A DNA stretch of 64,000 nt from Sphingomonas sp. BT-65 (GTDB lineage: Bacteria; Pseudomonadota; Alphaproteobacteria; Sphingomonadales; Sphingomonadaceae). Where the stretch lies: contig NZ_JAPCIA010000001.1 of the NCBI RefSeq assembly GCF_026107375.2, positions 2,294,001 through 2,358,000 on the forward strand, in the 5' to 3' direction. The position numbers and the translations under genes are program-made. Below are positions 1 to 64,000 of this stretch, piece after piece (the first letter of the stretch is position 1; every line of letters starts with the position of its first letter). The notes under the pieces were generated by a model. It worked only from the letters and a program-made list of their open reading frames with translations, ran no database searches and was not told where the DNA came from.

Positions 1-929
1 ACGCCCGTGGCATCCAGCGCCACAACGACGATCCCGCAGGCATCGCCCTCGGCGCTCGCCGGCGGGTCGACGCCAACCACCACCCGCGCGATCCCCTTGG
101 GCTTCCTGCCCCGGCAGGCCTCGATCATCCCGCGCGTCCACAAGGCGCCGGCGACATCGTCGATCAGCTCGCCGTCCAGCTCCTGTCTTCCCAGCCGCGT
201 GCCACCATATTCGGCCTCCATCGCCTCGATGAAACTGCGCGGCAAGTGCGGATTGTCCCGCGTCCGTCCGCGCGTCTCGACCGTACCCGGCAGCGCCATC
301 ACCCGCCGCATCAGCCGCGTCGGCCGCGGCGTCGTCGTCACCAGTACGCGCGGCTGCTCGCCGGCGCGCAGCCCCAGCATCAGATTGTCCCACATCGTTT
401 CGCCATGCCGCCATTTGGCGAGCTCGTCGCACCATGCGGCGTGATGTTCGGGGCCGCGCAATTTCTCGGGCGCCTCCGCCGAATAGACAAAACCCTTCGC
501 CCCCGATGCGAAGCGCACCTCGCCGATGCTCGCCCGCCATGTCACCGGTTCGTCGTCATGCGCGATCGCGAGCAATCCGCTCGGTCCCTCGATCATCACC
601 TTGGCGACGTCGTCCTCGCTCGCACCGACCAGCGCGATGCGCCCGTCGCCATGCCGCCGCGCCCATTCGCTCACCCATTCGGCGCCCGCGCGCGTCTTGC
701 CAAAGCCGCGCCCGGCGCGGATCAGCCACACCCGCCACGCGCCTGGCGGCTCGATCTGCCCGGCATGCGCCCAGGCCAGCCAGCGCTCGCGCAGCTCGAT
801 CTGCTCCAGGCGCGTCAGCCGGTTGATGACGATCGAGCGGTGCGGTTCGTCGATCAGCGCCAGCTTTTCGAGCTCGGTGAGCGGAGGCGTCTCCGCCGCT
901 TCATCCGCGCCCGGCGAAGCGCCGCTCAC
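1..929 (-). CDS. Phage/GTA-type terminase large subunit (TerL), 3' end cut off by the window
   Basis: ATPase/nuclease motor that packages DNA into phage or gene-transfer-agent heads. I translated the minus strand from a GTG at 929; 309 codons are in the window and the frame stays open to base 1, so the C-terminal nuclease domain is mostly missing. The ATPase domain shows a Walker A motif GRGFGKT at about residues 73-79, a Walker B-like WCDE, and a TTTPRP coupling motif downstream. The GTG overlaps the TGA of the preceding small ORF (GTGA), so the two are translationally coupled, as expected for TerS-TerL. Compared with known families it fits the alphaproteobacterial GTA 'DNA-packaging protein'. 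A prophage terminase is the alternative; the portal, capsid and protease genes that would decide lie outside the window. Confidence 0.85.
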   Translation of the reverse strand, partial: MSGASPGADEAAETPPLTELEKLALIDEPHRSIVINRLTRLEQIELRERWLAWAHAGQIEPPGAWRVWLIRAGRGFGKTRAGAEWVSEWARRHGDGRIALVGASEDDVAKVMIEGPSGLLAIAHDDEPVTWRASIGEVRFASGAKGFVYSAEAPEKLRGPEHHAAWCDELAKWRHGETMWDNLMLGLRAGEQPRVLVTTTPRPTRLMRRVMALPGTVETRGRTRDNPHLPRSFIEAMEAEYGGTRLGRQELDGELIDDVAGALWTRGMIEACRGRKPKGIARVVVGVDPPASAEGDACGIVVVALDATG

Positions 930-1471
930 GGTGCCCGCCCGGACTCGCGGAGCCTGCGCGCCAGCGCGTCGAGCTGCTTCCTGAGCGCGGCGTCGGTCTC
1001 GGCCGGGGTCGGCCGTGCGCCGCGCTTGGTCACCGGCTTGCGGTCCACGGTCTGGCGGTGCTTGGTCAGCAATGCCAGCGCCAGCTGCACCGCGCCCGGC
1101 TCCACCAGCGCCCCGCCGGCAGCCGCCTTCTGCCCATGACCCTCGCCCATGGCCTCGGCCGCCTCGATCGCCTCGCCGATGTCGATCGCATTCACCCCGA
1201 TCAGCGCATGCTCGAGTAGCGCGGCCTCCAGCCGCTCATATCCAATGTCCAGCGCCTCGGCCCATAGCGCGGCAAAGCCCGCGTCGCGCTTGCGCAACTG
1301 ATAGGCGCCGCTCGGGGTCATCCCCGCGGCGGCGACGGCCTTCAGCACGTTGCAGCTCTCGGCCAGCGTGGCCAGGAAGACGCTCCGCTTGGCCTTGGTC
1401 CAGCCCGTGCGCGGCAGCCGCCGCTGCTGGATCGGGCGCCGGCATCCGGGCTCCAGCTTCTCCGTCATCAT
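926..1471 (-). CDS. Terminase small subunit-like protein (TerS)
   Basis: A 181-residue protein directly upstream of and overlapping the large terminase gene. Residues about 25-70 form a predicted helix-turn-helix (motif AVAAAGMTPSGAYQLRK), the DNA-recognition fold of terminase small subunits. The C-terminal part is rich in Ala, Glu and Arg and looks helical, fitting oligomerisation. Two ATG codons are adjacent at 1471 and 1468; a GGGGAG ribosome site lies just upstream and is better spaced for 1468. Position, overlap and the HTH support TerS; the assignment rests more on context than on strong sequence identity. The likely promoter, with a LexA-like box, is at 1604-1640. Confidence 0.65.
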   Translation of the reverse strand: MMTEKLEPGCRRPIQQRRLPRTGWTKAKRSVFLATLAESCNVLKAVAAAGMTPSGAYQLRKRDAGFAALWAEALDIGYERLEAALLEHALIGVNAIDIGEAIEAAEAMGEGHGQKAAAGGALVEPGAVQLALALLTKHRQTVDRKPVTKRGARPTPAETDAALRKQLDALARRLRESGRAP

Positions 1472-1603
1472 CCACTCCCCGAAACGCGATGGCAGCTATC
1501 CCCTTCGCGGGAACGACGAAAATCATTGTTCAAACGAGATAGCCGACAAACCGAGTCGAGACGGAAGGCGTCGCCGCCCCGGCCCGACTCGCAATTCTTC
1601 AGC

Positions 1604-1640
1604 GTTCTTGTTTTGTACCTAATCAGCGCGACGATGTCAA
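1604..1640 (-). promoter_or_regulatory. Sigma-70 promoter overlapped by a LexA-like box, reading toward the terminase genes
   Basis: On the minus strand a perfect -35 TTGACA (1640-1635) is followed by a 17-base spacer and a -10 TACAAA (1617-1612). The -10 sits inside GTTC-N7-GTAC (1604-1618, plus strand), one mismatch from the alphaproteobacterial LexA box GTTC-N7-GTTC. No convincing gene lies between this promoter and the TerS ORF starting at 1471, so the transcript would have a leader of about 135 bases. SOS control is inferred from the motif. Confidence 0.55.
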
Positions 1641-1762
1641 GCGTAATTTTCCCATTTGGTTCGTTGCAGGGAAGATTCCGGTTCGCTCCGCGCATCCTTT
1701 CGCGCGGCTGACCGTTGAACTCAGCGCGCGTTCAGTCGCCCGCGCCCAGAGGCCGCCGCATC

Positions 1763-2152
1763 ATGACTCGATTGATCCGCCCGTTCGCCGCAGCCGCACT
1801 CGCTGTGGCTTCGCTGTCCGCTCTCCCCGCCGCGGCGCAGGAACCCCGCGCGCGCGCCGTGAAGGAAGCGCGCATCCCCTTCGCCTCGATGGTCAGCGAC
1901 TATCGTGCCGAGGAACGCGACGTGATCTATCTGCGCGCCGGGCGCGACTGGTATCGCGGCACCTTCATGGCACCGTGCCAGGAGCTGCCCTGGGCGTGGA
2001 ACATCCGCTTCGAAAACAGCCCCGGCATCGACGCGATCGACCGCTTCTCCACCGTCATCGCCCGCGGCGAGCGCTGCCGGCTCAATTCGCTGATCAAGAT
2101 CGACGGCCAGCCCCCCGCGAAGGCGAAGAAACCCGCGCGCAAGAAGGACTGA
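1763..2152 (+). CDS. Small secreted protein of unknown function (possibly DUF6491-like)
   Basis: A 129-residue protein starting MTRLIRPFAAAALAV, with a clear Sec signal peptide cleaved near AAAQ (about residue 26). The mature part carries conserved-looking aromatic and cysteine positions (two Cys flanking a PWAWN segment, one in GERCRL) and ends in a Lys/Ala/Pro-rich tail. An in-frame ATG exists at 1715, but 1763 gives the signal peptide at the N-terminus and is preferred. The two Cys could form a disulfide in the periplasm. The overall pattern resembles small sphingomonad secreted proteins called DUF6491; I am not certain of that family. It ends 2 bases before the convergent dapF stop. Confidence 0.6.
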   Translation: MTRLIRPFAAAALAVASLSALPAAAQEPRARAVKEARIPFASMVSDYRAEERDVIYLRAGRDWYRGTFMAPCQELPWAWNIRFENSPGIDAIDRFSTVIARGERCRLNSLIKIDGQPPAKAKKPARKKD

Positions 2153-2153
2153 T

Positions 2154-3092
2154 CTAGCCCGTCACCGCCGCCCAGGCCGCGACCTCGTCGTCGCGCCGCC
2201 GGGTGACGGTCAGCGCGCCCGCTTCGCCGGTCGCGGGGTCGATCTCGATCTCGCCGTCCCACTCGAACGTGGCGTTGCCCGCGATCGACACGCGGTCGTC
2301 GCCCGCCGGACCTTCGGCACGCACGCGTACGCGGCCGCCAGGATTGTGCACCGTGATCCATTGGCCGAACGGCAGGCGGCCGGTCAGCCCGGCGACGTGC
2401 GTCGCCGCGCCCATCGCCGTGCCGCACGCCTTGGTGAGGCCGATGCCGCGCTCATAGGTGTGGACGTAGAGGTCAGCGCTGCGCAGCTCGACGAAGCTCA
2501 CATTGGCGCGATCGGCGAGCAGCTCGGGCCCGGCCTCGCACCAGTCGCCGAGCGCGGTCAGCTCGGCGACATCGACCTTGTCGACGAACGCGATCAGATG
2601 CGGATTGGGCATCGCCAGCGCGGTGAAGGCGCGGCCGCTGGGCAGCCCCGGCACTTGCGCTTCGATCACCGGCGCCGCGGCGCGCAGCCCGGCCGCGGCG
2701 GGATCGGTCGATGCCGGTCCCACGGTGGTGCGCACGGTATAGACGCCGGGGGCCAGTTCGGCCTCGTGCTCCACTTCGGCGTTGCTCGTCTTCAATCGCA
2801 CCGTCGCCGCGTCGATCCCCAGCGCCTCGAACCCGGCGCGCGCGGTGCAGCGCAGCCCGTTGAGGCAGGTCTCGGGGATCGAGCCGTCGGCGTTCACCAC
2901 CATCTGCGCGAACGCGGCCTCGCCCCCGCCCTGCCGCAGCAACAGCAGTCCGTCAGCCCCCACCGGACCGCTCCGGTCGCACAGTGTCCGCGCGATCCGC
3001 CCCCATTCGGCGTCGGACAGATCCAACGCGCGGACGTCCAGAAGGGCGAAATCATTCCCCGATCCGTGGCATTTGGTGAACGCGAGCCGCAT
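2154..3092 (-). CDS. dapF: Diaminopimelate epimerase (divergent)
   Basis: Cytoplasmic, cofactor-free racemisation of LL- to meso-diaminopimelate for lysine and peptidoglycan synthesis. The N-terminus (MRLAFTKCHGSGNDF) matches the family start, so I chose the ATG at 3092 over the one at 3101. Both catalytic cysteines are present at about residues 76 (ETCLNGLRC) and 223 (TKACGTAMGA), close to the E. coli positions 73 and 217. The first motif is unusual: the family normally has CGNG, here CLNG. Length (312 residues) is slightly long for the family. The start region faces the divergent DUF2339 gene. A paralogue acting on another amino acid remains possible because of the altered motif. Confidence 0.85.
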   Translation of the reverse strand: MRLAFTKCHGSGNDFALLDVRALDLSDAEWGRIARTLCDRSGPVGADGLLLLRQGGGEAAFAQMVVNADGSIPETCLNGLRCTARAGFEALGIDAATVRLKTSNAEVEHEAELAPGVYTVRTTVGPASTDPAAAGLRAAAPVIEAQVPGLPSGRAFTALAMPNPHLIAFVDKVDVAELTALGDWCEAGPELLADRANVSFVELRSADLYVHTYERGIGLTKACGTAMGAATHVAGLTGRLPFGQWITVHNPGGRVRVRAEGPAGDDRVSIAGNATFEWDGEIEIDPATGEAGALTVTRRRDDEVAAWAAVTG

Positions 3093-3195
3093 GCCCCGCA
3101 TCTAGGGACATCGCCGGGCCATGCAACCGCAGATCGGCTTGATGCGCGCAAAGCCGGACTGGCGCATCATGGCGCAAGCTGCGACAAGCGGCGCG

Positions 3196-5685
3196 ATGAC
3201 GGGCATCCTGTTCCTCGCGGTCGTGGTCCTCGGCATCGTCGTTGCGGCGCAGGGCCAGCGGCTGCGCGAGTTCGGCCGCCGCCTCGACAAATTCGAGCGC
3301 ACGCGCCCGGCTGCCCCAGTGATGGCCGACCCGGCCCAGGCACCACCGCCACCAGCTCCCGCACCCATGCCGGTTGCCATTGCGCCGGTGCCGCTGGTCA
3401 CGCCGGAGCCGGAACCCGTCATGGCCGCCGCACCGGAGCCGGAATTGGAACCCGCGCTGCCTCCGCGTCCCGGCCTCGAATCGCTGATCGGCGCGCGCCT
3501 GCCGGTATGGATCGGCGCCATCGCGCTCGTCGCCGCCGGCTTCTTCCTCGTCCGCTACTCGATCGAGATAGGCCTGCTTGGCCCCGCCGTCCGCACGCTT
3601 CTCGCCGCGCTGTTCGCCGCCCTGCTGGTCGCCGCGAGCGAGGTCGCGCGCCGCCTGCCCGCACTGCGCGAGGATCCGCGCATCGCCCAGGCGCTCGCCG
3701 GCGCGGGCATCGCCAGTTCCTATGGCACGCTCTACATCGCCGCCGCGCTCTACCACCTGATCGCGCCGCTTCCCGCCTTCGTGCTGATGATCGGCGTCAC
3801 CGCGCTGGGTCTCGGGCTCGCGCTGCGCCACGGTCCGCCCACTGCAGTGCTGGCGCTGGCTGGCGGCTTCGTCGCGCCGCTGGTTGCGGGCTATGACGCG
3901 GCCGGGATCGGGCCTTTGCTCGTCTATCTCGCGCTGTTCGCCGCGGCGCTGTTCGGGCTTGCGGCGCATCGCGGCTGGGCGTGGCTGGCCATCGCCGCGA
4001 CCGCGTGCGGCTTCGCCTGGGTCAATTTCCTGCTATTCGCCCTCGGCAGCGATGATCTCGCCGCTCCCGCCGCGTTCGTGGTGCTGCTCGCCGTCGGCGC
4101 CAGCCTCGCCTTGCCCCGTGCCGGGGTCACGGCGGCCTGGCTCCGCCTTGCCCCGCTCGTCGCCGGTCTCGTCCAGCTCCTCGCCTTCGCCCCCGCCCTC
4201 GACTTCTCCGCACTGGCCTGGGCACTCTACCTAACCCTCGCCGCCGCCACCCTATTCCTCGCCTGGCGGGACGAGACCTATCTTCCCGGCGCACTCGCCG
4301 CGCTTGGCCTCACGCTGTTGCTGCTCGCGATCGGCCTCGACCCGCCGCAACCGGGCGCAACCCTCGCCGCCGCGATCGCCGCCGCTCCGCTCTTTGCGGG
4401 GCCCGGCCTCATCCTTCTCGCTCGCGCGCGCGGCTGGGCGATTGTCGCGCTCGGCGGCATCGCCGGACCGCTGCTGCTCGCCAATGCCCTCGATCCGGAT
4501 CGCCTCCTCGACTGGCAATGGGCCGGGCTTAGCCTCGGCGGCGCGGCGCTTGCGGCATGGCTGAGCTGGCGCCGCCGTCTCGAAGCCGGCAAGCGCGATC
4601 CCGGCCTGATCGGCGGCACGCTCGTCGCGGCCATTCTCGCGGTCGTGGCGCTGGGCCAGTTCGCGGGCGCCGACTGGATCGCGCTCCCGCTCGCTCTCAC
4701 CGCCGTCGCGCTGGGGCTGTGGGCGCGCCACACCGGCGACCCGCAACTCCATCTCCTCCCGGCGATCGCGCTCGCCGTGATCCTCCTGGCAGGCGGCGAA
4801 CCCCTTGCCCGCTACGCCACGCTCATCGTCGAATCCGCGAGCGGCACGCATTTGCCCTATCTCGATCTCCCCGACCTCGCTCTATCGCTTCGGTACCTGC
4901 TTCCCGCGCTGCTCGCCGCGGCAGCGCTGCTCGCCGACCGCCAGCAGCTCGCCCGCACCCGCCCGGCGGTATGGAGAGGTGCGATCATCGTCGCGCTGCT
5001 CCTCCTCTACCACCTCGCCAAGCTGCCCCTCGCGATCGCCGACGAGTCCCGCTTCACCGCCTGGGGCTTCGTCGAGCGCGCGCTCATCACGCAGGCACTG
5101 CTCGCCGCCGGCTGGGCGATCCGCCGCCGTGCCGGCTGGACCGCGCTGTCCCTCGCTCTGTTCGGTCTGGGCCTCGTCCGCATCGCCTGGTTCGATCTGC
5201 TGCTGCTCAACCCGGCATTCGTTGCGCAGCAGGTGGGCGGCATCCCACTCACCAATGCCGCCACGCTTCATCTCGGCCTCGCCGCCTTCTGGAGCTTTAC
5301 CTTCGCACCCGGCCGGCCATGGCGCGCGATCGGCCTCGCCCTGGTCCTCGCCGCGATCGCCGCTTTCGTCCGTCAGGCCGCGCATGGCAGCCTGCTCACC
5401 GGACCGATCCCGACCGGCGAGAATTACGGCTATTCGGCCGCGTTCCTTCTCCTCGCGCTCGCCTGGCTCGCGCTCGGGATCCGCAGCGGCGCACGCGACC
5501 TTCGCCTCGCCGGCCTCGCGCTGCTCACCGCGGTGACGCTCAAGGTCTTCCTCATCGACGCCGCCGCGCTCGGTGGACTGCTCCGCATCCTCTCGTTCCT
5601 CGGCCTCGGCGTCGCGCTGATCGGCATTGGCTGGGTCTATAACCGCTTCCTCGCCGTACCCTCCGGCGCGGCGGAGAAGGCCTGA
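3196..5685 (+). CDS. DUF2339 family polytopic membrane protein
   Basis: A large inner-membrane protein of unknown function. After a first transmembrane helix (residues about 2-20) comes a short charged coiled segment, a Pro/Ala/Glu-rich linker (roughly residues 40-95), and then some 20 or more hydrophobic helices to the C-terminus, with the conserved GARLPVWIGAIALVAAG opening typical of DUF2339. The first in-frame ATG is at 3121. I prefer 3196 because it places the first membrane helix at the N-terminus as in relatives, but no good ribosome site marks either start. It is divergent from dapF with a very short shared promoter region. The family occurs widely in proteobacteria, sometimes near cell-envelope genes. 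Confidence 0.85.
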   Translation: MTGILFLAVVVLGIVVAAQGQRLREFGRRLDKFERTRPAAPVMADPAQAPPPPAPAPMPVAIAPVPLVTPEPEPVMAAAPEPELEPALPPRPGLESLIGARLPVWIGAIALVAAGFFLVRYSIEIGLLGPAVRTLLAALFAALLVAASEVARRLPALREDPRIAQALAGAGIASSYGTLYIAAALYHLIAPLPAFVLMIGVTALGLGLALRHGPPTAVLALAGGFVAPLVAGYDAAGIGPLLVYLALFAAALFGLAAHRGWAWLAIAATACGFAWVNFLLFALGSDDLAAPAAFVVLLAVGASLALPRAGVTAAWLRLAPLVAGLVQLLAFAPALDFSALAWALYLTLAAATLFLAWRDETYLPGALAALGLTLLLLAIGLDPPQPGATLAAAIAAAPLFAGPGLILLARARGWAIVALGGIAGPLLLANALDPDRLLDWQWAGLSLGGAALAAWLSWRRRLEAGKRDPGLIGGTLVAAILAVVALGQFAGADWIALPLALTAVALGLWARHTGDPQLHLLPAIALAVILLAGGEPLARYATLIVESASGTHLPYLDLPDLALSLRYLLPALLAAAALLADRQQLARTRPAVWRGAIIVALLLLYHLAKLPLAIADESRFTAWGFVERALITQALLAAGWAIRRRAGWTALSLALFGLGLVRIAWFDLLLLNPAFVAQQVGGIPLTNAATLHLGLAAFWSFTFAPGRPWRAIGLALVLAAIAAFVRQAAHGSLLTGPIPTGENYGYSAAFLLLALAWLALGIRSGARDLRLAGLALLTAVTLKVFLIDAAALGGLLRILSFLGLGVALIGIGWVYNRFLAVPSGAAEKA

Positions 5686-5692
5686 CCGCCGT

Positions 5693-6172
5693 TCACTGCA
5701 TCCCGTAGTGCGCCGCCACCCGGTCGAGCGCCAGCGTCAGCACCAGCCGGCCGGCGCGCGCGGGCCAACCGAGCGCCTTCTCGGCCACCGGAACCGTCTC
5801 CCCGGCACAGATCACCCGCCACAGGATATCTGCAAGCCCCGGTCCGGCGGCCGCCACCGCGGCATCGAACCGGCGCTTGGCGGCGATCTGCGCGGTCGTC
5901 GGATCGAGTCCGTCGTGCGCGCGCCCTCCGCGCGGCCCGGCCGGCGCGGCGTCCCAGCGCATCGTCACGCGCGGTCCCAGCGCCGCGGTCTCATAGTCGG
6001 CGCGCAACCGCTCGCCCGCGTCAAACTGGCGTGCATCGACCAGCCCCCGCGCGCGCAGCCAGGAAAGCGGCGATTCGGCCAGGTTCACCGTGATTCGCCG
6101 CCCGCTCTTCCGCGCCGGTCCATGGTGGACGACATGTCCGTCTTCGATCGATCGTTCCACCAGTTCACGCAT
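5693..6172 (-). CDS. DUF6456 domain-containing protein
   Basis: A 159-residue cytoplasmic protein matching the alphaproteobacterial DUF6456 family, often found next to or fused with HTH regulators. The N-terminal third contains a basic segment (ARKSGRRITVN); the C-terminal part (GERLRADYETAALGPRVTM to the end) is the conserved domain, with an Arg-rich helix and a GWPARAGRLVLTLALDRVAAHYG ending cut here to its core idea: a helical bundle closing with Ala-His-Tyr-Gly. The ATG at 6172 has a GGGAG ribosome site 8 bases upstream; a TTG at 6190 is in frame but less likely. It converges with the DUF2339 gene and is divergent from the XRE regulator. Function unknown; the basic domain suggests nucleic acid binding. 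Confidence 0.7.
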   Translation of the reverse strand: MRELVERSIEDGHVVHHGPARKSGRRITVNLAESPLSWLRARGLVDARQFDAGERLRADYETAALGPRVTMRWDAAPAGPRGGRAHDGLDPTTAQIAAKRRFDAAVAAAGPGLADILWRVICAGETVPVAEKALGWPARAGRLVLTLALDRVAAHYGMQ

Positions 6173-6203
6173 CCGCCCATCTCCCGGCAATTACGAATCA
6201 CCC

Positions 6204-6251
6204 TTGCCATATCGTCACGCTTGTAGGAAAATGATTTAACCACACTGGTTA
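6204..6251 (+). promoter_or_regulatory. Promoter and palindromic operator of the XRE regulator gene
   Basis: A candidate -35 TTGCCA (6204-6209), a 17-base spacer and a weak -10 GAAAAT (6227-6232) precede a perfect inverted repeat TAACCA-CAC-TGGTTA at 6237-6251. The repeat lies between the -10 and the ribosome site (GGAG) of the downstream XRE-family gene, the usual position for an autoregulatory operator. Confidence 0.5.
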
Positions 6252-6264
6252 TCGGAGCTGGGGA

Positions 6265-6834
6265 ATGATCACCGCCATCCGTGAAGTACGCCGCGCCAAG
6301 GGGTTGACGCTCGAGGAAGTGGCGCAGCGCTGTGACCCGTCCACCACCGCGCAGACCATCGGCCGGCTCGAAACCGGCACGCGCACCGTCTCGGTCGACT
6401 GGCTCAATCGCATCGCCGCCGCGCTCGGCGTCGATGCCGCCGATCTGGTGCGCCTACCCGACCGGCCGGACATCGCCGTCGCGGCGATGCTCGACGCTTC
6501 GGGCGCTCAGGCCCCGCGCCGCGCCGCCACGGTGGCGCCGCCGCATCCCGAGCCCGAGCTTGTCGCCGTCACCGTCGCCGGTGGCATCGGCGACTATCGC
6601 ACGGGCGACGTCATCTGGTGCCGCCGCCTCGCTCCCGGCGACTTCGCCTCGGCGCTCAACCGCGACGTGTTGATCCCCCGCCCGGCGGGCCGCTTCCTGT
6701 TCGGCCGGCTGATCGCGCATGAGGGCGAAGGTGGCCGGCTCAACGTCCTTCCGCTGGGCCCCGGCGCGCGCCAGCAAGTGGTCGCCGATCCGCCCTGGAT
6801 CGCGTGCGCGGTCCAGCTCATCCGCCAGCTCTGA
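6265..6834 (+). CDS. XRE-family helix-turn-helix regulator with C-terminal S24/LexA-like sensor fold
   Basis: Residues 1-60 form a cro/C1-type HTH (IREVRRAKGLTLEEVAQ followed by a recognition helix containing TIGRLE). After an Ala/Pro-rich linker, residues about 98-189 resemble the beta-rich peptidase-S24-like effector domain of phage-type repressors (DVIWCRRLAPGDF; FLFGRLI). I do not see a clear Ser-Lys dyad, so autocleavage is not claimed. The gene has its own operator (6237-6251), suggesting autoregulation, and is divergent from the DUF6456 gene. Being only 5 kb from the GTA/phage-type terminase genes, it could be a phage-like regulator, but nothing in the sequence links them directly. Confidence 0.75.
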   Translation: MITAIREVRRAKGLTLEEVAQRCDPSTTAQTIGRLETGTRTVSVDWLNRIAAALGVDAADLVRLPDRPDIAVAAMLDASGAQAPRRAATVAPPHPEPELVAVTVAGGIGDYRTGDVIWCRRLAPGDFASALNRDVLIPRPAGRFLFGRLIAHEGEGGRLNVLPLGPGARQQVVADPPWIACAVQLIRQL

Positions 6835-6900
6835 CCCCATCTTGCGAAGCACCCGATAGAGGCGCATGCTCACGGCGTTCCTTTAGGAGAGGAATGCACC

Positions 6901-7263
6901 ATGAAGCACTTCATCGCGCTGGCGGGGGCCATGCTCGTAGCGACGCCGGCGCTCGCCGAAGACTGGGATTTCATGCTCACCAACGGCTCGGGCAAGTCGA
7001 TCAAGACGATCGAGCTCGCCCCGACCGGCACGACCGATTTCAAGCCGCAGACCGTCGATACCGAAATGCGCCGCGACCCGGTCATCAAGGTCGGCGCCAA
7101 GACCACGGTTCGCTTCGATAAGGCGGAAAAGCAGTGCCGCTATGATCTCAAGGCGACGTTCGAGGACGGGACCAGCATCGTCTGGGCCGGAGCGAACATC
7201 TGCGAGAACAGCTACATCACGCTGAAGCTCACGAACGGGAAGCCTTCGCTCACGGCAAGCTGA
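6901..7263 (+). CDS. Small secreted protein, unknown function
   Basis: A 120-residue protein with a Sec signal peptide (MKHFIALAGAMLVATPALA, cleavage after ALA at residue 19). The mature domain of about 100 residues is predicted all-beta, with two cysteines (KQCRYD and NICENS) that could form a disulfide. A strong ribosome site AGGAGAGG lies 8 bases before the ATG. A weak hairpin (TGCCG/CGGCA, 7264-7280) follows the stop. Similar small beta-sandwich proteins occur in sphingomonads without assigned function. It is the last gene before the tRNA-Val fragment that marks the left end of the proposed island. Confidence 0.7.
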   Translation: MKHFIALAGAMLVATPALAEDWDFMLTNGSGKSIKTIELAPTGTTDFKPQTVDTEMRRDPVIKVGAKTTVRFDKAEKQCRYDLKATFEDGTSIVWAGANICENSYITLKLTNGKPSLTAS

Positions 7264-7280
7264 TGCCGATATCCGCGGCA

Positions 7281-7326
7281 TGGCGGGCGTTGACGGGCTC
7301 GAACCGCCGACCCTCTCGGTGTAAAC
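7281..7326 (-). repeat. 3' fragment of tRNA-Val (left attachment-site copy)
   Basis: Bases 7291-7326 are identical over 36 bases to 26807-26842, which is the 3' half (anticodon loop, variable loop, T-arm, start of acceptor) of the intact tRNA-Val at 26797-26872. The match continues to 7281 with two substitutions, in the acceptor stem and at the discriminator base. No 5' half is present, so this is not a functional tRNA gene. Same orientation as the intact copy: direct repeats bounding 19.5 kb. Confidence 0.85.
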
Positions 7327-7350
7327 ATTGGGATAGTACCGAGCCTTGGT

Positions 7351-7388
7351 ATCCCGGCAAACGCTATCCCGGCAAACGCTATCCCGGC
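7351..7388 (+). repeat. 15-bp tandem direct repeats beside the tRNA fragment
   Basis: The unit ATCCCGGCAAACGCT occurs at 7351-7365 and 7366-7380, followed by a partial third copy (ATCCCGGC, 7381-7388). It begins 25 bases inside the proposed left attachment core, where integrase arm-binding sites normally sit. Confidence 0.75.
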
Positions 7389-7535
7389 GTAATTGCGCGT
7401 GCCCAGTAAGCGCAGTCCTGAGCGGCCAACCATGCCAAAAATACGGTCTTCGGTTCACAATCGACGTCATTTGGAACGGAAGCCGATGGCAGTGGTTCGA
7501 TCCCCTTGGGATCCCGGCGGAGCAGGTTTCCAGCC

Positions 7536-8156
7536 ATGACAAACGAAATCAGGATTACGCGCCGTGAGCTGATTGAAGCGGGTGCGGTTGCTCCTGCACT
7601 GCTTGCGGCGAGCGAGGTGGCCGCGCAAGCGCGAGACGCGGGAGCTCCGACGGCGAGCGTGACGCTCACGGTCAACGGCCGGCGCGAAACGCGCGATGTC
7701 GACACGCGAACCACATTGCTCGACTTCCTGCGTGAGCATCTCGGGCTGACCGGCAGCAAGAAAGGCTGCGATCATGGTCAGTGCGGCGCGTGCACGGTGA
7801 TCCTCAACGGCCGCCGCGCGAATGCCTGTCTGACATTGGCGGTAATGGCCGATGGCGACGAGGTCACCACGATCGAAGGGCTCGGCGGCGACGACCGGCT
7901 CCATCCGATGCAGGAGGCCTTCATCAAGCATGACGGCTTCCAGTGCGGCTATTGCACGCCGGGGCAGATTTGCTCGGCGATCGGGATGCTCGATGAAGCG
8001 AAGGCGGGCTGGCCGAGCCATGTCACTGCCGACGTCGCCTCTCGGCCCAGGCTCGATGATGACGAGATCCGCGAGCGGATGAGCGGCAATCTCTGCCGCT
8101 GCTCTTGCTATATCGGCATCCTCGCCGCGATCAGGGACGCAGGAGGTGTGGCATGA
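7536..8156 (+). CDS. paoA: Aldehyde oxidoreductase, [2Fe-2S] subunit (PaoA/YagT type)
   Basis: Small iron-sulfur subunit of a periplasmic molybdenum aldehyde oxidoreductase that detoxifies (aromatic) aldehydes. The N-terminus carries a Tat-type signal ([10 protein letters not shown] then a hydrophobic run to about residue 32), as in E. coli PaoA, so the whole complex is exported folded. Plant-type [2Fe-2S] ligands are C78, C83, C86, C98; the second cluster uses C137, C140, C187 and C189. The ATG at 7536 is preferred over an in-frame upstream codon because it places the Tat signal correctly. The stop overlaps the paoB start (ATGA). It is the first gene inside the proposed island. Confidence 0.9.
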
Positions 8157-9088
8157 AATCCTTCACCTACGAGCGCGCTTCCGATCCAGTCTCCGCCGCG
8201 CGCGCAGTTGCGGCGCGTCCCGACGCCAAGTTCATCGCCGGCGGAACCAACCTTGTCGACCTGATGAAGCTGCAGATCGAGGCGCCGGGGCATCTGGTCG
8301 ACGTCAGCCGGCTCGATCTCGATCGCGTCGAACGAGTGGACGGCGGGCTCCGCATCGGCGCCGAGGTGCGCAATAGCGACCTCGCCGCCAATCGGACGGT
8401 GCGCGACCGCTATCCGGTGCTCGCCGAGGCGCTGCTTGCGGGCGCCTCGGGCCAGCTCCGCAACCGGGCGACCACGGGCGGCAACCTGCTGCAACGGACG
8501 CGCTGCTATTATTTCTACGACCCTTCCAAGCCCTGCAACAAGCGCGAGCCGGGCTCAGGCTGCTCGGCGATCGGCGGGTTCAACCGTATCCATGCGATCC
8601 TCGGCGCGAGCGAGCGCTGCATCGCCACCCATCCCTCCGATATGGCGGTGGCCATGGCCGCCCTCGACGCGACGGTCGAGACGATGAGGCCCGACGGCAG
8701 CACACGGCGTATCCCGATCGCCGAGTTCCATCGCCTTCCCGGCGGCACGCCCGAGGTCGAGACGGTGATCGAGCGCGGCGAACTGATCACGCATGTGACC
8801 TTGCCGCCGCCGCCTCGGGGCCGGCAGAAATATGTGAAGGTGCGCGACCGCGCTTCCTATGCCTTCGCATTAGTCTCGGTGGCGGTGGCGGGGCGAGCGG
8901 TGGCGCTCGGCGGCGTCGCGCACAAGCCGTGGCGGGCGAGCCGGCTGGAGGCTGCGATCGCCGGCGGAGCGCCGGTCGCGCAGGCGATCGATGCCGAGTT
9001 CGCGCCGGCGCGGACCTATCCGCATAACGCCTTCAAGGTGCCGCTCGCGAAGCGGGTGATCGCCTCGGCTTTGGGCGAGGAGGTCTGA
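8153..9088 (+). CDS. paoB: Aldehyde oxidoreductase, FAD subunit (PaoB type)
   Basis: Middle subunit (311 residues) of the PaoABC complex; binds FAD and passes electrons from the iron-sulfur clusters to an acceptor. The FAD-binding signature [14 protein letters not shown] is at residues 26-40 and the second loop [13 protein letters not shown] at 103-115. A cysteine-rich insertion with C118, C128 and C137 ([10 protein letters not shown]) matches the extra [4Fe-4S] site specific to PaoB, which separates this enzyme from ordinary xanthine dehydrogenase. The ATG at 8153 overlaps the paoA stop. An upstream in-frame ATG (8105) lies inside paoA and is rejected. Confidence 0.9.
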
Positions 9089-9089
9089 G

Positions 9090-11351
9090 ATGACGCAGCA
9101 GCAGCCGACGCCCGAGGTCATTCCGCTTTCCGACACCTGGCGCGATGCCAAGATGGTGGGCGACCCCGTCCACCGGCTCGACGGGCCCGCCAAAGTGCGC
9201 GGCCAGGCGAAATATGCCTATGAGTATCGTGGTGCCGGCGAGGTGGCCTATGGTTGGATCGTGGAGGCGACGATCGCCAGGGGCCGGATCGCCGCGATCG
9301 ACACCCGGGCGGCCGAGAGCGCGCCGGGGGTGCTCATGGTGATGACCCACGCCAATGCGCCCAGGCAGGGTGGTCCGCCTCCGCGCCCGACCCAGCCCAA
9401 CCGCTTCGATCGGCCGATGCCGGTGCTGTTCCAGCCGGCGGTGCGTTATCATGGCGAGCCGGTGGCGCTGGTGGTCGCCGAGACGCTCGAGGCGGCGCGC
9501 GCCGCAGCGGCGCTGGTCACAGTTCGCTATGCTGCCGGCCGCGCCACGGTCGATTTCGAGCGGAACCGGGACAAGGCCTACAAGCCGGCCAACCGCATCA
9601 ACGCCTTTGCGCAGCCCGATACCAGCGAGGGCGACTTCGCGGGCGCGTTCGGTGCGGCGCCGGTCAAGGTCGATGCGACCTATGTGACCTCGTACGAGCA
9701 CAATATGCCGATGGAGCCGCATGCGGCGATCGCGGAGTGGCAGGGCGATCGGCTGACCCTCTGGTCGGCGCAGCAGAATCTGGGCACCGCCGTCGGCACG
9801 ATCGCCAAGACATTGCTGATCCCGCCCGGAAATATCCGCGTGCTGAGCCCGTTCATCGGCGGCGGCTTCGGCTCCAAAGTGCCGGTGACACCCAATGCGA
9901 TCCTCGCGGCAATGGCGGCGCAGCAGCTCGGGCGGCCGGTCAAGATCGCGCAGACCCGCCAGCAGATGTTTGCCAACACCGCCCATCGGCCGCTCAATCA
10001 TCAACGCGTGCGGCTGGGCGCGGAGCGCGACGGGCGGCTCATCGCTTTCGCGCATGACGTGATCCAGCAAACGACGCCTTATGACGAGTTCATTGAGCAG
10101 ACCGCCACCTTCGGGCGCGGCATGTACCAGGCGCCCAACCGGCTGACGACCAGCCGCGGGGTGATGCTCGACATGCCGAGCGGCGACATCATGCGCGCGC
10201 CGGGCGAGCAGCCGGGCAGCTTCGCGCTCGAGAGCGCTATGGACGAGCTGGCGCACGCGCTGAAGATGGACCCGATAGAGCTGCGCCTGCTCAACGAGCC
10301 GGCACGCGATCCCGAGGGCGACAAGCCCTTCTCGAGCCGCAGCCTAGTGGCGTGCCTGAAGGAGGGCGCAGCCAAGTTCGGCTGGGTCCAGCGGCCGAGC
10401 GCGCCCGGATCGCTGCGGCAGGGCGACTGGCTGGTCGGCTTCGGTGTGGCGGCGGCAACCTTCCCCGCCTTTGTGCGGCCCGCATCGGCAATGGTGGAGC
10501 TGACGCCCGACGGCACTGCGATCGGGCGGGCCGACTTCACCGATCTCGGAACCGGCAGCTGGACGAGCATGGCACAGATCCTGGCGAAGGAAACCGGGCT
10601 GCCGGTCAACCGCGTCAGGTTCGAGATCGGCGATTCGCGCTTTCCCCGCACCGCCGGCTCGGGCGGATCGTTCGGCATGACCAGCGCGGGCGCTGGCGTC
10701 CACCGCGCGTGCGAGAACCTGCGCGCGGAAATGGGGAAACTCGCCGGCGCCAGCGGCGCGGTGAAGCTGGCGGAGGGGCGCGTGCACTGGGACGGTCAGG
10801 CGCAGCCGCTGGCCGAGTTCATGCGGCGATACGCGCCGAAGGGTCTTTCGGCGCAGGGAGGACAGGGTGGACTGCCGCCGCCCGAGAAGCTGCCGGTTTC
10901 GGCGCATAGCTATGGCGCGCAGTTCGTCGAGATCGGCGTGCACCGCGTCACCTTCGAGCTGCGCATTCGTCGCGCGCTAGGCGCGTTCGCTGCGGGACGG
11001 ATCATCAATGAGCGGCTCGCGCGTTCGCAGCTGCTCGGCGGGATGATCATGGGAATCGGATCGGGGCTGCACGAGGAATCGGTGGTCGATCCCCGCCATG
11101 GCCAGTTCGTCAATCGCGATCTGGCCGAATATCACATACCCGTCCATGCCGACATCCGGAACCTCGACGTGCTGTTCATCCCTGAGCGCGAGGAGGTGTT
11201 GAATCCCTTGGGCACCAAAGGCCTGGGCGAGATCGGCATCGTGGGAGTAGCGGCAGCGATCGCCAACGCGGTGTTCAACGCGACCGGTGCGCGCGTGCGC
11301 GAAGCACCGGTGACGCTCGATAAGGTCATGGTGGGACCCGGCCAAATGTAG
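9090..11351 (+). CDS. paoC: Aldehyde oxidoreductase, molybdenum-binding subunit (PaoC type)
   Basis: Catalytic subunit (753 residues) carrying molybdopterin cytosine dinucleotide; oxidises aldehydes to acids. Visible family features are the N-terminal hammerhead domain (residues about 30-160), the glycine-rich IGGGFGSK cofactor loop, the active-site segment RAPGEQPG at about 369-376, and the base-catalyst glutamate E714 in GLGEIGI near the C-terminus, matching the GVGEIGI of E. coli PaoC. It follows paoB after one base, with a GAGG ribosome site. No paoD/xdhC-type cofactor-insertion chaperone is encoded next to it, so maturation must rely on a gene elsewhere. No dedicated regulator is adjacent. 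Confidence 0.92.
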   Translation: MTQQQPTPEVIPLSDTWRDAKMVGDPVHRLDGPAKVRGQAKYAYEYRGAGEVAYGWIVEATIARGRIAAIDTRAAESAPGVLMVMTHANAPRQGGPPPRPTQPNRFDRPMPVLFQPAVRYHGEPVALVVAETLEAARAAAALVTVRYAAGRATVDFERNRDKAYKPANRINAFAQPDTSEGDFAGAFGAAPVKVDATYVTSYEHNMPMEPHAAIAEWQGDRLTLWSAQQNLGTAVGTIAKTLLIPPGNIRVLSPFIGGGFGSKVPVTPNAILAAMAAQQLGRPVKIAQTRQQMFANTAHRPLNHQRVRLGAERDGRLIAFAHDVIQQTTPYDEFIEQTATFGRGMYQAPNRLTTSRGVMLDMPSGDIMRAPGEQPGSFALESAMDELAHALKMDPIELRLLNEPARDPEGDKPFSSRSLVACLKEGAAKFGWVQRPSAPGSLRQGDWLVGFGVAAATFPAFVRPASAMVELTPDGTAIGRADFTDLGTGSWTSMAQILAKETGLPVNRVRFEIGDSRFPRTAGSGGSFGMTSAGAGVHRACENLRAEMGKLAGASGAVKLAEGRVHWDGQAQPLAEFMRRYAPKGLSAQGGQGGLPPPEKLPVSAHSYGAQFVEIGVHRVTFELRIRRALGAFAAGRIINERLARSQLLGGMIMGIGSGLHEESVVDPRHGQFVNRDLAEYHIPVHADIRNLDVLFIPEREEVLNPLGTKGLGEIGIVGVAAAIANAVFNATGARVREAPVTLDKVMVGPGQM

Positions 11352-11647
11352 CGCTTCGTCGTTGCGTATCAGCGCGCTTCAGTCTCTGAAGCTTCCCTGA
11401 AGAGCTCAATCAGACTGGAGGCTCGAATGAATTGTGGGTCGACCTAGCTTTGAGGTTCGCCGTGCTATGCGACCGCTAAGCGCGCCCTCATTCCGGTCGT
11501 TCGGCCGGTGCGCGGACGACCCTGAAAGCAGTCGTTCGTGCAGACGCAGGCCAGGTGTCGGCTATTGGGCGGGAATCTGCCCAGCCGCTCGGGGTGCCGG
11601 TCTGAGTGAAGCGGACATTATGCTGAGGTTGCGGGAGTCCACTTCAA
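11352..11647. other. Gene-free stretch between paoC and the DUF1857 gene
   Basis: About 300 bases without a convincing coding region on either strand. It contains one copy of a dispersed intergenic repeat (11481-11540; see the second copy at 14167-14211) and ends in the strong hairpin at 11648-11678. The rest looks like decayed sequence. Confidence 0.6.
11481..11540 (+). repeat. Dispersed intergenic repeat, copy 1
   Basis: A 22-base block (11481-11502, CGCGCCCTCATTCCGGTCGT plus TC) and a second block AAAGCAGTCGTTCG about 22 bases later recur, with few changes and the same spacing, at 14167-14211. Both copies are in the same orientation and both sit in convergent gene junctions. Confidence 0.6.
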
Positions 11648-11678
11648 CGGCGAGACTGCTCGAGTTGCAGTCTCGCCG
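11648..11678 (-). terminator. Strong hairpin downstream of the DUF1857 gene
   Basis: Perfect 12-bp stem (CGGCGAGACTGC, 11648-11659, with its complement at 11667-11678) and a 7-base loop. It lies 17 bases past the stop of the minus-strand DUF1857 gene and about 300 bases past paoC. There is no long U-tract, so it may act as a weak or bidirectional terminator. Confidence 0.65.
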
Positions 11679-11694
11679 TAGATGTCGGAGATGA

Positions 11695-12168
11695 TCAGAG
11701 CTTGCCCTCCGCAAGCAGCTCCCGGGTGCGCTTAAGCGTCGACAGCAGGGCAGCTTTATATCCATTGTCGCCGTCGAATTGTGCCTGCTCCGCCTGCTCC
11801 TCGGGGCCGTTCGGCGCGTTGCCGCGCAGGCCGAGATGGCAATAGAAGCGCAGTTGAAGCGCGCCGGCTTCATCCTCGTAGAGCTCGTTGATGATCGCGC
11901 CTTCGCGCAGGCCGGCGGCCTGGAAGAAGGTGACCTTGCGCTCGTGCTCCAGCACGACGATCTCGCGCAGATCGGCGCCGCCGATCGTGGCTTCGCGGAC
12001 GAAATGCGTGACGCTCTCCTCCACGACATCGCAACGGGTGCACAGGCCGGGCGGAAGGAACAGGCGCGCGTCGCGGGCCTTCAGCTCCAGCCCGGCCCAT
12101 GCCTGCGCGCGAGTCAATTTGATCTCGCCCTCGGGGTTCACCGGGACGGTGGCGGTCGAATAGATCAT
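11695..12168 (-). CDS. DUF1857 / AtaL-like SRPBCC family protein
   Basis: A 157-residue soluble protein of the SRPBCC (START-like) fold. It shows the DUF1857 pattern: an opening MIYSTATVPVN, then LTRAQAWAGLELKAR (residues about 18-32), a CDVVEE strand, and the GAIINELYE strand near residue 100. SRPBCC proteins bind hydrophobic small molecules; the exact role of this family is unknown. A strong ribosome site AAGGAGA lies upstream of the ATG. It is the second gene of a two-gene unit with the NmrA-like gene 37 bases upstream, both divergent from a LysR regulator, which suggests ligand-induced expression of the pair. Confidence 0.8.
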   Translation of the reverse strand: MIYSTATVPVNPEGEIKLTRAQAWAGLELKARDARLFLPPGLCTRCDVVEESVTHFVREATIGGADLREIVVLEHERKVTFFQAAGLREGAIINELYEDEAGALQLRFYCHLGLRGNAPNGPEEQAEQAQFDGDNGYKAALLSTLKRTRELLAEGKL

Positions 12169-12205
12169 AGAATATCTCCTTGTTGCGGGTTGCCGCGGGC
12201 TGGGC

Positions 12206-13069
12206 TCAGGCCGCGATTTCGGCGGCGAATTCGCGATAGGTGCGCAAGGGGCGGCCCAGCAGCGCAGTGAGGCGATCGACGTCGCCGGCAGCGGGGATCA
12301 TTCCTTCGGTTTGGAAGCGCTCGGCCATCAGGCGCATGTCGTAGGCCATCCAGCTTGGCGCGAACTGCCGCAGGTTCTGCTCGAATCCGGCGATGTCGTC
12401 GCCCGGATAGGCGATCGGACGCCCCAGGACCTCGGTCCAGATCGCGGCGACGTCCGCCCCAGTCAGGGTGTCAGGGCCGACGATCGTGATCCGCTCGAGC
12501 GGAAGCGGCGTGCTTGCCTGTTCGCGGCGAATGAGCTCAATTGCCGCGACCTCTCCCAGATCGCGCGCGTCGATCATGGCCAGGCCCTTGCCGCCGATGG
12601 GCATCGGGTACACGCCATAGCCGGTCACCACGTCCTTGATGGTGAGATCGTTCTGGATGAAATAGGCGGGGCGCAGGATCGTGGCGTTGAGGCCCATCTG
12701 CTCGATCATCCGCTCGACCGCGAGCTTGCCCGCGAAGTGCGGCACGTTCACATAGAGATCGCCGTGGATCACCGACAGGTAGACGATCCGCTCGATGCCG
12801 GCGTCACGGGCGAGGTTGAGCGCGATGAGCGCCTGGGTGAATTCGTCCGCCGCCACCGCGTTGAGCAGGAACAGCGTCGAGACACCCGAGAACGCGCTGC
12901 GCAGGGAGTCGATGTCGAGCAGGTTGCCCTGAACGACAGTGACGCCCGCGGGGAGGTTCGCCTTGGCAGGATCGCGAACGAGCGCGCGCACATCGGCGCC
13001 GCGGTGGATGAGCTGTTCGACGACATAGCGTCCGACCTGGCCGGTAGCGCCGGTAACGAGGATGGTCAT
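12206..13069 (-). CDS. NmrA-like NAD(P)-binding protein
   Basis: A 287-residue atypical short-chain dehydrogenase of the NmrA/HSCARG group. The Rossmann nucleotide-binding motif TGATGQVG is at residues 6-13, followed by RALVRDP (NADP-specificity arginine region) and the GNLLD segment. Members sense NADP(H) or reduce quinones (QOR2-like); which applies cannot be told from sequence. The ATG at 13069 has a GGAG ribosome site; longer in-frame starts would run into the divergent LysR promoter. It is cotranscribed with the DUF1857 gene and faces the LysR gene, a layout typical of a LysR-activated target. Confidence 0.85.
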   Translation of the reverse strand: MTILVTGATGQVGRYVVEQLIHRGADVRALVRDPAKANLPAGVTVVQGNLLDIDSLRSAFSGVSTLFLLNAVAADEFTQALIALNLARDAGIERIVYLSVIHGDLYVNVPHFAGKLAVERMIEQMGLNATILRPAYFIQNDLTIKDVVTGYGVYPMPIGGKGLAMIDARDLGEVAAIELIRREQASTPLPLERITIVGPDTLTGADVAAIWTEVLGRPIAYPGDDIAGFEQNLRQFAPSWMAYDMRLMAERFQTEGMIPAAGDVDRLTALLGRPLRTYREFAAEIAA

Positions 13070-13090
13070 GAGGGTAACTCCTGGTTGATG

Positions 13091-13149
13091 CCAAATGGCA
13101 CTCCCAGAAATTGGTGATCCACATGCGCGCCAATAGACGCTAGATTTGG
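13091..13149. promoter_or_regulatory. Candidate LysR binding region in the divergent intergenic space
   Basis: Two pairs of CCAA/TTGG half-sites occur between the NmrA-like and LysR genes: CCAA at 13091-13094 with TTGG at 13111-13114, and CCAA at 13130-13133 with TTGG at 13146-13149 (dyad CCAA-N12-TTGG). The second lies just upstream of the LysR start, fitting an autoregulatory recognition site. Confidence 0.4.
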
Positions 13150-13174
13150 ACACAGCGTCTCACTGGTGGAACAC

Positions 13175-14068
13175 ATGGACCTGCTCGCTCTCGCCGATTT
13201 CAATCTCGTCGCACGGCACGGTGGCTTTGGACGCGCCGCGCGCGCGGCCGGACGCCCCAAGGCCACCTTGTCCCGCCGGGTTTCGGAGCTGGAAGCCAGC
13301 CTGGACCTACGGCTGTTCGAGCGCGGCGCGCGCATGCTCAAGCTGACCGAGGAGGGGCGCGCTCTCTATGAACGGACGGGCGCGTTGCTCACCGAGCTCA
13401 ACGAGACCGCGGCTGCCATCGCTTCCGGTGGACACACACCGCGCGGGCGGTTGCGGATCAGCGCGCCGTTGCTGTTCTCGCAGATCGCGATGGGAAAGCT
13501 CGCCGCCGGATTCACCGCCCGTTTCCCCGAGGTGCGGCTCGAAGTGACAACCGAAGATCGGCCGGTGGACATGATCGAGGAAGGTTATGATCTCGTGATC
13601 CGCGTTAACCCGGCTCCGGACGAGAGCCTCGTCGGACGCCCGTTTCTGCGCGATCGGTTGGTGGTGGTGGCAAACCCCTCCATCGCTCGGCCGAAAGACG
13701 GCGAGGCGGCTCCTGCGGTCATTCGCGGATCGTTCGATCAGACCGTGGACTGGAGGGTGAAGACCCCGGATGGGGTGATCCGCATCGCGGTCGAGCCGGT
13801 CCTCAGCGTGTCGTCGCTGGTCATGAACCGCGACGCGGTCCGCGCTGGGGCTGGTGCCGGACGCCTTCCGATATCGCTCGTCAGTCGCGATCTGGCTGCC
13901 GGGACCCTGGTGCATTGGGGCGACATCGACGGGCCGGAAATCGCCTTGTGGGCGCTCTATCCCTCGCGCCGCTTGCTGAGCGCCCGCGTGTCGGCATTCC
14001 TCGACTATCTCAAATTGGCCTTTCCTACGGGGGCGCCGGACGAACTGGCCGCCTTTGTCGCAGGGTGA
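13175..14068 (+). CDS. LysR-family transcriptional regulator
   Basis: A 297-residue regulator with the N-terminal winged HTH (residues 1-60; FNLVARHGGFGRAARAAGR then the recognition helix around ATLSRRVSELE) and a C-terminal periplasmic-binding-like effector domain from about residue 88 (GRLRISAPLLFSQIAMGKL). The ATG at 13175 has GGTGG 5 bases upstream; a GTG at 13166 is the alternative. It is divergent from the NmrA-like/DUF1857 pair, its likely target. The effector domain resembles the CrgA/DsdC-type subgroup common in proteobacterial redox-stress regulation. Confidence 0.9.
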   Translation: MDLLALADFNLVARHGGFGRAARAAGRPKATLSRRVSELEASLDLRLFERGARMLKLTEEGRALYERTGALLTELNETAAAIASGGHTPRGRLRISAPLLFSQIAMGKLAAGFTARFPEVRLEVTTEDRPVDMIEEGYDLVIRVNPAPDESLVGRPFLRDRLVVVANPSIARPKDGEAAPAVIRGSFDQTVDWRVKTPDGVIRIAVEPVLSVSSLVMNRDAVRAGAGAGRLPISLVSRDLAAGTLVHWGDIDGPEIALWALYPSRRLLSARVSAFLDYLKLAFPTGAPDELAAFVAG

Positions 14069-14166
14069 ATGAAGGTCGGCTTCCGGAATTCTTACGCCCA
14101 AACATCGATGTCCGAACTTGGGGCGCTAGCTGACGTCCGGTCTCAAGTTCGCATAGCCGGCGGCTA

Positions 14167-14211
14167 CGCGCCCTCATTTCGGTCGTTCATCGCGTTTAGG
14201 GCGATGCCCAC
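14167..14211 (+). repeat. Dispersed intergenic repeat, copy 2
   Basis: Matches 11481-11540: 22 bases with one change (14167-14188), then AAGCTGTCATTCG 23 bases later. It lies in the 282-base convergent gap between the LysR gene and the serine hydrolase gene, where I see no coding region. Confidence 0.6.
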
Positions 14212-14350
14212 AAGCTGTCATTCGTTTGGGTCGAGGAGTAGCGGCAGCTAGCAACCCACTTGCGACCGTTCAGCCGCATCGCCGCTGCCCTCATCTTCTG
14301 GCTCTGATCACGAATCCTGACCGTGGCGACATCACAATCGGAGCGCGCGA

Positions 14351-16084
14351 CTATTCGGTCGACAGGTCGGTATCCGCGACCAGGCCGCCTGGCGTCAGAA
14401 AGACCAGCAGCTCGGTGTCGTGGAGATCGCCTTTGACGCGATAGGACAAAACATTGGCGACAGCCTCGCCATGACGCGAAATGCCACGGCCCTGAACAGC
14501 CTCATCGTGAAGCAGTTGGAGCGAACGGATTCCGCCCAAATCGATCGAACCGCTGAAATTGCGTTTCCGCCCCGGCGCGATCGCAGCTGAATCCCGGACG
14601 GCGGTCACACCCTTCTCCATAGCAATCAACCCGGCCTTCACGAGTGCCGCGCGCTTCGGATCTTGATGCTCGATCGGCACTGCGGCGGCGAAAACGGGCG
14701 CGAGACGTGGAATGACGCGGCGGTTGCCGTCCGCGCCGATCACCGCCATCCCGTTTACCCTGCCGGCCCCATCCTTCACCGGCATGAGCGACGTCGCGTC
14801 CTCCTCGTTCCAGAAGCGCCCGTCCGCTGTCGCCAGAAATTCGACCGGGCTTCCACCGCCAAGCCTCGCCGAGAATCCGCGCGGCGCCGGCAACAACGCG
14901 AGCATATAGTTGCCCCAATATTCGTAATAGCCGGCAGCCGCCGCGAGTGTGGCATGATCCGGGCGCTTCAGGGCCGGCGCAGGGCCCAGATGTGGTGGGC
15001 GCAGCGCGGGAAGATACAATCGCGCGATTCCGCCCGCGATGCGCCGGCTTTCGGCCAGATCGCTCTGGTTGACGGCAACGATCACCGTGACATGGTCATC
15101 CGGGTAACGTTGCATGCTCGACAAGAACCCGTTCATCGCCCCGTTGTGCGTGATGAGGGGATGGCCGTTGACCTGCGAGACTTCCCAGCCGAAGCCATAG
15201 CCGGTCGCCTTGCCGTCATTGAGCGTGCCCGAGGTCCACATTTGCCTGCGGCTGTCGGCTGTGAGCAGTCTGTTTCCGTTCAGAGCGGCCTCCCAGCGGA
15301 CGAGGTCGCGCAGCGTGGATTGTAGCGATCCCGAGCCGCGAAATCGCGTGGGGCTGCGGGGCAGGCACAGGCGCAACGCGCCCCGCGCCCAAAGATAGCC
15401 CTGGACCCGGTTCGGCGTGATTCCGGTCCGGTCGGCCACGCGCGTGGCGGACATTCCGGCTGGCCCGAAGATACGCGCCTGCAGGAAGTCGCCGTAAGCC
15501 TGTCCGCTGACGCGGCTGACGATGATGGACAGCAGGTCATAACCGAGATTGCTATAGGCGAAGGCCGTACCGGGCAGCGCCAGGAGCGGCAGCGCCGTCG
15601 CCGAGGCGAGGAATTCGGGCTCGCTGAAATCAGCCAGTTCCGTCTTGGCGTCGGTGGAGATGCCGTCGGTCGCCAGCCCCGAGCTGTGGTTCAGCAATTG
15701 CCGGATGGTGATGTCACGCCAGGTGGGCGGCGCTTCCCCAAGATATCGGTTGATAGGATCGTCCAGCGCCACTTTGCGATCCTGGACCAGGAGCATGATC
15801 GCCGCCGCGGTGAAGGATTTGGTGAGCGAGCCGATGTCGATGACGCTGTCTGGCGTCATTGGCGTGTTCAGCTCCAGATTGGCTCGCCCATAGCTCTTCA
15901 GTTTGACCACTCGGCCGCGATCGATCACCGCCAGCGACAAGCCCGGCACGTGCTGCGACTCCATCTGGCGAGCGACGTAAGCATCGAGGGCGTCCGCGCG
16001 GGCCGCGGTCGCGCCGACCGTTGCAGCCACCACGATCAAAACAGCGCGTGCGGCCGCAGCCACGAAAGTTACGGTTCTAGCCAT
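14351..16084 (-). CDS. Secreted serine hydrolase, beta-lactamase/penicillin-binding-protein-like (class C fold)
   Basis: A 577-residue exported enzyme of the beta-lactamase-related S12 family. The ATG at 16084 gives a signal peptide (hydrophobic residues about 6-30, cleavage near ARA-DA) and an AAGGGG ribosome site; an in-frame codon at 16192 only adds non-conserved residues. Active-site motifs: S86-L-T-K89, Y177-S-N179, and a THNG triad segment (ITHNGAMNG). The catalytic domain ends near residue 380; a further 190-residue C-terminal beta-rich domain is of the type found in esterase/peptidase relatives. The substrate (beta-lactam, D-Ala peptide or ester) cannot be read from sequence. Two BlaI-type operators in its promoter (16273-16303) favour a role linked to beta-lactam or cell-wall signals. 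Confidence 0.85.
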   Translation of the reverse strand: MARTVTFVAAAARAVLIVVAATVGATAARADALDAYVARQMESQHVPGLSLAVIDRGRVVKLKSYGRANLELNTPMTPDSVIDIGSLTKSFTAAAIMLLVQDRKVALDDPINRYLGEAPPTWRDITIRQLLNHSSGLATDGISTDAKTELADFSEPEFLASATALPLLALPGTAFAYSNLGYDLLSIIVSRVSGQAYGDFLQARIFGPAGMSATRVADRTGITPNRVQGYLWARGALRLCLPRSPTRFRGSGSLQSTLRDLVRWEAALNGNRLLTADSRRQMWTSGTLNDGKATGYGFGWEVSQVNGHPLITHNGAMNGFLSSMQRYPDDHVTVIVAVNQSDLAESRRIAGGIARLYLPALRPPHLGPAPALKRPDHATLAAAAGYYEYWGNYMLALLPAPRGFSARLGGGSPVEFLATADGRFWNEEDATSLMPVKDGAGRVNGMAVIGADGNRRVIPRLAPVFAAAVPIEHQDPKRAALVKAGLIAMEKGVTAVRDSAAIAPGRKRNFSGSIDLGGIRSLQLLHDEAVQGRGISRHGEAVANVLSYRVKGDLHDTELLVFLTPGGLVADTDLSTE

Positions 16085-16272
16085 CCCCTTCACCCATCCT
16101 GTAAGTGGCTCGAGTGCAGGCCGCTCCCACATGGAGGATCCGGCCGAGCCGTCAGCTGTTGAATGACGCGCGTCGCTGAATTCGCCTCGCAACTTAGCCT
16201 TGGTTCCCGCTCCTTCCGCGCGCTCGGCGTTCGATGAGCTTGCTCTTCATCCGCCTGCGCTTGCACGACGAT

Positions 16273-16305
16273 TACATTTGTAGACGTTGCGATTACAGCT
16301 GTAAA
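16273..16305 (-). promoter_or_regulatory. Promoter with paired BlaI/MecI-type operators for the serine hydrolase gene
   Basis: Two dyads, TACATTTGTA (16273-16282) and TACAGCTGTA (16294-16303), match the TACA-N2-TGTA core recognised by BlaI/MecI repressors; their centres are 21 bases apart, two helix turns. On the minus strand they coincide with a -35 TTTACA (16305-16300) and, after 17 bases, a -10 TACAAA (16282-16277). Transcription would run toward the hydrolase gene with a leader of about 185 bases. Confidence 0.6.
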
Positions 16306-16733
16306 CGCAAGAGCTGGATGAACGAAGGAGGAGCGCTCATCCGCGCGGGCCGTCTTCGCATCGCGGCAGGGTCAGGCACATCTTGAGCTCCTCAAGGAGC
16401 GTGGGCTGGGCCACAACAGTCTATGGCGCTGCGCAAGTTCGCGCTCGGGCTGGAAGCATTGCACGCTTTTGTCGAGCATGCTCCTCCGACGCGCGTCCAT
16501 CAGCCCATGCTGGCATGCAGGCGATGGAGAGGGAGCTGGTGAATCCGCGGCTCTGACCAGGATGTGCCCGTCCGCTTTCGACCTTTCGAAGCTTTAAAGC
16601 CGACGGGCGGCGCGTTCGTGCTGGGGATTCTCGCGGGTGCGGTGTAATATGCACCTAGTCAGCAGATTTGCCTGACCGCGCGAGCAGAAGGATCTCAGGC
16701 AGCATTGCCGTTGCCGGGGGTTGGCAAACTGCT
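16306..16733. other. Gene-free stretch upstream of the BlaI-type promoter
   Basis: About 430 bases with no supportable gene. Short frames exist on both strands (for example 22 codons from an ATG at 16318) but none shows a family pattern. If a blaI/blaR pair once sat here it is no longer recognisable. Confidence 0.6.
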
Positions 16734-16976
16734 CTAACGGCGCAGCTTGTTCTGCGCTGCCTTGCGATCGTTGCGGGCCGCGACGAAAAACAAGATAATA
16801 ACGACTCCCAGCAGGCCTCCCATGGCCATTCCCATTGTCTGGCCGAGGACCGCCTGGAAATCCGATGTGACGCGAGCGGGATTGGCCATGCCGTAACGGG
16901 CGAGATACCACCATATGCCTGCCAAGGCCGCTTCGATGATCACCATCACCAGGATCAGTCTCGCCTTCTTGCTCAT
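16734..16976 (-). CDS. Small two-helix membrane protein, unknown function
   Basis: An 80-residue protein starting MSKKARLILVMVIIEAAL. Two transmembrane segments (about residues 7-25 and 49-69) flank a short loop with a helix (RVTSDFQAVLGQTMG); the C-terminus is basic (RNDRKAAQNKLRR). A GAGGAA ribosome site lies just upstream; an in-frame ATG two codons earlier is the alternative. No neighbour shares its operon with certainty; the thioesterase/TetR pair lies 200 bases upstream on the same strand behind a probable terminator. Codon use and the hydrophobic pattern support a real gene, but I do not recognise the family. Confidence 0.6.
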   Translation of the reverse strand: MSKKARLILVMVIIEAALAGIWWYLARYGMANPARVTSDFQAVLGQTMGMAMGGLLGVVIILFFVAARNDRKAAQNKLRR

Positions 16977-17126
16977 CAGCATTCCTCGACTAGCGATGCC
17001 TTCGGCCTAGCATGGTGGATCGAACGGCGACAACGTTCGTGGCTGCGGCGTTCGCCGGTGCGCCTAATTTAAATCGTTCAGGCGCGGATTCACGATTCCC
17101 AAAGCGGATGAACATCGACCAGAGTA

Positions 17127-17163
17127 TGGCGGCATAGGGTGGACGGCGTTCCAACCGCCGCCA
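17127..17163 (-). terminator. Hairpin downstream of the thioesterase gene
   Basis: Arms TGGCGGC (17127-17133) and GCCGCCA (17157-17163) form a 7-bp stem 10 bases past the thioesterase stop; no U-tract follows, so efficiency is uncertain. Confidence 0.4.
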
Positions 17164-17172
17164 TGAATCTTG

Positions 17173-17634
17173 CTAAGCGTTCGGCGGTTCAATCGGGAAC
17201 ACCAGCAGCGTTGAGGTTGCAGAGGCGCACAATCGTCCCTGGGCATCGACAAGCCGCGCTTCGGAGAAAGCCACGCGCCGGCCGAGGGTTACCAGCTTGC
17301 CCTCCACGCGCACAGGCCCGCTTTGGTCGCTCAAGGCACGATGATAGGCGACTTTCAGCTCGAGCGTGGTGTAGCCTTGCCCCGCTGGAAGGCTCGAATG
17401 CACCGCGCAGCCACAGGCGCTGTCGAGCAGCGTGGCGGCATAACCACCATGCACCGATCCGATCGGATTGAAGACCTTGCGCGTCGGCGATCCCTCGAAC
17501 ACGACGCGCCCGCGCTCCAGCTCGATCAGGACGAATTCAAGCGTTTCTCCGATCGGCGGATGGATGTTGGCGCTCATCAGCGCGGCGAGCTGATCGTGGC
17601 CGTCGAGACCGGCGTCATTGGCGAGAATGTTCAT
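17173..17634 (-). CDS. PaaI-type hotdog-fold thioesterase
   Basis: A 153-residue acyl-CoA thioesterase of the PaaI/YbgC-like hotdog family. The hallmark NPIGSVHGGYAATLLDSACG segment (residues 56-75) contains the conserved HGG (62-64) and the catalytic acid D71. The family hydrolyses aromatic or medium-chain acyl-CoAs; this one has no further substrate marker. Its ATG (17634) overlaps the TetR stop (ATGA), so the two are one transcript, and the TetR protein probably controls both. The upstream in-frame extension inside tetR is rejected. Confidence 0.88.
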   Translation of the reverse strand: MNILANDAGLDGHDQLAALMSANIHPPIGETLEFVLIELERGRVVFEGSPTRKVFNPIGSVHGGYAATLLDSACGCAVHSSLPAGQGYTTLELKVAYHRALSDQSGPVRVEGKLVTLGRRVAFSEARLVDAQGRLCASATSTLLVFPIEPPNA

Positions 17635-18215
17635 GCAGCACGCCCCTTGCGCGCCGCCATTTTCGGATCCGGTGAATTCCTGCCGTCGATCCACGCCCGA
17701 GTCTTGGTCAACAGCTCGTCCGCCAGCGCGGGATCATCGATCGACCGGGCGAGGATGAGCGCGCCGACCATCGCCGACCAACTGCCGATCGCCGCCAGGC
17801 GGCGCTCGGCGGCATCAGCCCCCGGCATGGCATCAGCGAGGCTGTCGATCTGCTCCGCCAGAACCCGCGCCATGGACGCGCGCGCTTCCGGCGCCTGTTG
17901 CCGCATGAGGCCCGCCAGGGCGGCCGTCGGACAACCCAGCCCCGGATGATCGCGATGGCGCCGCGACAGATAGGCATCGATCCAGCCGTCGATACCGTCC
18001 GTCGCTGACTGACTGCCCGAAGCATGACCGATCGCGTGCGCGATCAGATCGTCCTTCGATCGGAAATGCCCATAGAAGCCGCCATGGGTAAGCCCTGCCG
18101 CCTTCATCACTTCGGCGACGCTCACCGCCTCGAAGCCCTTCTCGCGAAACAGGCGTCCGGCCTCGGTCAGGATGCGGCTGCGGTTCTCCGCCATCTGCTC
18201 CCTGCTCACCTTCAT
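17631..18215 (-). CDS. TetR-family transcriptional repressor
   Basis: A 194-residue regulator. The N-terminal HTH covers residues about 12-56, with the recognition part SVAEVMKAAGLTHGGFYGHF characteristic of the AcrR/TetR fold. The C-terminal helical ligand domain contains the LGCPTAALAG segment found in the 'TetR C-terminal 16-like' group associated with SDR/oxidoreductase clusters. I start it at the ATG at 18215: a longer frame to 18284 exists but would run through the operator palindromes at 18244-18296. It is divergent from the SDR-OYE-MDR operon and overlaps the thioesterase gene. Confidence 0.88.
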   Translation of the reverse strand: MKVSREQMAENRSRILTEAGRLFREKGFEAVSVAEVMKAAGLTHGGFYGHFRSKDDLIAHAIGHASGSQSATDGIDGWIDAYLSRRHRDHPGLGCPTAALAGLMRQQAPEARASMARVLAEQIDSLADAMPGADAAERRLAAIGSWSAMVGALILARSIDDPALADELLTKTRAWIDGRNSPDPKMAARKGRAA

Positions 18216-18243
18216 TTCCAGCTGACTCCACGGGTCATTGACA

Positions 18244-18296
18244 TATTCATGATAACGATCATATATAACCGTCATTGATGACAATCATCATGAATA
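18244..18296. promoter_or_regulatory. TetR operator region between divergent promoters
   Basis: Nested symmetry in the tetR-SDR gap: outer arms TATTCATGAT (18244-18253) and ATCATGAATA (18287-18296) are perfect complements, and inside lie ATGAT-AACG-ATCAT (18249-18262) and TGATG-ACAAT-CATCA (18277-18291). An AT-rich CATATATAAC between them could serve as a -10. This fits cooperative binding of two TetR dimers. Confidence 0.65.
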
Positions 18297-18324
18297 TAGC
18301 TTCAATCCAGCGAAAGGCAAGGCC

Positions 18325-19113
18325 ATGACCTCCAAACCATCCGTCCTCGTGACCGGCGCTTCCACCGGCATCGGCGCGGCTTACGCCGAGCGCTTCGCGC
18401 GGCGCGGCCATGACCTGGTGCTGGTGGCCCGTAACACGGCGCGGCTGGAGGCGCTGGCTGATCGTCTGCGGGCCGACACCGGCGCTACGATCGATATCCT
18501 CTCGGCAGACCTTGCCGATACCACCCAGCGCGTAGCGATCGAGGCGCGCCTGCGCGACGATGCAAGGATCGGAATCCTCATCAACAATGCCGGGACGAGC
18601 CTGGGGGGCACCTTCATCGAGCAAGCCATTGACGACATCGACAGGCTGGTGGCGCTCAACACGACCGCGCTTGTGCACCTCGCGCACGCCATCGCCCCCC
18701 GCCTTGCGCAAGCGGGCGAAGGCGCGATCGTGAATATCGGTTCTGCGGTCGGCCTCGTGCCGGAATTCGGCATGCCGGTCTATGGCGCGACCAAGGCCTT
18801 CGTGCTGCATCTCTCCCAAGCGTTGAGCCTCCAGCTCGCGTCCCAGGGCGTCTATGTCCAGGCTGTGCTTCCGGCCGCGACCCGCACCGAAATCTGGGGC
18901 CATGCGGGCGTCGATGTCGACACCCTTTCGGGCGTGATGGAAGTGGACGATCTGGTGGACGCGGCCCTGGTCGGCTTCGACCGGCGCGAGCCCGTCACCA
19001 TCCCACCACTTCACGACGTGGGACAATGGGAAGCTTTCGAGGCCGCGCGTCAGGCCATGATCCCCGGCTTCGCGCAGTCCCGACCCGCCGATCGCTATCT
19101 GGCGACCGCGTGA
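18325..19113 (+). CDS. Short-chain dehydrogenase/reductase (classical SDR)
   Basis: A 262-residue NAD(P)-dependent oxidoreductase. The cofactor motif TGASTGIG is at residues 10-17, NNAG at 87-90, and the catalytic triad S140, Y153, K157 (YGATK). The arginine after the second strand (VARN) suggests NADP preference. It resembles the DltE/YqjQ-like 'SDR family oxidoreductase' group acting on carbonyls, substrate unknown. It opens the divergent operon controlled by the TetR operators, followed after 54 bases by the OYE gene. An NADPH carbonyl reductase beside an ene-reductase and an MDR enone reductase suggests handling of reactive unsaturated carbonyls. Confidence 0.9.
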   Translation: MTSKPSVLVTGASTGIGAAYAERFARRGHDLVLVARNTARLEALADRLRADTGATIDILSADLADTTQRVAIEARLRDDARIGILINNAGTSLGGTFIEQAIDDIDRLVALNTTALVHLAHAIAPRLAQAGEGAIVNIGSAVGLVPEFGMPVYGATKAFVLHLSQALSLQLASQGVYVQAVLPAATRTEIWGHAGVDVDTLSGVMEVDDLVDAALVGFDRREPVTIPPLHDVGQWEAFEAARQAMIPGFAQSRPADRYLATA

Positions 19114-19167
19114 GAAGCCACGGAATTACGCAAACGCATTCACCACATTCGAACGGAAATCGAGACG

Positions 19168-20262
19168 ATGACCGATACCGATCTGTTCAGCCCTTACGAC
19201 CTCGGCGGGCTCACGCTTGCGAACCGCATCGTCATGGCGCCCTTGACCCGTAACCGCGCCGCAGCCGGCCTTGTCCCGAACGACCTGGCGGCGGACTATT
19301 ATTCGCAGCGCGCGAGCGCCGGCCTAATCATCACCGAGGCTACGCAGGTTTCGAAGCAGGCCCAGGGCTATCAGGATACGCCCGGCCTCTACACGCCAGA
19401 CCAGATCGCCGGCTGGCGCAAGGTGACCGACGCGGTTCATGCTAGGAACGGGCGCATCTTCGCCCAGCTGTGGCATGTGGGCCGCGTCAGCCATGTCGAT
19501 CTTCACGGCGGAGAGGCACCAGTCGCGCCGTCGGCGATCCGCGCAGAGACCAAGACCTTTGTGAACAACGGTTTTGCCGATGTGTCGCAGCCGCGCGCGC
19601 TCGACCTGGAGGAGATCCCGGGCATCGTCGATGACTTCCGCCGTGCAGCAGCCAATGCGATCGAGGCAGGTTTCGACGGGGTCGAGGTGCATGGCGCGAA
19701 CGGCTATCTGCTGGACCAGTTCCTGCGGGAAACCGCCAACGTCCGCACCGACGCCTATGGCGGTTCGATCGAGAACCGCGCCCGGCTGTTGATCGAAGTG
19801 ACGGCCGCGGTGGCGAGCGAGATCGGGGCGCAGCGGACGGGCGTCCGCCTCTCGCCGGTGTCGCCGGCAAGCGGCGTCGTCCCGGCGAGCGACGAGCAAC
19901 CGCAGTTCAACCACGTAGTGGAAGCGCTCGACGGACTCGGCATCGCCTATATTCATGTGGTCGAGGGCGCGACAGGCGGGCCGCGCGATGCGCGGCCGTT
20001 CGATTTCGACGCGCTGCGCAAGAAGTTCCGCAACACCTATATCGCCAACAACGGCTACGATCTGGAGCTTGCAAGCTCACGCCTCGCGGAGGGGAAGGTG
20101 GACCTCTTCGCCTTCGGGCGTCCCTTCATCGCCAATCCCGATCTGGTCGAGCGGCTCAAGAACGATGTGACGCTCGCTCAGCTCGACCCTGCCACGCTTT
20201 ATGGCGGCGGCGCAAAGGGCTATACCGACTATGCTGCCGCCGCCGTCGCGGCCGAAGCCTGA
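19168..20262 (+). CDS. Old yellow enzyme family alkene reductase
   Basis: FMN-dependent NAD(P)H ene-reductase of the NemA/OYE group, 364 residues (normal length). It shows the FMN barrel start (LFSPYDLGGLTLANRIVMAP), substrate-anion binding H175 and N178 in HGANGYLLDQFLR, and the conserved RTDAYGGSIENR loop. These enzymes reduce activated C=C bonds (enones, maleimides, nitro-olefins, nitrate esters). It lies between the SDR and the MDR reductase genes, 16 bases upstream of the latter, consistent with a single operon under TetR control. NemA in E. coli is likewise repressed by a TetR protein (NemR), a parallel but not a proof of orthology. Confidence 0.93.
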   Translation: MTDTDLFSPYDLGGLTLANRIVMAPLTRNRAAAGLVPNDLAADYYSQRASAGLIITEATQVSKQAQGYQDTPGLYTPDQIAGWRKVTDAVHARNGRIFAQLWHVGRVSHVDLHGGEAPVAPSAIRAETKTFVNNGFADVSQPRALDLEEIPGIVDDFRRAAANAIEAGFDGVEVHGANGYLLDQFLRETANVRTDAYGGSIENRARLLIEVTAAVASEIGAQRTGVRLSPVSPASGVVPASDEQPQFNHVVEALDGLGIAYIHVVEGATGGPRDARPFDFDALRKKFRNTYIANNGYDLELASSRLAEGKVDLFAFGRPFIANPDLVERLKNDVTLAQLDPATLYGGGAKGYTDYAAAAVAAEA

Positions 20263-20278
20263 TCAGGAGAAGCGTGCC

Positions 20279-21277
20279 ATGAAGGCCTTCATCCTCGATC
20301 GCTACAAGACGCGGACGCTGCGTCTCGATGACGTGCCGGAGCCGGCGCCCGATCCCGGCGACGTGCTGGTCAGGGTGGAGGCCGCCGGCCTCAACTTGCT
20401 GGACGCCAAGATCCGGGACGGTGAGCTCAAGTCGGTCCTGTCCTACAAAACGCCGCTTGTTCTCGGCCACGACCTTGCCGGGACCGTCGTCAAGGTCGGT
20501 GCGAATGTGCGGCGCTTCAAGCCGGGCGACGCGGTATACGCCCGTCCACGCGATGGTCAGATCGGCACCTTCGCCGAGCAGATCGTCGTCAAGGAAGCCG
20601 ATCTCGCGGCAAAGCCCGTCAAGCTGTCGATGGTGGAAGCCGCGTCGATCCCGCTGGTCGGGCTGACCGCGTGGCAGGTGCTGGTGGAACGCGCGCAGAT
20701 CAAGCCGGGGCAAAAGGTGCTGATCCATGCCGGATCGGGCGGCGTCGGCACCTTCGCCATCCAGCTCGCCAGGCATCTCGGTGCGACGGTCGCGACGACA
20801 GCGAGCGCCGCAAACGCCGCGCTGGTGAAGGAGCTGGGAGCGAATATCGTCATCGACTATCGCAGCCAGAGGTTCGAGGAAGAGTTGTCGGGCTACGATG
20901 TCGTCCTCAATAGTCTCGATGCCGGCACGCTGGAAAAATCGCTCAAGGTTCTGAAACCTGGCGGCCATCTGATCTCCATTTCGGGCCCACCCGATCCCGC
21001 CTTCGCGCGCGCGCGCGGGCTGAACCCGGTGCTGCGTCTCATGCTGCGACTGATGAGCGCCAGGATTCGGCGCGAGGCGAAGCGCGCGGGCGCCGATTAT
21101 TCCTTCCTCTTCATGCGTGCTGATGGAGGCCAGCTCGACCAGATCACCAAGCTGATCGAGGACGGCACGATCCGCCCGGTGGTCGATCGCATCTTCCCCT
21201 TCGCGGATTTGAACGAAGCCTTTGCCTACATCGAGACGGGACGCGCCAAGGGCAAGGTTGTCGTCACGCTGAAGTGA
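20279..21277 (+). CDS. MDR-family NADP-dependent oxidoreductase (quinone/enone reductase-like)
   Basis: A 332-residue zinc-independent medium-chain reductase. The N-terminal GroES-like domain (residues 1-125) has GHDLAGTVVKVG; the Rossmann domain holds AGSGGVGTFAIQLA at 151-164. No structural-zinc cysteines are present, placing it with quinone oxidoreductases and enoyl/enone reductases. The ATG at 20279 follows a CAGGAG ribosome site and starts 16 bases after the OYE stop. It is the last gene of the TetR-controlled operon; a gene-free stretch follows. Confidence 0.9.
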   Translation: MKAFILDRYKTRTLRLDDVPEPAPDPGDVLVRVEAAGLNLLDAKIRDGELKSVLSYKTPLVLGHDLAGTVVKVGANVRRFKPGDAVYARPRDGQIGTFAEQIVVKEADLAAKPVKLSMVEAASIPLVGLTAWQVLVERAQIKPGQKVLIHAGSGGVGTFAIQLARHLGATVATTASAANAALVKELGANIVIDYRSQRFEEELSGYDVVLNSLDAGTLEKSLKVLKPGGHLISISGPPDPAFARARGLNPVLRLMLRLMSARIRREAKRAGADYSFLFMRADGGQLDQITKLIEDGTIRPVVDRIFPFADLNEAFAYIETGRAKGKVVVTLK

Positions 21278-21692
21278 CGCACGCTGCCAGGAACCATAGA
21301 AGTCGATAGCCGCGGGGGAGCCTCGTCCAGCACCATTACCTCAAGGGTGTCGGGAGCCGATGCCCCTTCCGGGACGTCGCCCACTTTTGGACTACAATGT
21401 GCGGTGAAGCCGTGCCAGGGCGCTCCCGGGCAGACGAACCATGGTGCCATCGGTCCGTTCCCCGCGCCAGGGAATGGAAGCCGAAATTGCGCTAGCCGGC
21501 GCGGATAACCAAGTGGGGCAACGCTTCCTCTTTCGCAGGAAAGACAGTTGCCAGTGGTTGGTGCGGAGCAGCGAAGACACGGTGGCACGATGATTCTGAC
21601 CGAGATCTTGCTGCCCGAGGGCGCCCCACTCTCAAACGGACTTTTATACTTGTTGAGCAGTGCGCCGGTCGGTCGAGGTCAGCCTGAGGGCA
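21278..21692. other. Gene-free stretch after the redox operon
   Basis: Some 415 bases without a supportable gene. Frames are open on the minus strand (about 120 codons, 21226-21588) but overlap the reductase gene and match no family pattern that I recognise. Possibly a decayed gene or recombination scar. Confidence 0.5.
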
Positions 21693-22811
21693 TCATTTCC
21701 TCAATTCAACAAAATAGACTTGTCTATTATCCCGCTTTTCTGTGCCGAGCTTTGCCGCCATCGTCAGCTCGCGATATTGGATCCTGGTCAGAATTTTGCC
21801 GAGTTTCGGAAAGCCGCGTGCTGCGGCATTGGCCCTCGCCATATCCTCCGGCAATGCCCGAATGCGGGTGAGGTCATAGCCGGTCAGCGCGCAATTCACC
21901 TGATCGCTTTTTATGCGTTCGCAACCCTTTTCGGTGAAGCTGGGAGCGGGATTCTCGGCAAACAAACCATCGACCAGCAAAATTTCTCCGGGCCTTGCCG
22001 TGAACGACGCAAAAGGCGTTGTCAGAATTGCTTGTACTTCAACGCCGTCCACCTTCACTTCTTTTGTCGTTTTATAATATCCAGCGGCTCGTCCCTGGCT
22101 AGTCACGTTATCGGTATAAGTGCCCCATTGTACACACTGATCGCTTCCGGCTATAGCCATCGCGCAATAATTGGATTTCACCGTTTCGGTGACATAGGCT
22201 GCATTACGCCATTCCTGACCCATTTGATATTCGGAGAATTTGGTTTCTCTGAAAGAGACCTGACCTATTCTGGAGGCCCCGCCCGTGCCGCGGCTCGCGC
22301 CGGCCCGGGGAGCGCGCGTCCGGGGCAACTTATAGCTGCCACCGGTAAGGGTGTAGGTTCCCGGGGCAACGATATAGACCATGTACCGTGTGCCGCCTGA
22401 CGTGAAACTGTAGAAAGCGCGGTCGAGCTCGCCGCTTTTGAAATCCGAATCATTTCCAACGGTGAAGAAACTTTCAGGCCGTTGCCCCTTCCAGACAGAC
22501 GTGGATGTCCGGTCGATTACAAACGTCCCTGTTCTGCTGGATGTATATAACGCGCTATTATCGATCATGGCGTCTTTATTGGGGTATTTATGATCTAGAT
22601 TGATTGTTGCGGTGACGATTATGCTCATCCCATTCTCTAAGGCATCCAAAAAAAGCTGGTCGGTCAGCGCGGCATTTCGGGCTGCCCCTTCTCTGCCTTT
22701 ATCTCCTGGCGCCCTTTGAGCATGCGCAGGCACAGCTACGCACGTCATTATTGCCGCAACGGCAACCCAACCGCCAAATCGCGATGCGAGATCGGAATGG
22801 ATCTTCGTCAT
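21693..22811 (-). CDS. Secreted protein of unknown function, AT-richer than its surroundings
   Basis: A 372-residue protein with a Sec signal peptide (MTKIHSDLASRFGGWVAVAA to AHA-Q, cleavage near residue 32). The mature protein has a beta-rich central region with many Tyr/Thr/Ser (SFTSGGTRYMVYIVAPGTYT), a Gly/Arg/Ala low-complexity segment (PRTRAPRAGASRGTGGASR), three or four cysteines in the second half (SNYCAMA, DQCVQW, KGCERIK, VNCALT) and a helical C-terminus. The ATG at 22811 has a GAGGTG ribosome site. Base composition is clearly lower in GC than the flanking genes, suggesting separate acquisition. I do not recognise a family. An overlapping palindrome at 22892-22905 may regulate it. 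Confidence 0.65.
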   Translation of the reverse strand: MTKIHSDLASRFGGWVAVAAIMTCVAVPAHAQRAPGDKGREGAARNAALTDQLFLDALENGMSIIVTATINLDHKYPNKDAMIDNSALYTSSRTGTFVIDRTSTSVWKGQRPESFFTVGNDSDFKSGELDRAFYSFTSGGTRYMVYIVAPGTYTLTGGSYKLPRTRAPRAGASRGTGGASRIGQVSFRETKFSEYQMGQEWRNAAYVTETVKSNYCAMAIAGSDQCVQWGTYTDNVTSQGRAAGYYKTTKEVKVDGVEVQAILTTPFASFTARPGEILLVDGLFAENPAPSFTEKGCERIKSDQVNCALTGYDLTRIRALPEDMARANAAARGFPKLGKILTRIQYRELTMAAKLGTEKRDNRQVYFVELRK

Positions 22812-22891
22812 GAGCACCTCAAATTTGAACTAAGCATTTACAATGTAATGAACGATATCGATAAATATGCCGTCTGCAGTCAGCGCATTTT

Positions 22892-22905
22892 ATGACGATC
22901 GTCAT
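22892..22905. promoter_or_regulatory. Perfect 14-bp palindrome upstream of the orphan secreted-protein gene
   Basis: ATGACGATCGTCAT, a perfect palindrome 80 bases upstream of the gene starting at 22811, in an AT-rich intergenic region that holds its promoter. Binding protein unknown. Confidence 0.45.
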
Positions 22906-22996
22906 CCATCACTCATAAGATCTGATGTTGGATTGATTTCCTTCACCGCCTGATTGTTCTGAAAACATCCGAAGCCTGACGAAGCGGTCGCAATGA

Positions 22997-23584
22997 CTAT
23001 CCTGCCACAATTTCCCTGGGCGGATAGTCCGCCTTTTCAGAGGGGCACTGTCCTTGCATCATGATGCCTTCCTTTCCGGCCGAGAACCATTGGGATGAAG
23101 CAAAGGCATCAGGCTCAACCGGGGCGACAGCTTTATAGATGCAAACATCGGCTTTGCCGCCATCGGGGGTGATTGCTACTGCCCAGTTATAGGAGTCCTC
23201 GGCGCGATTTTCTGCGCCCCATGCAACGATACGCCCATTTTTCTCGTAGATCGGAACTTCAAGGCCGCGGGTGCCATAGATAAAGGCACGGTCATCGGCA
23301 TCACGGAGCACGGATCGGATCGCCGCCTTCACAAGCGGGTTATCCAGAAAGCGCTGTCCGTCCACCTTGTCTCCAGGATATTTGCCGACATAGCCGGATA
23401 GGCTGACCGATGCCTTTGCCGCAGCGTTGGAGGCGTCGGTTGCTGTATCCGATTGTATGATCGCTCCAGCCTCCGCCTGCACATTGCTGGCGGTGCCGCT
23501 CGCACTCTCCTTTTCCGCCGATTGCGGCCCACAAGCTGAAAGTATAAAAATAGCCGCAATTGGCGTGATCAGTACGTTTTTCAC
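22997..23584 (-). CDS. Putative lipoprotein of unknown function
   Basis: A 195-residue protein beginning (GTG) VKNVLITPIAAIFILSAC, a lipoprotein signal with lipobox LSAC (Cys at about residue 18). A Ser/Ala-rich linker (residues 20-65) is followed by a domain with the blocks GYVGKYPGDKV, FLDNPLVKAAIRSVL, GRIVAWGAENR and GGKADVCIY. Two further cysteines (DVCIY and GQCPSE) could pair. A GAGGG ribosome site supports the GTG at 23584; an ATG at 23608 would give an untypical N-terminus. Composition is AT-richer than average here, like the neighbour downstream. No family recognised. Confidence 0.65.
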   Translation of the reverse strand: MKNVLITPIAAIFILSACGPQSAEKESASGTASNVQAEAGAIIQSDTATDASNAAAKASVSLSGYVGKYPGDKVDGQRFLDNPLVKAAIRSVLRDADDRAFIYGTRGLEVPIYEKNGRIVAWGAENRAEDSYNWAVAITPDGGKADVCIYKAVAPVEPDAFASSQWFSAGKEGIMMQGQCPSEKADYPPREIVAG

Positions 23585-23948
23585 AAGCACGCTACCCTCA
23601 CCATCCACTGCACTCTGGCGTGATCTGTATCAGGTGGCATTTTGCGGACAACCCCGCGAAAATTCCGCGGTACGGCACCGGACTTGCCCTGCCTGACAGA
23701 ACGGAGACTGCGTGGGACCAGCGGCAGCTATTTCGGCGGCGATGCCCAATGCGGCCGATCCGCAATCGGCCACCTCCCGTCATCCCCTCCCAACGGCTAT
23801 TATGCGCCCTCTTACCTGTCGTTAAAGCGCTGTCTTCCCGTTCCCGACAGCGGACGCGCTCTCAGGCTGACGTCCCTGCTGCGCAGGCGTGACGCTCATG
23901 CCTCAGTTAGCGGCCACTTTCGTAGCTCACACCAATCGATGGGACCAC
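23585..23948. other. Gene-free stretch upstream of padR
   Basis: About 360 bases, no supportable coding region. It contains a perfect 7-bp hairpin (GGCCGAT at 23753-23759 with ATCGGCC at 23765-23771). Otherwise I see only short random frames. Confidence 0.55.
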
Positions 23949-23977
23949 TTGACCGCTAACTCTACATATGTTGTATT
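23949..23977 (+). promoter_or_regulatory. padR promoter with internal dyad; predicted leaderless transcript
   Basis: -35 TTGACC (23949-23954), 17-base spacer, -10 TGTATT (23972-23977). The spacer holds the dyad TACATATGTTGTA (23963-23975; core ACATATGT), similar to PadR-type ATGT/ACAT sites. The padR ATG at 23987 is only 9 bases past the -10 and has no ribosome site, so the mRNA probably starts at or near the ATG. Confidence 0.55.
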
Positions 23978-23986
23978 GTTTTTGTA

Positions 23987-24292
23987 ATGGCCGTTACTCG
24001 CCGCCCGTCGCGCCAAATGCGCATCTTGCTTGAACAGCTGTTGGCCCATGCCCCGCGGTTGCAGCACGGATATGAATTGATGAAGCAAACGGGGCTGTCT
24101 TCAGGCACGCTCTATCCGCTTTTGATGCGAATGGCCGATCAAGGGCTCGTAGAGGCGGAATGGCAGGCGCCTTTACAGCCTGGCCGACCGGCGCGTCACG
24201 CCTATCGCTTGACTACTGGCGGCGCGCAGTTCGCTCGCGACGCGTTGCGGGATGACGGAGGTGCGCCGCGCGGCGTGCCGTTCCCCGCATGA
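23987..24292 (+). CDS. PadR-family transcriptional regulator
   Basis: A 101-residue winged-HTH protein of the short PadR subfamily. The pattern ILLEQLLAHAPRLQHGYELMKQTGLSSGTLYPLLMRM covers the HTH (visible core GLSSGTLYPLL, residues 37-47), followed by the wing (GLVEAEW; RPARHAYRLTTGG). It ends with an ATGA overlap with the membrane-protein gene. PadR plus a downstream membrane protein is a recurrent pairing in proteobacteria in which the membrane protein is co-regulated or modulates the regulator. Autoregulation is likely from the dyad in its promoter. Confidence 0.88.
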   Translation: MAVTRRPSRQMRILLEQLLAHAPRLQHGYELMKQTGLSSGTLYPLLMRMADQGLVEAEWQAPLQPGRPARHAYRLTTGGAQFARDALRDDGGAPRGVPFPA

Positions 24293-24942
24293 CCACTACA
24301 TCGGCCAGGCTGGTGATGGCGCTGGCGGTGCAGAGCCTCGGCGAGCATCGCATTGCATGGGCGCAGGCGATGGCAGCCGAATTCAAGGCCGCGGAGGAAG
24401 ACGGGCGTCCGCTTCGTTTTGCACTGGGCTGCCTGATCGGCGCGTGGCGGATGATGCCGGCCCATGCCGAGGGCCGCTTCGTACTTGCCAGCTATGCCCT
24501 GTCGCTAGGGGTGCTCATCCCCGTAGCCGCGATGCTGGCGCTGGCCGCAGCGTTTGGCTTCCCCTTCTTCGCTGCAAGCGACGGCGTCGATGGTTACCTT
24601 TGGGGCAGTGGCGCTCATGTGCTGCTTCTGAATGACGGAAACATGATTGTCGCGCCCTCCCTTGCCCTTTTGATGATGGCGATGGCGGCACTCCACCTTC
24701 CGCTCGCCTGGTGGATGCTGGACGGCGATTGGGATCGCGTCGCCGCCGCCAACCGATTCGGCGCGGCAGCCGCTACGACGCTGGCGATCGTCATGAGCCT
24801 TGCCGCGCTGGACCCGACTCGACTGTTGCTGCCGATTGCGGTGCTGGCCGCGGAGATGGCCACGATCTGGGCGCTGACGCGGTGGTACCAACGACTCTTC
24901 GGCGACGACGACGCTCTCGACGAGTTCGCTGCGGCGAGCTGA
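24289..24942 (+). CDS. PadR-associated membrane protein, unknown function
   Basis: A 217-residue protein. The cytoplasmic N-terminal region (residues 1-60; EHRIAWAQAMAAEF and RFALGCLIGAWR) matches the helical module often encoded just after padR genes. Four or five transmembrane helices follow (about 63-90, 116-143, 155-172, 175-195), and the tail is acidic (GDDDALDEF). The start overlaps the padR stop, indicating translational coupling. Its role is unknown; by analogy it may tether or modulate the PadR protein or act in the process it regulates. The hydrolase gene follows after 27 bases. Confidence 0.75.
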   Translation: MTTTSARLVMALAVQSLGEHRIAWAQAMAAEFKAAEEDGRPLRFALGCLIGAWRMMPAHAEGRFVLASYALSLGVLIPVAAMLALAAAFGFPFFAASDGVDGYLWGSGAHVLLLNDGNMIVAPSLALLMMAMAALHLPLAWWMLDGDWDRVAAANRFGAAAATTLAIVMSLAALDPTRLLLPIAVLAAEMATIWALTRWYQRLFGDDDALDEFAAAS

Positions 24943-24969
24943 GCAAGACGCAATCGAGGGGAGCAAGAC

Positions 24970-26667
24970 GTGCCAAGGGCAAGAACAATCGTGCCGCACC
25001 GACTTGTGCAACATGTGACGTGGTTTTTCCTCGTGCTTTCACTCGCGATTGGCCTCGTTGGACCAGGCCGGGCGGATGCCCAGCAGGTGCAGACCTATGG
25101 TGCATCGCGCTGGCAGATCTGGGGCACGACGTCCGGTTATGGCCTTGACCAAACGGTCTCCGGAGGCGGAACCGTGGCGGTGCAGCCGCGGACGGGGCCC
25201 GGCGAACCCTGGTCGAGCGGCGCAGGCATGACGATCCCGGGAAGGATCACCTCAGGAGAGCGCGTGACCGCCATTTTCTGGGCTCGCGCAGCGCGGCCGG
25301 TGCGGCTGACCGTGGCATTGCAGGGTGGCGCACCGGGCTATGCGCGCTTTGCAACGATGGAGGCGGCGTTGACGTCTGCCTGGCAGCAGGTGTCAGTCAG
25401 CGGCATAGCACCCAGTGACTTCGCCGCGGATTCACAGTCGCTTTCGGTGCCGCTCGGTCTGGCAGGCGCCGAGGTCACGCTGGGGCCAGTTGCATTCCTG
25501 CGCGGAACTGTCGACCGCACTACCGTCGTGCGCGCCTTCGCCGATTTCCGACCTGCGGAAATCGTCGTCGACGTCCGCCTCCAGTCCAAGCCCGGCGTAA
25601 TTCTGGCCGGGACGCTGCGCTTGCCGACCGGCCACGGCGACGGCCCTTTTCCGATCGCGATCCTGATCCAGGGGCATGGGCCCAATGGGCGCGGTGGATT
25701 CCCGGAGATTATCAAGCGGCTGACCGGCGACGGCATCGCGACTCTTGAATATGACAAACGCGGGATCGGGCAGTCGACCGGCAAATACGAGGAGGACATA
25801 GAGCGATTGACCGCCGACGCTGCGGCCGCCGTAGCGGCGATGCGCCGCCAACCGGATGTTGACGGTAGCCGCGTCGCGCTGGTCGGGCAAAGCCAAGGCG
25901 GTGTGATCGCACCTGCGGTGGCGGCTGCTGACCCGACGATCGCAACCGTGGTCATGCTCGCCGGATCGGTCGGGGACGGACTGCCTTACCTTCGGCAGGC
26001 GATTTTCAGTCAAATGATCTTTGCCGGTCGGCCCGAGGCGACGGCGGGCCCCGCGGCCGATGCCGCCATCGCGCTCCTCCAGGCCCGGATCGACGGCAAG
26101 GATGCAGCGACGATCGAAACGTTACGCGCGGCGGTAATCAAAAAGTTCGAGGCAGCGGGTTTTCCGCGGCCGATGGCGGAACGCGCGCTGGCGACGATCG
26201 ACACGCCGACCGCGTGGAAGGCAAATCAGCTTCGATCGGCCTCCGATCTCAAGATGCTGCGGATGCCGGTCCTGGCGGTGTTCGGGACCAAGGACCCGCT
26301 CGTTGTGGCTTCTCACGAAGCCCCGGCGGCGCGCGCGGCGCTGACCGATAACCCACGCGCACGCGTGGTGGTGCTGGACGGGCTGAGCCACTGGTTCCAG
26401 GAAGGCGCCGTTACCGGCGCGTCAGCGGAAGGTACGAAGCTGGGCCCGAATCTCGGGTCGCCGCGCCTGGTGACGCTTGTCGGGGACTGGCTGCGCGATG
26501 TGCTGGCGCCGGGAAGCGGCAAACCAGAGCGCGCTAGAGCGGTTTGGGATCGAATTACATCCGATCAACGATCTCACGCCGACATCGTCGCCGAAGGCCC
26601 CTGCCTTGCCGGGTCAGCTTCGGCTATCAGCTTGCTTATAAGCGGCCTGGCAGCTTACGGCCCCTAA
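24970..26667 (+). CDS. Secreted alpha/beta hydrolase with N-terminal jelly-roll domain and unusual C-terminal tail
   Basis: A 565-residue exported hydrolase. The GTG at 24970 has a strong GAGGGGAG ribosome site; the signal peptide ends near ADA-QQ (residue 38). Residues about 40-185 look like a carbohydrate-binding-type jelly roll. The alpha/beta-hydrolase domain (about 195-520) has oxyanion segment IQGHGPNGRGG, nucleophile serine in GQSQGG, catalytic Asp in FGTKDPL and His in DGLSHWF. Relatives are dienelactone-hydrolase-like acyl esterases or peptidases; substrate unknown. The last 44 or so residues (after LAPGSGKPE) show no domain character and are encoded by sequence resembling intergenic repeat DNA, suggesting the original stop was lost. 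Third gene of the padR operon. Confidence 0.8.
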   Translation: MPRARTIVPHRLVQHVTWFFLVLSLAIGLVGPGRADAQQVQTYGASRWQIWGTTSGYGLDQTVSGGGTVAVQPRTGPGEPWSSGAGMTIPGRITSGERVTAIFWARAARPVRLTVALQGGAPGYARFATMEAALTSAWQQVSVSGIAPSDFAADSQSLSVPLGLAGAEVTLGPVAFLRGTVDRTTVVRAFADFRPAEIVVDVRLQSKPGVILAGTLRLPTGHGDGPFPIAILIQGHGPNGRGGFPEIIKRLTGDGIATLEYDKRGIGQSTGKYEEDIERLTADAAAAVAAMRRQPDVDGSRVALVGQSQGGVIAPAVAAADPTIATVVMLAGSVGDGLPYLRQAIFSQMIFAGRPEATAGPAADAAIALLQARIDGKDAATIETLRAAVIKKFEAAGFPRPMAERALATIDTPTAWKANQLRSASDLKMLRMPVLAVFGTKDPLVVASHEAPAARAALTDNPRARVVVLDGLSHWFQEGAVTGASAEGTKLGPNLGSPRLVTLVGDWLRDVLAPGSGKPERARAVWDRITSDQRSHADIVAEGPCLAGSASAISLLISGLAAYGP

Positions 26668-26767
26668 GCAGCCATCAAATACCCTTCAGGAACCGAGGGT
26701 ATCTTCGTGCACGAGTTCGCTGGATACACAGCATCATGACCGGGTCTGGCCGATGCCGTCCAATCAC

Positions 26768-26788
26768 AAAAAAATGGCGGTTTTCCGC
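26768..26788 (-). terminator. Intrinsic terminator of the tRNA-Val gene
   Basis: On the minus strand, just past the tRNA 3' end, GCGG-AAAA-CCGC forms a short GC stem followed after CA by seven T's (plus-strand A tract 26768-26774). Confidence 0.65.
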
Positions 26789-26796
26789 GGTCTGGA

Positions 26797-26872
26797 TGGT
26801 GGGCGCTGACGGGCTCGAACCGCCGACCCTCTCGGTGTAAACGAGATGCTCTACCAACTGAGCTAAGCGCCC
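26797..26872 (-). tRNA. tRNA-Val, anticodon UAC, CCA encoded
   Basis: The minus strand folds as a full cloverleaf: 7-bp acceptor GGGCGCT/AGCGCCC, D-arm GCTC...GAGC, anticodon stem TCTCG/CGAGA with loop TTTACAC (anticodon TAC), T-arm GGCGG-TTCGAGC-CCGTC with one G-U pair, discriminator A, and CCA encoded (26799-26797). It is divergent from gltX. Its 3' half is duplicated at 7281-7326, marking it as the probable integration site of the neighbouring island. Confidence 0.97.
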
Positions 26873-26893
26873 GGCCGCTCGGCCGTGTGCGCT

Positions 26894-26922
26894 CCGATAG
26901 GCCGGTTCGGCGCGCGCGTAAA
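26894..26922 (-). promoter_or_regulatory. Candidate tRNA-Val promoter
   Basis: Minus strand -35 TTTACG (26922-26917), 17-base spacer, -10 TATCGG (26899-26894), about 22 bases before the tRNA 5' end. Confidence 0.4.
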
Positions 26923-26965
26923 CCGGGCGGTGCACGCGGCCGCGAAATGGAGTAGCGGGCGTCGC

Positions 26966-28291
26966 ATGAGCGTCGTCACCCGTTTCGCACCCAGCCCCAC
27001 CGGCCGCCTGCATGTCGGCAACATCCGCACCGCACTCCATAATTGGATGTGGGCGCGCAAGGCGGGCGGCCGCTTCCTGCTGCGCATCGACGACACTGAC
27101 CGCGAACGATCGCGCGAGGAGCATGTCGAGGCAATCCGCGCCGATCTCGCCTGGCTCGGCCTCATCCCCGACGGCGAGGCGCGCCAGTCGGAGCGCTTCG
27201 ACCTGTACGAGCGCCGCTTCGCCGAGCTGGTGACCGCGGGCCGCGTCTATCCCGCTTATGAGACCCAGCAGGAGCTCGATCTCAAGCGCAAGATCCTGCT
27301 CGGCCGCGGCCTGCCGCCTGTCTATGACCGCGCAGCGCTGGCGCTGACCGACGCTGACAGCGCCCGGCTCGAGGCCGAGGGCATCCGCCCGCACTGGCGC
27401 TTCAAGCTCGATCACGGCGCTCCGATCGAGTGGCACGATCTGATCCGCGGGCCCCAGCGCTTCGATCCGGCGACGATGAGCGATCCCGTCATCCGCCGCG
27501 CCGACAGCTCGTGGCTCTATCTCCTCCCTTCGGTGATCGACGACGTCGATCTCGCCATCACGCATGTGGTGCGCGGCGAGGATCACGTCTCCAACACCGC
27601 GGCGCAGCTCCAGATGTTCGCCGCGCTCGGCGCCGCGCCGCCTGCCTTTGCGCACGAAGCGCTACTGACCGGCGCCGAGGGCAAGCTCTCCAAGCGCCTC
27701 GGCTCGCTCGGCGCCGATCATTTTCGAGAGGCAGGGATCGAGCCGCAGGCGATCGTCGCGCTGCTCACCCGGCTTGGGACCAGCGATCCGGTCGAGCCGC
27801 TTGCCGATCCCGCACCGCTGATCGAGAGCTTCGATTTCGCGCGTTTCGGCCGCGCTCCCGCGCGCTTCGACGAAACCGAGCTCGCCCAGCTCAATACGCG
27901 CATCGTCCATCAGCTCGACTACGCTGATGTCGCCGGGCGGCTTCCTGCCGCCATGGATGAGGCTGGCTGGCTCGCGATCCGCCCGAATCTCACAACCGTC
28001 GCCGAGGCCGCGGACTGGTGGGCGGTGGTCGAGGGGCCGATCGACTCGAGCCCCGATCCCGACGACGTCGAGTTTCTTCGCCTCGCGGCGCGGACCGTCG
28101 CTGCGATCGACTGGTCCGGCGATCCCTGGCACGCCCTCACCGGCGCGCTCAAGGACGCGACCGGCCGCAAGGGCCGCACGCTCTTCCTCCCGTTGCGTCG
28201 CGCGCTCACCGGCCGCGATCATGGCCCCGACATGGCGGCGCTGCTGCCCCTGATCGGCCGCGACCGTTCGATCGAGCGGCTAGGCGGCTAA
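26966..28291 (+). CDS. gltX: Glutamate--tRNA ligase
   Basis: Class I aminoacyl-tRNA synthetase charging tRNA-Glu, 441 residues. The ATP-binding HIGH signature appears as H16-V-G-N19 in APSPTGRLHVGNIR, and the second signature KMSKS as K240-L-S-K-R244. The N-terminal catalytic domain and C-terminal anticodon domain are both complete. I chose the ATG at 26966 because the conserved start (SVVTRFAPSPTG) follows it immediately; an in-frame upstream codon adds only low-complexity residues. Alphaproteobacteria commonly have two GltX paralogues, one sometimes also charging tRNA-Gln for the amidotransferase route; which one this is cannot be decided here. It directly borders the tRNA-Val insertion site. 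Confidence 0.95.
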   Translation: MSVVTRFAPSPTGRLHVGNIRTALHNWMWARKAGGRFLLRIDDTDRERSREEHVEAIRADLAWLGLIPDGEARQSERFDLYERRFAELVTAGRVYPAYETQQELDLKRKILLGRGLPPVYDRAALALTDADSARLEAEGIRPHWRFKLDHGAPIEWHDLIRGPQRFDPATMSDPVIRRADSSWLYLLPSVIDDVDLAITHVVRGEDHVSNTAAQLQMFAALGAAPPAFAHEALLTGAEGKLSKRLGSLGADHFREAGIEPQAIVALLTRLGTSDPVEPLADPAPLIESFDFARFGRAPARFDETELAQLNTRIVHQLDYADVAGRLPAAMDEAGWLAIRPNLTTVAEAADWWAVVEGPIDSSPDPDDVEFLRLAARTVAAIDWSGDPWHALTGALKDATGRKGRTLFLPLRRALTGRDHGPDMAALLPLIGRDRSIERLGG

Positions 28292-28334
28292 AGGCAGCAC
28301 GATTCGTCGCCGCGCAGAACCGTCTTGCCTCAGT

Positions 28335-28353
28335 GATGTAATAGTGTAACATC
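28335..28353 (+). promoter_or_regulatory. Zur-box-like palindrome over the tonB-like gene promoter
   Basis: GATGTAATAGTGTAACATC is a 19-bp imperfect palindrome (7 of 9 pairs) that matches the proteobacterial Zur core TGTTATAnTATAACA at 13 of 15 positions (my comparison from memory of the consensus). It overlaps a candidate promoter: -35 TTGCCT (28325-28330) and -10 TAACAT (28347-28352). The gene starts 40 bases downstream with a strong AAGGAG ribosome site. Confidence 0.5.
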
Positions 28354-28392
28354 TCTTCATCCGGCCAAGACCGGAGACAAGGAGAGCAAGCC

Positions 28393-29061
28393 ATGTATGC
28401 CGACAGGTATCATTCGACGGCATCGCGCCCGGCCGGAGCCGGCGCAGCCCTTCTGATCAGCGGCGCGATGATCCTGGGCCTCTATTATGCGGGTCCGACG
28501 ATCATGCCCGGCAGCATCACCACCGTCCTTACCGGTCGCAATATCCCACTGCCCGAACCCACCCCGCCGAAGCCCAAGCCGCAGCCCCCGGCCGAGCAGG
28601 CGATCAAGTCCCGCACCACCCCTCCCATCACGCAGCCTGATCCCAGGGTGGTGCTTCCTCCGACGGGGCCGGCGATCGGCACCACGCCGGATCCCGGCCC
28701 CGTCACCTTTGATCCCCCTGGCGATCCCGGACCGGCCTCCGGCGGCATCACGGTCGACCCGCCACGCGCCCCGGTGCTGGTTAGCGCGGCGGTCGATCCG
28801 CGCTACGCCGATGCGCTGCAGCCGCCCTATCCGCCCTCCGCGATCCGCGGCGGGATCGAAGGGAGCGTCAAGGTCCGCGCGCTGATCGGCGTGGATGGCC
28901 GGGTCAAGGTGATCGAGGTCGTGAAGAGCCCCAACGATGTGCTGGCCGACGCGACGCGCCGCCATGCGCTCGCCCGCTGGCGCTTCAAGCCCGCGACGCG
29001 CGACGGCATCCCGGTCGAGGGGTGGAAGACGATGACGATGCGTTTCCAGATCGTCGAGTAA
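28393..29061 (+). CDS. TonB-family energy transducer
   Basis: A 222-residue inner-membrane-anchored protein that couples the proton motive force to outer-membrane receptors. Domain order: short cytoplasmic N-terminus, one transmembrane helix (residues about 17-36), a Pro/Lys/Glu-rich periplasmic spanner (about 50-130, many PKP and PEP repeats), and a C-terminal TonB domain with the conserved YPPSAIRGGIEGSVKVR (near 149-165) and the RWRFKPA motif. ExbB/ExbD are not adjacent. The promoter carries a Zur-like palindrome, suggesting this copy serves zinc-starvation receptors; that is an inference. Confidence 0.88.
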   Translation: MYADRYHSTASRPAGAGAALLISGAMILGLYYAGPTIMPGSITTVLTGRNIPLPEPTPPKPKPQPPAEQAIKSRTTPPITQPDPRVVLPPTGPAIGTTPDPGPVTFDPPGDPGPASGGITVDPPRAPVLVSAAVDPRYADALQPPYPPSAIRGGIEGSVKVRALIGVDGRVKVIEVVKSPNDVLADATRRHALARWRFKPATRDGIPVEGWKTMTMRFQIVE

Positions 29062-29103
29062 GCGGGACTGGTCCCGGCCGCGCGGCACGCCTATCTTGGC
29101 GCC

Positions 29104-29460
29104 ATGTTCTTCATGAGGCGCAACAGGCAGGTGTCGTCGGTCGGGCCGCTCCAGGACCTGCGCGACGTCCTGCGTATCCGTCATCGCTACCAGCTCTGGT
29201 TCCTGCTCGCCGCCTTCGTGACGACCGGGCTGATCCTGACCGGTTTCTATTTGGATTCCTATTTCGAGCGCGCCTACAAGCGCGAGATCATCTACGTCCA
29301 GAACTGGCGCGCCGACCGCACGCTGGACGAGATCATCGCCCAGCAGAAGGTCGACGAGGAAAAGCGCCTGAAGCGCGAGGCCGAGGAAAAGGCCCGCGCC
29401 GAGAAGAAGCGGCTCGAATACAAGAAGATCGACGACCAACTGAAAGCCATGGGCCTTTGA
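29104..29460 (+). CDS. Single-pass membrane protein with C-terminal coiled coil, unknown function
   Basis: A 118-residue protein: a basic N-terminus, one transmembrane helix (residues about 30-50; WFLLAAFVTTGLILTGFYL), then a long charged helix rich in Glu/Lys/Arg (roughly 75-115) that should form a coiled coil. The family is common immediately upstream of ribD in sphingomonads, judging by layout, but I know no function. Its stop overlaps the ribD TTG start (TTGA), so it is translationally coupled to the riboflavin operon and may be its first gene. Confidence 0.7.
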   Translation: MFFMRRNRQVSSVGPLQDLRDVLRIRHRYQLWFLLAAFVTTGLILTGFYLDSYFERAYKREIIYVQNWRADRTLDEIIAQQKVDEEKRLKREAEEKARAEKKRLEYKKIDDQLKAMGL

Positions 29461-30419
29461 GCGACGCACGCTGGATGGGCGTGGCGGTGGCGCTCGCGTC
29501 GCGCGGGCGCGGCCGGACCGCGCCGAATCCCAATGTCGGCTGCTTGCTCGTCAATAGCGGCCGGGTCGTCGGCCGCGGTTGGACCCAGCCCGGCGGCCGG
29601 CCCCACGCCGAAGCGATGGCGCTCGCCCAGGCCGGCATCGCGGCGCGCGGCGCCACCGCCTATGTCACGCTCGAGCCGTGCGCGCATGTCTCGCCCCGCG
29701 GTCCCGCTTGCTCCACCTCGCTGATCGAAGCGGGAATCGCCCGGGTTGTGATCGCCATCACCGATCCCGACCCGCGCACCAACGGCAAAGGCATCGAGTC
29801 GCTGCGTGCGTCCGGTATTGAGGTCACGACTGGCACCGCCGAGGCCGACGCCCGTCGCGCAACGGCCGGCTTCCCCATTCGCCAGGCACATGGCCGCCCG
29901 CACGTCACGCTCAAGCTCGCCACCTCGCTCGACGGCTGCGTCGCGCTGGCGAACGGCAAGAGCCGCTGGATTACGGGACCCGAGGCGCGCGCCCACGTCC
30001 ATCTCGAACGCGCGCGCCACGAGGCGATCCTGGTCGGGCGCGGCACGCTGGAGGCCGACTCGCCGCGTCTCGACGTCCGCCTGCCCGGCCTCGAAGACCG
30101 CGCCCCGCGCCGCATCCTCCTGTCGAGCTACGCCGCCGAAGGCTGGACGACGATCGCCGCGCCCGAAGTCATCGCAACACTCGACGGTGTCGACCATCTC
30201 TTCGTGGAGGGCGGCGCGCAAACCGCCACCGCCTTCCTTCGCGCCGATCTGATCGATCGCCTGCTGCTCTATCGCGCGCCCGTGCTGCTCGGCGGCAAGC
30301 CCGGCCTCGCCGATCTCGGCCTCGCATCGCTCGCCGACGCACATGGCCGCTGGCGGCTCATCGACACGCGCATGCTTGGCAGCGACCGGCTCGAGGTTTA
30401 CGAGCGCGCCAGGACTTGA
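29457..30419 (+). CDS. ribD: Bifunctional riboflavin deaminase/reductase
   Basis: Converts diaminohydroxyphosphoribosylaminopyrimidine to the ribitylamino-uracil phosphate in two steps. The N-terminal deaminase domain carries the zinc ligands H50 (in PHAEA, with catalytic E52), C75 and C85 (PCAHVSPRGPAC). The C-terminal reductase domain begins near residue 145 (HVTLKLATSLDGCVA) and includes GPEARAHVHLERARHEAILVGRGT, cut to its core GPEARAH. The TTG at 29457 places the family start (SDARWMGVAVAL) correctly; an ATG at 29475 would trim it. First biosynthetic gene of ribD-ribE-ribB-ribH; 320 residues, a little shorter than E. coli RibD. Confidence 0.93.
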   Translation: MSDARWMGVAVALASRGRGRTAPNPNVGCLLVNSGRVVGRGWTQPGGRPHAEAMALAQAGIAARGATAYVTLEPCAHVSPRGPACSTSLIEAGIARVVIAITDPDPRTNGKGIESLRASGIEVTTGTAEADARRATAGFPIRQAHGRPHVTLKLATSLDGCVALANGKSRWITGPEARAHVHLERARHEAILVGRGTLEADSPRLDVRLPGLEDRAPRRILLSSYAAEGWTTIAAPEVIATLDGVDHLFVEGGAQTATAFLRADLIDRLLLYRAPVLLGGKPGLADLGLASLADAHGRWRLIDTRMLGSDRLEVYERART

Positions 30420-30436
30420 GGATTCAGAATAAAGGT

Positions 30437-31045
30437 ATGTTCACAGGCATCGTCACCGACATCGGCACCATCGACGCCGTCGAGAACCGCGGCGATCTGC
30501 GCGTCCGTATCGCGACGGCCTACGACACCGCGACGGTCGACCTCGGCGCCTCGATCGCCTGCTCGGGCGTGTGCCTCACCGTGGTCGATAAGGCGCCCGG
30601 CTGGTTCGCGGTCGACGTCTCGCACGAGACCGTATCGCGTACTGCCGACCAATGGGCGCAAGGCCGCAAGCTCAACCTCGAACGCGCGCTCAAGGTCGGT
30701 GACGAGCTCGGCGGCCATATCGTCACCGGCCATGTCGATGGCACCGGCACCGTGCTCGACATCGAGCCCGACGGCGAGTCGAAGCGGATCGGCTTGAGCG
30801 TCCCCCGGGCACTGGCCCCCTTCATCGCCGCCAAGGGCTCAATCACGATCGACGGCGTCTCGCTGACCGTCAACGAGATCGCCGACCAGGCCGACGGCAC
30901 CGCGAACTTCACCGTCAACCTCATCCCCCACACCCAGGCCGTCACCACCCTCGGCGCACTCGCGCAGGGTCAGGCCGTCAACCTCGAGATCGACGTGCTC
31001 GCACGCTATCTCCAACGCATGGAGGCCCATCGTGGCCAAGCCTGA
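30437..31045 (+). CDS. ribE: Riboflavin synthase alpha chain
   Basis: Dismutates two 6,7-dimethyl-8-ribityllumazine molecules to riboflavin; homotrimer. The 202-residue protein shows the internal duplication of the family: a first lumazine-binding barrel beginning MFTGIVTDIGTI and a second beginning GHIVTGHVDGTG at about residue 95, each with a conserved C/S-GVCLTV- or DGVSLTVN-type loop (residues about 45 and 140). The ATG at 30437 is fixed by the invariant MFTGIV start. It follows ribD by 17 bases and overlaps the ribB start. Confidence 0.95.
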   Translation: MFTGIVTDIGTIDAVENRGDLRVRIATAYDTATVDLGASIACSGVCLTVVDKAPGWFAVDVSHETVSRTADQWAQGRKLNLERALKVGDELGGHIVTGHVDGTGTVLDIEPDGESKRIGLSVPRALAPFIAAKGSITIDGVSLTVNEIADQADGTANFTVNLIPHTQAVTTLGALAQGQAVNLEIDVLARYLQRMEAHRGQA

Positions 31046-32174
31046 ACTAGCCCGTCTGCGCCACGCCTTCCTCTCTTCGCCCGAGGAGATCATCGACGAG
31101 GCGCGCAACGGCCGCATGTTCATCCTCGTCGACGACGAGGACCGCGAGAATGAGGGCGACCTCGTCATCCCCGCGCAGATGGCGACCCCCGATGCGATTG
31201 CCTTCATGGCCAAGCATGGCCGCGGCCTGATCTGCCTCGCCATGACCAAGGCGCGGATCGACCAGCTCGGGCTCGAGCCGATGGCACGCAAGAACGGCAC
31301 CAAGATGGGCACCGCCTTCACCGTCTCGATCGAGGCCAAGGAAGGCGTCACCACCGGCATCTCCGCCGCCGACCGCGCGCGCACCGTCGCCGTCGCCGTC
31401 GACTCGAACAACGGCCCCGACGATCTCGTCTCGCCCGGCCATGTCTTCCCGCTCGTCGCGCGCGAGGGCGGCGTGTTGGTCCGTGCCGGCCATACCGAGG
31501 CCGCGGTCGACGTCGCGCGTCTCGCCGGCCTCAACCCCTCGGGCGTGATCTGCGAGGTGATGAAGGACGACGGGACGATGGCCCGGCTCGACGATCTCGT
31601 CGCCTTCGCCCAGCTCCACAACCTCAAGATCGGCACGATCCGCGACCTCATCGCCTATCGCCGCCGTCACGACCATCTCGTCGAGCGCCGCGCCGAAACC
31701 GTCTTCACCAGCCGCTGGGGCGGCGAGTGGCGCGTCCTCACCTTCTGGAACAAGGCGACCGGCACCGAGCAGATCGCGCTGATGAAGGGCCGCGTCGACG
31801 CGGACAAGCCGACCCTCGTCCGTATGCACGCGCTCTCACCCTTCGGCGACCTGTTCGGCGAGGAGGGCGCGCGCGGCAAGCTGCTCCAGCGCTCGATGGA
31901 GATCATCGGCGAGGAGGGCGCCGGCGTCGTCATCGTGATCAACAAGCCGCGCCCCGACGCCTTCACCATGGCGGTCGAGCGCAAGGCGGGCAAGCGCACC
32001 GAGGCGGACATGGAGGAGCTGCGCGACTATGGCGTCGGCGCGATGATCCTGACCGAGCTCGGCGTCGAGGAGATGGTGCTGCTCACCAACACCCACCACA
32101 CGCTGGTCGGCCTCGATGGCTATGGCCTGTCGATTGTCGGCGAACATCCAATCGATCTCGACGGAGCCGCTTGA
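31032..32174 (+). CDS. ribB: 3,4-dihydroxy-2-butanone-4-phosphate synthase with degenerate GTP cyclohydrolase II-like domain
   Basis: Makes the four-carbon unit of riboflavin from ribulose 5-phosphate. The N-terminal RibB domain (residues about 14-215) has the acidic metal/substrate loop [11 protein letters not shown] and the conserved [14 protein letters not shown]. The C-terminal domain (about 220-375) has the GTP cyclohydrolase II fold pattern but lacks the zinc-binding cysteines (C-x10-C-x-C) and reads [11 protein letters not shown] where active enzymes have the first Cys. So cyclohydrolase activity is unlikely and a separate RibA is needed. GTG start at 31032, overlapping ribE; TGA overlaps the ribH ATG. 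Confidence 0.92.
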
Positions 32175-32593
32175 TGGCCCGGGTCCTGCTCGTCGAGGCG
32201 CGCTTCTACGATCATTTGAACGACATGCTGCTCGCCGGCGCCCGCGCCGCGGTCGAGGCGGCGGGTCACAGCCATGAGACGATCACCGTCCCCGGCGCGC
32301 TCGAGGTGCCCGGCGCCATCGCCATGGCCGCGGAAACCGGCCGCTATGACGCCTATGTCGCGCTCGGCGTGGTGATCCGGGGCGAGACCTATCATTTCGA
32401 GATCGTCGCCAATGAGAGCGCGCGCGGCATCATGGCGCTGACGATGGACGGCATTCCGATCGGCAACGGCATCCTCACCACCGAAAATGAGGTCCAGGCG
32501 ATCGCCCGCGCCGATCCCAGGCACCTGAACAAGGGTGGCGGCGCGGCCGAAGCGGCGCTGGCGATGCTCGCACTCCGCGGACAGCTCGGATGA
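32174..32593 (+). CDS. ribH: 6,7-dimethyl-8-ribityllumazine synthase
   Basis: Condenses the ribitylaminouracil with dihydroxybutanone phosphate. The 139-residue protein has the family pattern: [15 protein letters not shown] at the start, the substrate loop [16 protein letters not shown] (residues 38-53), [18 protein letters not shown] with the catalytic histidine in the YHFE segment (His about 74), and the [12 protein letters not shown]-terminal helix. The ATG overlaps the ribB stop. Last gene of the riboflavin operon; the acetyltransferase gene follows after 7 bases. Confidence 0.95.
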
Positions 32594-32600
32594 CGAAGCC

Positions 32601-33146
32601 ATGGTGAACGGGCCGGTCCTCTTCACCGAGCGGCTACTCCTGCGCCGCCCGGCGGCGGCGGATCTCGACGGCTGGGCGGCCTTCTCCGCCGATCCGGTCG
32701 CGATGGAGCATCTCGGCGGTCCCGTCGAACGCAGCGTCGCCTGGCGCCACCTCTGCATCATGGCGGGCGCGTGGGAAATCGCCGGCTACGGCATGTTCTC
32801 GGTGATCGAGCGCACCACCGGCAAATGGGTCGGCCGGCTCGGCCCCTGGATGCCCGAGGGCTGGCCGGGAACCGAGGTCGGCTGGGGCGTCGCGTCGGAG
32901 TTCGCCGGCAAGGGCTATGCGCATGAGGGCGCGGTCGCCGCGATGGATTATGCGGTCGAAATTCTCGGCTGGACCAATGTGATCCATACCATCGCGCCCG
33001 AGAATAGCCGCTCGATCCGCCTCGCGCAGCGGCTCGGCTCGTACAATATGGGGCCAACGAAGCTGCCGGCGCCTTATGCGGACGTTGCCGTGGACGCCTG
33101 GGGCCAGACCGCCAAGGAATGGCGGGCGAGGCGCGCCGCGAAATGA
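32601..33146 (+). CDS. GNAT-family N-acetyltransferase (RimJ/RimL type)
   Basis: A 181-residue acetyltransferase of the Acetyltransf_3 group that modifies protein N-termini or small amines using acetyl-CoA. Visible features are the opening LFTERLLLRRPAAADL, the central beta strand with WVGRLGPWMPEGWPG, the acetyl-CoA loop region EFAGKGYAHEGAVAAM (about residues 98-113), and the C-terminal IAPENSRSIRLAQRLG motif. The ATG at 32601 lies 7 bases after the ribH stop. It overlaps the next gene by ATGA. Its substrate is unknown; linkage with the riboflavin operon is probably only positional. Confidence 0.88.
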   Translation: MVNGPVLFTERLLLRRPAAADLDGWAAFSADPVAMEHLGGPVERSVAWRHLCIMAGAWEIAGYGMFSVIERTTGKWVGRLGPWMPEGWPGTEVGWGVASEFAGKGYAHEGAVAAMDYAVEILGWTNVIHTIAPENSRSIRLAQRLGSYNMGPTKLPAPYADVAVDAWGQTAKEWRARRAAK

Positions 33147-33589
33147 CCGACGCGCCGCCCAGCCGCTACAAGGTAGTTGAGCGCGGGCGGCGGCTGGTGG
33201 TGATCGATACGCGAACCGGGCAGCCAGCGGTGCGCGAGCCGGTGGTGCGTGCGCCCTCGCCCTCAGGCACGCCTGCCGTCCGGCCGGTAGAGACGATGAC
33301 GCCGAGCAGCGTCGACGATCGCAGCGGCAGCGCCATCCTCACTACCTCGCGCCTCTACGACCTCAAGGGGCCGCGCCGGATCGTGATGAGCGACAATTTC
33401 TCCAATCGCCTTGGCCGCGCGCTGGGCGGCTGGATAATCGCGCTGTTCATCTTCGTCGCGGTGACCGCGCTCTTCTTCCCGTGGCTGCTGCTGCTCCCGC
33501 TCGTGATGCTCTTCCAGCCCAAGGCCCGCGCGGTGTTCCGCCAATGGATCACAGCGCGGCTCGACGAGACCGATCGCACCGCATCCTGA
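33143..33589 (+). CDS. Small membrane protein, unknown function
   Basis: A 148-residue protein: a polar N-terminal half (residues 1-95) with a beta-rich start (YKVVERGRRLVVIDTRTG) and a Pro/Ser/Thr-rich linker, then one long or two short transmembrane helices (about 98-124; WIIALFIFVAVTALFF and LLLLPLVMLF), and a basic C-terminus. The ATG overlaps the acetyltransferase stop (ATGA), so translation is coupled. I do not recognise a named family. Confidence 0.65.
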   Translation: MTDAPPSRYKVVERGRRLVVIDTRTGQPAVREPVVRAPSPSGTPAVRPVETMTPSSVDDRSGSAILTTSRLYDLKGPRRIVMSDNFSNRLGRALGGWIIALFIFVAVTALFFPWLLLLPLVMLFQPKARAVFRQWITARLDETDRTAS

Positions 33590-33624
33590 GCCCGCACCGG
33601 CCTGTGAAATTTTCCTGCCGATGG

Positions 33625-33639
33625 GTTGCAATACGCAAC
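33625..33639. promoter_or_regulatory. Dyad GTTGC-N5-GCAAC upstream of the DMT exporter gene
   Basis: GTTGCAATACGCAAC has 5-bp perfect arms and lies 22 bases before the ATG of the EamA-type transporter, next to its TAGGAGG ribosome site. It resembles operator dyads of Lrp- or MarR-type regulators; the binding protein is unknown. Confidence 0.35.
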
Positions 33640-33660
33640 AGTTAGGAGGCTAAGGGCGGC

Positions 33661-34596
33661 ATGCATCAGCGAGCTGCCTCACGACAAGCTGCGCCGCAGC
33701 ACAGCGGGACTGCGCCGCCCTTCGCGGCGCTGATCCTCGGCAATATCGCGCTCGCCTTCGGTCCGTGGTTCGTGCGCGCCGCCGATGTCGGTCCCGTCGC
33801 GGCGGGGTTCTGGCGGCTGGCGATCGGTGTGCCGTTCCTGTTCGCGATCGTCTTCGTGATGGAGCGCAATCCGCTGCGGAATGCCAAGGGGCTCGGCCTT
33901 GTCCTGCTGCTCGCCGGCATCGCTTTCGCCGCCGATCTCGCTTCGTGGCATGTCGGCATCCTGCACACGACCCTCGCCAACGCGACGCTGTTCGGCAACT
34001 CGGCGACGCTCATGTACCCGATTTGGGGGTTCCTGATCGCGCGCGCTTGGCCGACGCGGCAGCAGGGAGTCGCGCTCGCGCTCGCCGCGCTCGGCGCGGG
34101 GCTACTGCTCGGCCGCTCCTACAGCCTGTCGCCCGAGCATTTGCTCGGCGACCTGCTCTGCCTGCTCGCCGGGGTCCTCTATACCGTCTATTTCATCCTC
34201 ATGGCCCGCGCGCGTGGCGCCATGACGCCGCTGCCGGCGCTGGCGCTGTCGAGTGCTGCCGGAATTCTGCCCCTCCTGCTCTTCGCCATCGCACTCGGTG
34301 AACAGATCTGGCCGCAAAATTGGGGCGTGCTCGTCGGCCTCGCACTCGCCAGCCAGGTGCTCGGCCAAGGGCTGCTGATCTACGCGCTCGGGCATCTCTC
34401 GCCGCTCGTCGTCGGCATCGCCCTGCTCTCGCAGCCGATCGTCGCGGGGACCGTCGGCTGGATCGTCTATGACGAGCGGCTCGGCCTGCCCGATTTCATC
34501 GGCGCGATCCTGGTCGCGATCGCGCTCGTCCTGGTCCGCCGCGGCTCGGCACCGGCCGGGCAGGTTGCAACCGCGGAAAGCGAGGCTAAGTCTTGA
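33661..34596 (+). CDS. EamA/DMT-superfamily transporter
   Basis: A 311-residue inner-membrane protein with ten predicted transmembrane helices arranged as two EamA repeats (residues about 20-150 and 165-295), each opening with a polar pocket helix (for example WFVRAADVGPVAAGFWRLAIG). Members export amino acids, purines or other metabolites. A strong TAGGAGG ribosome site precedes the ATG. A short dyad upstream (33625-33639) suggests dedicated regulation. The COQ9 gene follows after 3 bases. Confidence 0.88.
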   Translation: MHQRAASRQAAPQHSGTAPPFAALILGNIALAFGPWFVRAADVGPVAAGFWRLAIGVPFLFAIVFVMERNPLRNAKGLGLVLLLAGIAFAADLASWHVGILHTTLANATLFGNSATLMYPIWGFLIARAWPTRQQGVALALAALGAGLLLGRSYSLSPEHLLGDLLCLLAGVLYTVYFILMARARGAMTPLPALALSSAAGILPLLLFAIALGEQIWPQNWGVLVGLALASQVLGQGLLIYALGHLSPLVVGIALLSQPIVAGTVGWIVYDERLGLPDFIGAILVAIALVLVRRGSAPAGQVATAESEAKS

Positions 34597-34599
34597 ACC

Positions 34600-35259
34600 A
34601 TGGCTGACGTTGCCGACATGACGCTTGACGAGCTGCGCGAGGCGCTTGCACCGCATCTCGCCCCCAATGCCGCCTTCGATGGCTGGGGCGCGACCGCGGT
34701 GGACGCGGCGGCCGACGCGATCGGCGCGGACCGCGACGTCGCCCGGCTCGCTGTCCCCGGCAATGCGGTCGACATGATCGATCTATGGTTCGAGCAGATC
34801 GACCGGCGGATGGCCGAGGCGCTGCCGCCCGAGACGCTCGGCGCGATGAAAATTCGGCAGAAGATCACCGCCCTTGTCGAAGCCCGGTTAGCCGCGCTCG
34901 CCCCGAATCGCGAGGCGCTGCGCCGTGCCGTCGCAATCCTCGCCATGCCGCAGAACGCCGCGCGCGCCGCCCGGCTCGGCTGGCGTTCGGCCGACACGAT
35001 GTGGCGGCTCGCGGGCGACACCGCGACCGACTATAACCACTACACCAAGCGCGCGATGCTCGCCGGCATCTATGCCGCCACCATCGCCGTGTTCCTGAAC
35101 GACGAGAGCGAAGGGCAGGCTGAGACCCGCGCCTTCCTAGCCCGCCGGATCGAGAACATCATGCAGTTCGAAAAGGCCAAGGCGAAGCTCGCCGGCCGCA
35201 AGGACCACCGCTTCAGCCTGTCGCGCTTCGTCGGCCGGCTGCGCTACAACGCGCGGTGA
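34600..35259 (+). CDS. COQ9 family protein (ubiquinone biosynthesis accessory factor)
   Basis: A 219-residue protein with the COQ9 pattern: an N-terminal TetR-like helical region (LDELREALAPHLAPNAAFDGWG and AADAIGADRDVARL) and a lipid-binding C-terminal part with MKIRQKITALVEARL, the conserved WRSADTMWRLAGDTATDYNHYTKR block (core DTMWRLAGD, residues about 133-141), and an amphipathic terminal helix near 185-210. COQ9 binds isoprenoid lipids and helps present coenzyme Q intermediates to COQ7. Alphaproteobacteria are the group where bacterial COQ9 occurs, which supports the taxonomic reading. Its stop overlaps the helicase GTG. Confidence 0.9.
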   Translation: MADVADMTLDELREALAPHLAPNAAFDGWGATAVDAAADAIGADRDVARLAVPGNAVDMIDLWFEQIDRRMAEALPPETLGAMKIRQKITALVEARLAALAPNREALRRAVAILAMPQNAARAARLGWRSADTMWRLAGDTATDYNHYTKRAMLAGIYAATIAVFLNDESEGQAETRAFLARRIENIMQFEKAKAKLAGRKDHRFSLSRFVGRLRYNAR

Positions 35260-37976
35260 CGCCGCTTCCCTATCCGGCCCTTCACGCCAGCCATGGCGGC
35301 ATCTGGATCGCGACGGTGGAAGGCACGCGTAGCGTCGGCCGCGGCGAGGCGGTGCGCCTGGCCGCCGATACGCCGATGGTGCTGCTCAACGCGCCGCTCG
35401 CCGCACAGCGCCTCGGCTATGCCGAGCTCTCCGGGCTCGACCTGCTCGAACTCTTCGCCTTTCTCCGCCCCGCACGCTTCATGGTGCCCACGCCCCGCGG
35501 GCTCGCACGCACGCTCGGCCTCGCCGAACCGGCGAACGATGCCGAAATCGCCCCGTTCCTCCGCACCGCCGCCGAAGCGATGCTCGCCATCGCCGGCACG
35601 GACTGGCCCGAGCGCGAGGGCGCGTGGCACGCGGCGCAATCGCTTGCCCGCCTGCGCTGGAGCTGGGCGCCAGCCATCGCCCAGCGTCTGAACCGGCCCG
35701 AAAAGGCCGAGCGCTGGCTCTTCTCGCGCCTCCCCGAATGGACCGAACAGGCGCCACGCACCCCGCCGCGCACGGTGGCGCTCGAACCGGAGGAGGTGCG
35801 CGAACGCCTCGCCGCGCTGACCGGCAACGGCGCCGAGGAACGCGAGGGCCAGCGTCTCTACGCCGAAGCTGCTGCCAGCGCCTTTGCGCCCCGCGCCATG
35901 CGCGATTCGCCCAATCTCGTCCTTGCCGAGGCCGGGACCGGAATCGGCAAGACGCTGGGCTATCTCGCCCCCGCCTCGCTTTGGGCGGCGAAGGCCGGCG
36001 GCGCGGTATGGGTCTCGACCTTCACCAAAGCGCTCCAGCGCCAGCTGGGGCATGAGGGCGAGCGCCTGTTCGCCGACCCCGAAGTCCGCAAGCAGCGCAT
36101 CGTGACGCGCAAGGGCCGCGAGAACTACGTCTGCCTGCTCAACCTCGAGGATGCGCTGCAAGGCGGCTTTGCGGGCCGCGCGGCGATCCTCGCCCAACTC
36201 GTCGCGCGCTGGGCGGCCTATACCGCCGACGGCGACATGGTCGGCGGCGATCTGCCCGGCTGGCTCCCCGCGCTGTTCCGCCGCAACGGCTCGACCGCGC
36301 TCACCGACCGGCGCGGCGAGTGCGTCTATGCCGGCTGCCCGCATTACCGCAAATGCTTCATCGAGCGCGCCGCAAGGGCAAGTGCCGACGCCGACATCGT
36401 CATCGCCAATCATGCGCTGGTGATGGTCAACGCCGCGCGCGGCCGCGAGACCGCGACGCGTCCGACGCGCTACGTGTTCGATGAGGGACACCACCTGTTC
36501 GACGCCGCCGACGCGATGTTCGGCACCGCCTTGTCGGGCCAGGAGACGATCGAGTTGCGGCGCTGGATCACCGGGCCTGAAGGCGGCGCGCGCGGCCGCC
36601 GGCGCGGTCTCGCTGCACGCCTGTCCGACGTCGCGAGCTATGACGATGCCGGCGGCCAGGCGATCGCCGAGGCGGTCGACGCCGCCCGCGCGCTGCCCAC
36701 GGACGGCTGGCTCCAGCGTCTCGCCGAGGGCCAGCCCTTCGGTCCGGTCGAGCAGCTCCTCGCTGCGGTGCGCGGACTCGTCTATGCGCGCGACACCGAC
36801 GGATCGGGCGAAGCCGGCTATGGCATGGAGACCGAGCTCGCGGAACCCGATCCCGCACTAGTCGACGCCGCCACCCCCGCCGCCGCCGCACTCGAGCGGC
36901 TGCTGCGCCCCATGATCGCGCTCGGCCGCCGCCTCGAAGCCGTGCTCGACGATGCGCCCGACTGGATGGACGGACCCGCCCGTGCCCGCATCGAAGGCGC
37001 GATCGCCTCGCTCGGCTGGCGTGCCGAGACGGTGGCGGCATGGCTCGCGCTGATCGCCCGCATCGGCGGCGCCCCGGCCGAGGAGTTCGTCGACTGGCTC
37101 GCCGTCGAACGCGTCGAAGGGCGGGAGATCGATATCGGCCTCCATCGCCGCTGGCTCGATCCGAGCAAGCCCTTCGCCGATACCGTGCTCAAACCCGCGC
37201 ACGGCGCGCTCGTCACCTCGGCGACCTTGCGCGCCGGGGGCGACTGGGACGTCGCCGAGGCGCGCAGCGGCGCGCAGCACCTGCTCCATCCGCCGCAGCG
37301 GTTCGAGGCGCTGTCCCCGTTCGACTATGCCACGCGCTCCGAGGTGATCATCGTCACCGACATCAAGCGCGGCGACATGGGCGCGCTCGCCGCGGCCTAT
37401 GCCCGCCTGATCGTCGCGGCGCAGGGCGGCACGCTCGGCCTGTTCACCGCGATCCGCAGGCTGCGCGCGGTCCATGCCCGCATCGCCGACCGGCTCGCGC
37501 GCGAAGGCCTGCCGCTCTACGCGCAGCATGTCGACCCAATCGACACCGGTACGTTGGTCGACATCTTCCGCGACGATCCGCGCGCGTCGCTGATCGGCAC
37601 CGATGCGCTGCGCGACGGCGTTGACGTGCCCGGCCATTCGCTCCGCCTCGTCGTGATGGAGGGCGTACCCTGGGCCAAGCCCAGCGTGCTCCACGCCGCA
37701 CGCCGGCTGACCAATGGGGGGAGCGCCTATGACGACCGCATCGTCCGCGCGCGGCTCGCCCAGGCGTTCGGCCGGCTGATCCGCCGCGCGGACGATTACG
37801 GCGCGTTCGTCCTGCTCTCCGCTGCGATGCCCTCGCGTCTGCTCGGCGCCTTTCCGCCCGGTACGCCGGTCGCGCGGCTGCCGCTCGACGAGGCGATCCG
37901 GCGCGTCGAACGTCTTTCCTCTGTCGCAAGCTTCGGGCAGAAGGCGCGCGCGACCCCCGAGCCGGAGCCCCGATGA
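35256..37976 (+). CDS. DinG/XPD-family iron-sulfur ATP-dependent DNA helicase
   Basis: A 906-residue superfamily 2 helicase. Walker A is AEAGTGIGKT at residues 224-233; the DEAH-type box reads DEGH starting at D409. Four cysteines between them, C293, C356, C361 and C367 (GECVYAGCPHYRKC), give the [4Fe-4S] cluster of DinG/XPD helicases. The C-terminal motor domain includes SATLR, and a late motif (AFGRLIRRADDYG) matching the QxxGRxIR motif VI. The N-terminal 200 residues are an extra domain not found in E. coli DinG. The likely role is unwinding of R-loops, G4 or damaged-fork structures. GTG start overlaps the COQ9 stop; TGA overlaps the phosphatase ATG. Confidence 0.9.
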   Translation: MTPLPYPALHASHGGIWIATVEGTRSVGRGEAVRLAADTPMVLLNAPLAAQRLGYAELSGLDLLELFAFLRPARFMVPTPRGLARTLGLAEPANDAEIAPFLRTAAEAMLAIAGTDWPEREGAWHAAQSLARLRWSWAPAIAQRLNRPEKAERWLFSRLPEWTEQAPRTPPRTVALEPEEVRERLAALTGNGAEEREGQRLYAEAAASAFAPRAMRDSPNLVLAEAGTGIGKTLGYLAPASLWAAKAGGAVWVSTFTKALQRQLGHEGERLFADPEVRKQRIVTRKGRENYVCLLNLEDALQGGFAGRAAILAQLVARWAAYTADGDMVGGDLPGWLPALFRRNGSTALTDRRGECVYAGCPHYRKCFIERAARASADADIVIANHALVMVNAARGRETATRPTRYVFDEGHHLFDAADAMFGTALSGQETIELRRWITGPEGGARGRRRGLAARLSDVASYDDAGGQAIAEAVDAARALPTDGWLQRLAEGQPFGPVEQLLAAVRGLVYARDTDGSGEAGYGMETELAEPDPALVDAATPAAAALERLLRPMIALGRRLEAVLDDAPDWMDGPARARIEGAIASLGWRAETVAAWLALIARIGGAPAEEFVDWLAVERVEGREIDIGLHRRWLDPSKPFADTVLKPAHGALVTSATLRAGGDWDVAEARSGAQHLLHPPQRFEALSPFDYATRSEVIIVTDIKRGDMGALAAAYARLIVAAQGGTLGLFTAIRRLRAVHARIADRLAREGLPLYAQHVDPIDTGTLVDIFRDDPRASLIGTDALRDGVDVPGHSLRLVVMEGVPWAKPSVLHAARRLTNGGSAYDDRIVRARLAQAFGRLIRRADDYGAFVLLSAAMPSRLLGAFPPGTPVARLPLDEAIRRVERLSSVASFGQKARATPEPEPR

Positions 37977-38515
37977 AGACTCTGACGTTGCTGCGCCACG
38001 CCAAATCGAGCTGGGAAGATCCCGTGGCGCGCGATTTCGACCGGCCGCTCAACGCCAAGGGGCAGCGCGCCGCGGTCACCGTCGGCCGCCATCTGCGCGG
38101 CGAGGCGATGCGCTTCGATCACGTCGTCGCCTCGCCGGCCGCGCGCGTCGTCGAGACGGTCGAGCAGCTTGAGCAGGGCTATGGCAGCCAGCTCGCGCCC
38201 GCTTGGGACCGGCGCATCTACCTCGCCTCCGCCTCGAGCCTGCTCGACGTCGTCCACGAGCTTCCCGCGGGTGCCGAGAGCGCGCTGCTGATCGGCCATA
38301 ATCCGGGCCTCGAGGATCTGATCCTGAAGCTGATCCCCAATCGTGCCGGCGATGCCCTACGCGATTCAGTGGAGGAAAAATTCCCTACCGCCGCCCTCGC
38401 GATAATGACCTTCGAGGTGAGTGATTGGCATGCAGTCCGCGCGGACGGCGGGACGCTCGTCCGCTTCACCCGCCCGCGCGATCTCGACCCGGCGCTCGGC
38501 CCCAGCCGGGACTGA
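37973..38515 (+). CDS. SixA-like histidine phosphatase
   Basis: A 180-residue protein of the histidine phosphatase (RHG) superfamily, SixA branch. The catalytic RHG-type motif reads LLRHAKSSW with H9, the second conserved arginine region is SPAARVVETVEQL (residues 56-68), and the second catalytic histidine is in LIGHNPGLEDL (about residue 104). SixA dephosphorylates phosphohistidine in histidine-containing phosphotransfer proteins; for this homologue the substrate is not established. It overlaps the helicase stop by four bases and converges with merR. Confidence 0.88.
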   Translation: MKTLTLLRHAKSSWEDPVARDFDRPLNAKGQRAAVTVGRHLRGEAMRFDHVVASPAARVVETVEQLEQGYGSQLAPAWDRRIYLASASSLLDVVHELPAGAESALLIGHNPGLEDLILKLIPNRAGDALRDSVEEKFPTAALAIMTFEVSDWHAVRADGGTLVRFTRPRDLDPALGPSRD

Positions 38516-38518
38516 CGC

Positions 38519-38863
38519 TCAGCCGTCGCGCTTGAGCGCTTCGGCGAGCGTATCGCGAACCGTCTGCAGCGACTCCCCACTCTTGCCCCGCACCCCGCGC
38601 TCGGCGTCAAGCAGCCGCTGTACGCCGCGGATGGTGTAGCCCTCTTGGCCGAGCAGCGAGTCGATTCGCCGCACCAGCGCGACATCCTCGGGCCGGTAAT
38701 AGCGGCGCCCGCCCGCGCGCTGGAGCGGGCGTAGCTGCGCGAACCGCGTTTCCCAATATCTCAGGATATGCTGGGGACGCCCGACTTCCTGCGCGAGTTC
38801 ACCGATCGTCCGGAAGGCGCCAGGTTTCTTCTCTGACACCCCCTTATCCGGACCGGTGGCCAT
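38519..38863 (-). CDS. MerR-family transcriptional regulator
   Basis: A 114-residue protein with an N-terminal MerR winged HTH (RTIGELAQEVGRPQHILRYW, residues about 20-39, and GRRYYRPEDVALVRRI) and a short C-terminal helix. It has no metal-binding cysteines, so it is a small MerR-like factor rather than a metal sensor. It sits directly after ihfA, as in the conserved alphaproteobacterial plsX-fabH-ihfA-merR order. The ATG at 38863 lies 1 base past the ihfA stop; an upstream in-frame start inside ihfA is rejected. Confidence 0.88.
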   Translation of the reverse strand: MATGPDKGVSEKKPGAFRTIGELAQEVGRPQHILRYWETRFAQLRPLQRAGGRRYYRPEDVALVRRIDSLLGQEGYTIRGVQRLLDAERGVRGKSGESLQTVRDTLAEALKRDG

Positions 38864-38864
38864 C

Positions 38865-39164
38865 TTACCCCCCGTTGACGATCCGGTCACGCAGCATCTG
38901 ACTGGCGCGGAACGTCAGCACGCGGCGCGGCGCGATCGGCACTTCGACGCCGGTCTTCGGATTGCGGCCGATCCGTTCGCCCTTGTCGCGCAGGACGAAA
39001 CTGCCGAAGCCCGAGATCTTGACGTTCTCACCATGGGCAAGCGCCTCGCACATGTGGCGCAGGATCTGCTCGACGAGACGCGACGCATCCGCACGCGACA
39101 GGCCCACTTCACGATGCAGCGCATCGGCAAGATCGGCTCTGGTCAGCGTCGCAGCGGTGGCCAT
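38865..39164 (-). CDS. ihfA: Integration host factor subunit alpha
   Basis: A 99-residue DNA-bending protein of the HU/IHF family. It has the alpha-subunit start [19 protein letters not shown], the beta-arm [16 protein letters not shown] with the intercalating proline in RNPKTG, and the [14 protein letters not shown] tail. It acts as a heterodimer with IhfB in recombination, replication and promoter architecture, including phage-type integrases. The ATG at 39164 gives the canonical length; earlier in-frame codons are not conserved. Confidence 0.95.
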
Positions 39165-39254
39165 TGTTGAATCTCCCAGTCGGGCCTTCGTAATACCGTA
39201 ACACATGGATATCACAGCGCAACCATCGTTACGCGCTCGTGACGAGCCGGCGTC

Positions 39255-40235
39255 TCAGAAGCGGACGACCGCAGCCCCCCAGGTGAATCCGCCACCCATC
39301 GCTTCGAGCACCAGCAGGTCGCCCTGCTTGATCCGTCCATCGCGCACCGCCGTGTCCAGCGCCAGCGGTACCGAGGCGGCGGAGGTATTGGCATGTTCGT
39401 CGACCGTCACGATCACCTTCCCGGGCGCGAGGCCGAGCTTCTTCGCAGTCGCGTCGAGGATGCGGGCATTGGCCTGATGGGGTACCACCCAATCGACATC
39501 GGCCGGATCGAGCCCTGCAGCCGACAGGCTCTCGCCCATCACGGCCGCGAGGTTGACCACCGCATGGCGGAACACTTCCTTGCCCTTCATCCGCAGCTTA
39601 CCGACCGTGCCGGTGGTCGAAGGGCCGCCATCGACATAGAGGAGCTGGTTGTGACGTCCGTCGGCATGCAGCTTGGCGGCGAGCACGCCGCGCCCGTCGC
39701 GTGACGCCGTCTCCTGCGCTTCGAGCACGATCGCGCCTGCGCCGTCGCCGAACAGCACGCAGGTCGCGCGGTCCTCCCAGTCGAGGATGCGGCTGAACGT
39801 CTCCGCGCCGATCACCAGCGCGCGGTTCGCACTGCCCGCGCGGATCATGCTCTCCGCCACCTGCAGCGCGTAGAGGAAGCCAGAGCAGACCGCGGCGACG
39901 TCGAACGCGACGCAATCGGCGATGCCGAGCGCCGCCTGCACCTTGGTCGCGCTGGCAGGGAAGGTCTGGTCCGGGGTCGCGGTTGCGAGCACGATCAGGT
40001 CGATATCGGTGGCCGCGGTTCCCGCCGCCGCCAGCGCCGCCTTCGCCGCATCGGTCGCCAGCGTCGCGGTGGTCTCGCCCTCCGCGGCGATATGGCGGAA
40101 GCGGATGCCGGTGCGCTCGACGATCCACTCGTCGCTCGTGTCGACCTGCTCCGCCAGCTCGGCGTTCGACACGCGGCGCGGCGGCAATGCCGAACCGGTT
40201 CCGGTGATCACCGCGCGACGCACCAACTCACTCAT
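39255..40235 (-). CDS. fabH: 3-oxoacyl-ACP synthase III
   Basis: Initiates fatty-acid synthesis by condensing acetyl-CoA with malonyl-ACP. A 326-residue thiolase-fold enzyme with the complete catalytic triad C117 ([11 protein letters not shown]), H253 (VPHQAN) and N283 (EHANTSAAS), and the start signature [12 protein letters not shown] (residues 33-44). The ATG overlaps the plsX stop by four bases, the usual coupling for these two lipid genes. Confidence 0.96.
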
Positions 40236-41263
40236 GCCGCTTGTGCCTCGAAATTACCCAGATCCTCGGCGATCCTTCGCGTAAGATCGTCACGCACCAT
40301 CTTCGCCGCAACGCCGATCGCCGTGTCGACGCCCAGCTCGTTGGCGCTGCCGTGGCTCTTCACGACGATGCCGTTGAGACCGAGAAAGACCGCGCCATTG
40401 TGGTTGTTGGGATCGAGATGATGCCGCAGCAGCTCGGTCGCCGGGCGCGAGATCAGGAAGCCGATCTTGGATCGCGTCGAGCTGGAGAAAGCGCGCCGTA
40501 GTAGGTCGGCGACGAAGCGCGCGGTACCTTCGACCGTCTTGAGTGCAATATTGCCCGCAAAGCCGTCGCACACGATCACATCGACATCGCCGCGCGACAG
40601 CGCATTGCCCTCTATGAACCCGGTAAACTCGAGCGGCAGGTGAGTCGCGGCACGCAATCGCTGCGCGGCATCGCGGATGATGTCGGTGCCCTTCATCTCC
40701 TCGGTGCCGATGTTGAGTAGCGCGACGCGCGGCGCCTGCAGGTCGAGCACCGTCCGCGCATAAGCGGCGCCCATCACCGCGAACTGGATGAGGTTGCGGC
40801 TGTCGACCTCGGTGTTCGCGCCGAGATCGAGCATCACCACGTCATTGGCGCCCAGCGTCGGCATCAGCGCGGCGAGTGCAGGGCGGTCGATCCCGGGCAT
40901 GGTGCGCAGCGCAAGCTTCGACATCGCCATCAGCGCACCGGTATTGCCCGACGAAACCGCCGCGGCGGCCTCGCCCTTCTTCACCAGGTCAATGGCGATG
41001 CCCATCGAGGTCACCTTGGCGCGGCGGATCGCCTGGCTCGGCTTGTCGTCGGCGGTAACGACCTCCGGCGCGTGGACGATCTCCGACGCGGCGGTGAGGT
41101 TGGGGTGCGTCTTGAGGCCCTCGCGTATCGCGGCCTCGTCGCCCACCAGCAGGAAGCGCATCCCGTCGAACCGGCGGCGCGCACGCGCGACCCCGGCGAG
41201 CATGACCGCCAGCCCCTCGTCGCCGCCCATCGCATCGACGGCGATCCGCGCGCTGGAGGTCAT
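40232..41263 (-). CDS. plsX: Phosphate acyltransferase
   Basis: Peripheral membrane enzyme making acyl-phosphate from acyl-ACP for the PlsX/PlsY route to lysophosphatidic acid. A 343-residue protein with the family start [12 protein letters not shown], the [10 protein letters not shown] segment (residues about 104-113), and the [20 protein letters not shown] block near the C-terminal third. It lies between rpmF (upstream) and fabH, the standard order. About 26 bases separate it from the rpmF stop. Confidence 0.96.
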
Positions 41264-41289
41264 GGATGACAGCCCCTGTTGCTTCGAGT

Positions 41290-41469
41290 TCAGCCCTCGA
41301 CCGAGACGATCTCGCGGCCGTTATAGTGACCGCAGGCGCCGCACAGCACGTGCGGGCGCTTGAGCTCACCGCAGTTCGAGCATTCCTGGAACGCCTCGAC
41401 CTTCAGCGCGTCGTGCGCCCGGCGCATGCCGCGGCGGCTCGGCGAAACTTTTCTCTTAGGGACGGCCAT
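41290..41469 (-). CDS. rpmF: 50S ribosomal protein L32
   Basis: A 59-residue ribosomal protein. The start [20 protein letters not shown] is invariant in the family and fixes the ATG at 41469 (a longer frame upstream is not conserved). Four cysteines in two pairs, CSNC and CGAC (residues about 30-50), form the zinc ribbon, so this is the zinc-binding C+ form. It heads the rpmF-plsX-fabH-ihfA-merR set. Confidence 0.97.
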
Positions 41470-41678
41470 TTCGGCAACCTTCTTGGATTCGTCATCAAAA
41501 AACTGGATCGCGATACGCCCGGCGCGGCGAACGGGCAAGCGCCGTGGAACCGGCACCCGCCGGACCGCCGGTCTGGCCTGTCGCGAAGCGAGCGAGCGCC
41601 TATACCGATTTTCGGCCAAGTTGCAAGGCGGCGCGCGGCATGGCAGCGAGGGCGGGTCAAAAAGGGGGAACCGACTTC

Positions 41679-42113
41679 ATGGACGCGATCATCCTGCCCG
41701 TGGCGCTCGCCACCACCGCCGCCTGCGCGCTGATCAACCTGTGGCTCGCATTCCGGGTGGGGATCGTGCGGCGATCCGAGAAGGTCTCGATCGGCGACGG
41801 CGGCAGCCCGAAGCTGACCGCGCGGATGCGCGCGCAGCTCAACTTCGCCGAATATGCGCCGATCGTGCTGATCCTGATCGCGCTGATCGAGCTCGCGGTT
41901 GGCACCGTCGATTGGCTGTGGGCGGTCGCGGTCGTGTTCGTCGTCGCGCGCATCCTGCATCCGTTCGGGATGGACGGCTGGCGCCCGGGCCGGGCGATCG
42001 GGATCATCCTGACCTTCCTGGTGATCGCCGGTCTGGCGCTCTATGCCGCGAGCATCCCGTTCCTGAGCTTCGGCGAGACCGAGACGATCGAGATGATCCA
42101 GACCGCCGGCTAG
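41679..42113 (+). CDS. MAPEG-family membrane protein
   Basis: A 144-residue four-helix membrane protein of the MAPEG superfamily (relatives of microsomal glutathione transferase and FLAP). The family pattern RMRAQLNFAEYAPIVLILIALIE (core RAQLNFAEYAPI, residues about 51-62) contains the conserved N and E positions, followed by ARILHPFGM near residue 92. Bacterial members may conjugate glutathione to reactive lipids, but the activity of this subgroup is unproven. The ATG at 41679 puts the first membrane helix at the N-terminus. It converges with nudC and overlaps its stop by four bases. Confidence 0.88.
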   Translation: MDAIILPVALATTAACALINLWLAFRVGIVRRSEKVSIGDGGSPKLTARMRAQLNFAEYAPIVLILIALIELAVGTVDWLWAVAVVFVVARILHPFGMDGWRPGRAIGIILTFLVIAGLALYAASIPFLSFGETETIEMIQTAG

Positions 42114-42979
42114 CCGGCGAGCCAGGTCCGCAACAGCGTGTGGGCGATCGCATAGGGCGGCGGCGCACCGAACCGGGCGTCGGGTGCGCCATCGAGCGCG
42201 GCGCGCACTTCGTCTCGCGTCGCCCAGAACGCGTCCTCGAGCTCGTTCGTGTCCAGCGTGATCGCGTCGCCCTCCGCCGTCGCGACGCACGCGATCATCA
42301 GCGAGGAGGGAAAGGGCCAGGGCTGGCTGGCAACATAGCGAACGTTGCGCACAGCGATGCCGGCTTCCTCCAGCGTCTCGCGCGCAACCGCTTCCTCGAT
42401 CGATTCGCCGACCTCGACGAACCCGGCGAGCGCCGAATAGCGTCCGGCCGGCCAGGCGGGACCGCGGCCCAGCAGCACCCGGCCGTCATGCTCGGCGAGC
42501 ATGATCACCACCGGATCGGTGCGCGGGAAATGCTCGGCGGCACAGCTCTGGCAGCGCCGCGCCCAGCCGGCGCGGAACAGCTCGGTCGGGTTGCCGCAAG
42601 CCGGGCAGAAGCCGTGGCGCTGGTGCCAGTCGACCAGGCTGCGCGCGCAGGCATAGAGGCCGGCCTGGTCGGCAGGCATCAGCCCGAGCATCTGGAACAA
42701 CGCGGGGGAGCGCACATTGCCGTGCCGCTCGCCCATCGCCAGCGGCGCGAAATGCGGCTTGCCGTCGATATAACCGAGGAACAGCGGCTCGCTCCCCTCG
42801 GGCAGGTCGGCGAGGCTGGTCCACACCAGCTGCCCTTCACCATCGAGCTCCGGTTCGAGCCCGTTCAGCCGGAGCAGCCGTGCGCGCCAGTCGCCGAGCG
42901 CCGCGGCCAGCGCCTCGGGATTATTGCGTTCGCGGTCGGCGCGGTCGAGCACCGCCCCGGTGAACCCGACCTCAACCAC
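42110..42979 (-). CDS. nudC: NAD(+) diphosphatase (NADH pyrophosphatase)
   Basis: Nudix hydrolase that cleaves NAD(H) to NMN and AMP and, in E. coli, removes NAD caps from RNA. The 289-residue protein has an N-terminal domain, a zinc ribbon with CPAC and CQSC (residues about 125-145), and the Nudix box GFVEVGESIEEAVARETLEE followed by AG, located at about residues 185-207. GTG at 42979 begins 3 bases after the serine-hydrolase stop and is preferred over an in-frame ATG at 43036 that overlaps that gene. It ends the mutY-hydrolase-nudC unit. Confidence 0.92.
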   Translation of the reverse strand: MVEVGFTGAVLDRADRERNNPEALAAALGDWRARLLRLNGLEPELDGEGQLVWTSLADLPEGSEPLFLGYIDGKPHFAPLAMGERHGNVRSPALFQMLGLMPADQAGLYACARSLVDWHQRHGFCPACGNPTELFRAGWARRCQSCAAEHFPRTDPVVIMLAEHDGRVLLGRGPAWPAGRYSALAGFVEVGESIEEAVARETLEEAGIAVRNVRYVASQPWPFPSSLMIACVATAEGDAITLDTNELEDAFWATRDEVRAALDGAPDARFGAPPPYAIAHTLLRTWLAG

Positions 42980-42981
42980 CG

Positions 42982-44304
42982 TCAGCGCGCCAGATCGGCA
43001 TAGACGGCTTTCACCGAGTCGGCGCGCAGCGGCCATTTGTCGCTGGGGAAATAGTTGACCATCACGGTGGTGCGCACCTTGGTGGCAGGATCGACCCAGG
43101 CGATCGTGCCGGCGGCGCCGCCCCAGCCATAGGTGCCCTTGCCCGGCCCGCCCGGCACGCCTTCCAGATAGACCGAACCGCCCGCGCCATAGCCCATCCT
43201 GGGCGCGACATCGCCGCCGCTCCCGCTCGGCGCGCGCTGGAACTCGACGCCCTTGGGCAGCAGGTTCGACATGGCGAGCCGCACCGTCGCAGGCTTCATC
43301 ACGCGCAACCCGTCGACCATACCCTGATTGACCAGCATATGGAGGAACCTGTCATAGTCGCGCGCCGACATCACCAGGCCAGCGCCGCCATAGGGGAAGG
43401 ACGGCGGCGCGGCGAAGACCGAGGCCTTGCCGGGATCGAGCGGGATGCGGTTCTCCCCCGCCCAGAGATAGTTGGTCGCGAACCGGCCGATCTCACTCTC
43501 CGGCACGCTCCAATAGGTCGAGGTCATCTTGAGCGGGCCGAACAGCCGCGTCTGGACGAATTGCTCGAACGGCATGCCGCCCGCGACCTCGACCACGCGC
43601 GCGAGCACGTCGAGGCTGATCGAATAGCTCCACTTGGTACCCGGATCGGCGATCAGCGGCAGCGTCGCCACGCGATCGGCGAACGCCGCGAGCGAGGTGG
43701 GGCGCAGCTTGCGCAGCTCAGTTTCCACCCCGGGGTTGAGCGCCGCGGGGACGACCCCCAGCCGCTCATACTCCTTGAGCAGCGGCCCCTTGGTCACGAT
43801 CGTGTAGCCCAGCCCGGCGGTATGGGTGAGCAGGTGCCGCACCGTCACCGGCCGCGCCGCGGGGCGCGTGGCGAGGCTGTTCGCCGGATCGGTCAGCACC
43901 TTCATCGACTTGAAGCCGGGGATGAAGTCGCTCACCGGCTGGTCGAGCTTGAGCTTGCCATCCTCGACCAGCAGCATCGCGGCGATACCGGTGATCGGCT
44001 TGGTCATCGAATAGACGCGCCATAGCGAATCGGCGTCGGCCTTGGCCGCGCTCTCCTCGTCGGCGATCTTGCCCGCGGCGGCGAAATTCGGGGGCCGGTC
44101 GCCCTTGGCATAGGCGATGACGATGCCAGGCGCCTTGCGGTCGGCGACATAGGCGCGGGCGAGCGCGGGAACAGCATCGGCGGCGACGGTGACGTCCTGC
44201 ACCGGCGGCTGCACGGGCGGCGAGGTGACCGCCTGCCCAAAGGCGCCCGAAACCGCGACGATCGCAAGCGCGGCAGCGCCGCCGGCCAGCCAGAGTGTCT
44301 TCAT
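42982..44304 (-). CDS. Secreted serine hydrolase (beta-lactamase-related, S12)
   Basis: A 440-residue exported enzyme. A signal peptide (MKTLWLAGGAAALAIVAVSGAFGQ) is followed by the catalytic fold with the SxxK motif SMTKPI (Ser near residue 100) and YSIS in the Y-x-N/S position; the C-terminal part holds the GWGGAAGTIAWVDP segment typical of esterase-type class C relatives. Substrate unknown; these proteins are more often esterases or peptidases than beta-lactamases. ATG at 44304 with GGAGG just upstream; it overlaps the mutY stop (ATGA) and is followed by nudC, so it is cotranscribed with DNA-repair and Nudix genes. Confidence 0.88.
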   Translation of the reverse strand: MKTLWLAGGAAALAIVAVSGAFGQAVTSPPVQPPVQDVTVAADAVPALARAYVADRKAPGIVIAYAKGDRPPNFAAAGKIADEESAAKADADSLWRVYSMTKPITGIAAMLLVEDGKLKLDQPVSDFIPGFKSMKVLTDPANSLATRPAARPVTVRHLLTHTAGLGYTIVTKGPLLKEYERLGVVPAALNPGVETELRKLRPTSLAAFADRVATLPLIADPGTKWSYSISLDVLARVVEVAGGMPFEQFVQTRLFGPLKMTSTYWSVPESEIGRFATNYLWAGENRIPLDPGKASVFAAPPSFPYGGAGLVMSARDYDRFLHMLVNQGMVDGLRVMKPATVRLAMSNLLPKGVEFQRAPSGSGGDVAPRMGYGAGGSVYLEGVPGGPGKGTYGWGGAAGTIAWVDPATKVRTTVMVNYFPSDKWPLRADSVKAVYADLAR

Positions 44305-45380
44305 CCCGTCCTCCGCAACGCTGCCACTGCCTTGGCGAACAGGGTCGGAAGCCCCGCCGAGTCGAGCTCGGCGATCGGCCACCATTCGCCGTCCGCGGGC
44401 GCAATGTGGCGGCCGATCGAGGCGGTCGCAAGCGCGGCGACCAGCTCGAAATGCGTAAAGCCGTGGGTGACCACGGCGTTGCGCAGCGTCCAGTCGGCGG
44501 CGAGGGGTGCCTCTGCAAGCGCAGGCGGCGCTTCACCCCAGGGACCGGTGGGTAGCGCACGCATGCCGCCGAGCAATCCCTTGGCGGGGCGGCGGACGAG
44601 TAGCACCTGCCCGTCGCACTCAGCCCAGAAGAAGGTGCCGTAGCGTACTGGGCGCGCCCGTTTCGGCGCCTTCACGGGATAGGCCTCGGCCATCCCCGCG
44701 GCGCGCGCGTCGCAGCGATCGGCGAGCGGGCAGAGCAGGCATTTGGGCGACCGGGGGGTGCAAATGGTGGCGCCGAGATCCATCATCGCCTGCGCGAAAT
44801 CGCCCGCGCGGGCCGAGGGCGTGATCGAATCGGCGAGCTCACGCACCCGCGGCCTCGCCCCGGGCAACCGGTCGGCGAGTGCGAACAGGCGCGCGACCAC
44901 GCGTTCGACATTGCCGTCTACCACCACCGCGCGCTCCCCGAAGGCGATCGCCGCCACCGCCGCCGCGGTATAGGGACCGAAGCCGGGCAGCTGGCGCAGC
45001 TTGGCTTCGCTCGAAGGAAGCTTGCCGTCATGCTCACCGGCGACCGCGCGTGCCGCGGCGAGGAGGTTACGCGCGCGGGCATAATAGCCGAGGCCGGCCC
45101 AGGCGCTCATCAGATCGGCGTCGTCAGCCGCCGCGAGGCTCGCGAAATCGGGCCAGCGCGCTGTGAACTTCGCAAAATAGGGGATCACCGCGGCGACCTG
45201 GGTCTGCTGGAGCATCACCTCCGACAACCATACGCGATAGGGATCGGGCGGCGGGGTGCCCGGGGCCGCGCGCCACGGCAGGACGCGCGCATTCGCATCG
45301 TACCAGGCGAGCAGCGGTCCGGAGACCTGCTTATCCCCGGAGACCTGCTTGGTGATGTCGCGAGAAACATTGTCGGGCAC
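44301..45380 (-). CDS. mutY: A/G-specific adenine glycosylase
   Basis: Removes adenine mispaired with 8-oxoguanine or guanine. The HhH-GPD domain shows LPWR, the catalytic glutamate region LSEVMLQQTQVAAV, the hairpin LPGFGPYTAAAVAAIAFG, and the catalytic aspartate in VVDGNVERV. The [4Fe-4S] cysteines follow as C-x6-C-x2-C-x5-C (ICTPRSPKCLLCPLADRC). The C-terminal Nudix-like 8-oxoG recognition domain is present. The frame is open far upstream but the divergent DUF721 gene limits the 5' end; I chose the GTG at 45380, with low certainty. Two in-frame copies of KQVSG near the N-terminus come from an 18-bp duplication. Confidence 0.9.
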   Translation of the reverse strand: MPDNVSRDITKQVSGDKQVSGPLLAWYDANARVLPWRAAPGTPPPDPYRVWLSEVMLQQTQVAAVIPYFAKFTARWPDFASLAAADDADLMSAWAGLGYYARARNLLAAARAVAGEHDGKLPSSEAKLRQLPGFGPYTAAAVAAIAFGERAVVVDGNVERVVARLFALADRLPGARPRVRELADSITPSARAGDFAQAMMDLGATICTPRSPKCLLCPLADRCDARAAGMAEAYPVKAPKRARPVRYGTFFWAECDGQVLLVRRPAKGLLGGMRALPTGPWGEAPPALAEAPLAADWTLRNAVVTHGFTHFELVAALATASIGRHIAPADGEWWPIAELDSAGLPTLFAKAVAALRRTG

Positions 45381-45407
45381 GGCCCGGCTATGGCATGGAC
45401 TGGCGGG

Positions 45408-45920
45408 ATGAGTAAGCCGCGTGCCCCGACCGACGAGCCGAAACGCAGCAACCGTATCCGCCAGGTGGCGGAGCTGGTGCCCGATGTCGGCCGCGTCGCG
45501 TTCCGTAAGTTCGGCTTCGTGCAGAGCGCGGTGGTGCGCCGCTGGAGCGAGATCGTCGGTGAGCGCTATGCCGGCGTGTCGGCGCCCGAATCGATCCGCT
45601 TCCCGCGCGGCGAGCGCGCCAACGGCGTGCTGAGCCTCGTCGTGCAGGGCGCGCACGCGCCGATGATGCAGCATATCGCGCCCGAGATCATGGAGCGGGT
45701 CAACCGCTTCTTCGGCTATCCCGCGGTGGCGCGCGTCGCGATCCGCCAGGGCGAGGTGCCCCGCGCGCCGATGCCCGCCGCGCCGGCTACGCCCGCTCCG
45801 GTTCCGGCCGAGCTCGGCGACAGCCTGCGCGCGATCGCCGATCCCGAGCTGCGCGCGGTGCTCGAGGGGCTCGCCGCGGGGGTAGCGATGCCCGTCCTCA
45901 AGCTGGGAAAGATCGACTGA
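45408..45920 (+). CDS. DUF721 / DciA-like protein
   Basis: A 170-residue protein of the DUF721 family, whose studied members (DciA) load the replicative helicase DnaB in bacteria lacking DnaC. The conserved region SAVVRRWSEIVGERYAGVSAPESIRFPRG (core RRWSEIVG, residues about 45-52) forms the KH-like domain; the C-terminal third is low-complexity Pro/Ala followed by a helix. The gene is divergent from mutY and overlaps the dsbA start (ATGA-type), heading a dciA-dsbA-dsbA-smc run. The C-terminus differs from DciA proper, so helicase loading is an inference. Confidence 0.8.
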   Translation: MSKPRAPTDEPKRSNRIRQVAELVPDVGRVAFRKFGFVQSAVVRRWSEIVGERYAGVSAPESIRFPRGERANGVLSLVVQGAHAPMMQHIAPEIMERVNRFFGYPAVARVAIRQGEVPRAPMPAAPATPAPVPAELGDSLRAIADPELRAVLEGLAAGVAMPVLKLGKID

Positions 45921-46603
45921 TGCGTTTCGTTCGCCTGTGCCTCGCGCTGATCGCGGGAGCCCTGCTCACCACCGCTGCACCGGCGCAGCGGGCGCAGGAC
46001 TGGCGCGCCCATGTCGCGCAGGCGCCGTCGGGCGCGTTCCTGATCGGCAATCCGGCGGCCAAGGTGAAGCTGGTCGAGTATCTCAGCTATACCTGCCCGC
46101 ATTGCGCGCATTTCGTGGCCGAATCGAAGGCGCCGCTGCACGACGATCTGGTCCGCCGCGGGCTGGTGCGCGTCGAGTTCCGCCATGCCGTGCGCGACCC
46201 GCTCGACATGGCAGCCGCGCTGCTCGCACGCTGCACCGGGGCCAAGGGCTTCAGCGGCGCGAGCCAGGCGATCTTCGCCGCGCAATCGAGCTGGTTCGAG
46301 CAGGGCCGGACCTGGTGGCAGGCCAATGCCGCAAGCCTCAAGTCGCAGCCCGAACTGGCGCGCCTGAAGGCGGCGGCGAACGGATCCGGCCTCACCGCGC
46401 TGATGGCGAAGCGCGGGATGAGCGCGGCGGCGGTCAATCAGTGTTTCGCGGCGCCGGGCGATCTCAACAAGGTGACCACGATGACCAAGGCGGCCTGGGG
46501 CACGATCCAGGGCACGCCGAGCTTCACGATCAACGGCAAGGCCGGCGGCGGCAGCGACTGGGCCGCGCTCGAACCCGAATTGCGCGCCGCGGGGGCGCGA
46601 TGA
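45920..46603 (+). CDS. DsbA-family periplasmic thiol-disulfide oxidoreductase (CPHC)
   Basis: A 227-residue secreted thioredoxin-fold protein. The signal peptide ends near APA-QR (residue 23). The active site C59-P-H-C62 follows the strand VKLVEYLSYT, the typical DsbA position, and the cis-proline loop is GTPSF (near residue 196). This belongs to the 'thioredoxin domain' DsbA group common in alphaproteobacteria. It overlaps the DciA-like gene and is followed after 28 bases by a second DsbA-like gene with a different active site. Confidence 0.9.
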   Translation: MRFVRLCLALIAGALLTTAAPAQRAQDWRAHVAQAPSGAFLIGNPAAKVKLVEYLSYTCPHCAHFVAESKAPLHDDLVRRGLVRVEFRHAVRDPLDMAAALLARCTGAKGFSGASQAIFAAQSSWFEQGRTWWQANAASLKSQPELARLKAAANGSGLTALMAKRGMSAAAVNQCFAAPGDLNKVTTMTKAAWGTIQGTPSFTINGKAGGGSDWAALEPELRAAGAR

Positions 46604-46631
46604 TCAAGTTTTCGACTGGAGAGACGAACTG

Positions 46632-47369
46632 ATGCGTATAGCGATTGGCCTGGCTTCGGCGATGATCCTGGCGGGCTGCGGCGGCAGCGAGACCGGCAAC
46701 AGCGTCACCCCCGCGGCGCCGGCTTCGCCGGTGGCGGGCACGGCGGCCCCGGCCGGCACCCAGTGGACCGACACGGTCGAGAAGACCGCCGAAGGCGGCT
46801 TCCGCATGGGCAACCCCGCCGCCCCGATCAAGCTGATCGAATATGGCTCGCGCACCTGCGGCCATTGCGCCGCCTTCGCGGTGACCGGCATGGAGCCGCT
46901 CAAGGCCTATGTCGCGGCGGGCAAGGTGAGCTTCGAGTTCCGCGACTTCCTGCTCAACCCGATCGACCTTGGCGCGGCGCTGCTCGGCCAGTGCGCCGGC
47001 CCGGGCCCGTTCTTCGCGATCATGGACCAGATGTACGAGCAGCAGCGCACATTGCTCGAGAACGGGCCCAAGGAAGGCGACCCCTTCCTCCAGCAGGTCG
47101 AGACAATGGCCCCGGCGCAGCGCACCACGGCGCTGGCCGAGCGCTTCGGTTATCTGGGCTTCGTCCAGCAGCGCGGCGTGCCCGAAGCGCAGGCGCGCCA
47201 GTGCCTTGCCGACCAGAAGGCGATCGACGCGCTGGTCAAGGGCAATGAAAACGCGGCCAAGGAATACAGCATCCCCGGCACGCCGACCTTCATCCTCAAC
47301 GGCAAGGTGCTCGAGAACACCGGGACCTGGCCGCAGGTCGAGGCGGCGCTCAAGGCCGCGGGCGCCTGA
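46632..47369 (+). CDS. DsbA-family lipoprotein (CGHC)
   Basis: A 245-residue thiol oxidoreductase with a lipoprotein signal: lipobox LAGC with C16 as the lipidated cysteine, then an Ala/Pro/Thr-rich tether (residues 17-48). The active site is C76-G-H-C79 (GSRTCGHCAAF), and the cis-proline loop GTPTF lies near residue 217. The CGHC dipeptide is usual for isomerase-like enzymes, unlike the CPHC of the preceding gene, so the two may have different redox roles. smc follows 31 bases downstream. Confidence 0.9.
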   Translation: MRIAIGLASAMILAGCGGSETGNSVTPAAPASPVAGTAAPAGTQWTDTVEKTAEGGFRMGNPAAPIKLIEYGSRTCGHCAAFAVTGMEPLKAYVAAGKVSFEFRDFLLNPIDLGAALLGQCAGPGPFFAIMDQMYEQQRTLLENGPKEGDPFLQQVETMAPAQRTTALAERFGYLGFVQQRGVPEAQARQCLADQKAIDALVKGNENAAKEYSIPGTPTFILNGKVLENTGTWPQVEAALKAAGA

Positions 47370-47400
47370 TCGGGTAAGCCGGGGGGCGGGCCGCACAGAG

Positions 47401-50400
47401 ATGCAGATCAAGCGGCTCCGCCTCACCGGATTCAAGAGCTTCGTCGATCCCGCCGACCTGCGCATCGAGCCCGGGCTGACGGGGATCGTCGGCCCCAATG
47501 GCTGCGGCAAGTCCAACCTGCTCGAAGCGCTGCGCTGGACGATGGGCGAGAACAGCGCCAAGTCGATGCGCGGCGCGGGGATGGAGGACGTGATCTTCGC
47601 GGGCACCGCGACACGGCCGCAGCGCGACTTTGCCGAGGTCTCAATCCTCGCCGAGCAAGCGGGCGGCGAGGATGACGGCGAGATCGAGGTCGTCCGGCGG
47701 ATCGAGCGCGGCGCGGGATCGGCCTATCGCATCAACGGGCGCGATGTGCGGGCCAAGGATGTGTCGCTGCTGTTCGCCGACTCCGCGACTGGCGCGCATT
47801 CGCCGGCGCTCGTGAGCCAGGGACGGATCGGCGCGATCATCCAGGCCAAGCCGGGCGAGCGGCGGCAGATGCTGGAGGAGGCGGCGGGCATCTCCGGCCT
47901 CCATGTCCGCCGCAAGGACGCCGAGCAGAAATTGCGCGCGACCGAGACCAATCTGACGCGGCTCGACGAGGTGATCTCTGACCAGGAGGCGCGCGCGGCG
48001 GCGCTCAAGCGGCAGGCGCGGCAGGCCGAGCGGTATCGCGAGCTTTCCGACAAGATCCGCACCGCCGAGGGGCGGATGATCTTCGCGCGCTGGCGCGACG
48101 CCGCGGCGGCAGCAGACGCGGCGAAGAAGGAGGCGGCGGAAGCCGAAGCGCTGGTCGCCGAGCGGACCGCGAAGCAGGAAGCGGCGCTCGCGACGCAGCA
48201 GGAAATGGCCGAAAAGCTTGGCTCGGCGCGCGCGGCGGCGCTGGCGGTGCGCGATCGGGCGAGCGAGGCGATGCACGCGCTGGCGGGGCTGCGCAGCGAG
48301 CGGGCGAGCGTCGAGCGGCGGATCGCCGAGCTGGCCGAGAGCGCGGCGCGGCTCGAGGCGGACAAGGGCCGCGAGGGCGCGCTGGCGCATGATGCGGCGG
48401 ATGCGTTGGCCCGGCTAGGGGATGAGGCGGCGACGCTCGAGACCCGTATCAAGGATGCCAAGGCGCGGATGCCCTCGCTCGAAGCGACGTTGGCGAAGGC
48501 GGAAAGCGAATCTCGCGATGCGGAGGTCGCGCTGGCGCAGGCATTGTCCGCTCAGGCGAGCGAGGCGGCCGAGGCGCGCGTGGCGGATGCGGCATTCTCA
48601 GCGGCGCGGACGCGAGTCGAGCGCGCCGAGCGCGACGCGGCGCGCGTCACCGCCGAACTCCACGCGCTGGGCGACCCGACTCCGCTCAAGACGGCGCGGA
48701 CGCAGGCGGCCGACGTCAAGGCCAAGGCCGAGCGCCAGGCCGAGACCGCGCGCACCGGGCTCGCCCGCGCCGACGCCACCGAGCGCGGTGCGGTCGAGGC
48801 GCGGACGCGGGCGCAGACCGCGCGCGCGGTCGCGCATGCCGAGCTGGCGCAGCTCGACAGCGAGGCAGCGGCGCTGGCCAAGGCGACGCGGCCGAGCGGC
48901 AAGGACCGGCTGCTCGACAAGCTCAAGGTCGATCCGGGCTATGAGCGCGCGCTCGCCGCAGCGCTGGGCGACGATCTCGAGGCCGGGCTCGATCCCAAGG
49001 ACGAGCGGCACTGGGCGGGGGCCGAGGCGCTGAAGAGCGACCCCGGCGCGGCTTCGGGCACGACGCCGCTGGCCGGGCATGTCGAGGCGCCCGGTGTGCT
49101 CGCGCGACGGCTGGCGCAGGTGCTGGTGGCGGAGAGCGACGAGGGCCAAGCGCTTGCCGTAGGACAGCGGCTGGTGACGCTGGCGGGGGTGCTGCGGCGC
49201 TGGGACGGCTATGTCGCGAAGAGCGGCGGGGCGGCGGCCGCCGAGCGGCTGGAGCGCGTCAACCGGCTGCGCGCGATCGAGAAGGCACGGCCGGCGGCGG
49301 TGCGCGCGGTCGATGCTGCGGACGCCGAGCTGGCGCGGATCGAAGGCGACATCGCCGAGGCGCGCCGCGCGGCAGCCGAGTGCAAGCGGCTGCTCGACCA
49401 TAGCGACAATGCGGCGCGCGAGGCGGCGCGGGCGGAGGATCGCGCCGCGGCGGCGATCGAGCGGCTCGACGCGCAGCGCGCCGACATGGAGGCGCGGCGC
49501 GCCCGCAGCACGGCTGAACTCGAAGAAGCCAATGGCGAGCTCAAGCGCGCCGAGGCGGCGCGCGCGGCGCTGCCCGACGGGAGCGCGACGCGGGCGAAGG
49601 TCGCCGCGCTGACCGCCGAGGCCGAGGCGCGGCGCAACGCGGCCGCCAATGCGCGCGCCGAGCGCGGCAATCTCGAACGCGACATCGCGAGCGCCCGCGA
49701 ACGGCTGGCGGCGTCGCAGGCGGAGAGCAAGGGCTGGGGCGCGCGGGCGGGTGAGGCGGCGAAGCGAATCGCGGAGATGGACGCGCGCGCCATAGAACTG
49801 GCGCAGGCGGCCGAGGCGCTGAAGGATAGGCCCGCCGAGCTCGATGCCGGCATCGAACAAGCCGAGAAGGCCAATGACGAAGTGCGGATCGAGAGCGCCG
49901 CGGCGCAGCTTGCCGAGCGCGACGCCGAGGCCGCGCTACGCGACACCGAGACGGGGATGCGTGCCGCGGGCGAGGCGCTGGCGGAGGCGCGCGAGGCGCG
50001 CGCGGGCGCGGTGGCACGGCACGAGAACCAGGAGATGCGACGCCTGGAGATGGGGCGTCTATCGGGCGAGCGCTTCGAATGCCCGCCGCCCCTGCTGCCC
50101 GAGCGCGCGGGCTTCGCCGAGGACAGCGTGCGCGATCCGCAGGACGAATCCGCGGCGCATGACCGGCTGATCGCCGAGCGCGAGCGGATCGGACCGGTGA
50201 ACCTGGTGGCCGAAAGCGAGCTGGCCGAGCTGACGACCAGCGCCGAAGCCAATGCCAGGGAGCGCGACGAGCTGATCCAGGCGGTGCACCGGCTGCGCGG
50301 GAGCATCGGCACGCTCAACCGCGAGGGCCGCCAGCGGCTGCTCGCGGCGTTCGAGGCGGTCGACCAGCATTTCCGGCGACTGTTCACCACGCTGTTCAAT

Positions 50401-50814
50401 GGCGGGCAGGCGCATCTCGAGCTCATCGATTCGGACGATCCGCTCGAGGCGGGACTCGAGATCATGGCGCAGCCGCCGGGCAAGAAGCTGCAGTCGCTCA
50501 CCCTGCTGTCGGGTGGCGAACAGGCGCTGACCGCGGTGGCGCTGATCTTCGCGCTGTTCCTGACCAACCCGGCGCCGATCTGCGTGCTCGACGAAGTCGA
50601 CGCGCCGCTCGACGACGCCAATATCGAGCGCTTCTGCGACCTGCTCGACGCGATGACGCGCGAGACTGCGACGCGCTATCTGATCGTCACCCACAACGCC
50701 GCGACGATGAGCCGCATGCACCGATTGTTCGGCGTGACGATGGTCGAGCGCGGGGTCAGCCGACTGGTGTCGGTCGACCTGGGCGGGGCGGAGTCGCTGC
50801 TGGCGGCGGAGTGA
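47401..50814 (+). CDS. smc: Chromosome segregation protein SMC
   Basis: A 1137-residue condensin subunit. The N-terminal ATPase half has Walker A GPNGCGKSN (residues 31-39); long coiled coils (about 165-500 and 640-950) flank a hinge around residues 500-600; the C-terminal half has the ABC signature LSGGEQALTAVAL (near 1036) and Walker B ICVLDEVDAPLDD (near 1060). The ATG at 47401 is the family start (MQIKRLRLTGFKSF); the open frame upstream lies inside dsbA. The coiled-coil DNA is extremely GC-rich and Ala/Arg/Glu-biased. The stop overlaps the next gene (GTGA). Confidence 0.97.
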   Translation: MQIKRLRLTGFKSFVDPADLRIEPGLTGIVGPNGCGKSNLLEALRWTMGENSAKSMRGAGMEDVIFAGTATRPQRDFAEVSILAEQAGGEDDGEIEVVRRIERGAGSAYRINGRDVRAKDVSLLFADSATGAHSPALVSQGRIGAIIQAKPGERRQMLEEAAGISGLHVRRKDAEQKLRATETNLTRLDEVISDQEARAAALKRQARQAERYRELSDKIRTAEGRMIFARWRDAAAAADAAKKEAAEAEALVAERTAKQEAALATQQEMAEKLGSARAAALAVRDRASEAMHALAGLRSERASVERRIAELAESAARLEADKGREGALAHDAADALARLGDEAATLETRIKDAKARMPSLEATLAKAESESRDAEVALAQALSAQASEAAEARVADAAFSAARTRVERAERDAARVTAELHALGDPTPLKTARTQAADVKAKAERQAETARTGLARADATERGAVEARTRAQTARAVAHAELAQLDSEAAALAKATRPSGKDRLLDKLKVDPGYERALAAALGDDLEAGLDPKDERHWAGAEALKSDPGAASGTTPLAGHVEAPGVLARRLAQVLVAESDEGQALAVGQRLVTLAGVLRRWDGYVAKSGGAAAAERLERVNRLRAIEKARPAAVRAVDAADAELARIEGDIAEARRAAAECKRLLDHSDNAAREAARAEDRAAAAIERLDAQRADMEARRARSTAELEEANGELKRAEAARAALPDGSATRAKVAALTAEAEARRNAAANARAERGNLERDIASARERLAASQAESKGWGARAGEAAKRIAEMDARAIELAQAAEALKDRPAELDAGIEQAEKANDEVRIESAAAQLAERDAEAALRDTETGMRAAGEALAEAREARAGAVARHENQEMRRLEMGRLSGERFECPPPLLPERAGFAEDSVRDPQDESAAHDRLIAERERIGPVNLVAESELAELTTSAEANARERDELIQAVHRLRGSIGTLNREGRQRLLAAFEAVDQHFRRLFTTLFNGGQAHLELIDSDDPLEAGLEIMAQPPGKKLQSLTLLSGGEQALTAVALIFALFLTNPAPICVLDEVDAPLDDANIERFCDLLDAMTRETATRYLIVTHNAATMSRMHRLFGVTMVERGVSRLVSVDLGGAESLLAAE

Positions 50815-51356
50815 GCCGGATGCATGGCCCCATCCGGTTCAGCCTCACCGCCGACGACTATGTCACGGCAACCCGGCTGCACATGACTCGCGAATTCTAC
50901 CGCAGCAAGCTGATCAAACTGACCGCGCTCATGGGGCTGTTCTACGCGGCGCTGGTATTCCTCACATTGGGCCAATGGACTTGGCAGTACGCCGCCATCG
51001 CGGCGGGGCTGGGCGCGGTCGCAGCGGCGATCATCGTGCTTGGCATCGCCGTGACCAACCACATCATGATCGCGCGCCGATCCCGCCGGATCTACGCGCA
51101 GCAGAAGTCGCTACACGACGAATTCGAGTTCTTCTGGGACGAAACGGCGTTCAATCTCGCGACGCAATCGGCGCGGTCTCGGCACAATTGGGCCGACTTC
51201 AGGCAATGGGCCGAAGGTCCGGACGCGATCATCCTCTATCAGAGCGACGCGCTGTTCAACATGCTCCCGAAACGCGCCTTTCCGGAGGAAGCGCTGGCGG
51301 ATATTCGGGAGCGGCTGAGCCAGGCCAAGGTTCGGCAGCTGACGGGCTGGCGTTGA
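50811..51356 (+). CDS. YcxB-like membrane protein
   Basis: A 181-residue protein with two transmembrane helices (residues about 40-60 and 65-85; LTALMGLFYAALVFL and AAGLGAVAAAIIVLGIAV) and a C-terminal cytoplasmic YcxB-type domain (HDEFEFFWDETAF, then RHNWADFRQWAEGPDAIILYQSD; core HNWADFRQW near 126-134). Function unknown. The GTG at 50811 overlaps the smc stop; an ATG three codons later is equally possible. Its stop overlaps the TTG of the MFS gene. Confidence 0.8.
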   Translation: MSRMHGPIRFSLTADDYVTATRLHMTREFYRSKLIKLTALMGLFYAALVFLTLGQWTWQYAAIAAGLGAVAAAIIVLGIAVTNHIMIARRSRRIYAQQKSLHDEFEFFWDETAFNLATQSARSRHNWADFRQWAEGPDAIILYQSDALFNMLPKRAFPEEALADIRERLSQAKVRQLTGWR

Positions 51357-52684
51357 CCGCCATCCGTCCCTCCCGTGCGCGGCTGACCCTGTTCGCCTTC
51401 GGGGACTTCGCGTTCAATCTCTACTGGCAGAGCGCGATGCTCTTCCTGCTGTTCTACTATACCGATGCGCTTGGTCTGCCGGTGGGCGCCGCGGCGGCGA
51501 TCTTCATGGCGGCGTCGGTGTGGGACGGGATCGCCAACTTCGCCGCCGGGGTGCTCGCCGACCGGCGCGAACCCAAAGGCGGGCTCGGGCGGCTGGTGGC
51601 GATTGGCGGCATCCCGCTGGGGCTCGGCTTCGTGCTTGCGTGGCTGCCACCGCTGGCGCCGGGCTGGTGGGGCATGGCGGGGGTGTTCGCGGGTCATATC
51701 GCGTTTCGCACCGCTTATGCCTTCATCAACCTGCCCTATCTCGCGATGAGCGCGCGGGTGAGCGCTGACAGCGGCGACCGCGCCTATGTCGCGGGGATGC
51801 GGATGCTGTCGGGCACGCTGGCGGCGGTGGTGGTGGCGCTGGGCACCGTACCGCTCGGCGGGCTGCTGCTCGGGACCAAGGTGGCCGCCAATGCCTATCT
51901 CGGCGCGGCATTGCTGTTCGCGGTGGCGGGCGCGGCGATCCTCGCCTGGGTGGGCCTCAGCTATCGCGAAGCGGATGTGCCCGAGCGGCGTGAACCGGTG
52001 CCGGTATGGACCGCGCTCAGGAGCATCGCCGCCAACCGCGCCTTCGTCACGCTCAACCTCGCGATGATGGCGATGATCGTGGCGGTGACGATCCTCAACA
52101 AGTCCGTACTCTATTATTTCAAATACTTCCTCGGCGACGAGGGTGGCGGGCAGCTCGCGCTTGCCTCGATGAGCGTGGTGAGCGCGGTGTCGGTGCCGCT
52201 GTGGATGCTGCTCCAGCGACGGCTGGGGACGCGCGCCTTGTGGTTCCTCGCCGCGGTGCTGGCGATGGCGGGGCTCGCATCGTTCGCGGCGTTCGACATC
52301 CAGCGCGCGGGAGTGATGCAGGCCTATCTAATGGCGATGCAGGCGATGATCGTGGGCCTCAACTTCGTCTTCTGGGCGATGCTGCCCAACACGATCGAAT
52401 ATGGCGAGCAGACCACCGGGCTGCGCGTCGAGGGGGCGGTGTTCGGCATGGCGGCGCTGCTGCAGCGCGTGGCGATCGGGATTGCAACGGTGATCCTGGG
52501 GCTGGGGTTCGAAAGCGCGGGCTATGTCGCCAATGTCGCGCAGAGCGCGGCGACGCTGAGCGCGATGCGGCTGACGATCGCGCTGGTGCCATTGGGCTTC
52601 CTCGCGCTGTCGTGCGTGCTGATGGCGATGAACCCGCTGGGGCGCGGGGCGCATGCACGGATCGTACGCGACCTCCGGGGGTAG
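51353..52684 (+). CDS. GPH-type sugar MFS transporter
   Basis: A 443-residue inner-membrane symporter of the glycoside-pentoside-hexuronide group with 12 predicted helices. The family marks are the N-terminal FGDFAFNLYWQSAMLFLLFYYTDALGL (core FAFNLYWQS, residues about 18-26), ASVWDGIANFAAGVLADR with the conserved Asp, and the NTIEYGEQTTGLR loop (near 348-360). These carriers import (oligo)saccharides with cations. TTG at 51353 overlaps the YcxB-like stop. It converges with the GH3 beta-glucosidase and probably imports products of the downstream carbohydrate locus, though it is transcribed from the smc side. Confidence 0.88.
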   Translation: MTAIRPSRARLTLFAFGDFAFNLYWQSAMLFLLFYYTDALGLPVGAAAAIFMAASVWDGIANFAAGVLADRREPKGGLGRLVAIGGIPLGLGFVLAWLPPLAPGWWGMAGVFAGHIAFRTAYAFINLPYLAMSARVSADSGDRAYVAGMRMLSGTLAAVVVALGTVPLGGLLLGTKVAANAYLGAALLFAVAGAAILAWVGLSYREADVPERREPVPVWTALRSIAANRAFVTLNLAMMAMIVAVTILNKSVLYYFKYFLGDEGGGQLALASMSVVSAVSVPLWMLLQRRLGTRALWFLAAVLAMAGLASFAAFDIQRAGVMQAYLMAMQAMIVGLNFVFWAMLPNTIEYGEQTTGLRVEGAVFGMAALLQRVAIGIATVILGLGFESAGYVANVAQSAATLSAMRLTIALVPLGFLALSCVLMAMNPLGRGAHARIVRDLRG

Positions 52685-52686
52685 CT

Positions 52687-52747
52687 GTCCGGCACCGCCC
52701 CGGGGAGGAGGGAAGGGAAGCGGTGCCGGACCCCCGGCATGCCGGGG
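52687..52747. terminator. Bidirectional terminator between the MFS and GH3 genes
   Basis: Two strong structures in the convergent gap: a perfect 12-bp stem GTCCGGCACCGC (52687-52698) with GCGGTGCCGGAC (52720-52731), and a perfect 16-bp palindrome CCCCGGCATGCCGGGG (52732-52747). Confidence 0.7.
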
Positions 52748-52755
52748 AAGCGGGT

Positions 52756-55044
52756 TCAGGCCGTGAGCGTGAAGGTCGAATGTACGCCTTCCGCCTGCGC
52801 CGAGGGCGCGATCCACACGTCGAACAGGCCGGGCTCGACCGTCGGTTTCAGCTCGCGGCCGATGAATTCGAGCTGCGACCGCTTGAGCACGAAGCGGACG
52901 GTCTCCGACGCGCCCGGGGCGAGCGCGACCTTACGGAATGCCTTGAGCTCACGGATGGGGCGAGTGATGCTCGCCGCGCGATCGCGGATGTAGAGCTGCA
53001 CCACCTCTTCCGCTGCGCGGGAGCCGCGGTTGGTGACTGTCGCGGTGAAGGCGATCTCACCGTCCCAGGCGAGATTGCCCTGGTCGGGGGTCAGGCCAGC
53101 ATATTCGATCTTGCCGTAGGTCAAGCCGTGGCCGAACGGGTAGAGCGCCGAGTTCGGGATCGAGCGATAGTGGGTCTTGTACTCCTCGAGCTTGGCGTCG
53201 CTCGGGTTGGGGCGGCCGGTCGGCTTGTGGGAATAGTAGAAGGGCTGCTGGCCCGGCTCGCGCGGGAAGCTCATCGGCAGGCGGCCCGAGGGGCTGTAGT
53301 CGCCGAACAGGACGTCGGCGATGGCGTTGCCGCTCTCCGACCCCAGGAACCAGGTGACGAGGATCGCGGGAGCGTTCTTCACGGCACCTTCGAGCGCGAG
53401 CGCGCGGCCGTTCTTGAGGATGACGATCACCGGCTTGCCCACCGCGGCGACCGCCTCGGCCAGCGCCTGCTGGGGTTCGGGGACGGTGATACTGGTGCGC
53501 GACTGCGCCTCGCCCGACATGCGCTCGCTCTCGCCGATCGCGAGCAGGACGACATCGGCGTTGCGCGCCGCAGCGACCGCGGCGTCGATCCCGCCAGCGA
53601 GCGGCGCCTCGACCTCCGAGCCCTCGACCACAGTGATCTGCGCACTCTTGCCGAGCGCGTTGTGCACGCCGGTCTCGAGGTCGATGGCGAGCTTGTTGTC
53701 GCCATAGACGCACCACGGGCCGTTGAGGTCGTGCTGGCCGGCGGCGAACGGGCCGATGATCGCGATCTTCTGCCCACCCTTGCGCAGCGGGAGGATATCG
53801 CCCTCGTTCTTGAGGAGGACGATCGATTTCCTGGCCATCTCGCGCGACAATGCCAGCGTTGTCTTGTTGCGGCTGCGCGCAGCCTCGCGCTTCTCGTCGA
53901 TGCGGCGGAACGGGTTCTCGAACAGGCCGAGCGCGGCCTTGATCGCCAGCACCTTGCGCACCGAGGCGTCGAGCCGCTCCATCGGCACTTCGCCCTTCTC
54001 GACCAGGTCGGGCAGGTGGTCGCGGTAGAAGCCGCTGGTCATGCTCATGTCGACCCCGGCCAGGAAGGCGAGCTTGGTCGCCTCGCGCGCGTCGGCGGCG
54101 AAGCCGTGCGCGATCATCTCCATGTCGCCGGTGTAATCGGACACGACGAAGCCCTGATAGCCCCATTCGTCGCGCAGCACCTTGCGCATCAGCCATTCGT
54201 TGCCGGTGGCGGGGATGCCCGACAACTCGTTGAACGAGGCCATCGCCGACAGCGCGCCGGCGTTGAAGGCGGACTGGAAGGGCGGGAAATAGATCTCGCG
54301 CAGCGTGCGCTCCGAGACGTCGACGGTGTTGTAGTCGAGCCCCGCCTCGGCCGCGCCATAGGCGGCGAAATGCTTGGCGCAGGCCATCATCGTGTCGATC
54401 GCCTTGAGGCTGGCGCCCTGGAAGCCGCGCACGCGCGCCGCGGCGAAGAGGTTGCCGAGATGCACGTCCTCGCCCGCGCCCTCCATCGTGCGACCCCAGC
54501 GCTGGTCGCGCGAGATGTCGACCATCGGCGCGAAGGTCCAGTCGATGCCCGCGGCGGCCGCTTCATAGGACGCGGCCCTGGCGGTCTTCTCGGCCAGCGC
54601 GGGCTCGAAGCTCGCGGCTTCGCCGACGGGGACTGGGAAGATGGTGCGGTGACCGTGGATGATGTCGGCGGCGAAGATCAGCGGGATCTTGAGCCGCGAT
54701 TCCTTGACCGCGGCGGTCTGCATGATCCGGCACATGTGCGTGCCGCTGCCGTTGAACACGCCGGTGAGCATGCCCTTGCGGACTTCCTCGACCTGCTGCT
54801 CGAAGTTCGCGTTCGAGCCGCTGGCGGGATTGATCACAGTGCTGCCGCCCCAGGCCGAAGCCATCAGGCTGAGCTGCCCGGCCTTCTCTGCCAGCGTCAT
54901 CTTGGCGACCAGCGCATCGATGAAGGCGGGCACCTCGACGCTCGCCGCCTGCTGCATGAGCGCGCGCGCCGGGCTGTGCAGCCACGCCGCGATCGCGCCG
55001 GCGCCCATCAGCGCCGCGCGGCGGGAAATCCGGGTGTCGAGCAT
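52756..55044 (-). CDS. GH3 beta-glucosidase (BglX type), Tat-exported
   Basis: A 762-residue periplasmic exo-beta-glucosidase. The N-terminus has a twin-arginine signal (ISRRAALMGAGAIAAW). The GH3 barrel (residues about 35-370) includes the AKHFAAYG motif near 223 and the nucleophile D303 in GFVVSDYTGDM. The second domain (about 400-600) and a C-terminal fibronectin-III-like domain (about 680-750) complete the normal BglX architecture. It would release glucose from short beta-glucans such as sophorose or laminaribiose. It is divergent from lacI, with the operator TAACCGGTTA in the shared gap. Confidence 0.94.
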   Translation of the reverse strand: MLDTRISRRAALMGAGAIAAWLHSPARALMQQAASVEVPAFIDALVAKMTLAEKAGQLSLMASAWGGSTVINPASGSNANFEQQVEEVRKGMLTGVFNGSGTHMCRIMQTAAVKESRLKIPLIFAADIIHGHRTIFPVPVGEAASFEPALAEKTARAASYEAAAAGIDWTFAPMVDISRDQRWGRTMEGAGEDVHLGNLFAAARVRGFQGASLKAIDTMMACAKHFAAYGAAEAGLDYNTVDVSERTLREIYFPPFQSAFNAGALSAMASFNELSGIPATGNEWLMRKVLRDEWGYQGFVVSDYTGDMEMIAHGFAADAREATKLAFLAGVDMSMTSGFYRDHLPDLVEKGEVPMERLDASVRKVLAIKAALGLFENPFRRIDEKREAARSRNKTTLALSREMARKSIVLLKNEGDILPLRKGGQKIAIIGPFAAGQHDLNGPWCVYGDNKLAIDLETGVHNALGKSAQITVVEGSEVEAPLAGGIDAAVAAARNADVVLLAIGESERMSGEAQSRTSITVPEPQQALAEAVAAVGKPVIVILKNGRALALEGAVKNAPAILVTWFLGSESGNAIADVLFGDYSPSGRLPMSFPREPGQQPFYYSHKPTGRPNPSDAKLEEYKTHYRSIPNSALYPFGHGLTYGKIEYAGLTPDQGNLAWDGEIAFTATVTNRGSRAAEEVVQLYIRDRAASITRPIRELKAFRKVALAPGASETVRFVLKRSQLEFIGRELKPTVEPGLFDVWIAPSAQAEGVHSTFTLTA

Positions 55045-55165
55045 CTCTTGTCCTCTCCTGAACGCATCGCGCCAGCGACAGCGCGGGGGGAATGCGAATG
55101 GAACGCCGCCCTATTTGCAAGGCCCCCTTTTCCAGGCCCCGGTTTTAGGGTTGTCGCGGTAAACC

Positions 55166-55177
55166 GTAACCGGTTAC
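55166..55177. promoter_or_regulatory. LacI-type operator in the GH3-lacI intergenic region
   Basis: Perfect 12-bp palindrome GTAACCGGTTAC, 122 bases from the GH3 start and 80 from lacI. A second half-match CGGTTACCG is at 55226-55234, closer to lacI. The same palindrome, 14 bp long, occurs upstream of the TonB receptor (63486-63499). Confidence 0.75.
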
Positions 55178-55257
55178 ATGCCGTCGAACGAACCAATTTG
55201 CAATCGCGAATGATCCGCCCGAATACGGTTACCGCAACCTGGGGGGAGAGAGGGTGA

Positions 55258-56253
55258 ATGGCCGAGGCGACGATCCGCGACGTGGCGCGCCGGGCGCAGG
55301 TATCGATCGCATCGGTATCGCGCGCGCTGAACGGGCTTGGCAATGTCCGGGAGGAGACGCGCGAGCGGGTGATCGCCGCCGCCGCCGAGCTCGGCTATGT
55401 GCCGCATGCCGGCGCGCGCAGCCTGAGTCTCGCGCGTGCCTATGCCGTGGGCGTGGTGCTGCCCGACCTGCACGGCGAATTCTTCAGCGAGTTCGTGCGC
55501 GGCATGGACCGCGAGGCGAGCCGGCGCGGCTATGTGCTGCTGCTGTCCAACATCCATGACGAGAGCGAGCAGGCTGCGAACGCGCTGAAGGCGATGCGCG
55601 GGCGCGTCGACGGGCTGATCGTGATGGCGCCGCACCTTGGCGCCGGGATGCTGCGCGCGGCGCTGCCGCCGACGCTGCCGTCGCTGTTCATCAACGGGCC
55701 CGAAGAAATCGACGACCGGCCGACGCTGCGCCTCGACAATGTGGGAGCCATGGACGCGATGGTCGCGCACCTGGTCGCCAACGGGCACCGGCGGATCGTC
55801 CATGTCGCGGGGCCGGAAGGCAATGTCGACGCGCGCGAACGCGTCGAGGGCTATCGCGCCGCGATGGCCCGGCATGCGCCCGATGTCGAGCCGTTGATCG
55901 TGGCGGGGGATTTCTCCGAGGAAGGCGGCGAAGCGGCGATCCGGACGATCCGGAAAAACGCGATTCCCTGTGACGCGGTGTTCGCGGCGAACGACATGAT
56001 GGCGATCGGCTGCCTCCAGGCGCTGAAAGCCGCGGGGATCGACGTGCCGGGCGAGATCGCGGTCGCCGGCTTCGACGACGTTCCGCTGGCGCGCTACCTC
56101 GGCGTCACCACGGTGCGCGTGCGAATCGCCGAGATGGGCGCGCGCGCGATCGAGCGGCTGATCGACATACTCGAAGGCGGGCCGGCGGACGATCGCGCGG
56201 AACGCCACAGCGCCGAGCTGGTGGTGCGGGACACCACAGCGGCGCGGCCCTGA
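55258..56253 (+). CDS. LacI-family transcriptional regulator
   Basis: A 331-residue repressor. The N-terminal HTH is TIRDVARRAQVSIASVSRAL (residues 5-24) with the hinge helix around LSLARAYAVG; the core is a periplasmic-binding-type sugar sensor (GVVLPDLHGEFFSEF; VDGLIVMAPH; DAVFAANDMMAIGCLQAL). It is divergent from the GH3 gene and 31 bases upstream of the glucanase gene, with which it is probably cotranscribed. The operator palindromes at 55166-55177 and 63486-63499 are its likely targets. A ribosome site GGGAGAGAGG precedes the ATG. Confidence 0.93.
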   Translation: MAEATIRDVARRAQVSIASVSRALNGLGNVREETRERVIAAAAELGYVPHAGARSLSLARAYAVGVVLPDLHGEFFSEFVRGMDREASRRGYVLLLSNIHDESEQAANALKAMRGRVDGLIVMAPHLGAGMLRAALPPTLPSLFINGPEEIDDRPTLRLDNVGAMDAMVAHLVANGHRRIVHVAGPEGNVDARERVEGYRAAMARHAPDVEPLIVAGDFSEEGGEAAIRTIRKNAIPCDAVFAANDMMAIGCLQALKAAGIDVPGEIAVAGFDDVPLARYLGVTTVRVRIAEMGARAIERLIDILEGGPADDRAERHSAELVVRDTTAARP

Positions 56254-56284
56254 CTTCAAGCAAGCTCACGAGAGGAACCCGTTC

Positions 56285-57715
56285 ATGCGTATTCCCGTCA
56301 CCCGCCGTTCGCTGCTCGCCGCACCCGCCCTCGGCGCTCTCGCCGTGCCCGCCACTGCGCGGCCGCTGCTTGCGCAGACCACGAAGCCCGCGCTGCCGGA
56401 CTGGTATGCCGATCTCGAGCGGCGCACCTTCGACTTCTTCTGGGAGCTGGCCAACCGCAAGAATGGGCTGGTGCCCGATCGCTGGCCGACCCCGGCCTTC
56501 TGCTCGATCGCGTCGGTGGGCTATGCGCTCGGCGCTTATCCGATCGGTGTCGAGCGCGGCTGGGTGACGCGCGCTGCGGCGGCCGAGCTGACGCGGACCA
56601 CGCTGCGCTTCTTCTGGAACGCGCCGCAGGGGTCCGAGCCGACGGGCAAGACCGGGCACAAGGGCTTCTTCTATCACTTCATCGACATGGAGACCGGGCA
56701 TCGCTTCCGGAATGTCGAGCTGTCGAGCGTCGACACCACCATCCTGTTCATGGGCATCCTGTTCGCCGCCGAGTATTTCGATGCCGACAACGCTGTCGAG
56801 ACCGAGATCCGCAAACTCGCCGTCGATATCTATGCGCGCGCCGACTGGAATTTCTTCCGCAGCGACGGGCGCGCGGCGATCTCGATGGGCTGGCACCCCG
56901 AGACCGGCCTGATCCCCGCCAATTGGACCGGATATAACGAGGGCATGTTCGTCTATGTCCTCGCGCTCGCATCGCCGACGCACGCGGTGCCGGCGAACAG
57001 CTGGGAGGCGTGGACCGCGAAATATGCGCAGTGCTGGCGCGGCACGGGCGACACCCGCCACCTCGCCTTCGCGCCGCTGTTCGGCCACCAGTACAGCCAT
57101 ATCTGGATCGATTTCCGCGGCATCCGCGACAAGCCGATGCGCGAGGCCGGGCTCGACTATTTCGAGAACAGCCGCCGCGCGACCTATGCCAACCGCGCCT
57201 ACTGCATCGCCAACCCGATGGGCTGGAGCGGCTATTCGAAGGACATCTGGGGCCTCACCGCGTGCGACGGGCCAGGCAACTACCAGATCCCGTTCAAGGG
57301 CAGGACGGCAACCTTCTACGGTTATGCGGCGCGCGGGCCGCTCGGCCAGCCCGACGAGCGCGACGACGGCACGATCGCGCCGACCGCGGCGCTGGGCTCG
57401 CTGCCCTTCGCGCCCGAGATCGTGGTCCCGGCCGCCCAGGCGCTGCGCCAATCGCCAGGGCTCTACGCCAAATATGGCTTTCTCGACGCGATCAACCCGA
57501 GTTTCACCTGGACCGACAAGAAGCTCGAGGTCGGCAGGATCAATGGCGCACATGGCTGGCTCGGCACCGATTATATCGGCATCGACCAGGGTCCGATCCT
57601 GCTCCAGGCGGCGAACTATCGCAGCGACTTCGTATGGAAGCGGATGCGGGGATCCAAGGTGATCCGGCGCGGGCTGGAGCTGGCCGGGTTCACCGGGGGA
57701 TGGTTGGCGGAATGA
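56285..57715 (+). CDS. PF10091 'glucoamylase'-domain glycoside hydrolase, GH144-like (putative beta-1,2-glucanase)
   Basis: A 476-residue secreted (alpha/alpha)6-barrel enzyme. The N-terminus has a twin-arginine-like signal (PVTRRSLLAAPALGALAVPA, cleavage near LLA-Q). The catalytic domain shows the PF10091 blocks RTFDFFWELANRKNGLVPDRWP, cut here to core FFWELANRKNGL (about residues 55-66), then DTTILFMGILFAAEYF, GWHPETGLIPANWTGYNEGM (near 206) and GPIL near the end. GH144 members degrade beta-1,2-glucan to sophoro-oligosaccharides; the same domain occurs in cyclic beta-1,2-glucan synthases. The specific activity is inferred. It follows lacI closely and converges with the GH43-like gene. Confidence 0.8.
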   Translation: MRIPVTRRSLLAAPALGALAVPATARPLLAQTTKPALPDWYADLERRTFDFFWELANRKNGLVPDRWPTPAFCSIASVGYALGAYPIGVERGWVTRAAAAELTRTTLRFFWNAPQGSEPTGKTGHKGFFYHFIDMETGHRFRNVELSSVDTTILFMGILFAAEYFDADNAVETEIRKLAVDIYARADWNFFRSDGRAAISMGWHPETGLIPANWTGYNEGMFVYVLALASPTHAVPANSWEAWTAKYAQCWRGTGDTRHLAFAPLFGHQYSHIWIDFRGIRDKPMREAGLDYFENSRRATYANRAYCIANPMGWSGYSKDIWGLTACDGPGNYQIPFKGRTATFYGYAARGPLGQPDERDDGTIAPTAALGSLPFAPEIVVPAAQALRQSPGLYAKYGFLDAINPSFTWTDKKLEVGRINGAHGWLGTDYIGIDQGPILLQAANYRSDFVWKRMRGSKVIRRGLELAGFTGGWLAE

Positions 57716-57724
57716 AGCTCCATT

Positions 57725-57840
57725 CCTCCCCCCGGGGGACCGCCGAAGGCGGTGGAGGGGTAGTTTCGGCAAGCGGTGCCGCGTGGGGAGAATACCCCTC
57801 CGTCAGCGCTACGCGCTGCCACCTCCCCCTCCGGGGGAGG
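57725..57840. repeat. Palindromic intergenic repeat element in the glucanase-GH43 junction
   Basis: About 116 bases forming an imperfect inverted repeat: the left arm begins CCTCCCCCCGGGGGACC and runs to GGAGGGGTA, the right arm is its near-complement ending TCCGGGGGAGG. It resembles the REP-like convergent-junction elements common in sphingomonad genomes and may also act as a terminator for both flanking genes. Confidence 0.7.
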
Positions 57841-57849
57841 ATTTGAAAA

Positions 57850-59682
57850 CTAGCGCATCCGCACCGGCTTGCTGCGCTTCGACACGCCGGTCTCGTTGAA
57901 CGCCTCGACCGCGGCATAATAGCCGACGTCGACGTTCAGCGCGCGCAGGTCCTGCTTGCCGGTCTCGCCGCTACCGAGCTCGTCGGCGAAGACCTGATAA
58001 GTCAGCGTCAGGCGGTCGGGGCGCACGCCCCACATGACGTTGTAGCCCACCGCGCCAGGCACCTTGCGCCAGCTGATGCGGGCATTGCGCTGGTCCTTCT
58101 CGCGCACCGCCGTGACGCCGCCGGGGAGCGCAGGCGCGGCGCCCCCGGCATTGCCGAACACGCGCAGGTCGTTGATCGCGAGATGCGCGCCGCCGACATG
58201 GCCGTGGACGTAGCGGACGTAGCGGACCTTGGCCGGCGCCTCGAGCTGGAAATAGGCGTTGGGACGGTCGCGACGCGGGCCCTCGGTTTCGGCGAGCTTC
58301 GACCAGCGCTTGCCGTCGGCGGAGCCCTCGAGACGGAACTCGGTATAGATATCGGGCGCGTCGCCGAAGCGGCCGGACTTGTAGTCGGCGAAATTGACCT
58401 GGATCGCACGGACGGTCTTCACGGCGCCAAGGTCCATCGTCAGCGTCTCTCCGGGATTCCGACTCTGCGCGACCCAGAAGGTGCGCGGATTCTCGTCGGC
58501 GGCGCGGCTGGCGTCATATTCGCCGAGCGTCGAGGAGGCGACGAGCTGCTTGCGGTAGGAGAGCAGCATCCAGCCGGTGAACAGCGACTCGATGTCATCG
58601 ACCTTGCTCTCGGGCGCCCAGTGCGGGAAGTCGCCGAAGCGCGCCGAGGACCACATCTGCCCGTCCGCCTCGAAGCGCGTCGGGAACATGTTGATACGCC
58701 GCTCGAAGGTCCAGTTGTGGCCGAGCCAGGGCGTGCCGGTGTTCCACCAGTTGCCGTGATTGTCCGCGAAGGTCGAGCCGTGGCCCGCGCCCTCGACGAA
58801 GCCGCCAGGCTTGTAGGCGACCGGGTTCCACGGCGCATATTCCCATGGGCCGAGCGGCGATTTCGAGGTGTAGGTGCCGTTAGCATAGGCGTTATACTCG
58901 GTGCCCGGCGCGCCGTATTGGAGATAATAGGTGCCGGCGACCTTGGTCATCCAGGCGCCCTCCATGAACGGCTTGATCGGCGTGCCGTTGGGCAGGCCGC
59001 CCGAATGATCCTGGCCGAAGCGCTCCCAGCCATGCTGGTCGGGATGGAGCTTGAACATCTCCTTGGCCGGGCCCTTGTAGACCAGGCGGTCGTCCTTGAA
59101 CTCGATCTCGAGCCCGTAGAGCGGGAAGACGTTGGACGAGTTCCAGTAGAGATACCATTTGCCGTCATCGTCGAGGAACAATGCCGGATCCCATGGACCG
59201 GGCGGGATCTCGCCGGGCTTCATCTTCTCCTCCTCGCCGGGACGGACCTGGCCGGGAAGACGCGGCATGCGGCGGACGAAATAGTCGAGCCGGCCGGTCT
59301 CGGGCGCGTCGGTGACGTAGATCGCGCCGGGCTCCATCATCGAGGGCATGAGGTAGAGCCGCTCGCCGTCGGACCAGGCGGCGGGGGCGACGAAGCTGTC
59401 ATTCTCCCAACGGCTGGGCGTGATGAAGGTCCAGTCGACCAGGTTGGTCGAGCGCCAATAGCCATCGGCAAGCGTCTGGAAGAGGTAGAAGGCGCCCTTG
59501 TGCCGGATGATCACCGGATCGGCGCCGGTGCGGTAGGAAATGCCCTCGTTCAATTGCTCGAAATTGTAGCGGTAATCGATGTCGATCGGGTTGGCGTAGC
59601 TGCGCTTGCCCGGCTGCGCGCTCGCCGCGGTGGCGACCAGGGCGGTCAGCGCGACCGTCAGCAGGGGAGCGTACTTGAACAT
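57850..59682 (-). CDS. GH43-like protein with discoidin and fibronectin-type domains
   Basis: A 610-residue secreted protein (signal peptide cleaved near ASA-QP, residue 22). The five-bladed propeller (residues about 45-370) keeps the three GH43 acids: D55 (GADPVIIR), D165 (GPWDPALFLDDDG) and E241 (FMEGAWMTK). Residues about 390-515 form a discoidin/F5-8-type-C domain (LGEYDASRAADENPRTFW), and the last 90 are fibronectin-III-like (ISWRKVPGAVGYNVMWG). GH43 members usually cut arabinose, xylose or galactose linkages; its role beside a GH144-like glucanase is unexplained. Cotranscribed with DUF6445 and the TonB receptor upstream. Confidence 0.85.
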   Translation of the reverse strand: MFKYAPLLTVALTALVATAASAQPGKRSYANPIDIDYRYNFEQLNEGISYRTGADPVIIRHKGAFYLFQTLADGYWRSTNLVDWTFITPSRWENDSFVAPAAWSDGERLYLMPSMMEPGAIYVTDAPETGRLDYFVRRMPRLPGQVRPGEEEKMKPGEIPPGPWDPALFLDDDGKWYLYWNSSNVFPLYGLEIEFKDDRLVYKGPAKEMFKLHPDQHGWERFGQDHSGGLPNGTPIKPFMEGAWMTKVAGTYYLQYGAPGTEYNAYANGTYTSKSPLGPWEYAPWNPVAYKPGGFVEGAGHGSTFADNHGNWWNTGTPWLGHNWTFERRINMFPTRFEADGQMWSSARFGDFPHWAPESKVDDIESLFTGWMLLSYRKQLVASSTLGEYDASRAADENPRTFWVAQSRNPGETLTMDLGAVKTVRAIQVNFADYKSGRFGDAPDIYTEFRLEGSADGKRWSKLAETEGPRRDRPNAYFQLEAPAKVRYVRYVHGHVGGAHLAINDLRVFGNAGGAAPALPGGVTAVREKDQRNARISWRKVPGAVGYNVMWGVRPDRLTLTYQVFADELGSGETGKQDLRALNVDVGYYAAVEAFNETGVSKRSKPVRMR

Positions 59683-59693
59683 CGGGCGGTTCC

Positions 59694-60368
59694 TCAGTGG
59701 GTGCGAATGAACAGGTTGGCGGTGAGCCGACCCTGGCGCGGGTCGGCGCTCAGCTTCATGCCATGGGGGATGATTCCCGAATGGAGCAGCGCGCCGCGAT
59801 AGATGACGAGCCGGTCGGGCACCGCATCGATCCGCCCGATCTGCTCGAAATGCGCGTTGTTGGCATTGGTGTAGCCGGCGAGGCCCTCGCTCTCGGCCTT
59901 GGCGGCGGCGACGAAGGCGTCGCGATTTGCCTCGGTCACCAGCTCGATCCCGGTCGAGCGCTGGCGGTAGAAGGCCGTGCCGGTGCCGGGCGTGTCCGCG
60001 AGATAGTGGAGCACGGCGATGTAGTTGGGATCGGTCGAGTCGAAATGCGGCGCGCGCTGGGGAGGCGTAAGCGTCTCCGGCGGCGCGGTGACGATCGAGA
60101 AGCTCGCCTCGAGCAAGTCGAAGCCGTCGGCATCGAACGCCCCGCCGATGAACGGCGCGGCGGCCTCGAGCAGGCGGAAGGCATAGGCAACCGCATCGGC
60201 ATCGGCCTGGGTGAAGATGCGGCGCAGGCCGGGATAATAGGTCTGGCTCGGCGGGAATGGCGCGAGGCGGGCGGCGATCGCGATGACCGCAGCGGGATCG
60301 CCGGTTGCGCCGTCCACCGTGACGACGGGCTGACGGCTCTCACCGACGCGGTGCAGCTCGGGTTTCAC
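59694..60368 (-). CDS. DUF6445 family protein (cupin-like 2OG-Fe(II) dioxygenase fold)
   Basis: A 224-residue protein. The GTG at 60368 follows a GGGAGGG ribosome site; no in-frame ATG gives a better start. An iron-binding pattern H108-x-D110 (PHFDSTD) and a distal H196 (LLHSG), followed by arginines near 211-214, matches the 2-oxoglutarate/Fe(II) prolyl-hydroxylase-like fold. DUF6445 proteins are typically found beside TonB receptors and SapC/halogenase-like genes in sphingomonads and caulobacters; their substrates are unknown. Here it lies between the TonB receptor and the GH43-like gene in one operon, suggesting it acts on an imported glycan or on the receptor. Confidence 0.75.
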   Translation of the reverse strand: MKPELHRVGESRQPVVTVDGATGDPAAVIAIAARLAPFPPSQTYYPGLRRIFTQADADAVAYAFRLLEAAAPFIGGAFDADGFDLLEASFSIVTAPPETLTPPQRAPHFDSTDPNYIAVLHYLADTPGTGTAFYRQRSTGIELVTEANRDAFVAAAKAESEGLAGYTNANNAHFEQIGRIDAVPDRLVIYRGALLHSGIIPHGMKLSADPRQGRLTANLFIRTH

Positions 60369-60445
60369 TTGCCCTCCCTCGCCGAAGAAAAGGGGAAGGA
60401 AGCGATCTTGCCTCCCTCCCCGATTATGCCATGCCGATCCGAAGA

Positions 60446-63400
60446 TCAGAACTTGTACTTGAGGCCCGCCTGGAAGGTACGGGCATAACCAACGGTATTG
60501 GTCTCTTCGCGCGTGGGATTGGGGCCGCTGCCGGCACCCCATGTCGAATAGCTGCGGTTGACCCAGTCGAAGACGTTGAACACCTCGAAGTCCGCGGTGA
60601 GCTCGCCACCGACCAAGGGCATCTTGAATGTCTTGGCGACGCGCAGGTCGAGATTCTTGTAGGCGATCTTCTGCTTGGGCGAGAAGACGCCGGCGTCGTT
60701 GTAGTAGAAGCAGCCGCCGCAGTTCGGCGGCGGCGTCCGGGTGAAGTCGACATTGCCGAAGCGCGGCCCGGAGGCGAGCGTCAGCGTGCCCGCAACCTGG
60801 AAGCCCCAGGGCAGGTCGCCGATGCCGGTGGCGACGAAGCGCCAGCGTTCGAGGTTACGAGTCGGCTGCCAACCAAACGCGTCCTGCTTGCCCGCGTTGA
60901 ACATCTGCCCTTCGTCGAACGAGATCGCCTGATTCGACTTCGCGTCCGAGATGGTGAGCGTCGCGGTGGCGCCCCAGCCCGAGTCCTTGGTGTAAGTCTT
61001 GTCAGCGGTCAGATAGAGCGCGGTGTACTTGGCCTTGCCCTCGCTCGACCCGATGTTGAGACGGCCGGTATAGCCCGGGACGAGGCCGTTGCCCGCCGGG
61101 AAATTGTCGCGCACCCAACCGAAACCGCCATCGGTATAGTTGCCATTGGTCTGGCGGTTGCCGCGCACGAAGATGAACGCGTTGTGCGACCGGTTGTGCG
61201 CGAGCGCCGCCGAAAGCTGGACCGGCCCGAGCCGCTTGCGTACGCCGAGCGTGAACTGATCGGTATAGGGCACCTTGGCGTCATTGTTGATCACCCAGAT
61301 GTCACCGCTGAGCCCGGTCTGGGCGACCGCGGCGCGCAGCGCTTCGGGATCGCGATAGGCCTCGTTCCACTGGAGCAGGCCGGCGCCGCACGCCGGGAGG
61401 CCGGCCGCGCCGCAGAAGTTCACCGAAGCGTCGCTGCGGATGTTGTTGAACAGCGTCTCGAGCGAGGCGAGGTAGAAGATGTTGCGATCGTAGTAGCGGC
61501 CAGCGCCGGCGAACAAGATCAGATCGCGATCGCTATGGACGTCGTAGGAGACGCCGAGGCGCGGCTGGAACGCGCCCAGGAACGGTTTCCGCTTGGTTCC
61601 GTCGGTGATGTAATCCTCGGGATCGATGCCGGCGGCCTGCCACGGCTGGTAGTTGCGCAACGCGGTCGCGACCTTCTCCGGCGTGTGGTAGTTGTTATTG
61701 AAATTGTTGCTTTCATAGTCCCAGCGCAGGCCGAGATTGACGGTCCAGTGATCGTCGATCGTCCAGTCGTCCTGCAGGAACAGGCCAACTTGGACATTGT
61801 CCGCCTCCATCGGCGTCGGGGGAAGCAGCGAGATCGTGGCGCGATAGGGAATGCTGGAATCTTCATTGACGAACCGCTGATAGGCGAAACGGTACGCGCC
61901 ATTGGCAAAGGCGTCCTCGATGCGCCGCAGCGTGTTCATCGAGATCTTGATGCCGGTCTTCACCACATGGTTGTCCCAGCCGGTGTAGGTGAAGTTGTTC
62001 TTGAAGGTGAAGCTTTCCTGCTCGTTTATCTGCTGGAACGAATTCGCGCCGAAGAAGAACAGGTCACCGCCACTGGGATCGTTCGGGTCGTTGTCCGGAG
62101 GACCATCGACGAGGCCGTCACCGTCATCGTCGAAGCCCGGTGCGCCGTTGGTCAGCACATATTCCGGCCCCTCCGTGATCGTCGGCGTGCCCGTGAAATT
62201 GCTGAAATAGCTGAACGTCAGCTCGTTGAGGAAGCCTTCGCCGCGATGGCTCCATTCGAGCTGATAATTCTTGCTTTCGGTCCCGACGTCGCGACCCTGC
62301 TCGAACGCGCGATTGTCGCCATAGTCCTTGACGTCAGTTTCCTTGCGCAGGAAGTAGCTGGCGCTGATGGTGTCAGCATCCGACGCGAACAGGGTCAGCT
62401 TGCCGAAATACAGGTCCTGCTTGAAATCCGCGGCGAAGTTGCCGCCGAAGCGGTCGCGGATACCACCCGGCAACAGCGCGGCCGGATTGACGATCTTCGC
62501 GGGGCTGGTCTGGCGCGTTCCTTCATAAGCCGCGAAGAAGTGCAGCACGCCGGGGATGATCGGGCCACCCAGGTCGCCGCCGAACTGCCAGCGCTTATAG
62601 TCGGGCTTGGGATTGGCGCCGGTCGGGTTGTTGACTTCGCCAGGCCGGTCGAAGAACGGACGGCCGTACCAGGATTTGGGCACGTACTTGCCGAACGCGC
62701 TGCCGTGGAAATCCTCGCCACCGGTCTTTGTGATTGCGGTGATGATCGCCGAACCGGCATTCTCGAATTCAGCCTTGAAGTTCTGCGTCTCGACGCGGAA
62801 CTCCTGAATCGCGGACTGCGGGAAGGGATTGCCCTTCGAGAAGTTCTGACCGGCGACGCCGCCAAAGCCGACCTGGCTCTTCTGGCTGGTGCCGTCGATG
62901 AAGACGTTGACGTTGTTCGAGCTGACACCGCCTGCCTGGATTCCCACATTCTCACCTGCAGGCAGGGTGACGCCCGGGGCAAGCGCGGCGAAGTTCAGGA
63001 AGTTGCGGCTGGTCTGCGGCAGGCTCTCGATCTGAGCCTGGCTGACGCTGGTGCCGATCGTGGCAGTGCGCACCTCGGCGCGACCGCGCGTACCGGTGAC
63101 CACGACTTCGCCACCTTCGGCGGCGGCCGCCTCCGGCGGGCCGAGATCGACATTGACGATCTGGCCGACGGGGAGCGAGACCTGCTGCGCTTCCTGACCC
63201 TCGGACTCGACGCGATAGGTGCTCGGACGCAGGCCGACCACGGTGAAGCTGCCGTCGGCGCGGGTGGTGGTGCTGACGGAGCGGCCGGTGACGGTGTCGG
63301 TGACGGTCACCGTGCTGCCCGCGCTCGCGCCCTCGACTCGACCCTGCAGGGTCGCGGTGGTCTGTGCGAAAGCGGAAGTGCTGACCATCAGCGCGGCGGC

Positions 63401-63460
63401 AAAGGCGCCCGCCGAGATCCCGCGGACGAGTTGTGAACGCTTGCTGCGGAAATCCCTCAT
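60446..63460 (-). CDS. TonB-dependent outer-membrane receptor with N-terminal carboxypeptidase-regulatory-like domain
   Basis: A 1004-residue receptor for active uptake across the outer membrane. Order: signal peptide (residues 1-33, cleavage near AFA-Q), a carboxypeptidase-D regulatory-like beta domain (about 35-112; LQGRVEGASAGSTVTVTD), the plug (about 120-235, with SQAQIESLPQTSRNFLNFAALAPGV region, core IESLPQTSRNFLN), and a 22-strand barrel ending in the aromatic LKYKF. It lacks a SusD partner. An ATG at 63460 with a GGGGAG ribosome site is used. Its promoter carries the same palindromic operator as the GH3/lacI gap, tying it to this LacI regulator. Confidence 0.93.
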   Translation of the reverse strand: MRDFRSKRSQLVRGISAGAFAAALMVSTSAFAQTTATLQGRVEGASAGSTVTVTDTVTGRSVSTTTRADGSFTVVGLRPSTYRVESEGQEAQQVSLPVGQIVNVDLGPPEAAAAEGGEVVVTGTRGRAEVRTATIGTSVSQAQIESLPQTSRNFLNFAALAPGVTLPAGENVGIQAGGVSSNNVNVFIDGTSQKSQVGFGGVAGQNFSKGNPFPQSAIQEFRVETQNFKAEFENAGSAIITAITKTGGEDFHGSAFGKYVPKSWYGRPFFDRPGEVNNPTGANPKPDYKRWQFGGDLGGPIIPGVLHFFAAYEGTRQTSPAKIVNPAALLPGGIRDRFGGNFAADFKQDLYFGKLTLFASDADTISASYFLRKETDVKDYGDNRAFEQGRDVGTESKNYQLEWSHRGEGFLNELTFSYFSNFTGTPTITEGPEYVLTNGAPGFDDDGDGLVDGPPDNDPNDPSGGDLFFFGANSFQQINEQESFTFKNNFTYTGWDNHVVKTGIKISMNTLRRIEDAFANGAYRFAYQRFVNEDSSIPYRATISLLPPTPMEADNVQVGLFLQDDWTIDDHWTVNLGLRWDYESNNFNNNYHTPEKVATALRNYQPWQAAGIDPEDYITDGTKRKPFLGAFQPRLGVSYDVHSDRDLILFAGAGRYYDRNIFYLASLETLFNNIRSDASVNFCGAAGLPACGAGLLQWNEAYRDPEALRAAVAQTGLSGDIWVINNDAKVPYTDQFTLGVRKRLGPVQLSAALAHNRSHNAFIFVRGNRQTNGNYTDGGFGWVRDNFPAGNGLVPGYTGRLNIGSSEGKAKYTALYLTADKTYTKDSGWGATATLTISDAKSNQAISFDEGQMFNAGKQDAFGWQPTRNLERWRFVATGIGDLPWGFQVAGTLTLASGPRFGNVDFTRTPPPNCGGCFYYNDAGVFSPKQKIAYKNLDLRVAKTFKMPLVGGELTADFEVFNVFDWVNRSYSTWGAGSGPNPTREETNTVGYARTFQAGLKYKF

Positions 63461-63485
63461 CAATCTGCTCCCCTAAACCCAGTTA

Positions 63486-63499
63486 TGTAACCGGTTACA
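63486..63499. promoter_or_regulatory. LacI-type operator upstream of the TonB receptor
   Basis: Perfect 14-bp palindrome TGTAACCGGTTACA, 26 bases before the receptor start, identical in its 12-bp core to 55166-55177. Its location between promoter and ribosome site suits repression. Confidence 0.8.
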
Positions 63500-63536
63500 G
63501 CGTCACCGGAGCTTTTAACATCTCCTGATACCTGCT

Positions 63537-63554
63537 TCACAAAGCTCTTTGTGA
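63537..63554. promoter_or_regulatory. Second dyad in the TonB-receptor promoter region
   Basis: TCACAAAG-CT-CTTTGTGA: 8-bp perfect arms around a 2-base centre, about 80 bases upstream of the receptor gene and next to a minus-strand TTGACA (63566-63561). A different regulator from LacI is implied. Confidence 0.5.
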
Positions 63555-63636
63555 CTACGTTGTCAATCGCCTTTTCGTGGGAGCTTGACCATGATGGGTA
63601 GGCGGGCCCGGATATACGGCATCCGGGCCACAGGCC

Positions 63637-64000
63637 TCATTCCCACCAATAGGGACGGCGCTTGGCGGCTCCAGTCTCGACCTCGTTCATCGTCTTGGCG
63701 TCATAGAGGCGGCCGCCGAGCATCACGCGGCTGACCTTGTCGCTGTTATGGATATCGGCGACGGGATCGGCGTCGAGCACCACCAGGTCGGCGAGCTTGC
63801 CCGGCTCAATCGAACCGATGTCCTTGGCGAAGCCGAGCGATTTCGCCGAATCGATCGTGCCCGCGCGCAGCGCCTCGACCGGCGTCATCCCGCCGCGCAC
63901 GAACGACCACAGCTCCCAGTGCGGCCCGATCCCGGCCTGCTGCCCGTGCGCGCCGATCGACACCAGCTTGCCGGTCGCCGCGACCTTCTTCGCCTCGCGC
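63637..64000 (-). CDS. Amidohydrolase family protein, C-terminal part only
   Basis: The frame is open through the window edge at 64000, so only the last 120 or so residues are seen. They match the end of imidazolonepropionase-like amidohydrolases, often fused to a beta-propeller: KLVSIGAHGQQAGIGPHWELW, then GGMTPVEALRAGTIDSAKSLGF with the conserved Asp-containing helix, and GSIEPGKLADLVVLDADPVAD. These are metal-dependent hydrolases or dipeptidases. It is upstream of, and on the same strand as, the TonB receptor but separated from it by the operator-bearing intergenic region, so it is not part of that operon. Confidence 0.85.
   Translation of the reverse strand, partial: REAKKVAATGKLVSIGAHGQQAGIGPHWELWSFVRGGMTPVEALRAGTIDSAKSLGFAKDIGSIEPGKLADLVVLDADPVADIHNSDKVSRVMLGGRLYDAKTMNEVETGAAKRRPYWWE

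Follow-up and report, generated by a model that had tools for sequence, protein, structure and literature searches.

The window, the whole stretch of 64,000 nucleotides analysed here (C1:2294001-2358000 of Sphingomonas sp. BT-65, genome of 4.08 Mb), contains an interval of accessory genes lying between a gene for a small secreted-looking protein and gltX (Table 1). A single tRNA gene, tRNA-Val(TAC), was detected in the window, with an Rfam tRNA score of 68.4 bits. It stands at the gltX end of the interval, and a part of it is repeated at the other end.

Table 1. Features of the interval and its flanks (positions in the window)
Feature	Position	Strand	Remark
Small secreted-looking protein gene	6901-7263	+	left chromosomal flank; homologue abuts tRNA-Val in relatives
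Displaced tRNA-Val(UAC) 3' half	7280-7326	-	direct repeat of 26796-26842
Perfect 15-bp tandem array, 2.6 copies	7350-7388		just inside left end
Module A: PaoABC-like molybdenum hydroxylase (2Fe-2S, FAD and Mo subunits)	7536-11351	+
Module B: AtaL-like protein (-), NmrA-like reductase (-), LysR regulator (+)	11695-14068
Beta-lactamase-fold serine hydrolase	14351-16192	-	PF00144
Module C: hotdog thioesterase (-), TetR (-), SDR (+), OYE-type alkene reductase (+), zinc-type oxidoreductase (+)	17173-21277
Two genes with no Pfam or NCBIfam match	21693-23608	-	in lowest-GC part
Module D: PadR regulator, Pfam-unmatched membrane-like protein, alpha/beta hydrolase	23987-26667	+
Non-coding right end of the interval	26668-26796		adjoins tRNA; expected place for an integrase gene
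Complete tRNA-Val(UAC)	26797-26872	-	called by both ARAGORN and Rfam
gltX	26966-28291	+	right chromosomal flank

The split tRNA-Val gene

The two members of the repeat pair lie in direct orientation at an offset of 19,516 bp and are identical at 45 of 47 positions. An earlier note on this DNA had claimed a perfect direct identity of 36 bases between 7291-7326 and 26807-26842, the right copy within a complete tRNA-Val and the left copy without the 5' half, and all of this was recovered. The left copy retains the 3' half through the anticodon loop, the loop included, and the identity breaks off after GTGTAAAC, which is the anticodon loop on the plus strand. It is the sole exact direct repeat of at least 25 bp within the window (inverted repeats being outside that count), and 2.5e-11 repeats of 36 bp are expected by chance. 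A search of the same genome with positions 7200-7400 returned just two places at E <= 0.001, which are the two halves of the pair (40 of 55 candidates scored). tRNA gene fragments commonly arise from the insertion of mobile elements (PMC9897764). The fragment at 7280-7326 is presumed to be the original chromosomal 3' half and the outer attachment site, while the complete tRNA gene would be a regenerated one, combining the chromosomal 5' half with a 3' half borne by the island.

Proposed cargo genes, composition and relatives of the interval

The genes of the interval correspond broadly to what had been proposed as its cargo: the PF00144 hydrolase and the TetR and PadR modules were found as described, and the paoABC genes are Pao-like only. 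PaoA scored 315 bits against an NCBIfam equivalog cut-off of 322, and PaoC 771 against 1180; module A is therefore considered related to the Pao enzyme and is not called equivalent. The hydrolase had also been placed under a BlaI operator; BlaI-type repressors were found in three places of the genome, none of them within the window. PADLOC returned weak generic matches only, for seven proteins.

The composition of the interval, which the earlier note had named as a check, departs from its surroundings. Its GC content is 0.636, compared with 0.702 and 0.691 in the flanks, and is lower than that of any of 20 same-size stretches of the same chromosome (mean 0.675, SD 0.011, minimum 0.643). The tetranucleotide distance is high (0.181), but one of the 20 reference stretches equals it (0.182), which speaks against the island reading. 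The earlier note had spoken of unusually many gene-free gaps; in a rough check by our own gene calls, coding sequence makes up 85% of the interval, and the widest gap extends over approximately 16193-16733.

The genus was searched with the interval, 235 of 295 genomes being scored with one candidate stretch each. None of the matches listed from these genomes contains the interval in full. This, together with the two of 47 positions that differ in the tRNA fragment, is an observation against the island reading. The best non-self match listed was a block of 2.4 kb with 3132 bits, where the window's own copy scores 35111; no block among the matches listed exceeded approximately 4 kb. Within the genus and among the matches listed, module B showed 69-89% DNA identity to other loci, module C 71-78% and module D 79%. 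Module C matched plasmids of Rhizobium, Sinorhizobium and Agrobacterium with 83-84% identity over 2.5-3.6 kb, and the best named relative of the 374-aa orphan product was 81% identical and belongs to Lysobacter sp. Root667. The earlier note had held that the same interval in relatives lacking the tRNA fragment, or a grouping of these genes conserved across the genus, would speak against an island; no relative listed carries the whole interval, nor the genes as one block elsewhere.

The content is thus mosaic. For modules B, C and D the best relatives differ, lie at unrelated loci and diverge to different degrees, which could mean that integration brought in only a small core along with the attachment sites, modules A to D being accreted later into a tolerant site by homologous or illegitimate recombination. 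Mosaicism is however also usual in islands before transfer, and neither a second direct repeat of at least 25 bp nor a transposase in the frames scanned marks any later event. Late accretion is a serious possibility, though we consider it somewhat less probable than an arrival of the modules with the element.

Empty sites and the ends of the interval

In the window, the tRNA fragment starts 17 nt past the stop of the small gene at 6901-7263. The product of this gene had matches in 30 of 121 genus genomes, and its named relatives are nearly all Sphingomonas; the stretch from the tRNA to gltX had matches in all 121, in a few of them apparently through the tRNA alone. The earlier note had looked to relatives for an uninterrupted tRNA-Val beside the small gene, and such a tRNA-Val was indeed found there, directly adjoining a homologue of that gene and with gltX next to it. 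This empty site (small-gene homologue, intact tRNA-Val, gltX) is present in six related Sphingomonas genomes. In four of them, Sphingomonas sp. R647 (G110), MAG 32-66-10 (G015), S. tagetis MG17 (G030) and G026, 10-36 nt separate the stop of the small gene from tRNA-Val, which is followed by gltX. MAG ACE_PRO40 (G056) and S. turrisvirgatae MCT13 have the same uninterrupted order with a wider spacing, tRNA and gltX being some 500-600 bases apart. Named small-gene loci were also inspected, 30 of 32 being examined and the two omitted ones not being sphingomonads. tRNA-Val starts no more than 103 positions past the matched coding stretch in 14 of these loci and lies farther away in six (once in the other orientation), and no tRNA-Val was present inside the stretch fetched in the remaining 10; gltX was found in five of the 30.

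In a protein tree of gltX (18 rows, midpoint root), the genome of the window (G000) was grouped with G045, G030, S. turrisvirgatae, G056, G069, G015, G110 and G026 with a support of 99/96, the tree giving no single closest sister. As six of the eight other members have the empty site, simple counting makes this the ancestral state. G045, whose flanks match best, is occupied by an element of opposite polarity (see below), a point against the island reading. An island end shared with G045, where about 14 bases of the tRNA 3' flank are alike, was considered and dismissed, since the 1.2 kb that separate the tRNA from the small gene there have no significant similarity to the island. On its reverse strand, this 1.2-kb stretch resembles a membrane transporter gene by eye.

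The search for mobility genes covered called genes and gap frames, short frames within called genes being left out, and revealed neither an integrase nor genes of phage or transfer functions, nor a transposase in the frames scanned. A six-frame search of the genome for PF00589 returned five places, none in the window, and a local profile, built from integrases found in the course of this analysis, gave only noise when run on the window's first 32 kb (best E 5.1). No integrase remnant was detected by Pfam or PHROG among the 68 gap frames, none of which matched PHROG (for the main genes, Pfam was the database used). One gap frame, outside the 47 re-scanned singly, matched PNKP_ligase of Pfam (E 3.6e-6), and two others gave matches below the cut-off, to DUF6691 at 16737-17006 (-, E 0.0055) and to a zinc finger at 16198-16383 (+, E 0.0096). 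Comparison of the interval with phage records by megablast gave no match, and structural or replication genes of a prophage were not found in it. The mobile origin of the interval therefore rests on its ends. At the right end, 137 bases had matches in five other genomes of 295 over 21-41 bases only, which is read as a common terminator-like sequence. The 15-bp array at the left end possibly represents arm-binding sites of an integrase; no further copies of its unit were found in the window at up to two mismatches.

Taken together, we estimate at about nine in ten the probability that 7281-26796 is a tRNA-borne genomic island which entered through tyrosine-integrase recombination and has since decayed to an integrase-less, CIME-like state. 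The incoming element would have carried, at its attP, the 3' half of tRNA-Val(UAC), and a tyrosine integrase, probably its own, would have recombined it with the chromosomal tRNA gene, the exchange presumably falling in the anticodon loop. Integration would have restored a whole tRNA on the gltX side and displaced the old 3' half by 19.5 kb, to beside the small gene. The modules would have arrived in the same event, and the integrase and any transfer genes would have been lost later, leaving both attachment sites as in a CIME. Of the earlier description of an island that had lost its integrase, the island is upheld and no integrase fragment was found; the loss itself is something we infer, because an integrase acting in trans could also account for the integration.

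Other elements at the same tRNA and comparison with known systems

Loop-ending 3' halves were sought by pattern in 397 genomes of the family, a set that includes only few of the window's genus and neither G045 nor G069; the pattern passes over fragments followed by G or carrying substitutions. Two of the 397 genomes contain such a half, that of the window and G483, from another genus of the family. In G483, a PF00589 integrase gene lies about 60 bp from the 3' end of tRNA-Val, and at a distance of about 7.3 kb there is a 3' fragment that ends on the same loop base. This element thus shares with the island its tRNA-Val, polarity and anticodon-loop end, but it is only about 7.3 kb long, has its integrase beside the tRNA, and its ends share only matches of 10-11 bases with those of the island.

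The family therefore has an integrase beside a site of the same polarity, and this, with both attachment sites kept and no integrase remnant found in the interval, would suit an island that never had its own integrase, i.e. a satellite- or CIME-like cargo integrated in trans by the tRNA-Val(UAC)-specific integrase of another element. The PF00589 genes of the same genome are however not close to the G483 integrase (at best 28% over 366 aa and 34% over 165 aa) and score at most 41 bits with that of G045. Decay of an original integrase is also the commoner history. Integration in trans is thus judged unlikely.

The corresponding search for 5' halves returned one of the 397 genomes, G351, where a 5' fragment lies next to an integrase gene whose product is a homologue of the G045 integrase (432 bits) and the intact tRNA-Val is 49 kb off. 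The 5'-half layout was also found in G045 and G069, known from the genus search. The G045 element, of about 37 kb, appears to be a prophage by reading of its predicted proteins; the ends of the G069 element are on two different contigs and are presumably linked. These three elements use the same tRNA-Val and the same boundary loop bases as the island; in contrast to it, they have the opposite polarity, and the 5' half is left beside a different, mutually related integrase lineage. GTGTAAAC stands at the boundary in all five elements (window, G483, G351, G045, G069), which suggests that they may share one crossover point. These boundaries also bear on the idea that part of the tRNA gene was duplicated by chance or illegitimately, with no integration involved. 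Such a duplication would leave no integrase inside, as found here; against it, both ends are exact (at the tRNA 3' end and at the anticodon loop), the fragment is correctly oriented and on the correct side, the site is empty in relatives and other elements stop at the same loop bases, so that it is very improbable.

We find it fairly probable that the anticodon loop of tRNA-Val(UAC) in sphingomonads serves as an integration port of two polarities, where distant integrase lineages would exchange at GTGTAAAC, one kind donating a 3' half and the other a 5' half. If so, elements could accumulate on both flanks of a single functional tRNA gene. This use of one loop in both polarities by different integrases is the sole point above routine. 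The interval itself is a further example, sound and ordinary, of a well-known kind of island: it has a complete tRNA at one end, a direct fragment on the correct side at the other, and an empty site in relatives. What it contributes is an accessory segment of a Sphingomonas chromosome whose limits are exactly defined and for which empty sites are demonstrated. For Sphingopyxis TFA, genomic islands have been discussed in general terms (PMC4741004).

A CIME is described as keeping both attachment sites and lacking integration and transfer genes (PMC5704250). The interval resembles it in retaining both sites, with no integration or transfer gene in the frames scanned. It differs in that no related functional ICE or IME, as ancestor or tandem partner, was found, and cis-mobilisation is putative here. 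With the tDNA islands described for Islander, it shares a complete tRNA and a displaced 3' fragment as end points and an anticodon-centred site (PMC4383910), which as site A is reported for 2083 of 3919 islands (PMC4383910). It departs from that set in that no integrase was found, none lying inside or overlapping the interval as a tyrosine integrase should under the Islander criterion (PMC4383910). As the filter described for Islander demands an integrase, remnants of this kind are rejected there (PMC4383910), and the interval illustrates what would be rejected by an island finder that depends on integrases. Among the same 3919 islands, 3760 are reported with a 3' fragment and 159 with a 5' fragment (PMC4383910). 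The elements of opposite polarity at the same tRNA bases thus provide a small natural system for asking why integrases donating a 5' half are rare.

Sequence features inside the island

Features detected in the island next to tRNA-Val(UAC)
Feature	Window position	Remark
Perfect 15-bp tandem array	7350-7388	Immediately inside the left end of the island
Near-palindrome containing TTACAGCTGTAA	16287-16310	Upstream of the PF00144 hydrolase gene
Two neighbouring orphan genes	21693-23608	No Pfam or NCBIfam match

The tandem array is a candidate for integrase arm sites. The near-palindrome appears to resemble the BlaI operator; a search of the same genome for Penicillinase_R identified three places, all of them elsewhere and none within the window. 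The orphan pair is located in the part of the window with the lowest GC content (about 51–60% per kb). Six relatives of the first gene were found (self excluded), its product being 81% identical to a Lysobacter protein, and seven were found for the second.

A recombinase pair elsewhere in the chromosome

Two tyrosine recombinase genes lie side by side in the chromosome contig of the window's own genome (G000 C1:785694-787647), and the stretch sampled from C1:800001 displayed the lowest GC content among the 20 stretches compared. This region is perhaps another island.

The tRNA-Val site in other genomes

The homologue of the small gene flanking the island on the left is separated from tRNA-Val by about 30 kb in G104, 3.6 kb in G088 and 13 kb in G054 (L096-L099). 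No second strong copy of a tRNA half was detected in the loci searched at these places (in G104 only to 369000). Elements in three further genomes, G045 (L063-L065), G069 (L070-L071) and G351 (L105-L106), have left the 5' half of the same tRNA-Val, and in each of them the fragment is adjoined by an integrase, these integrases being related.
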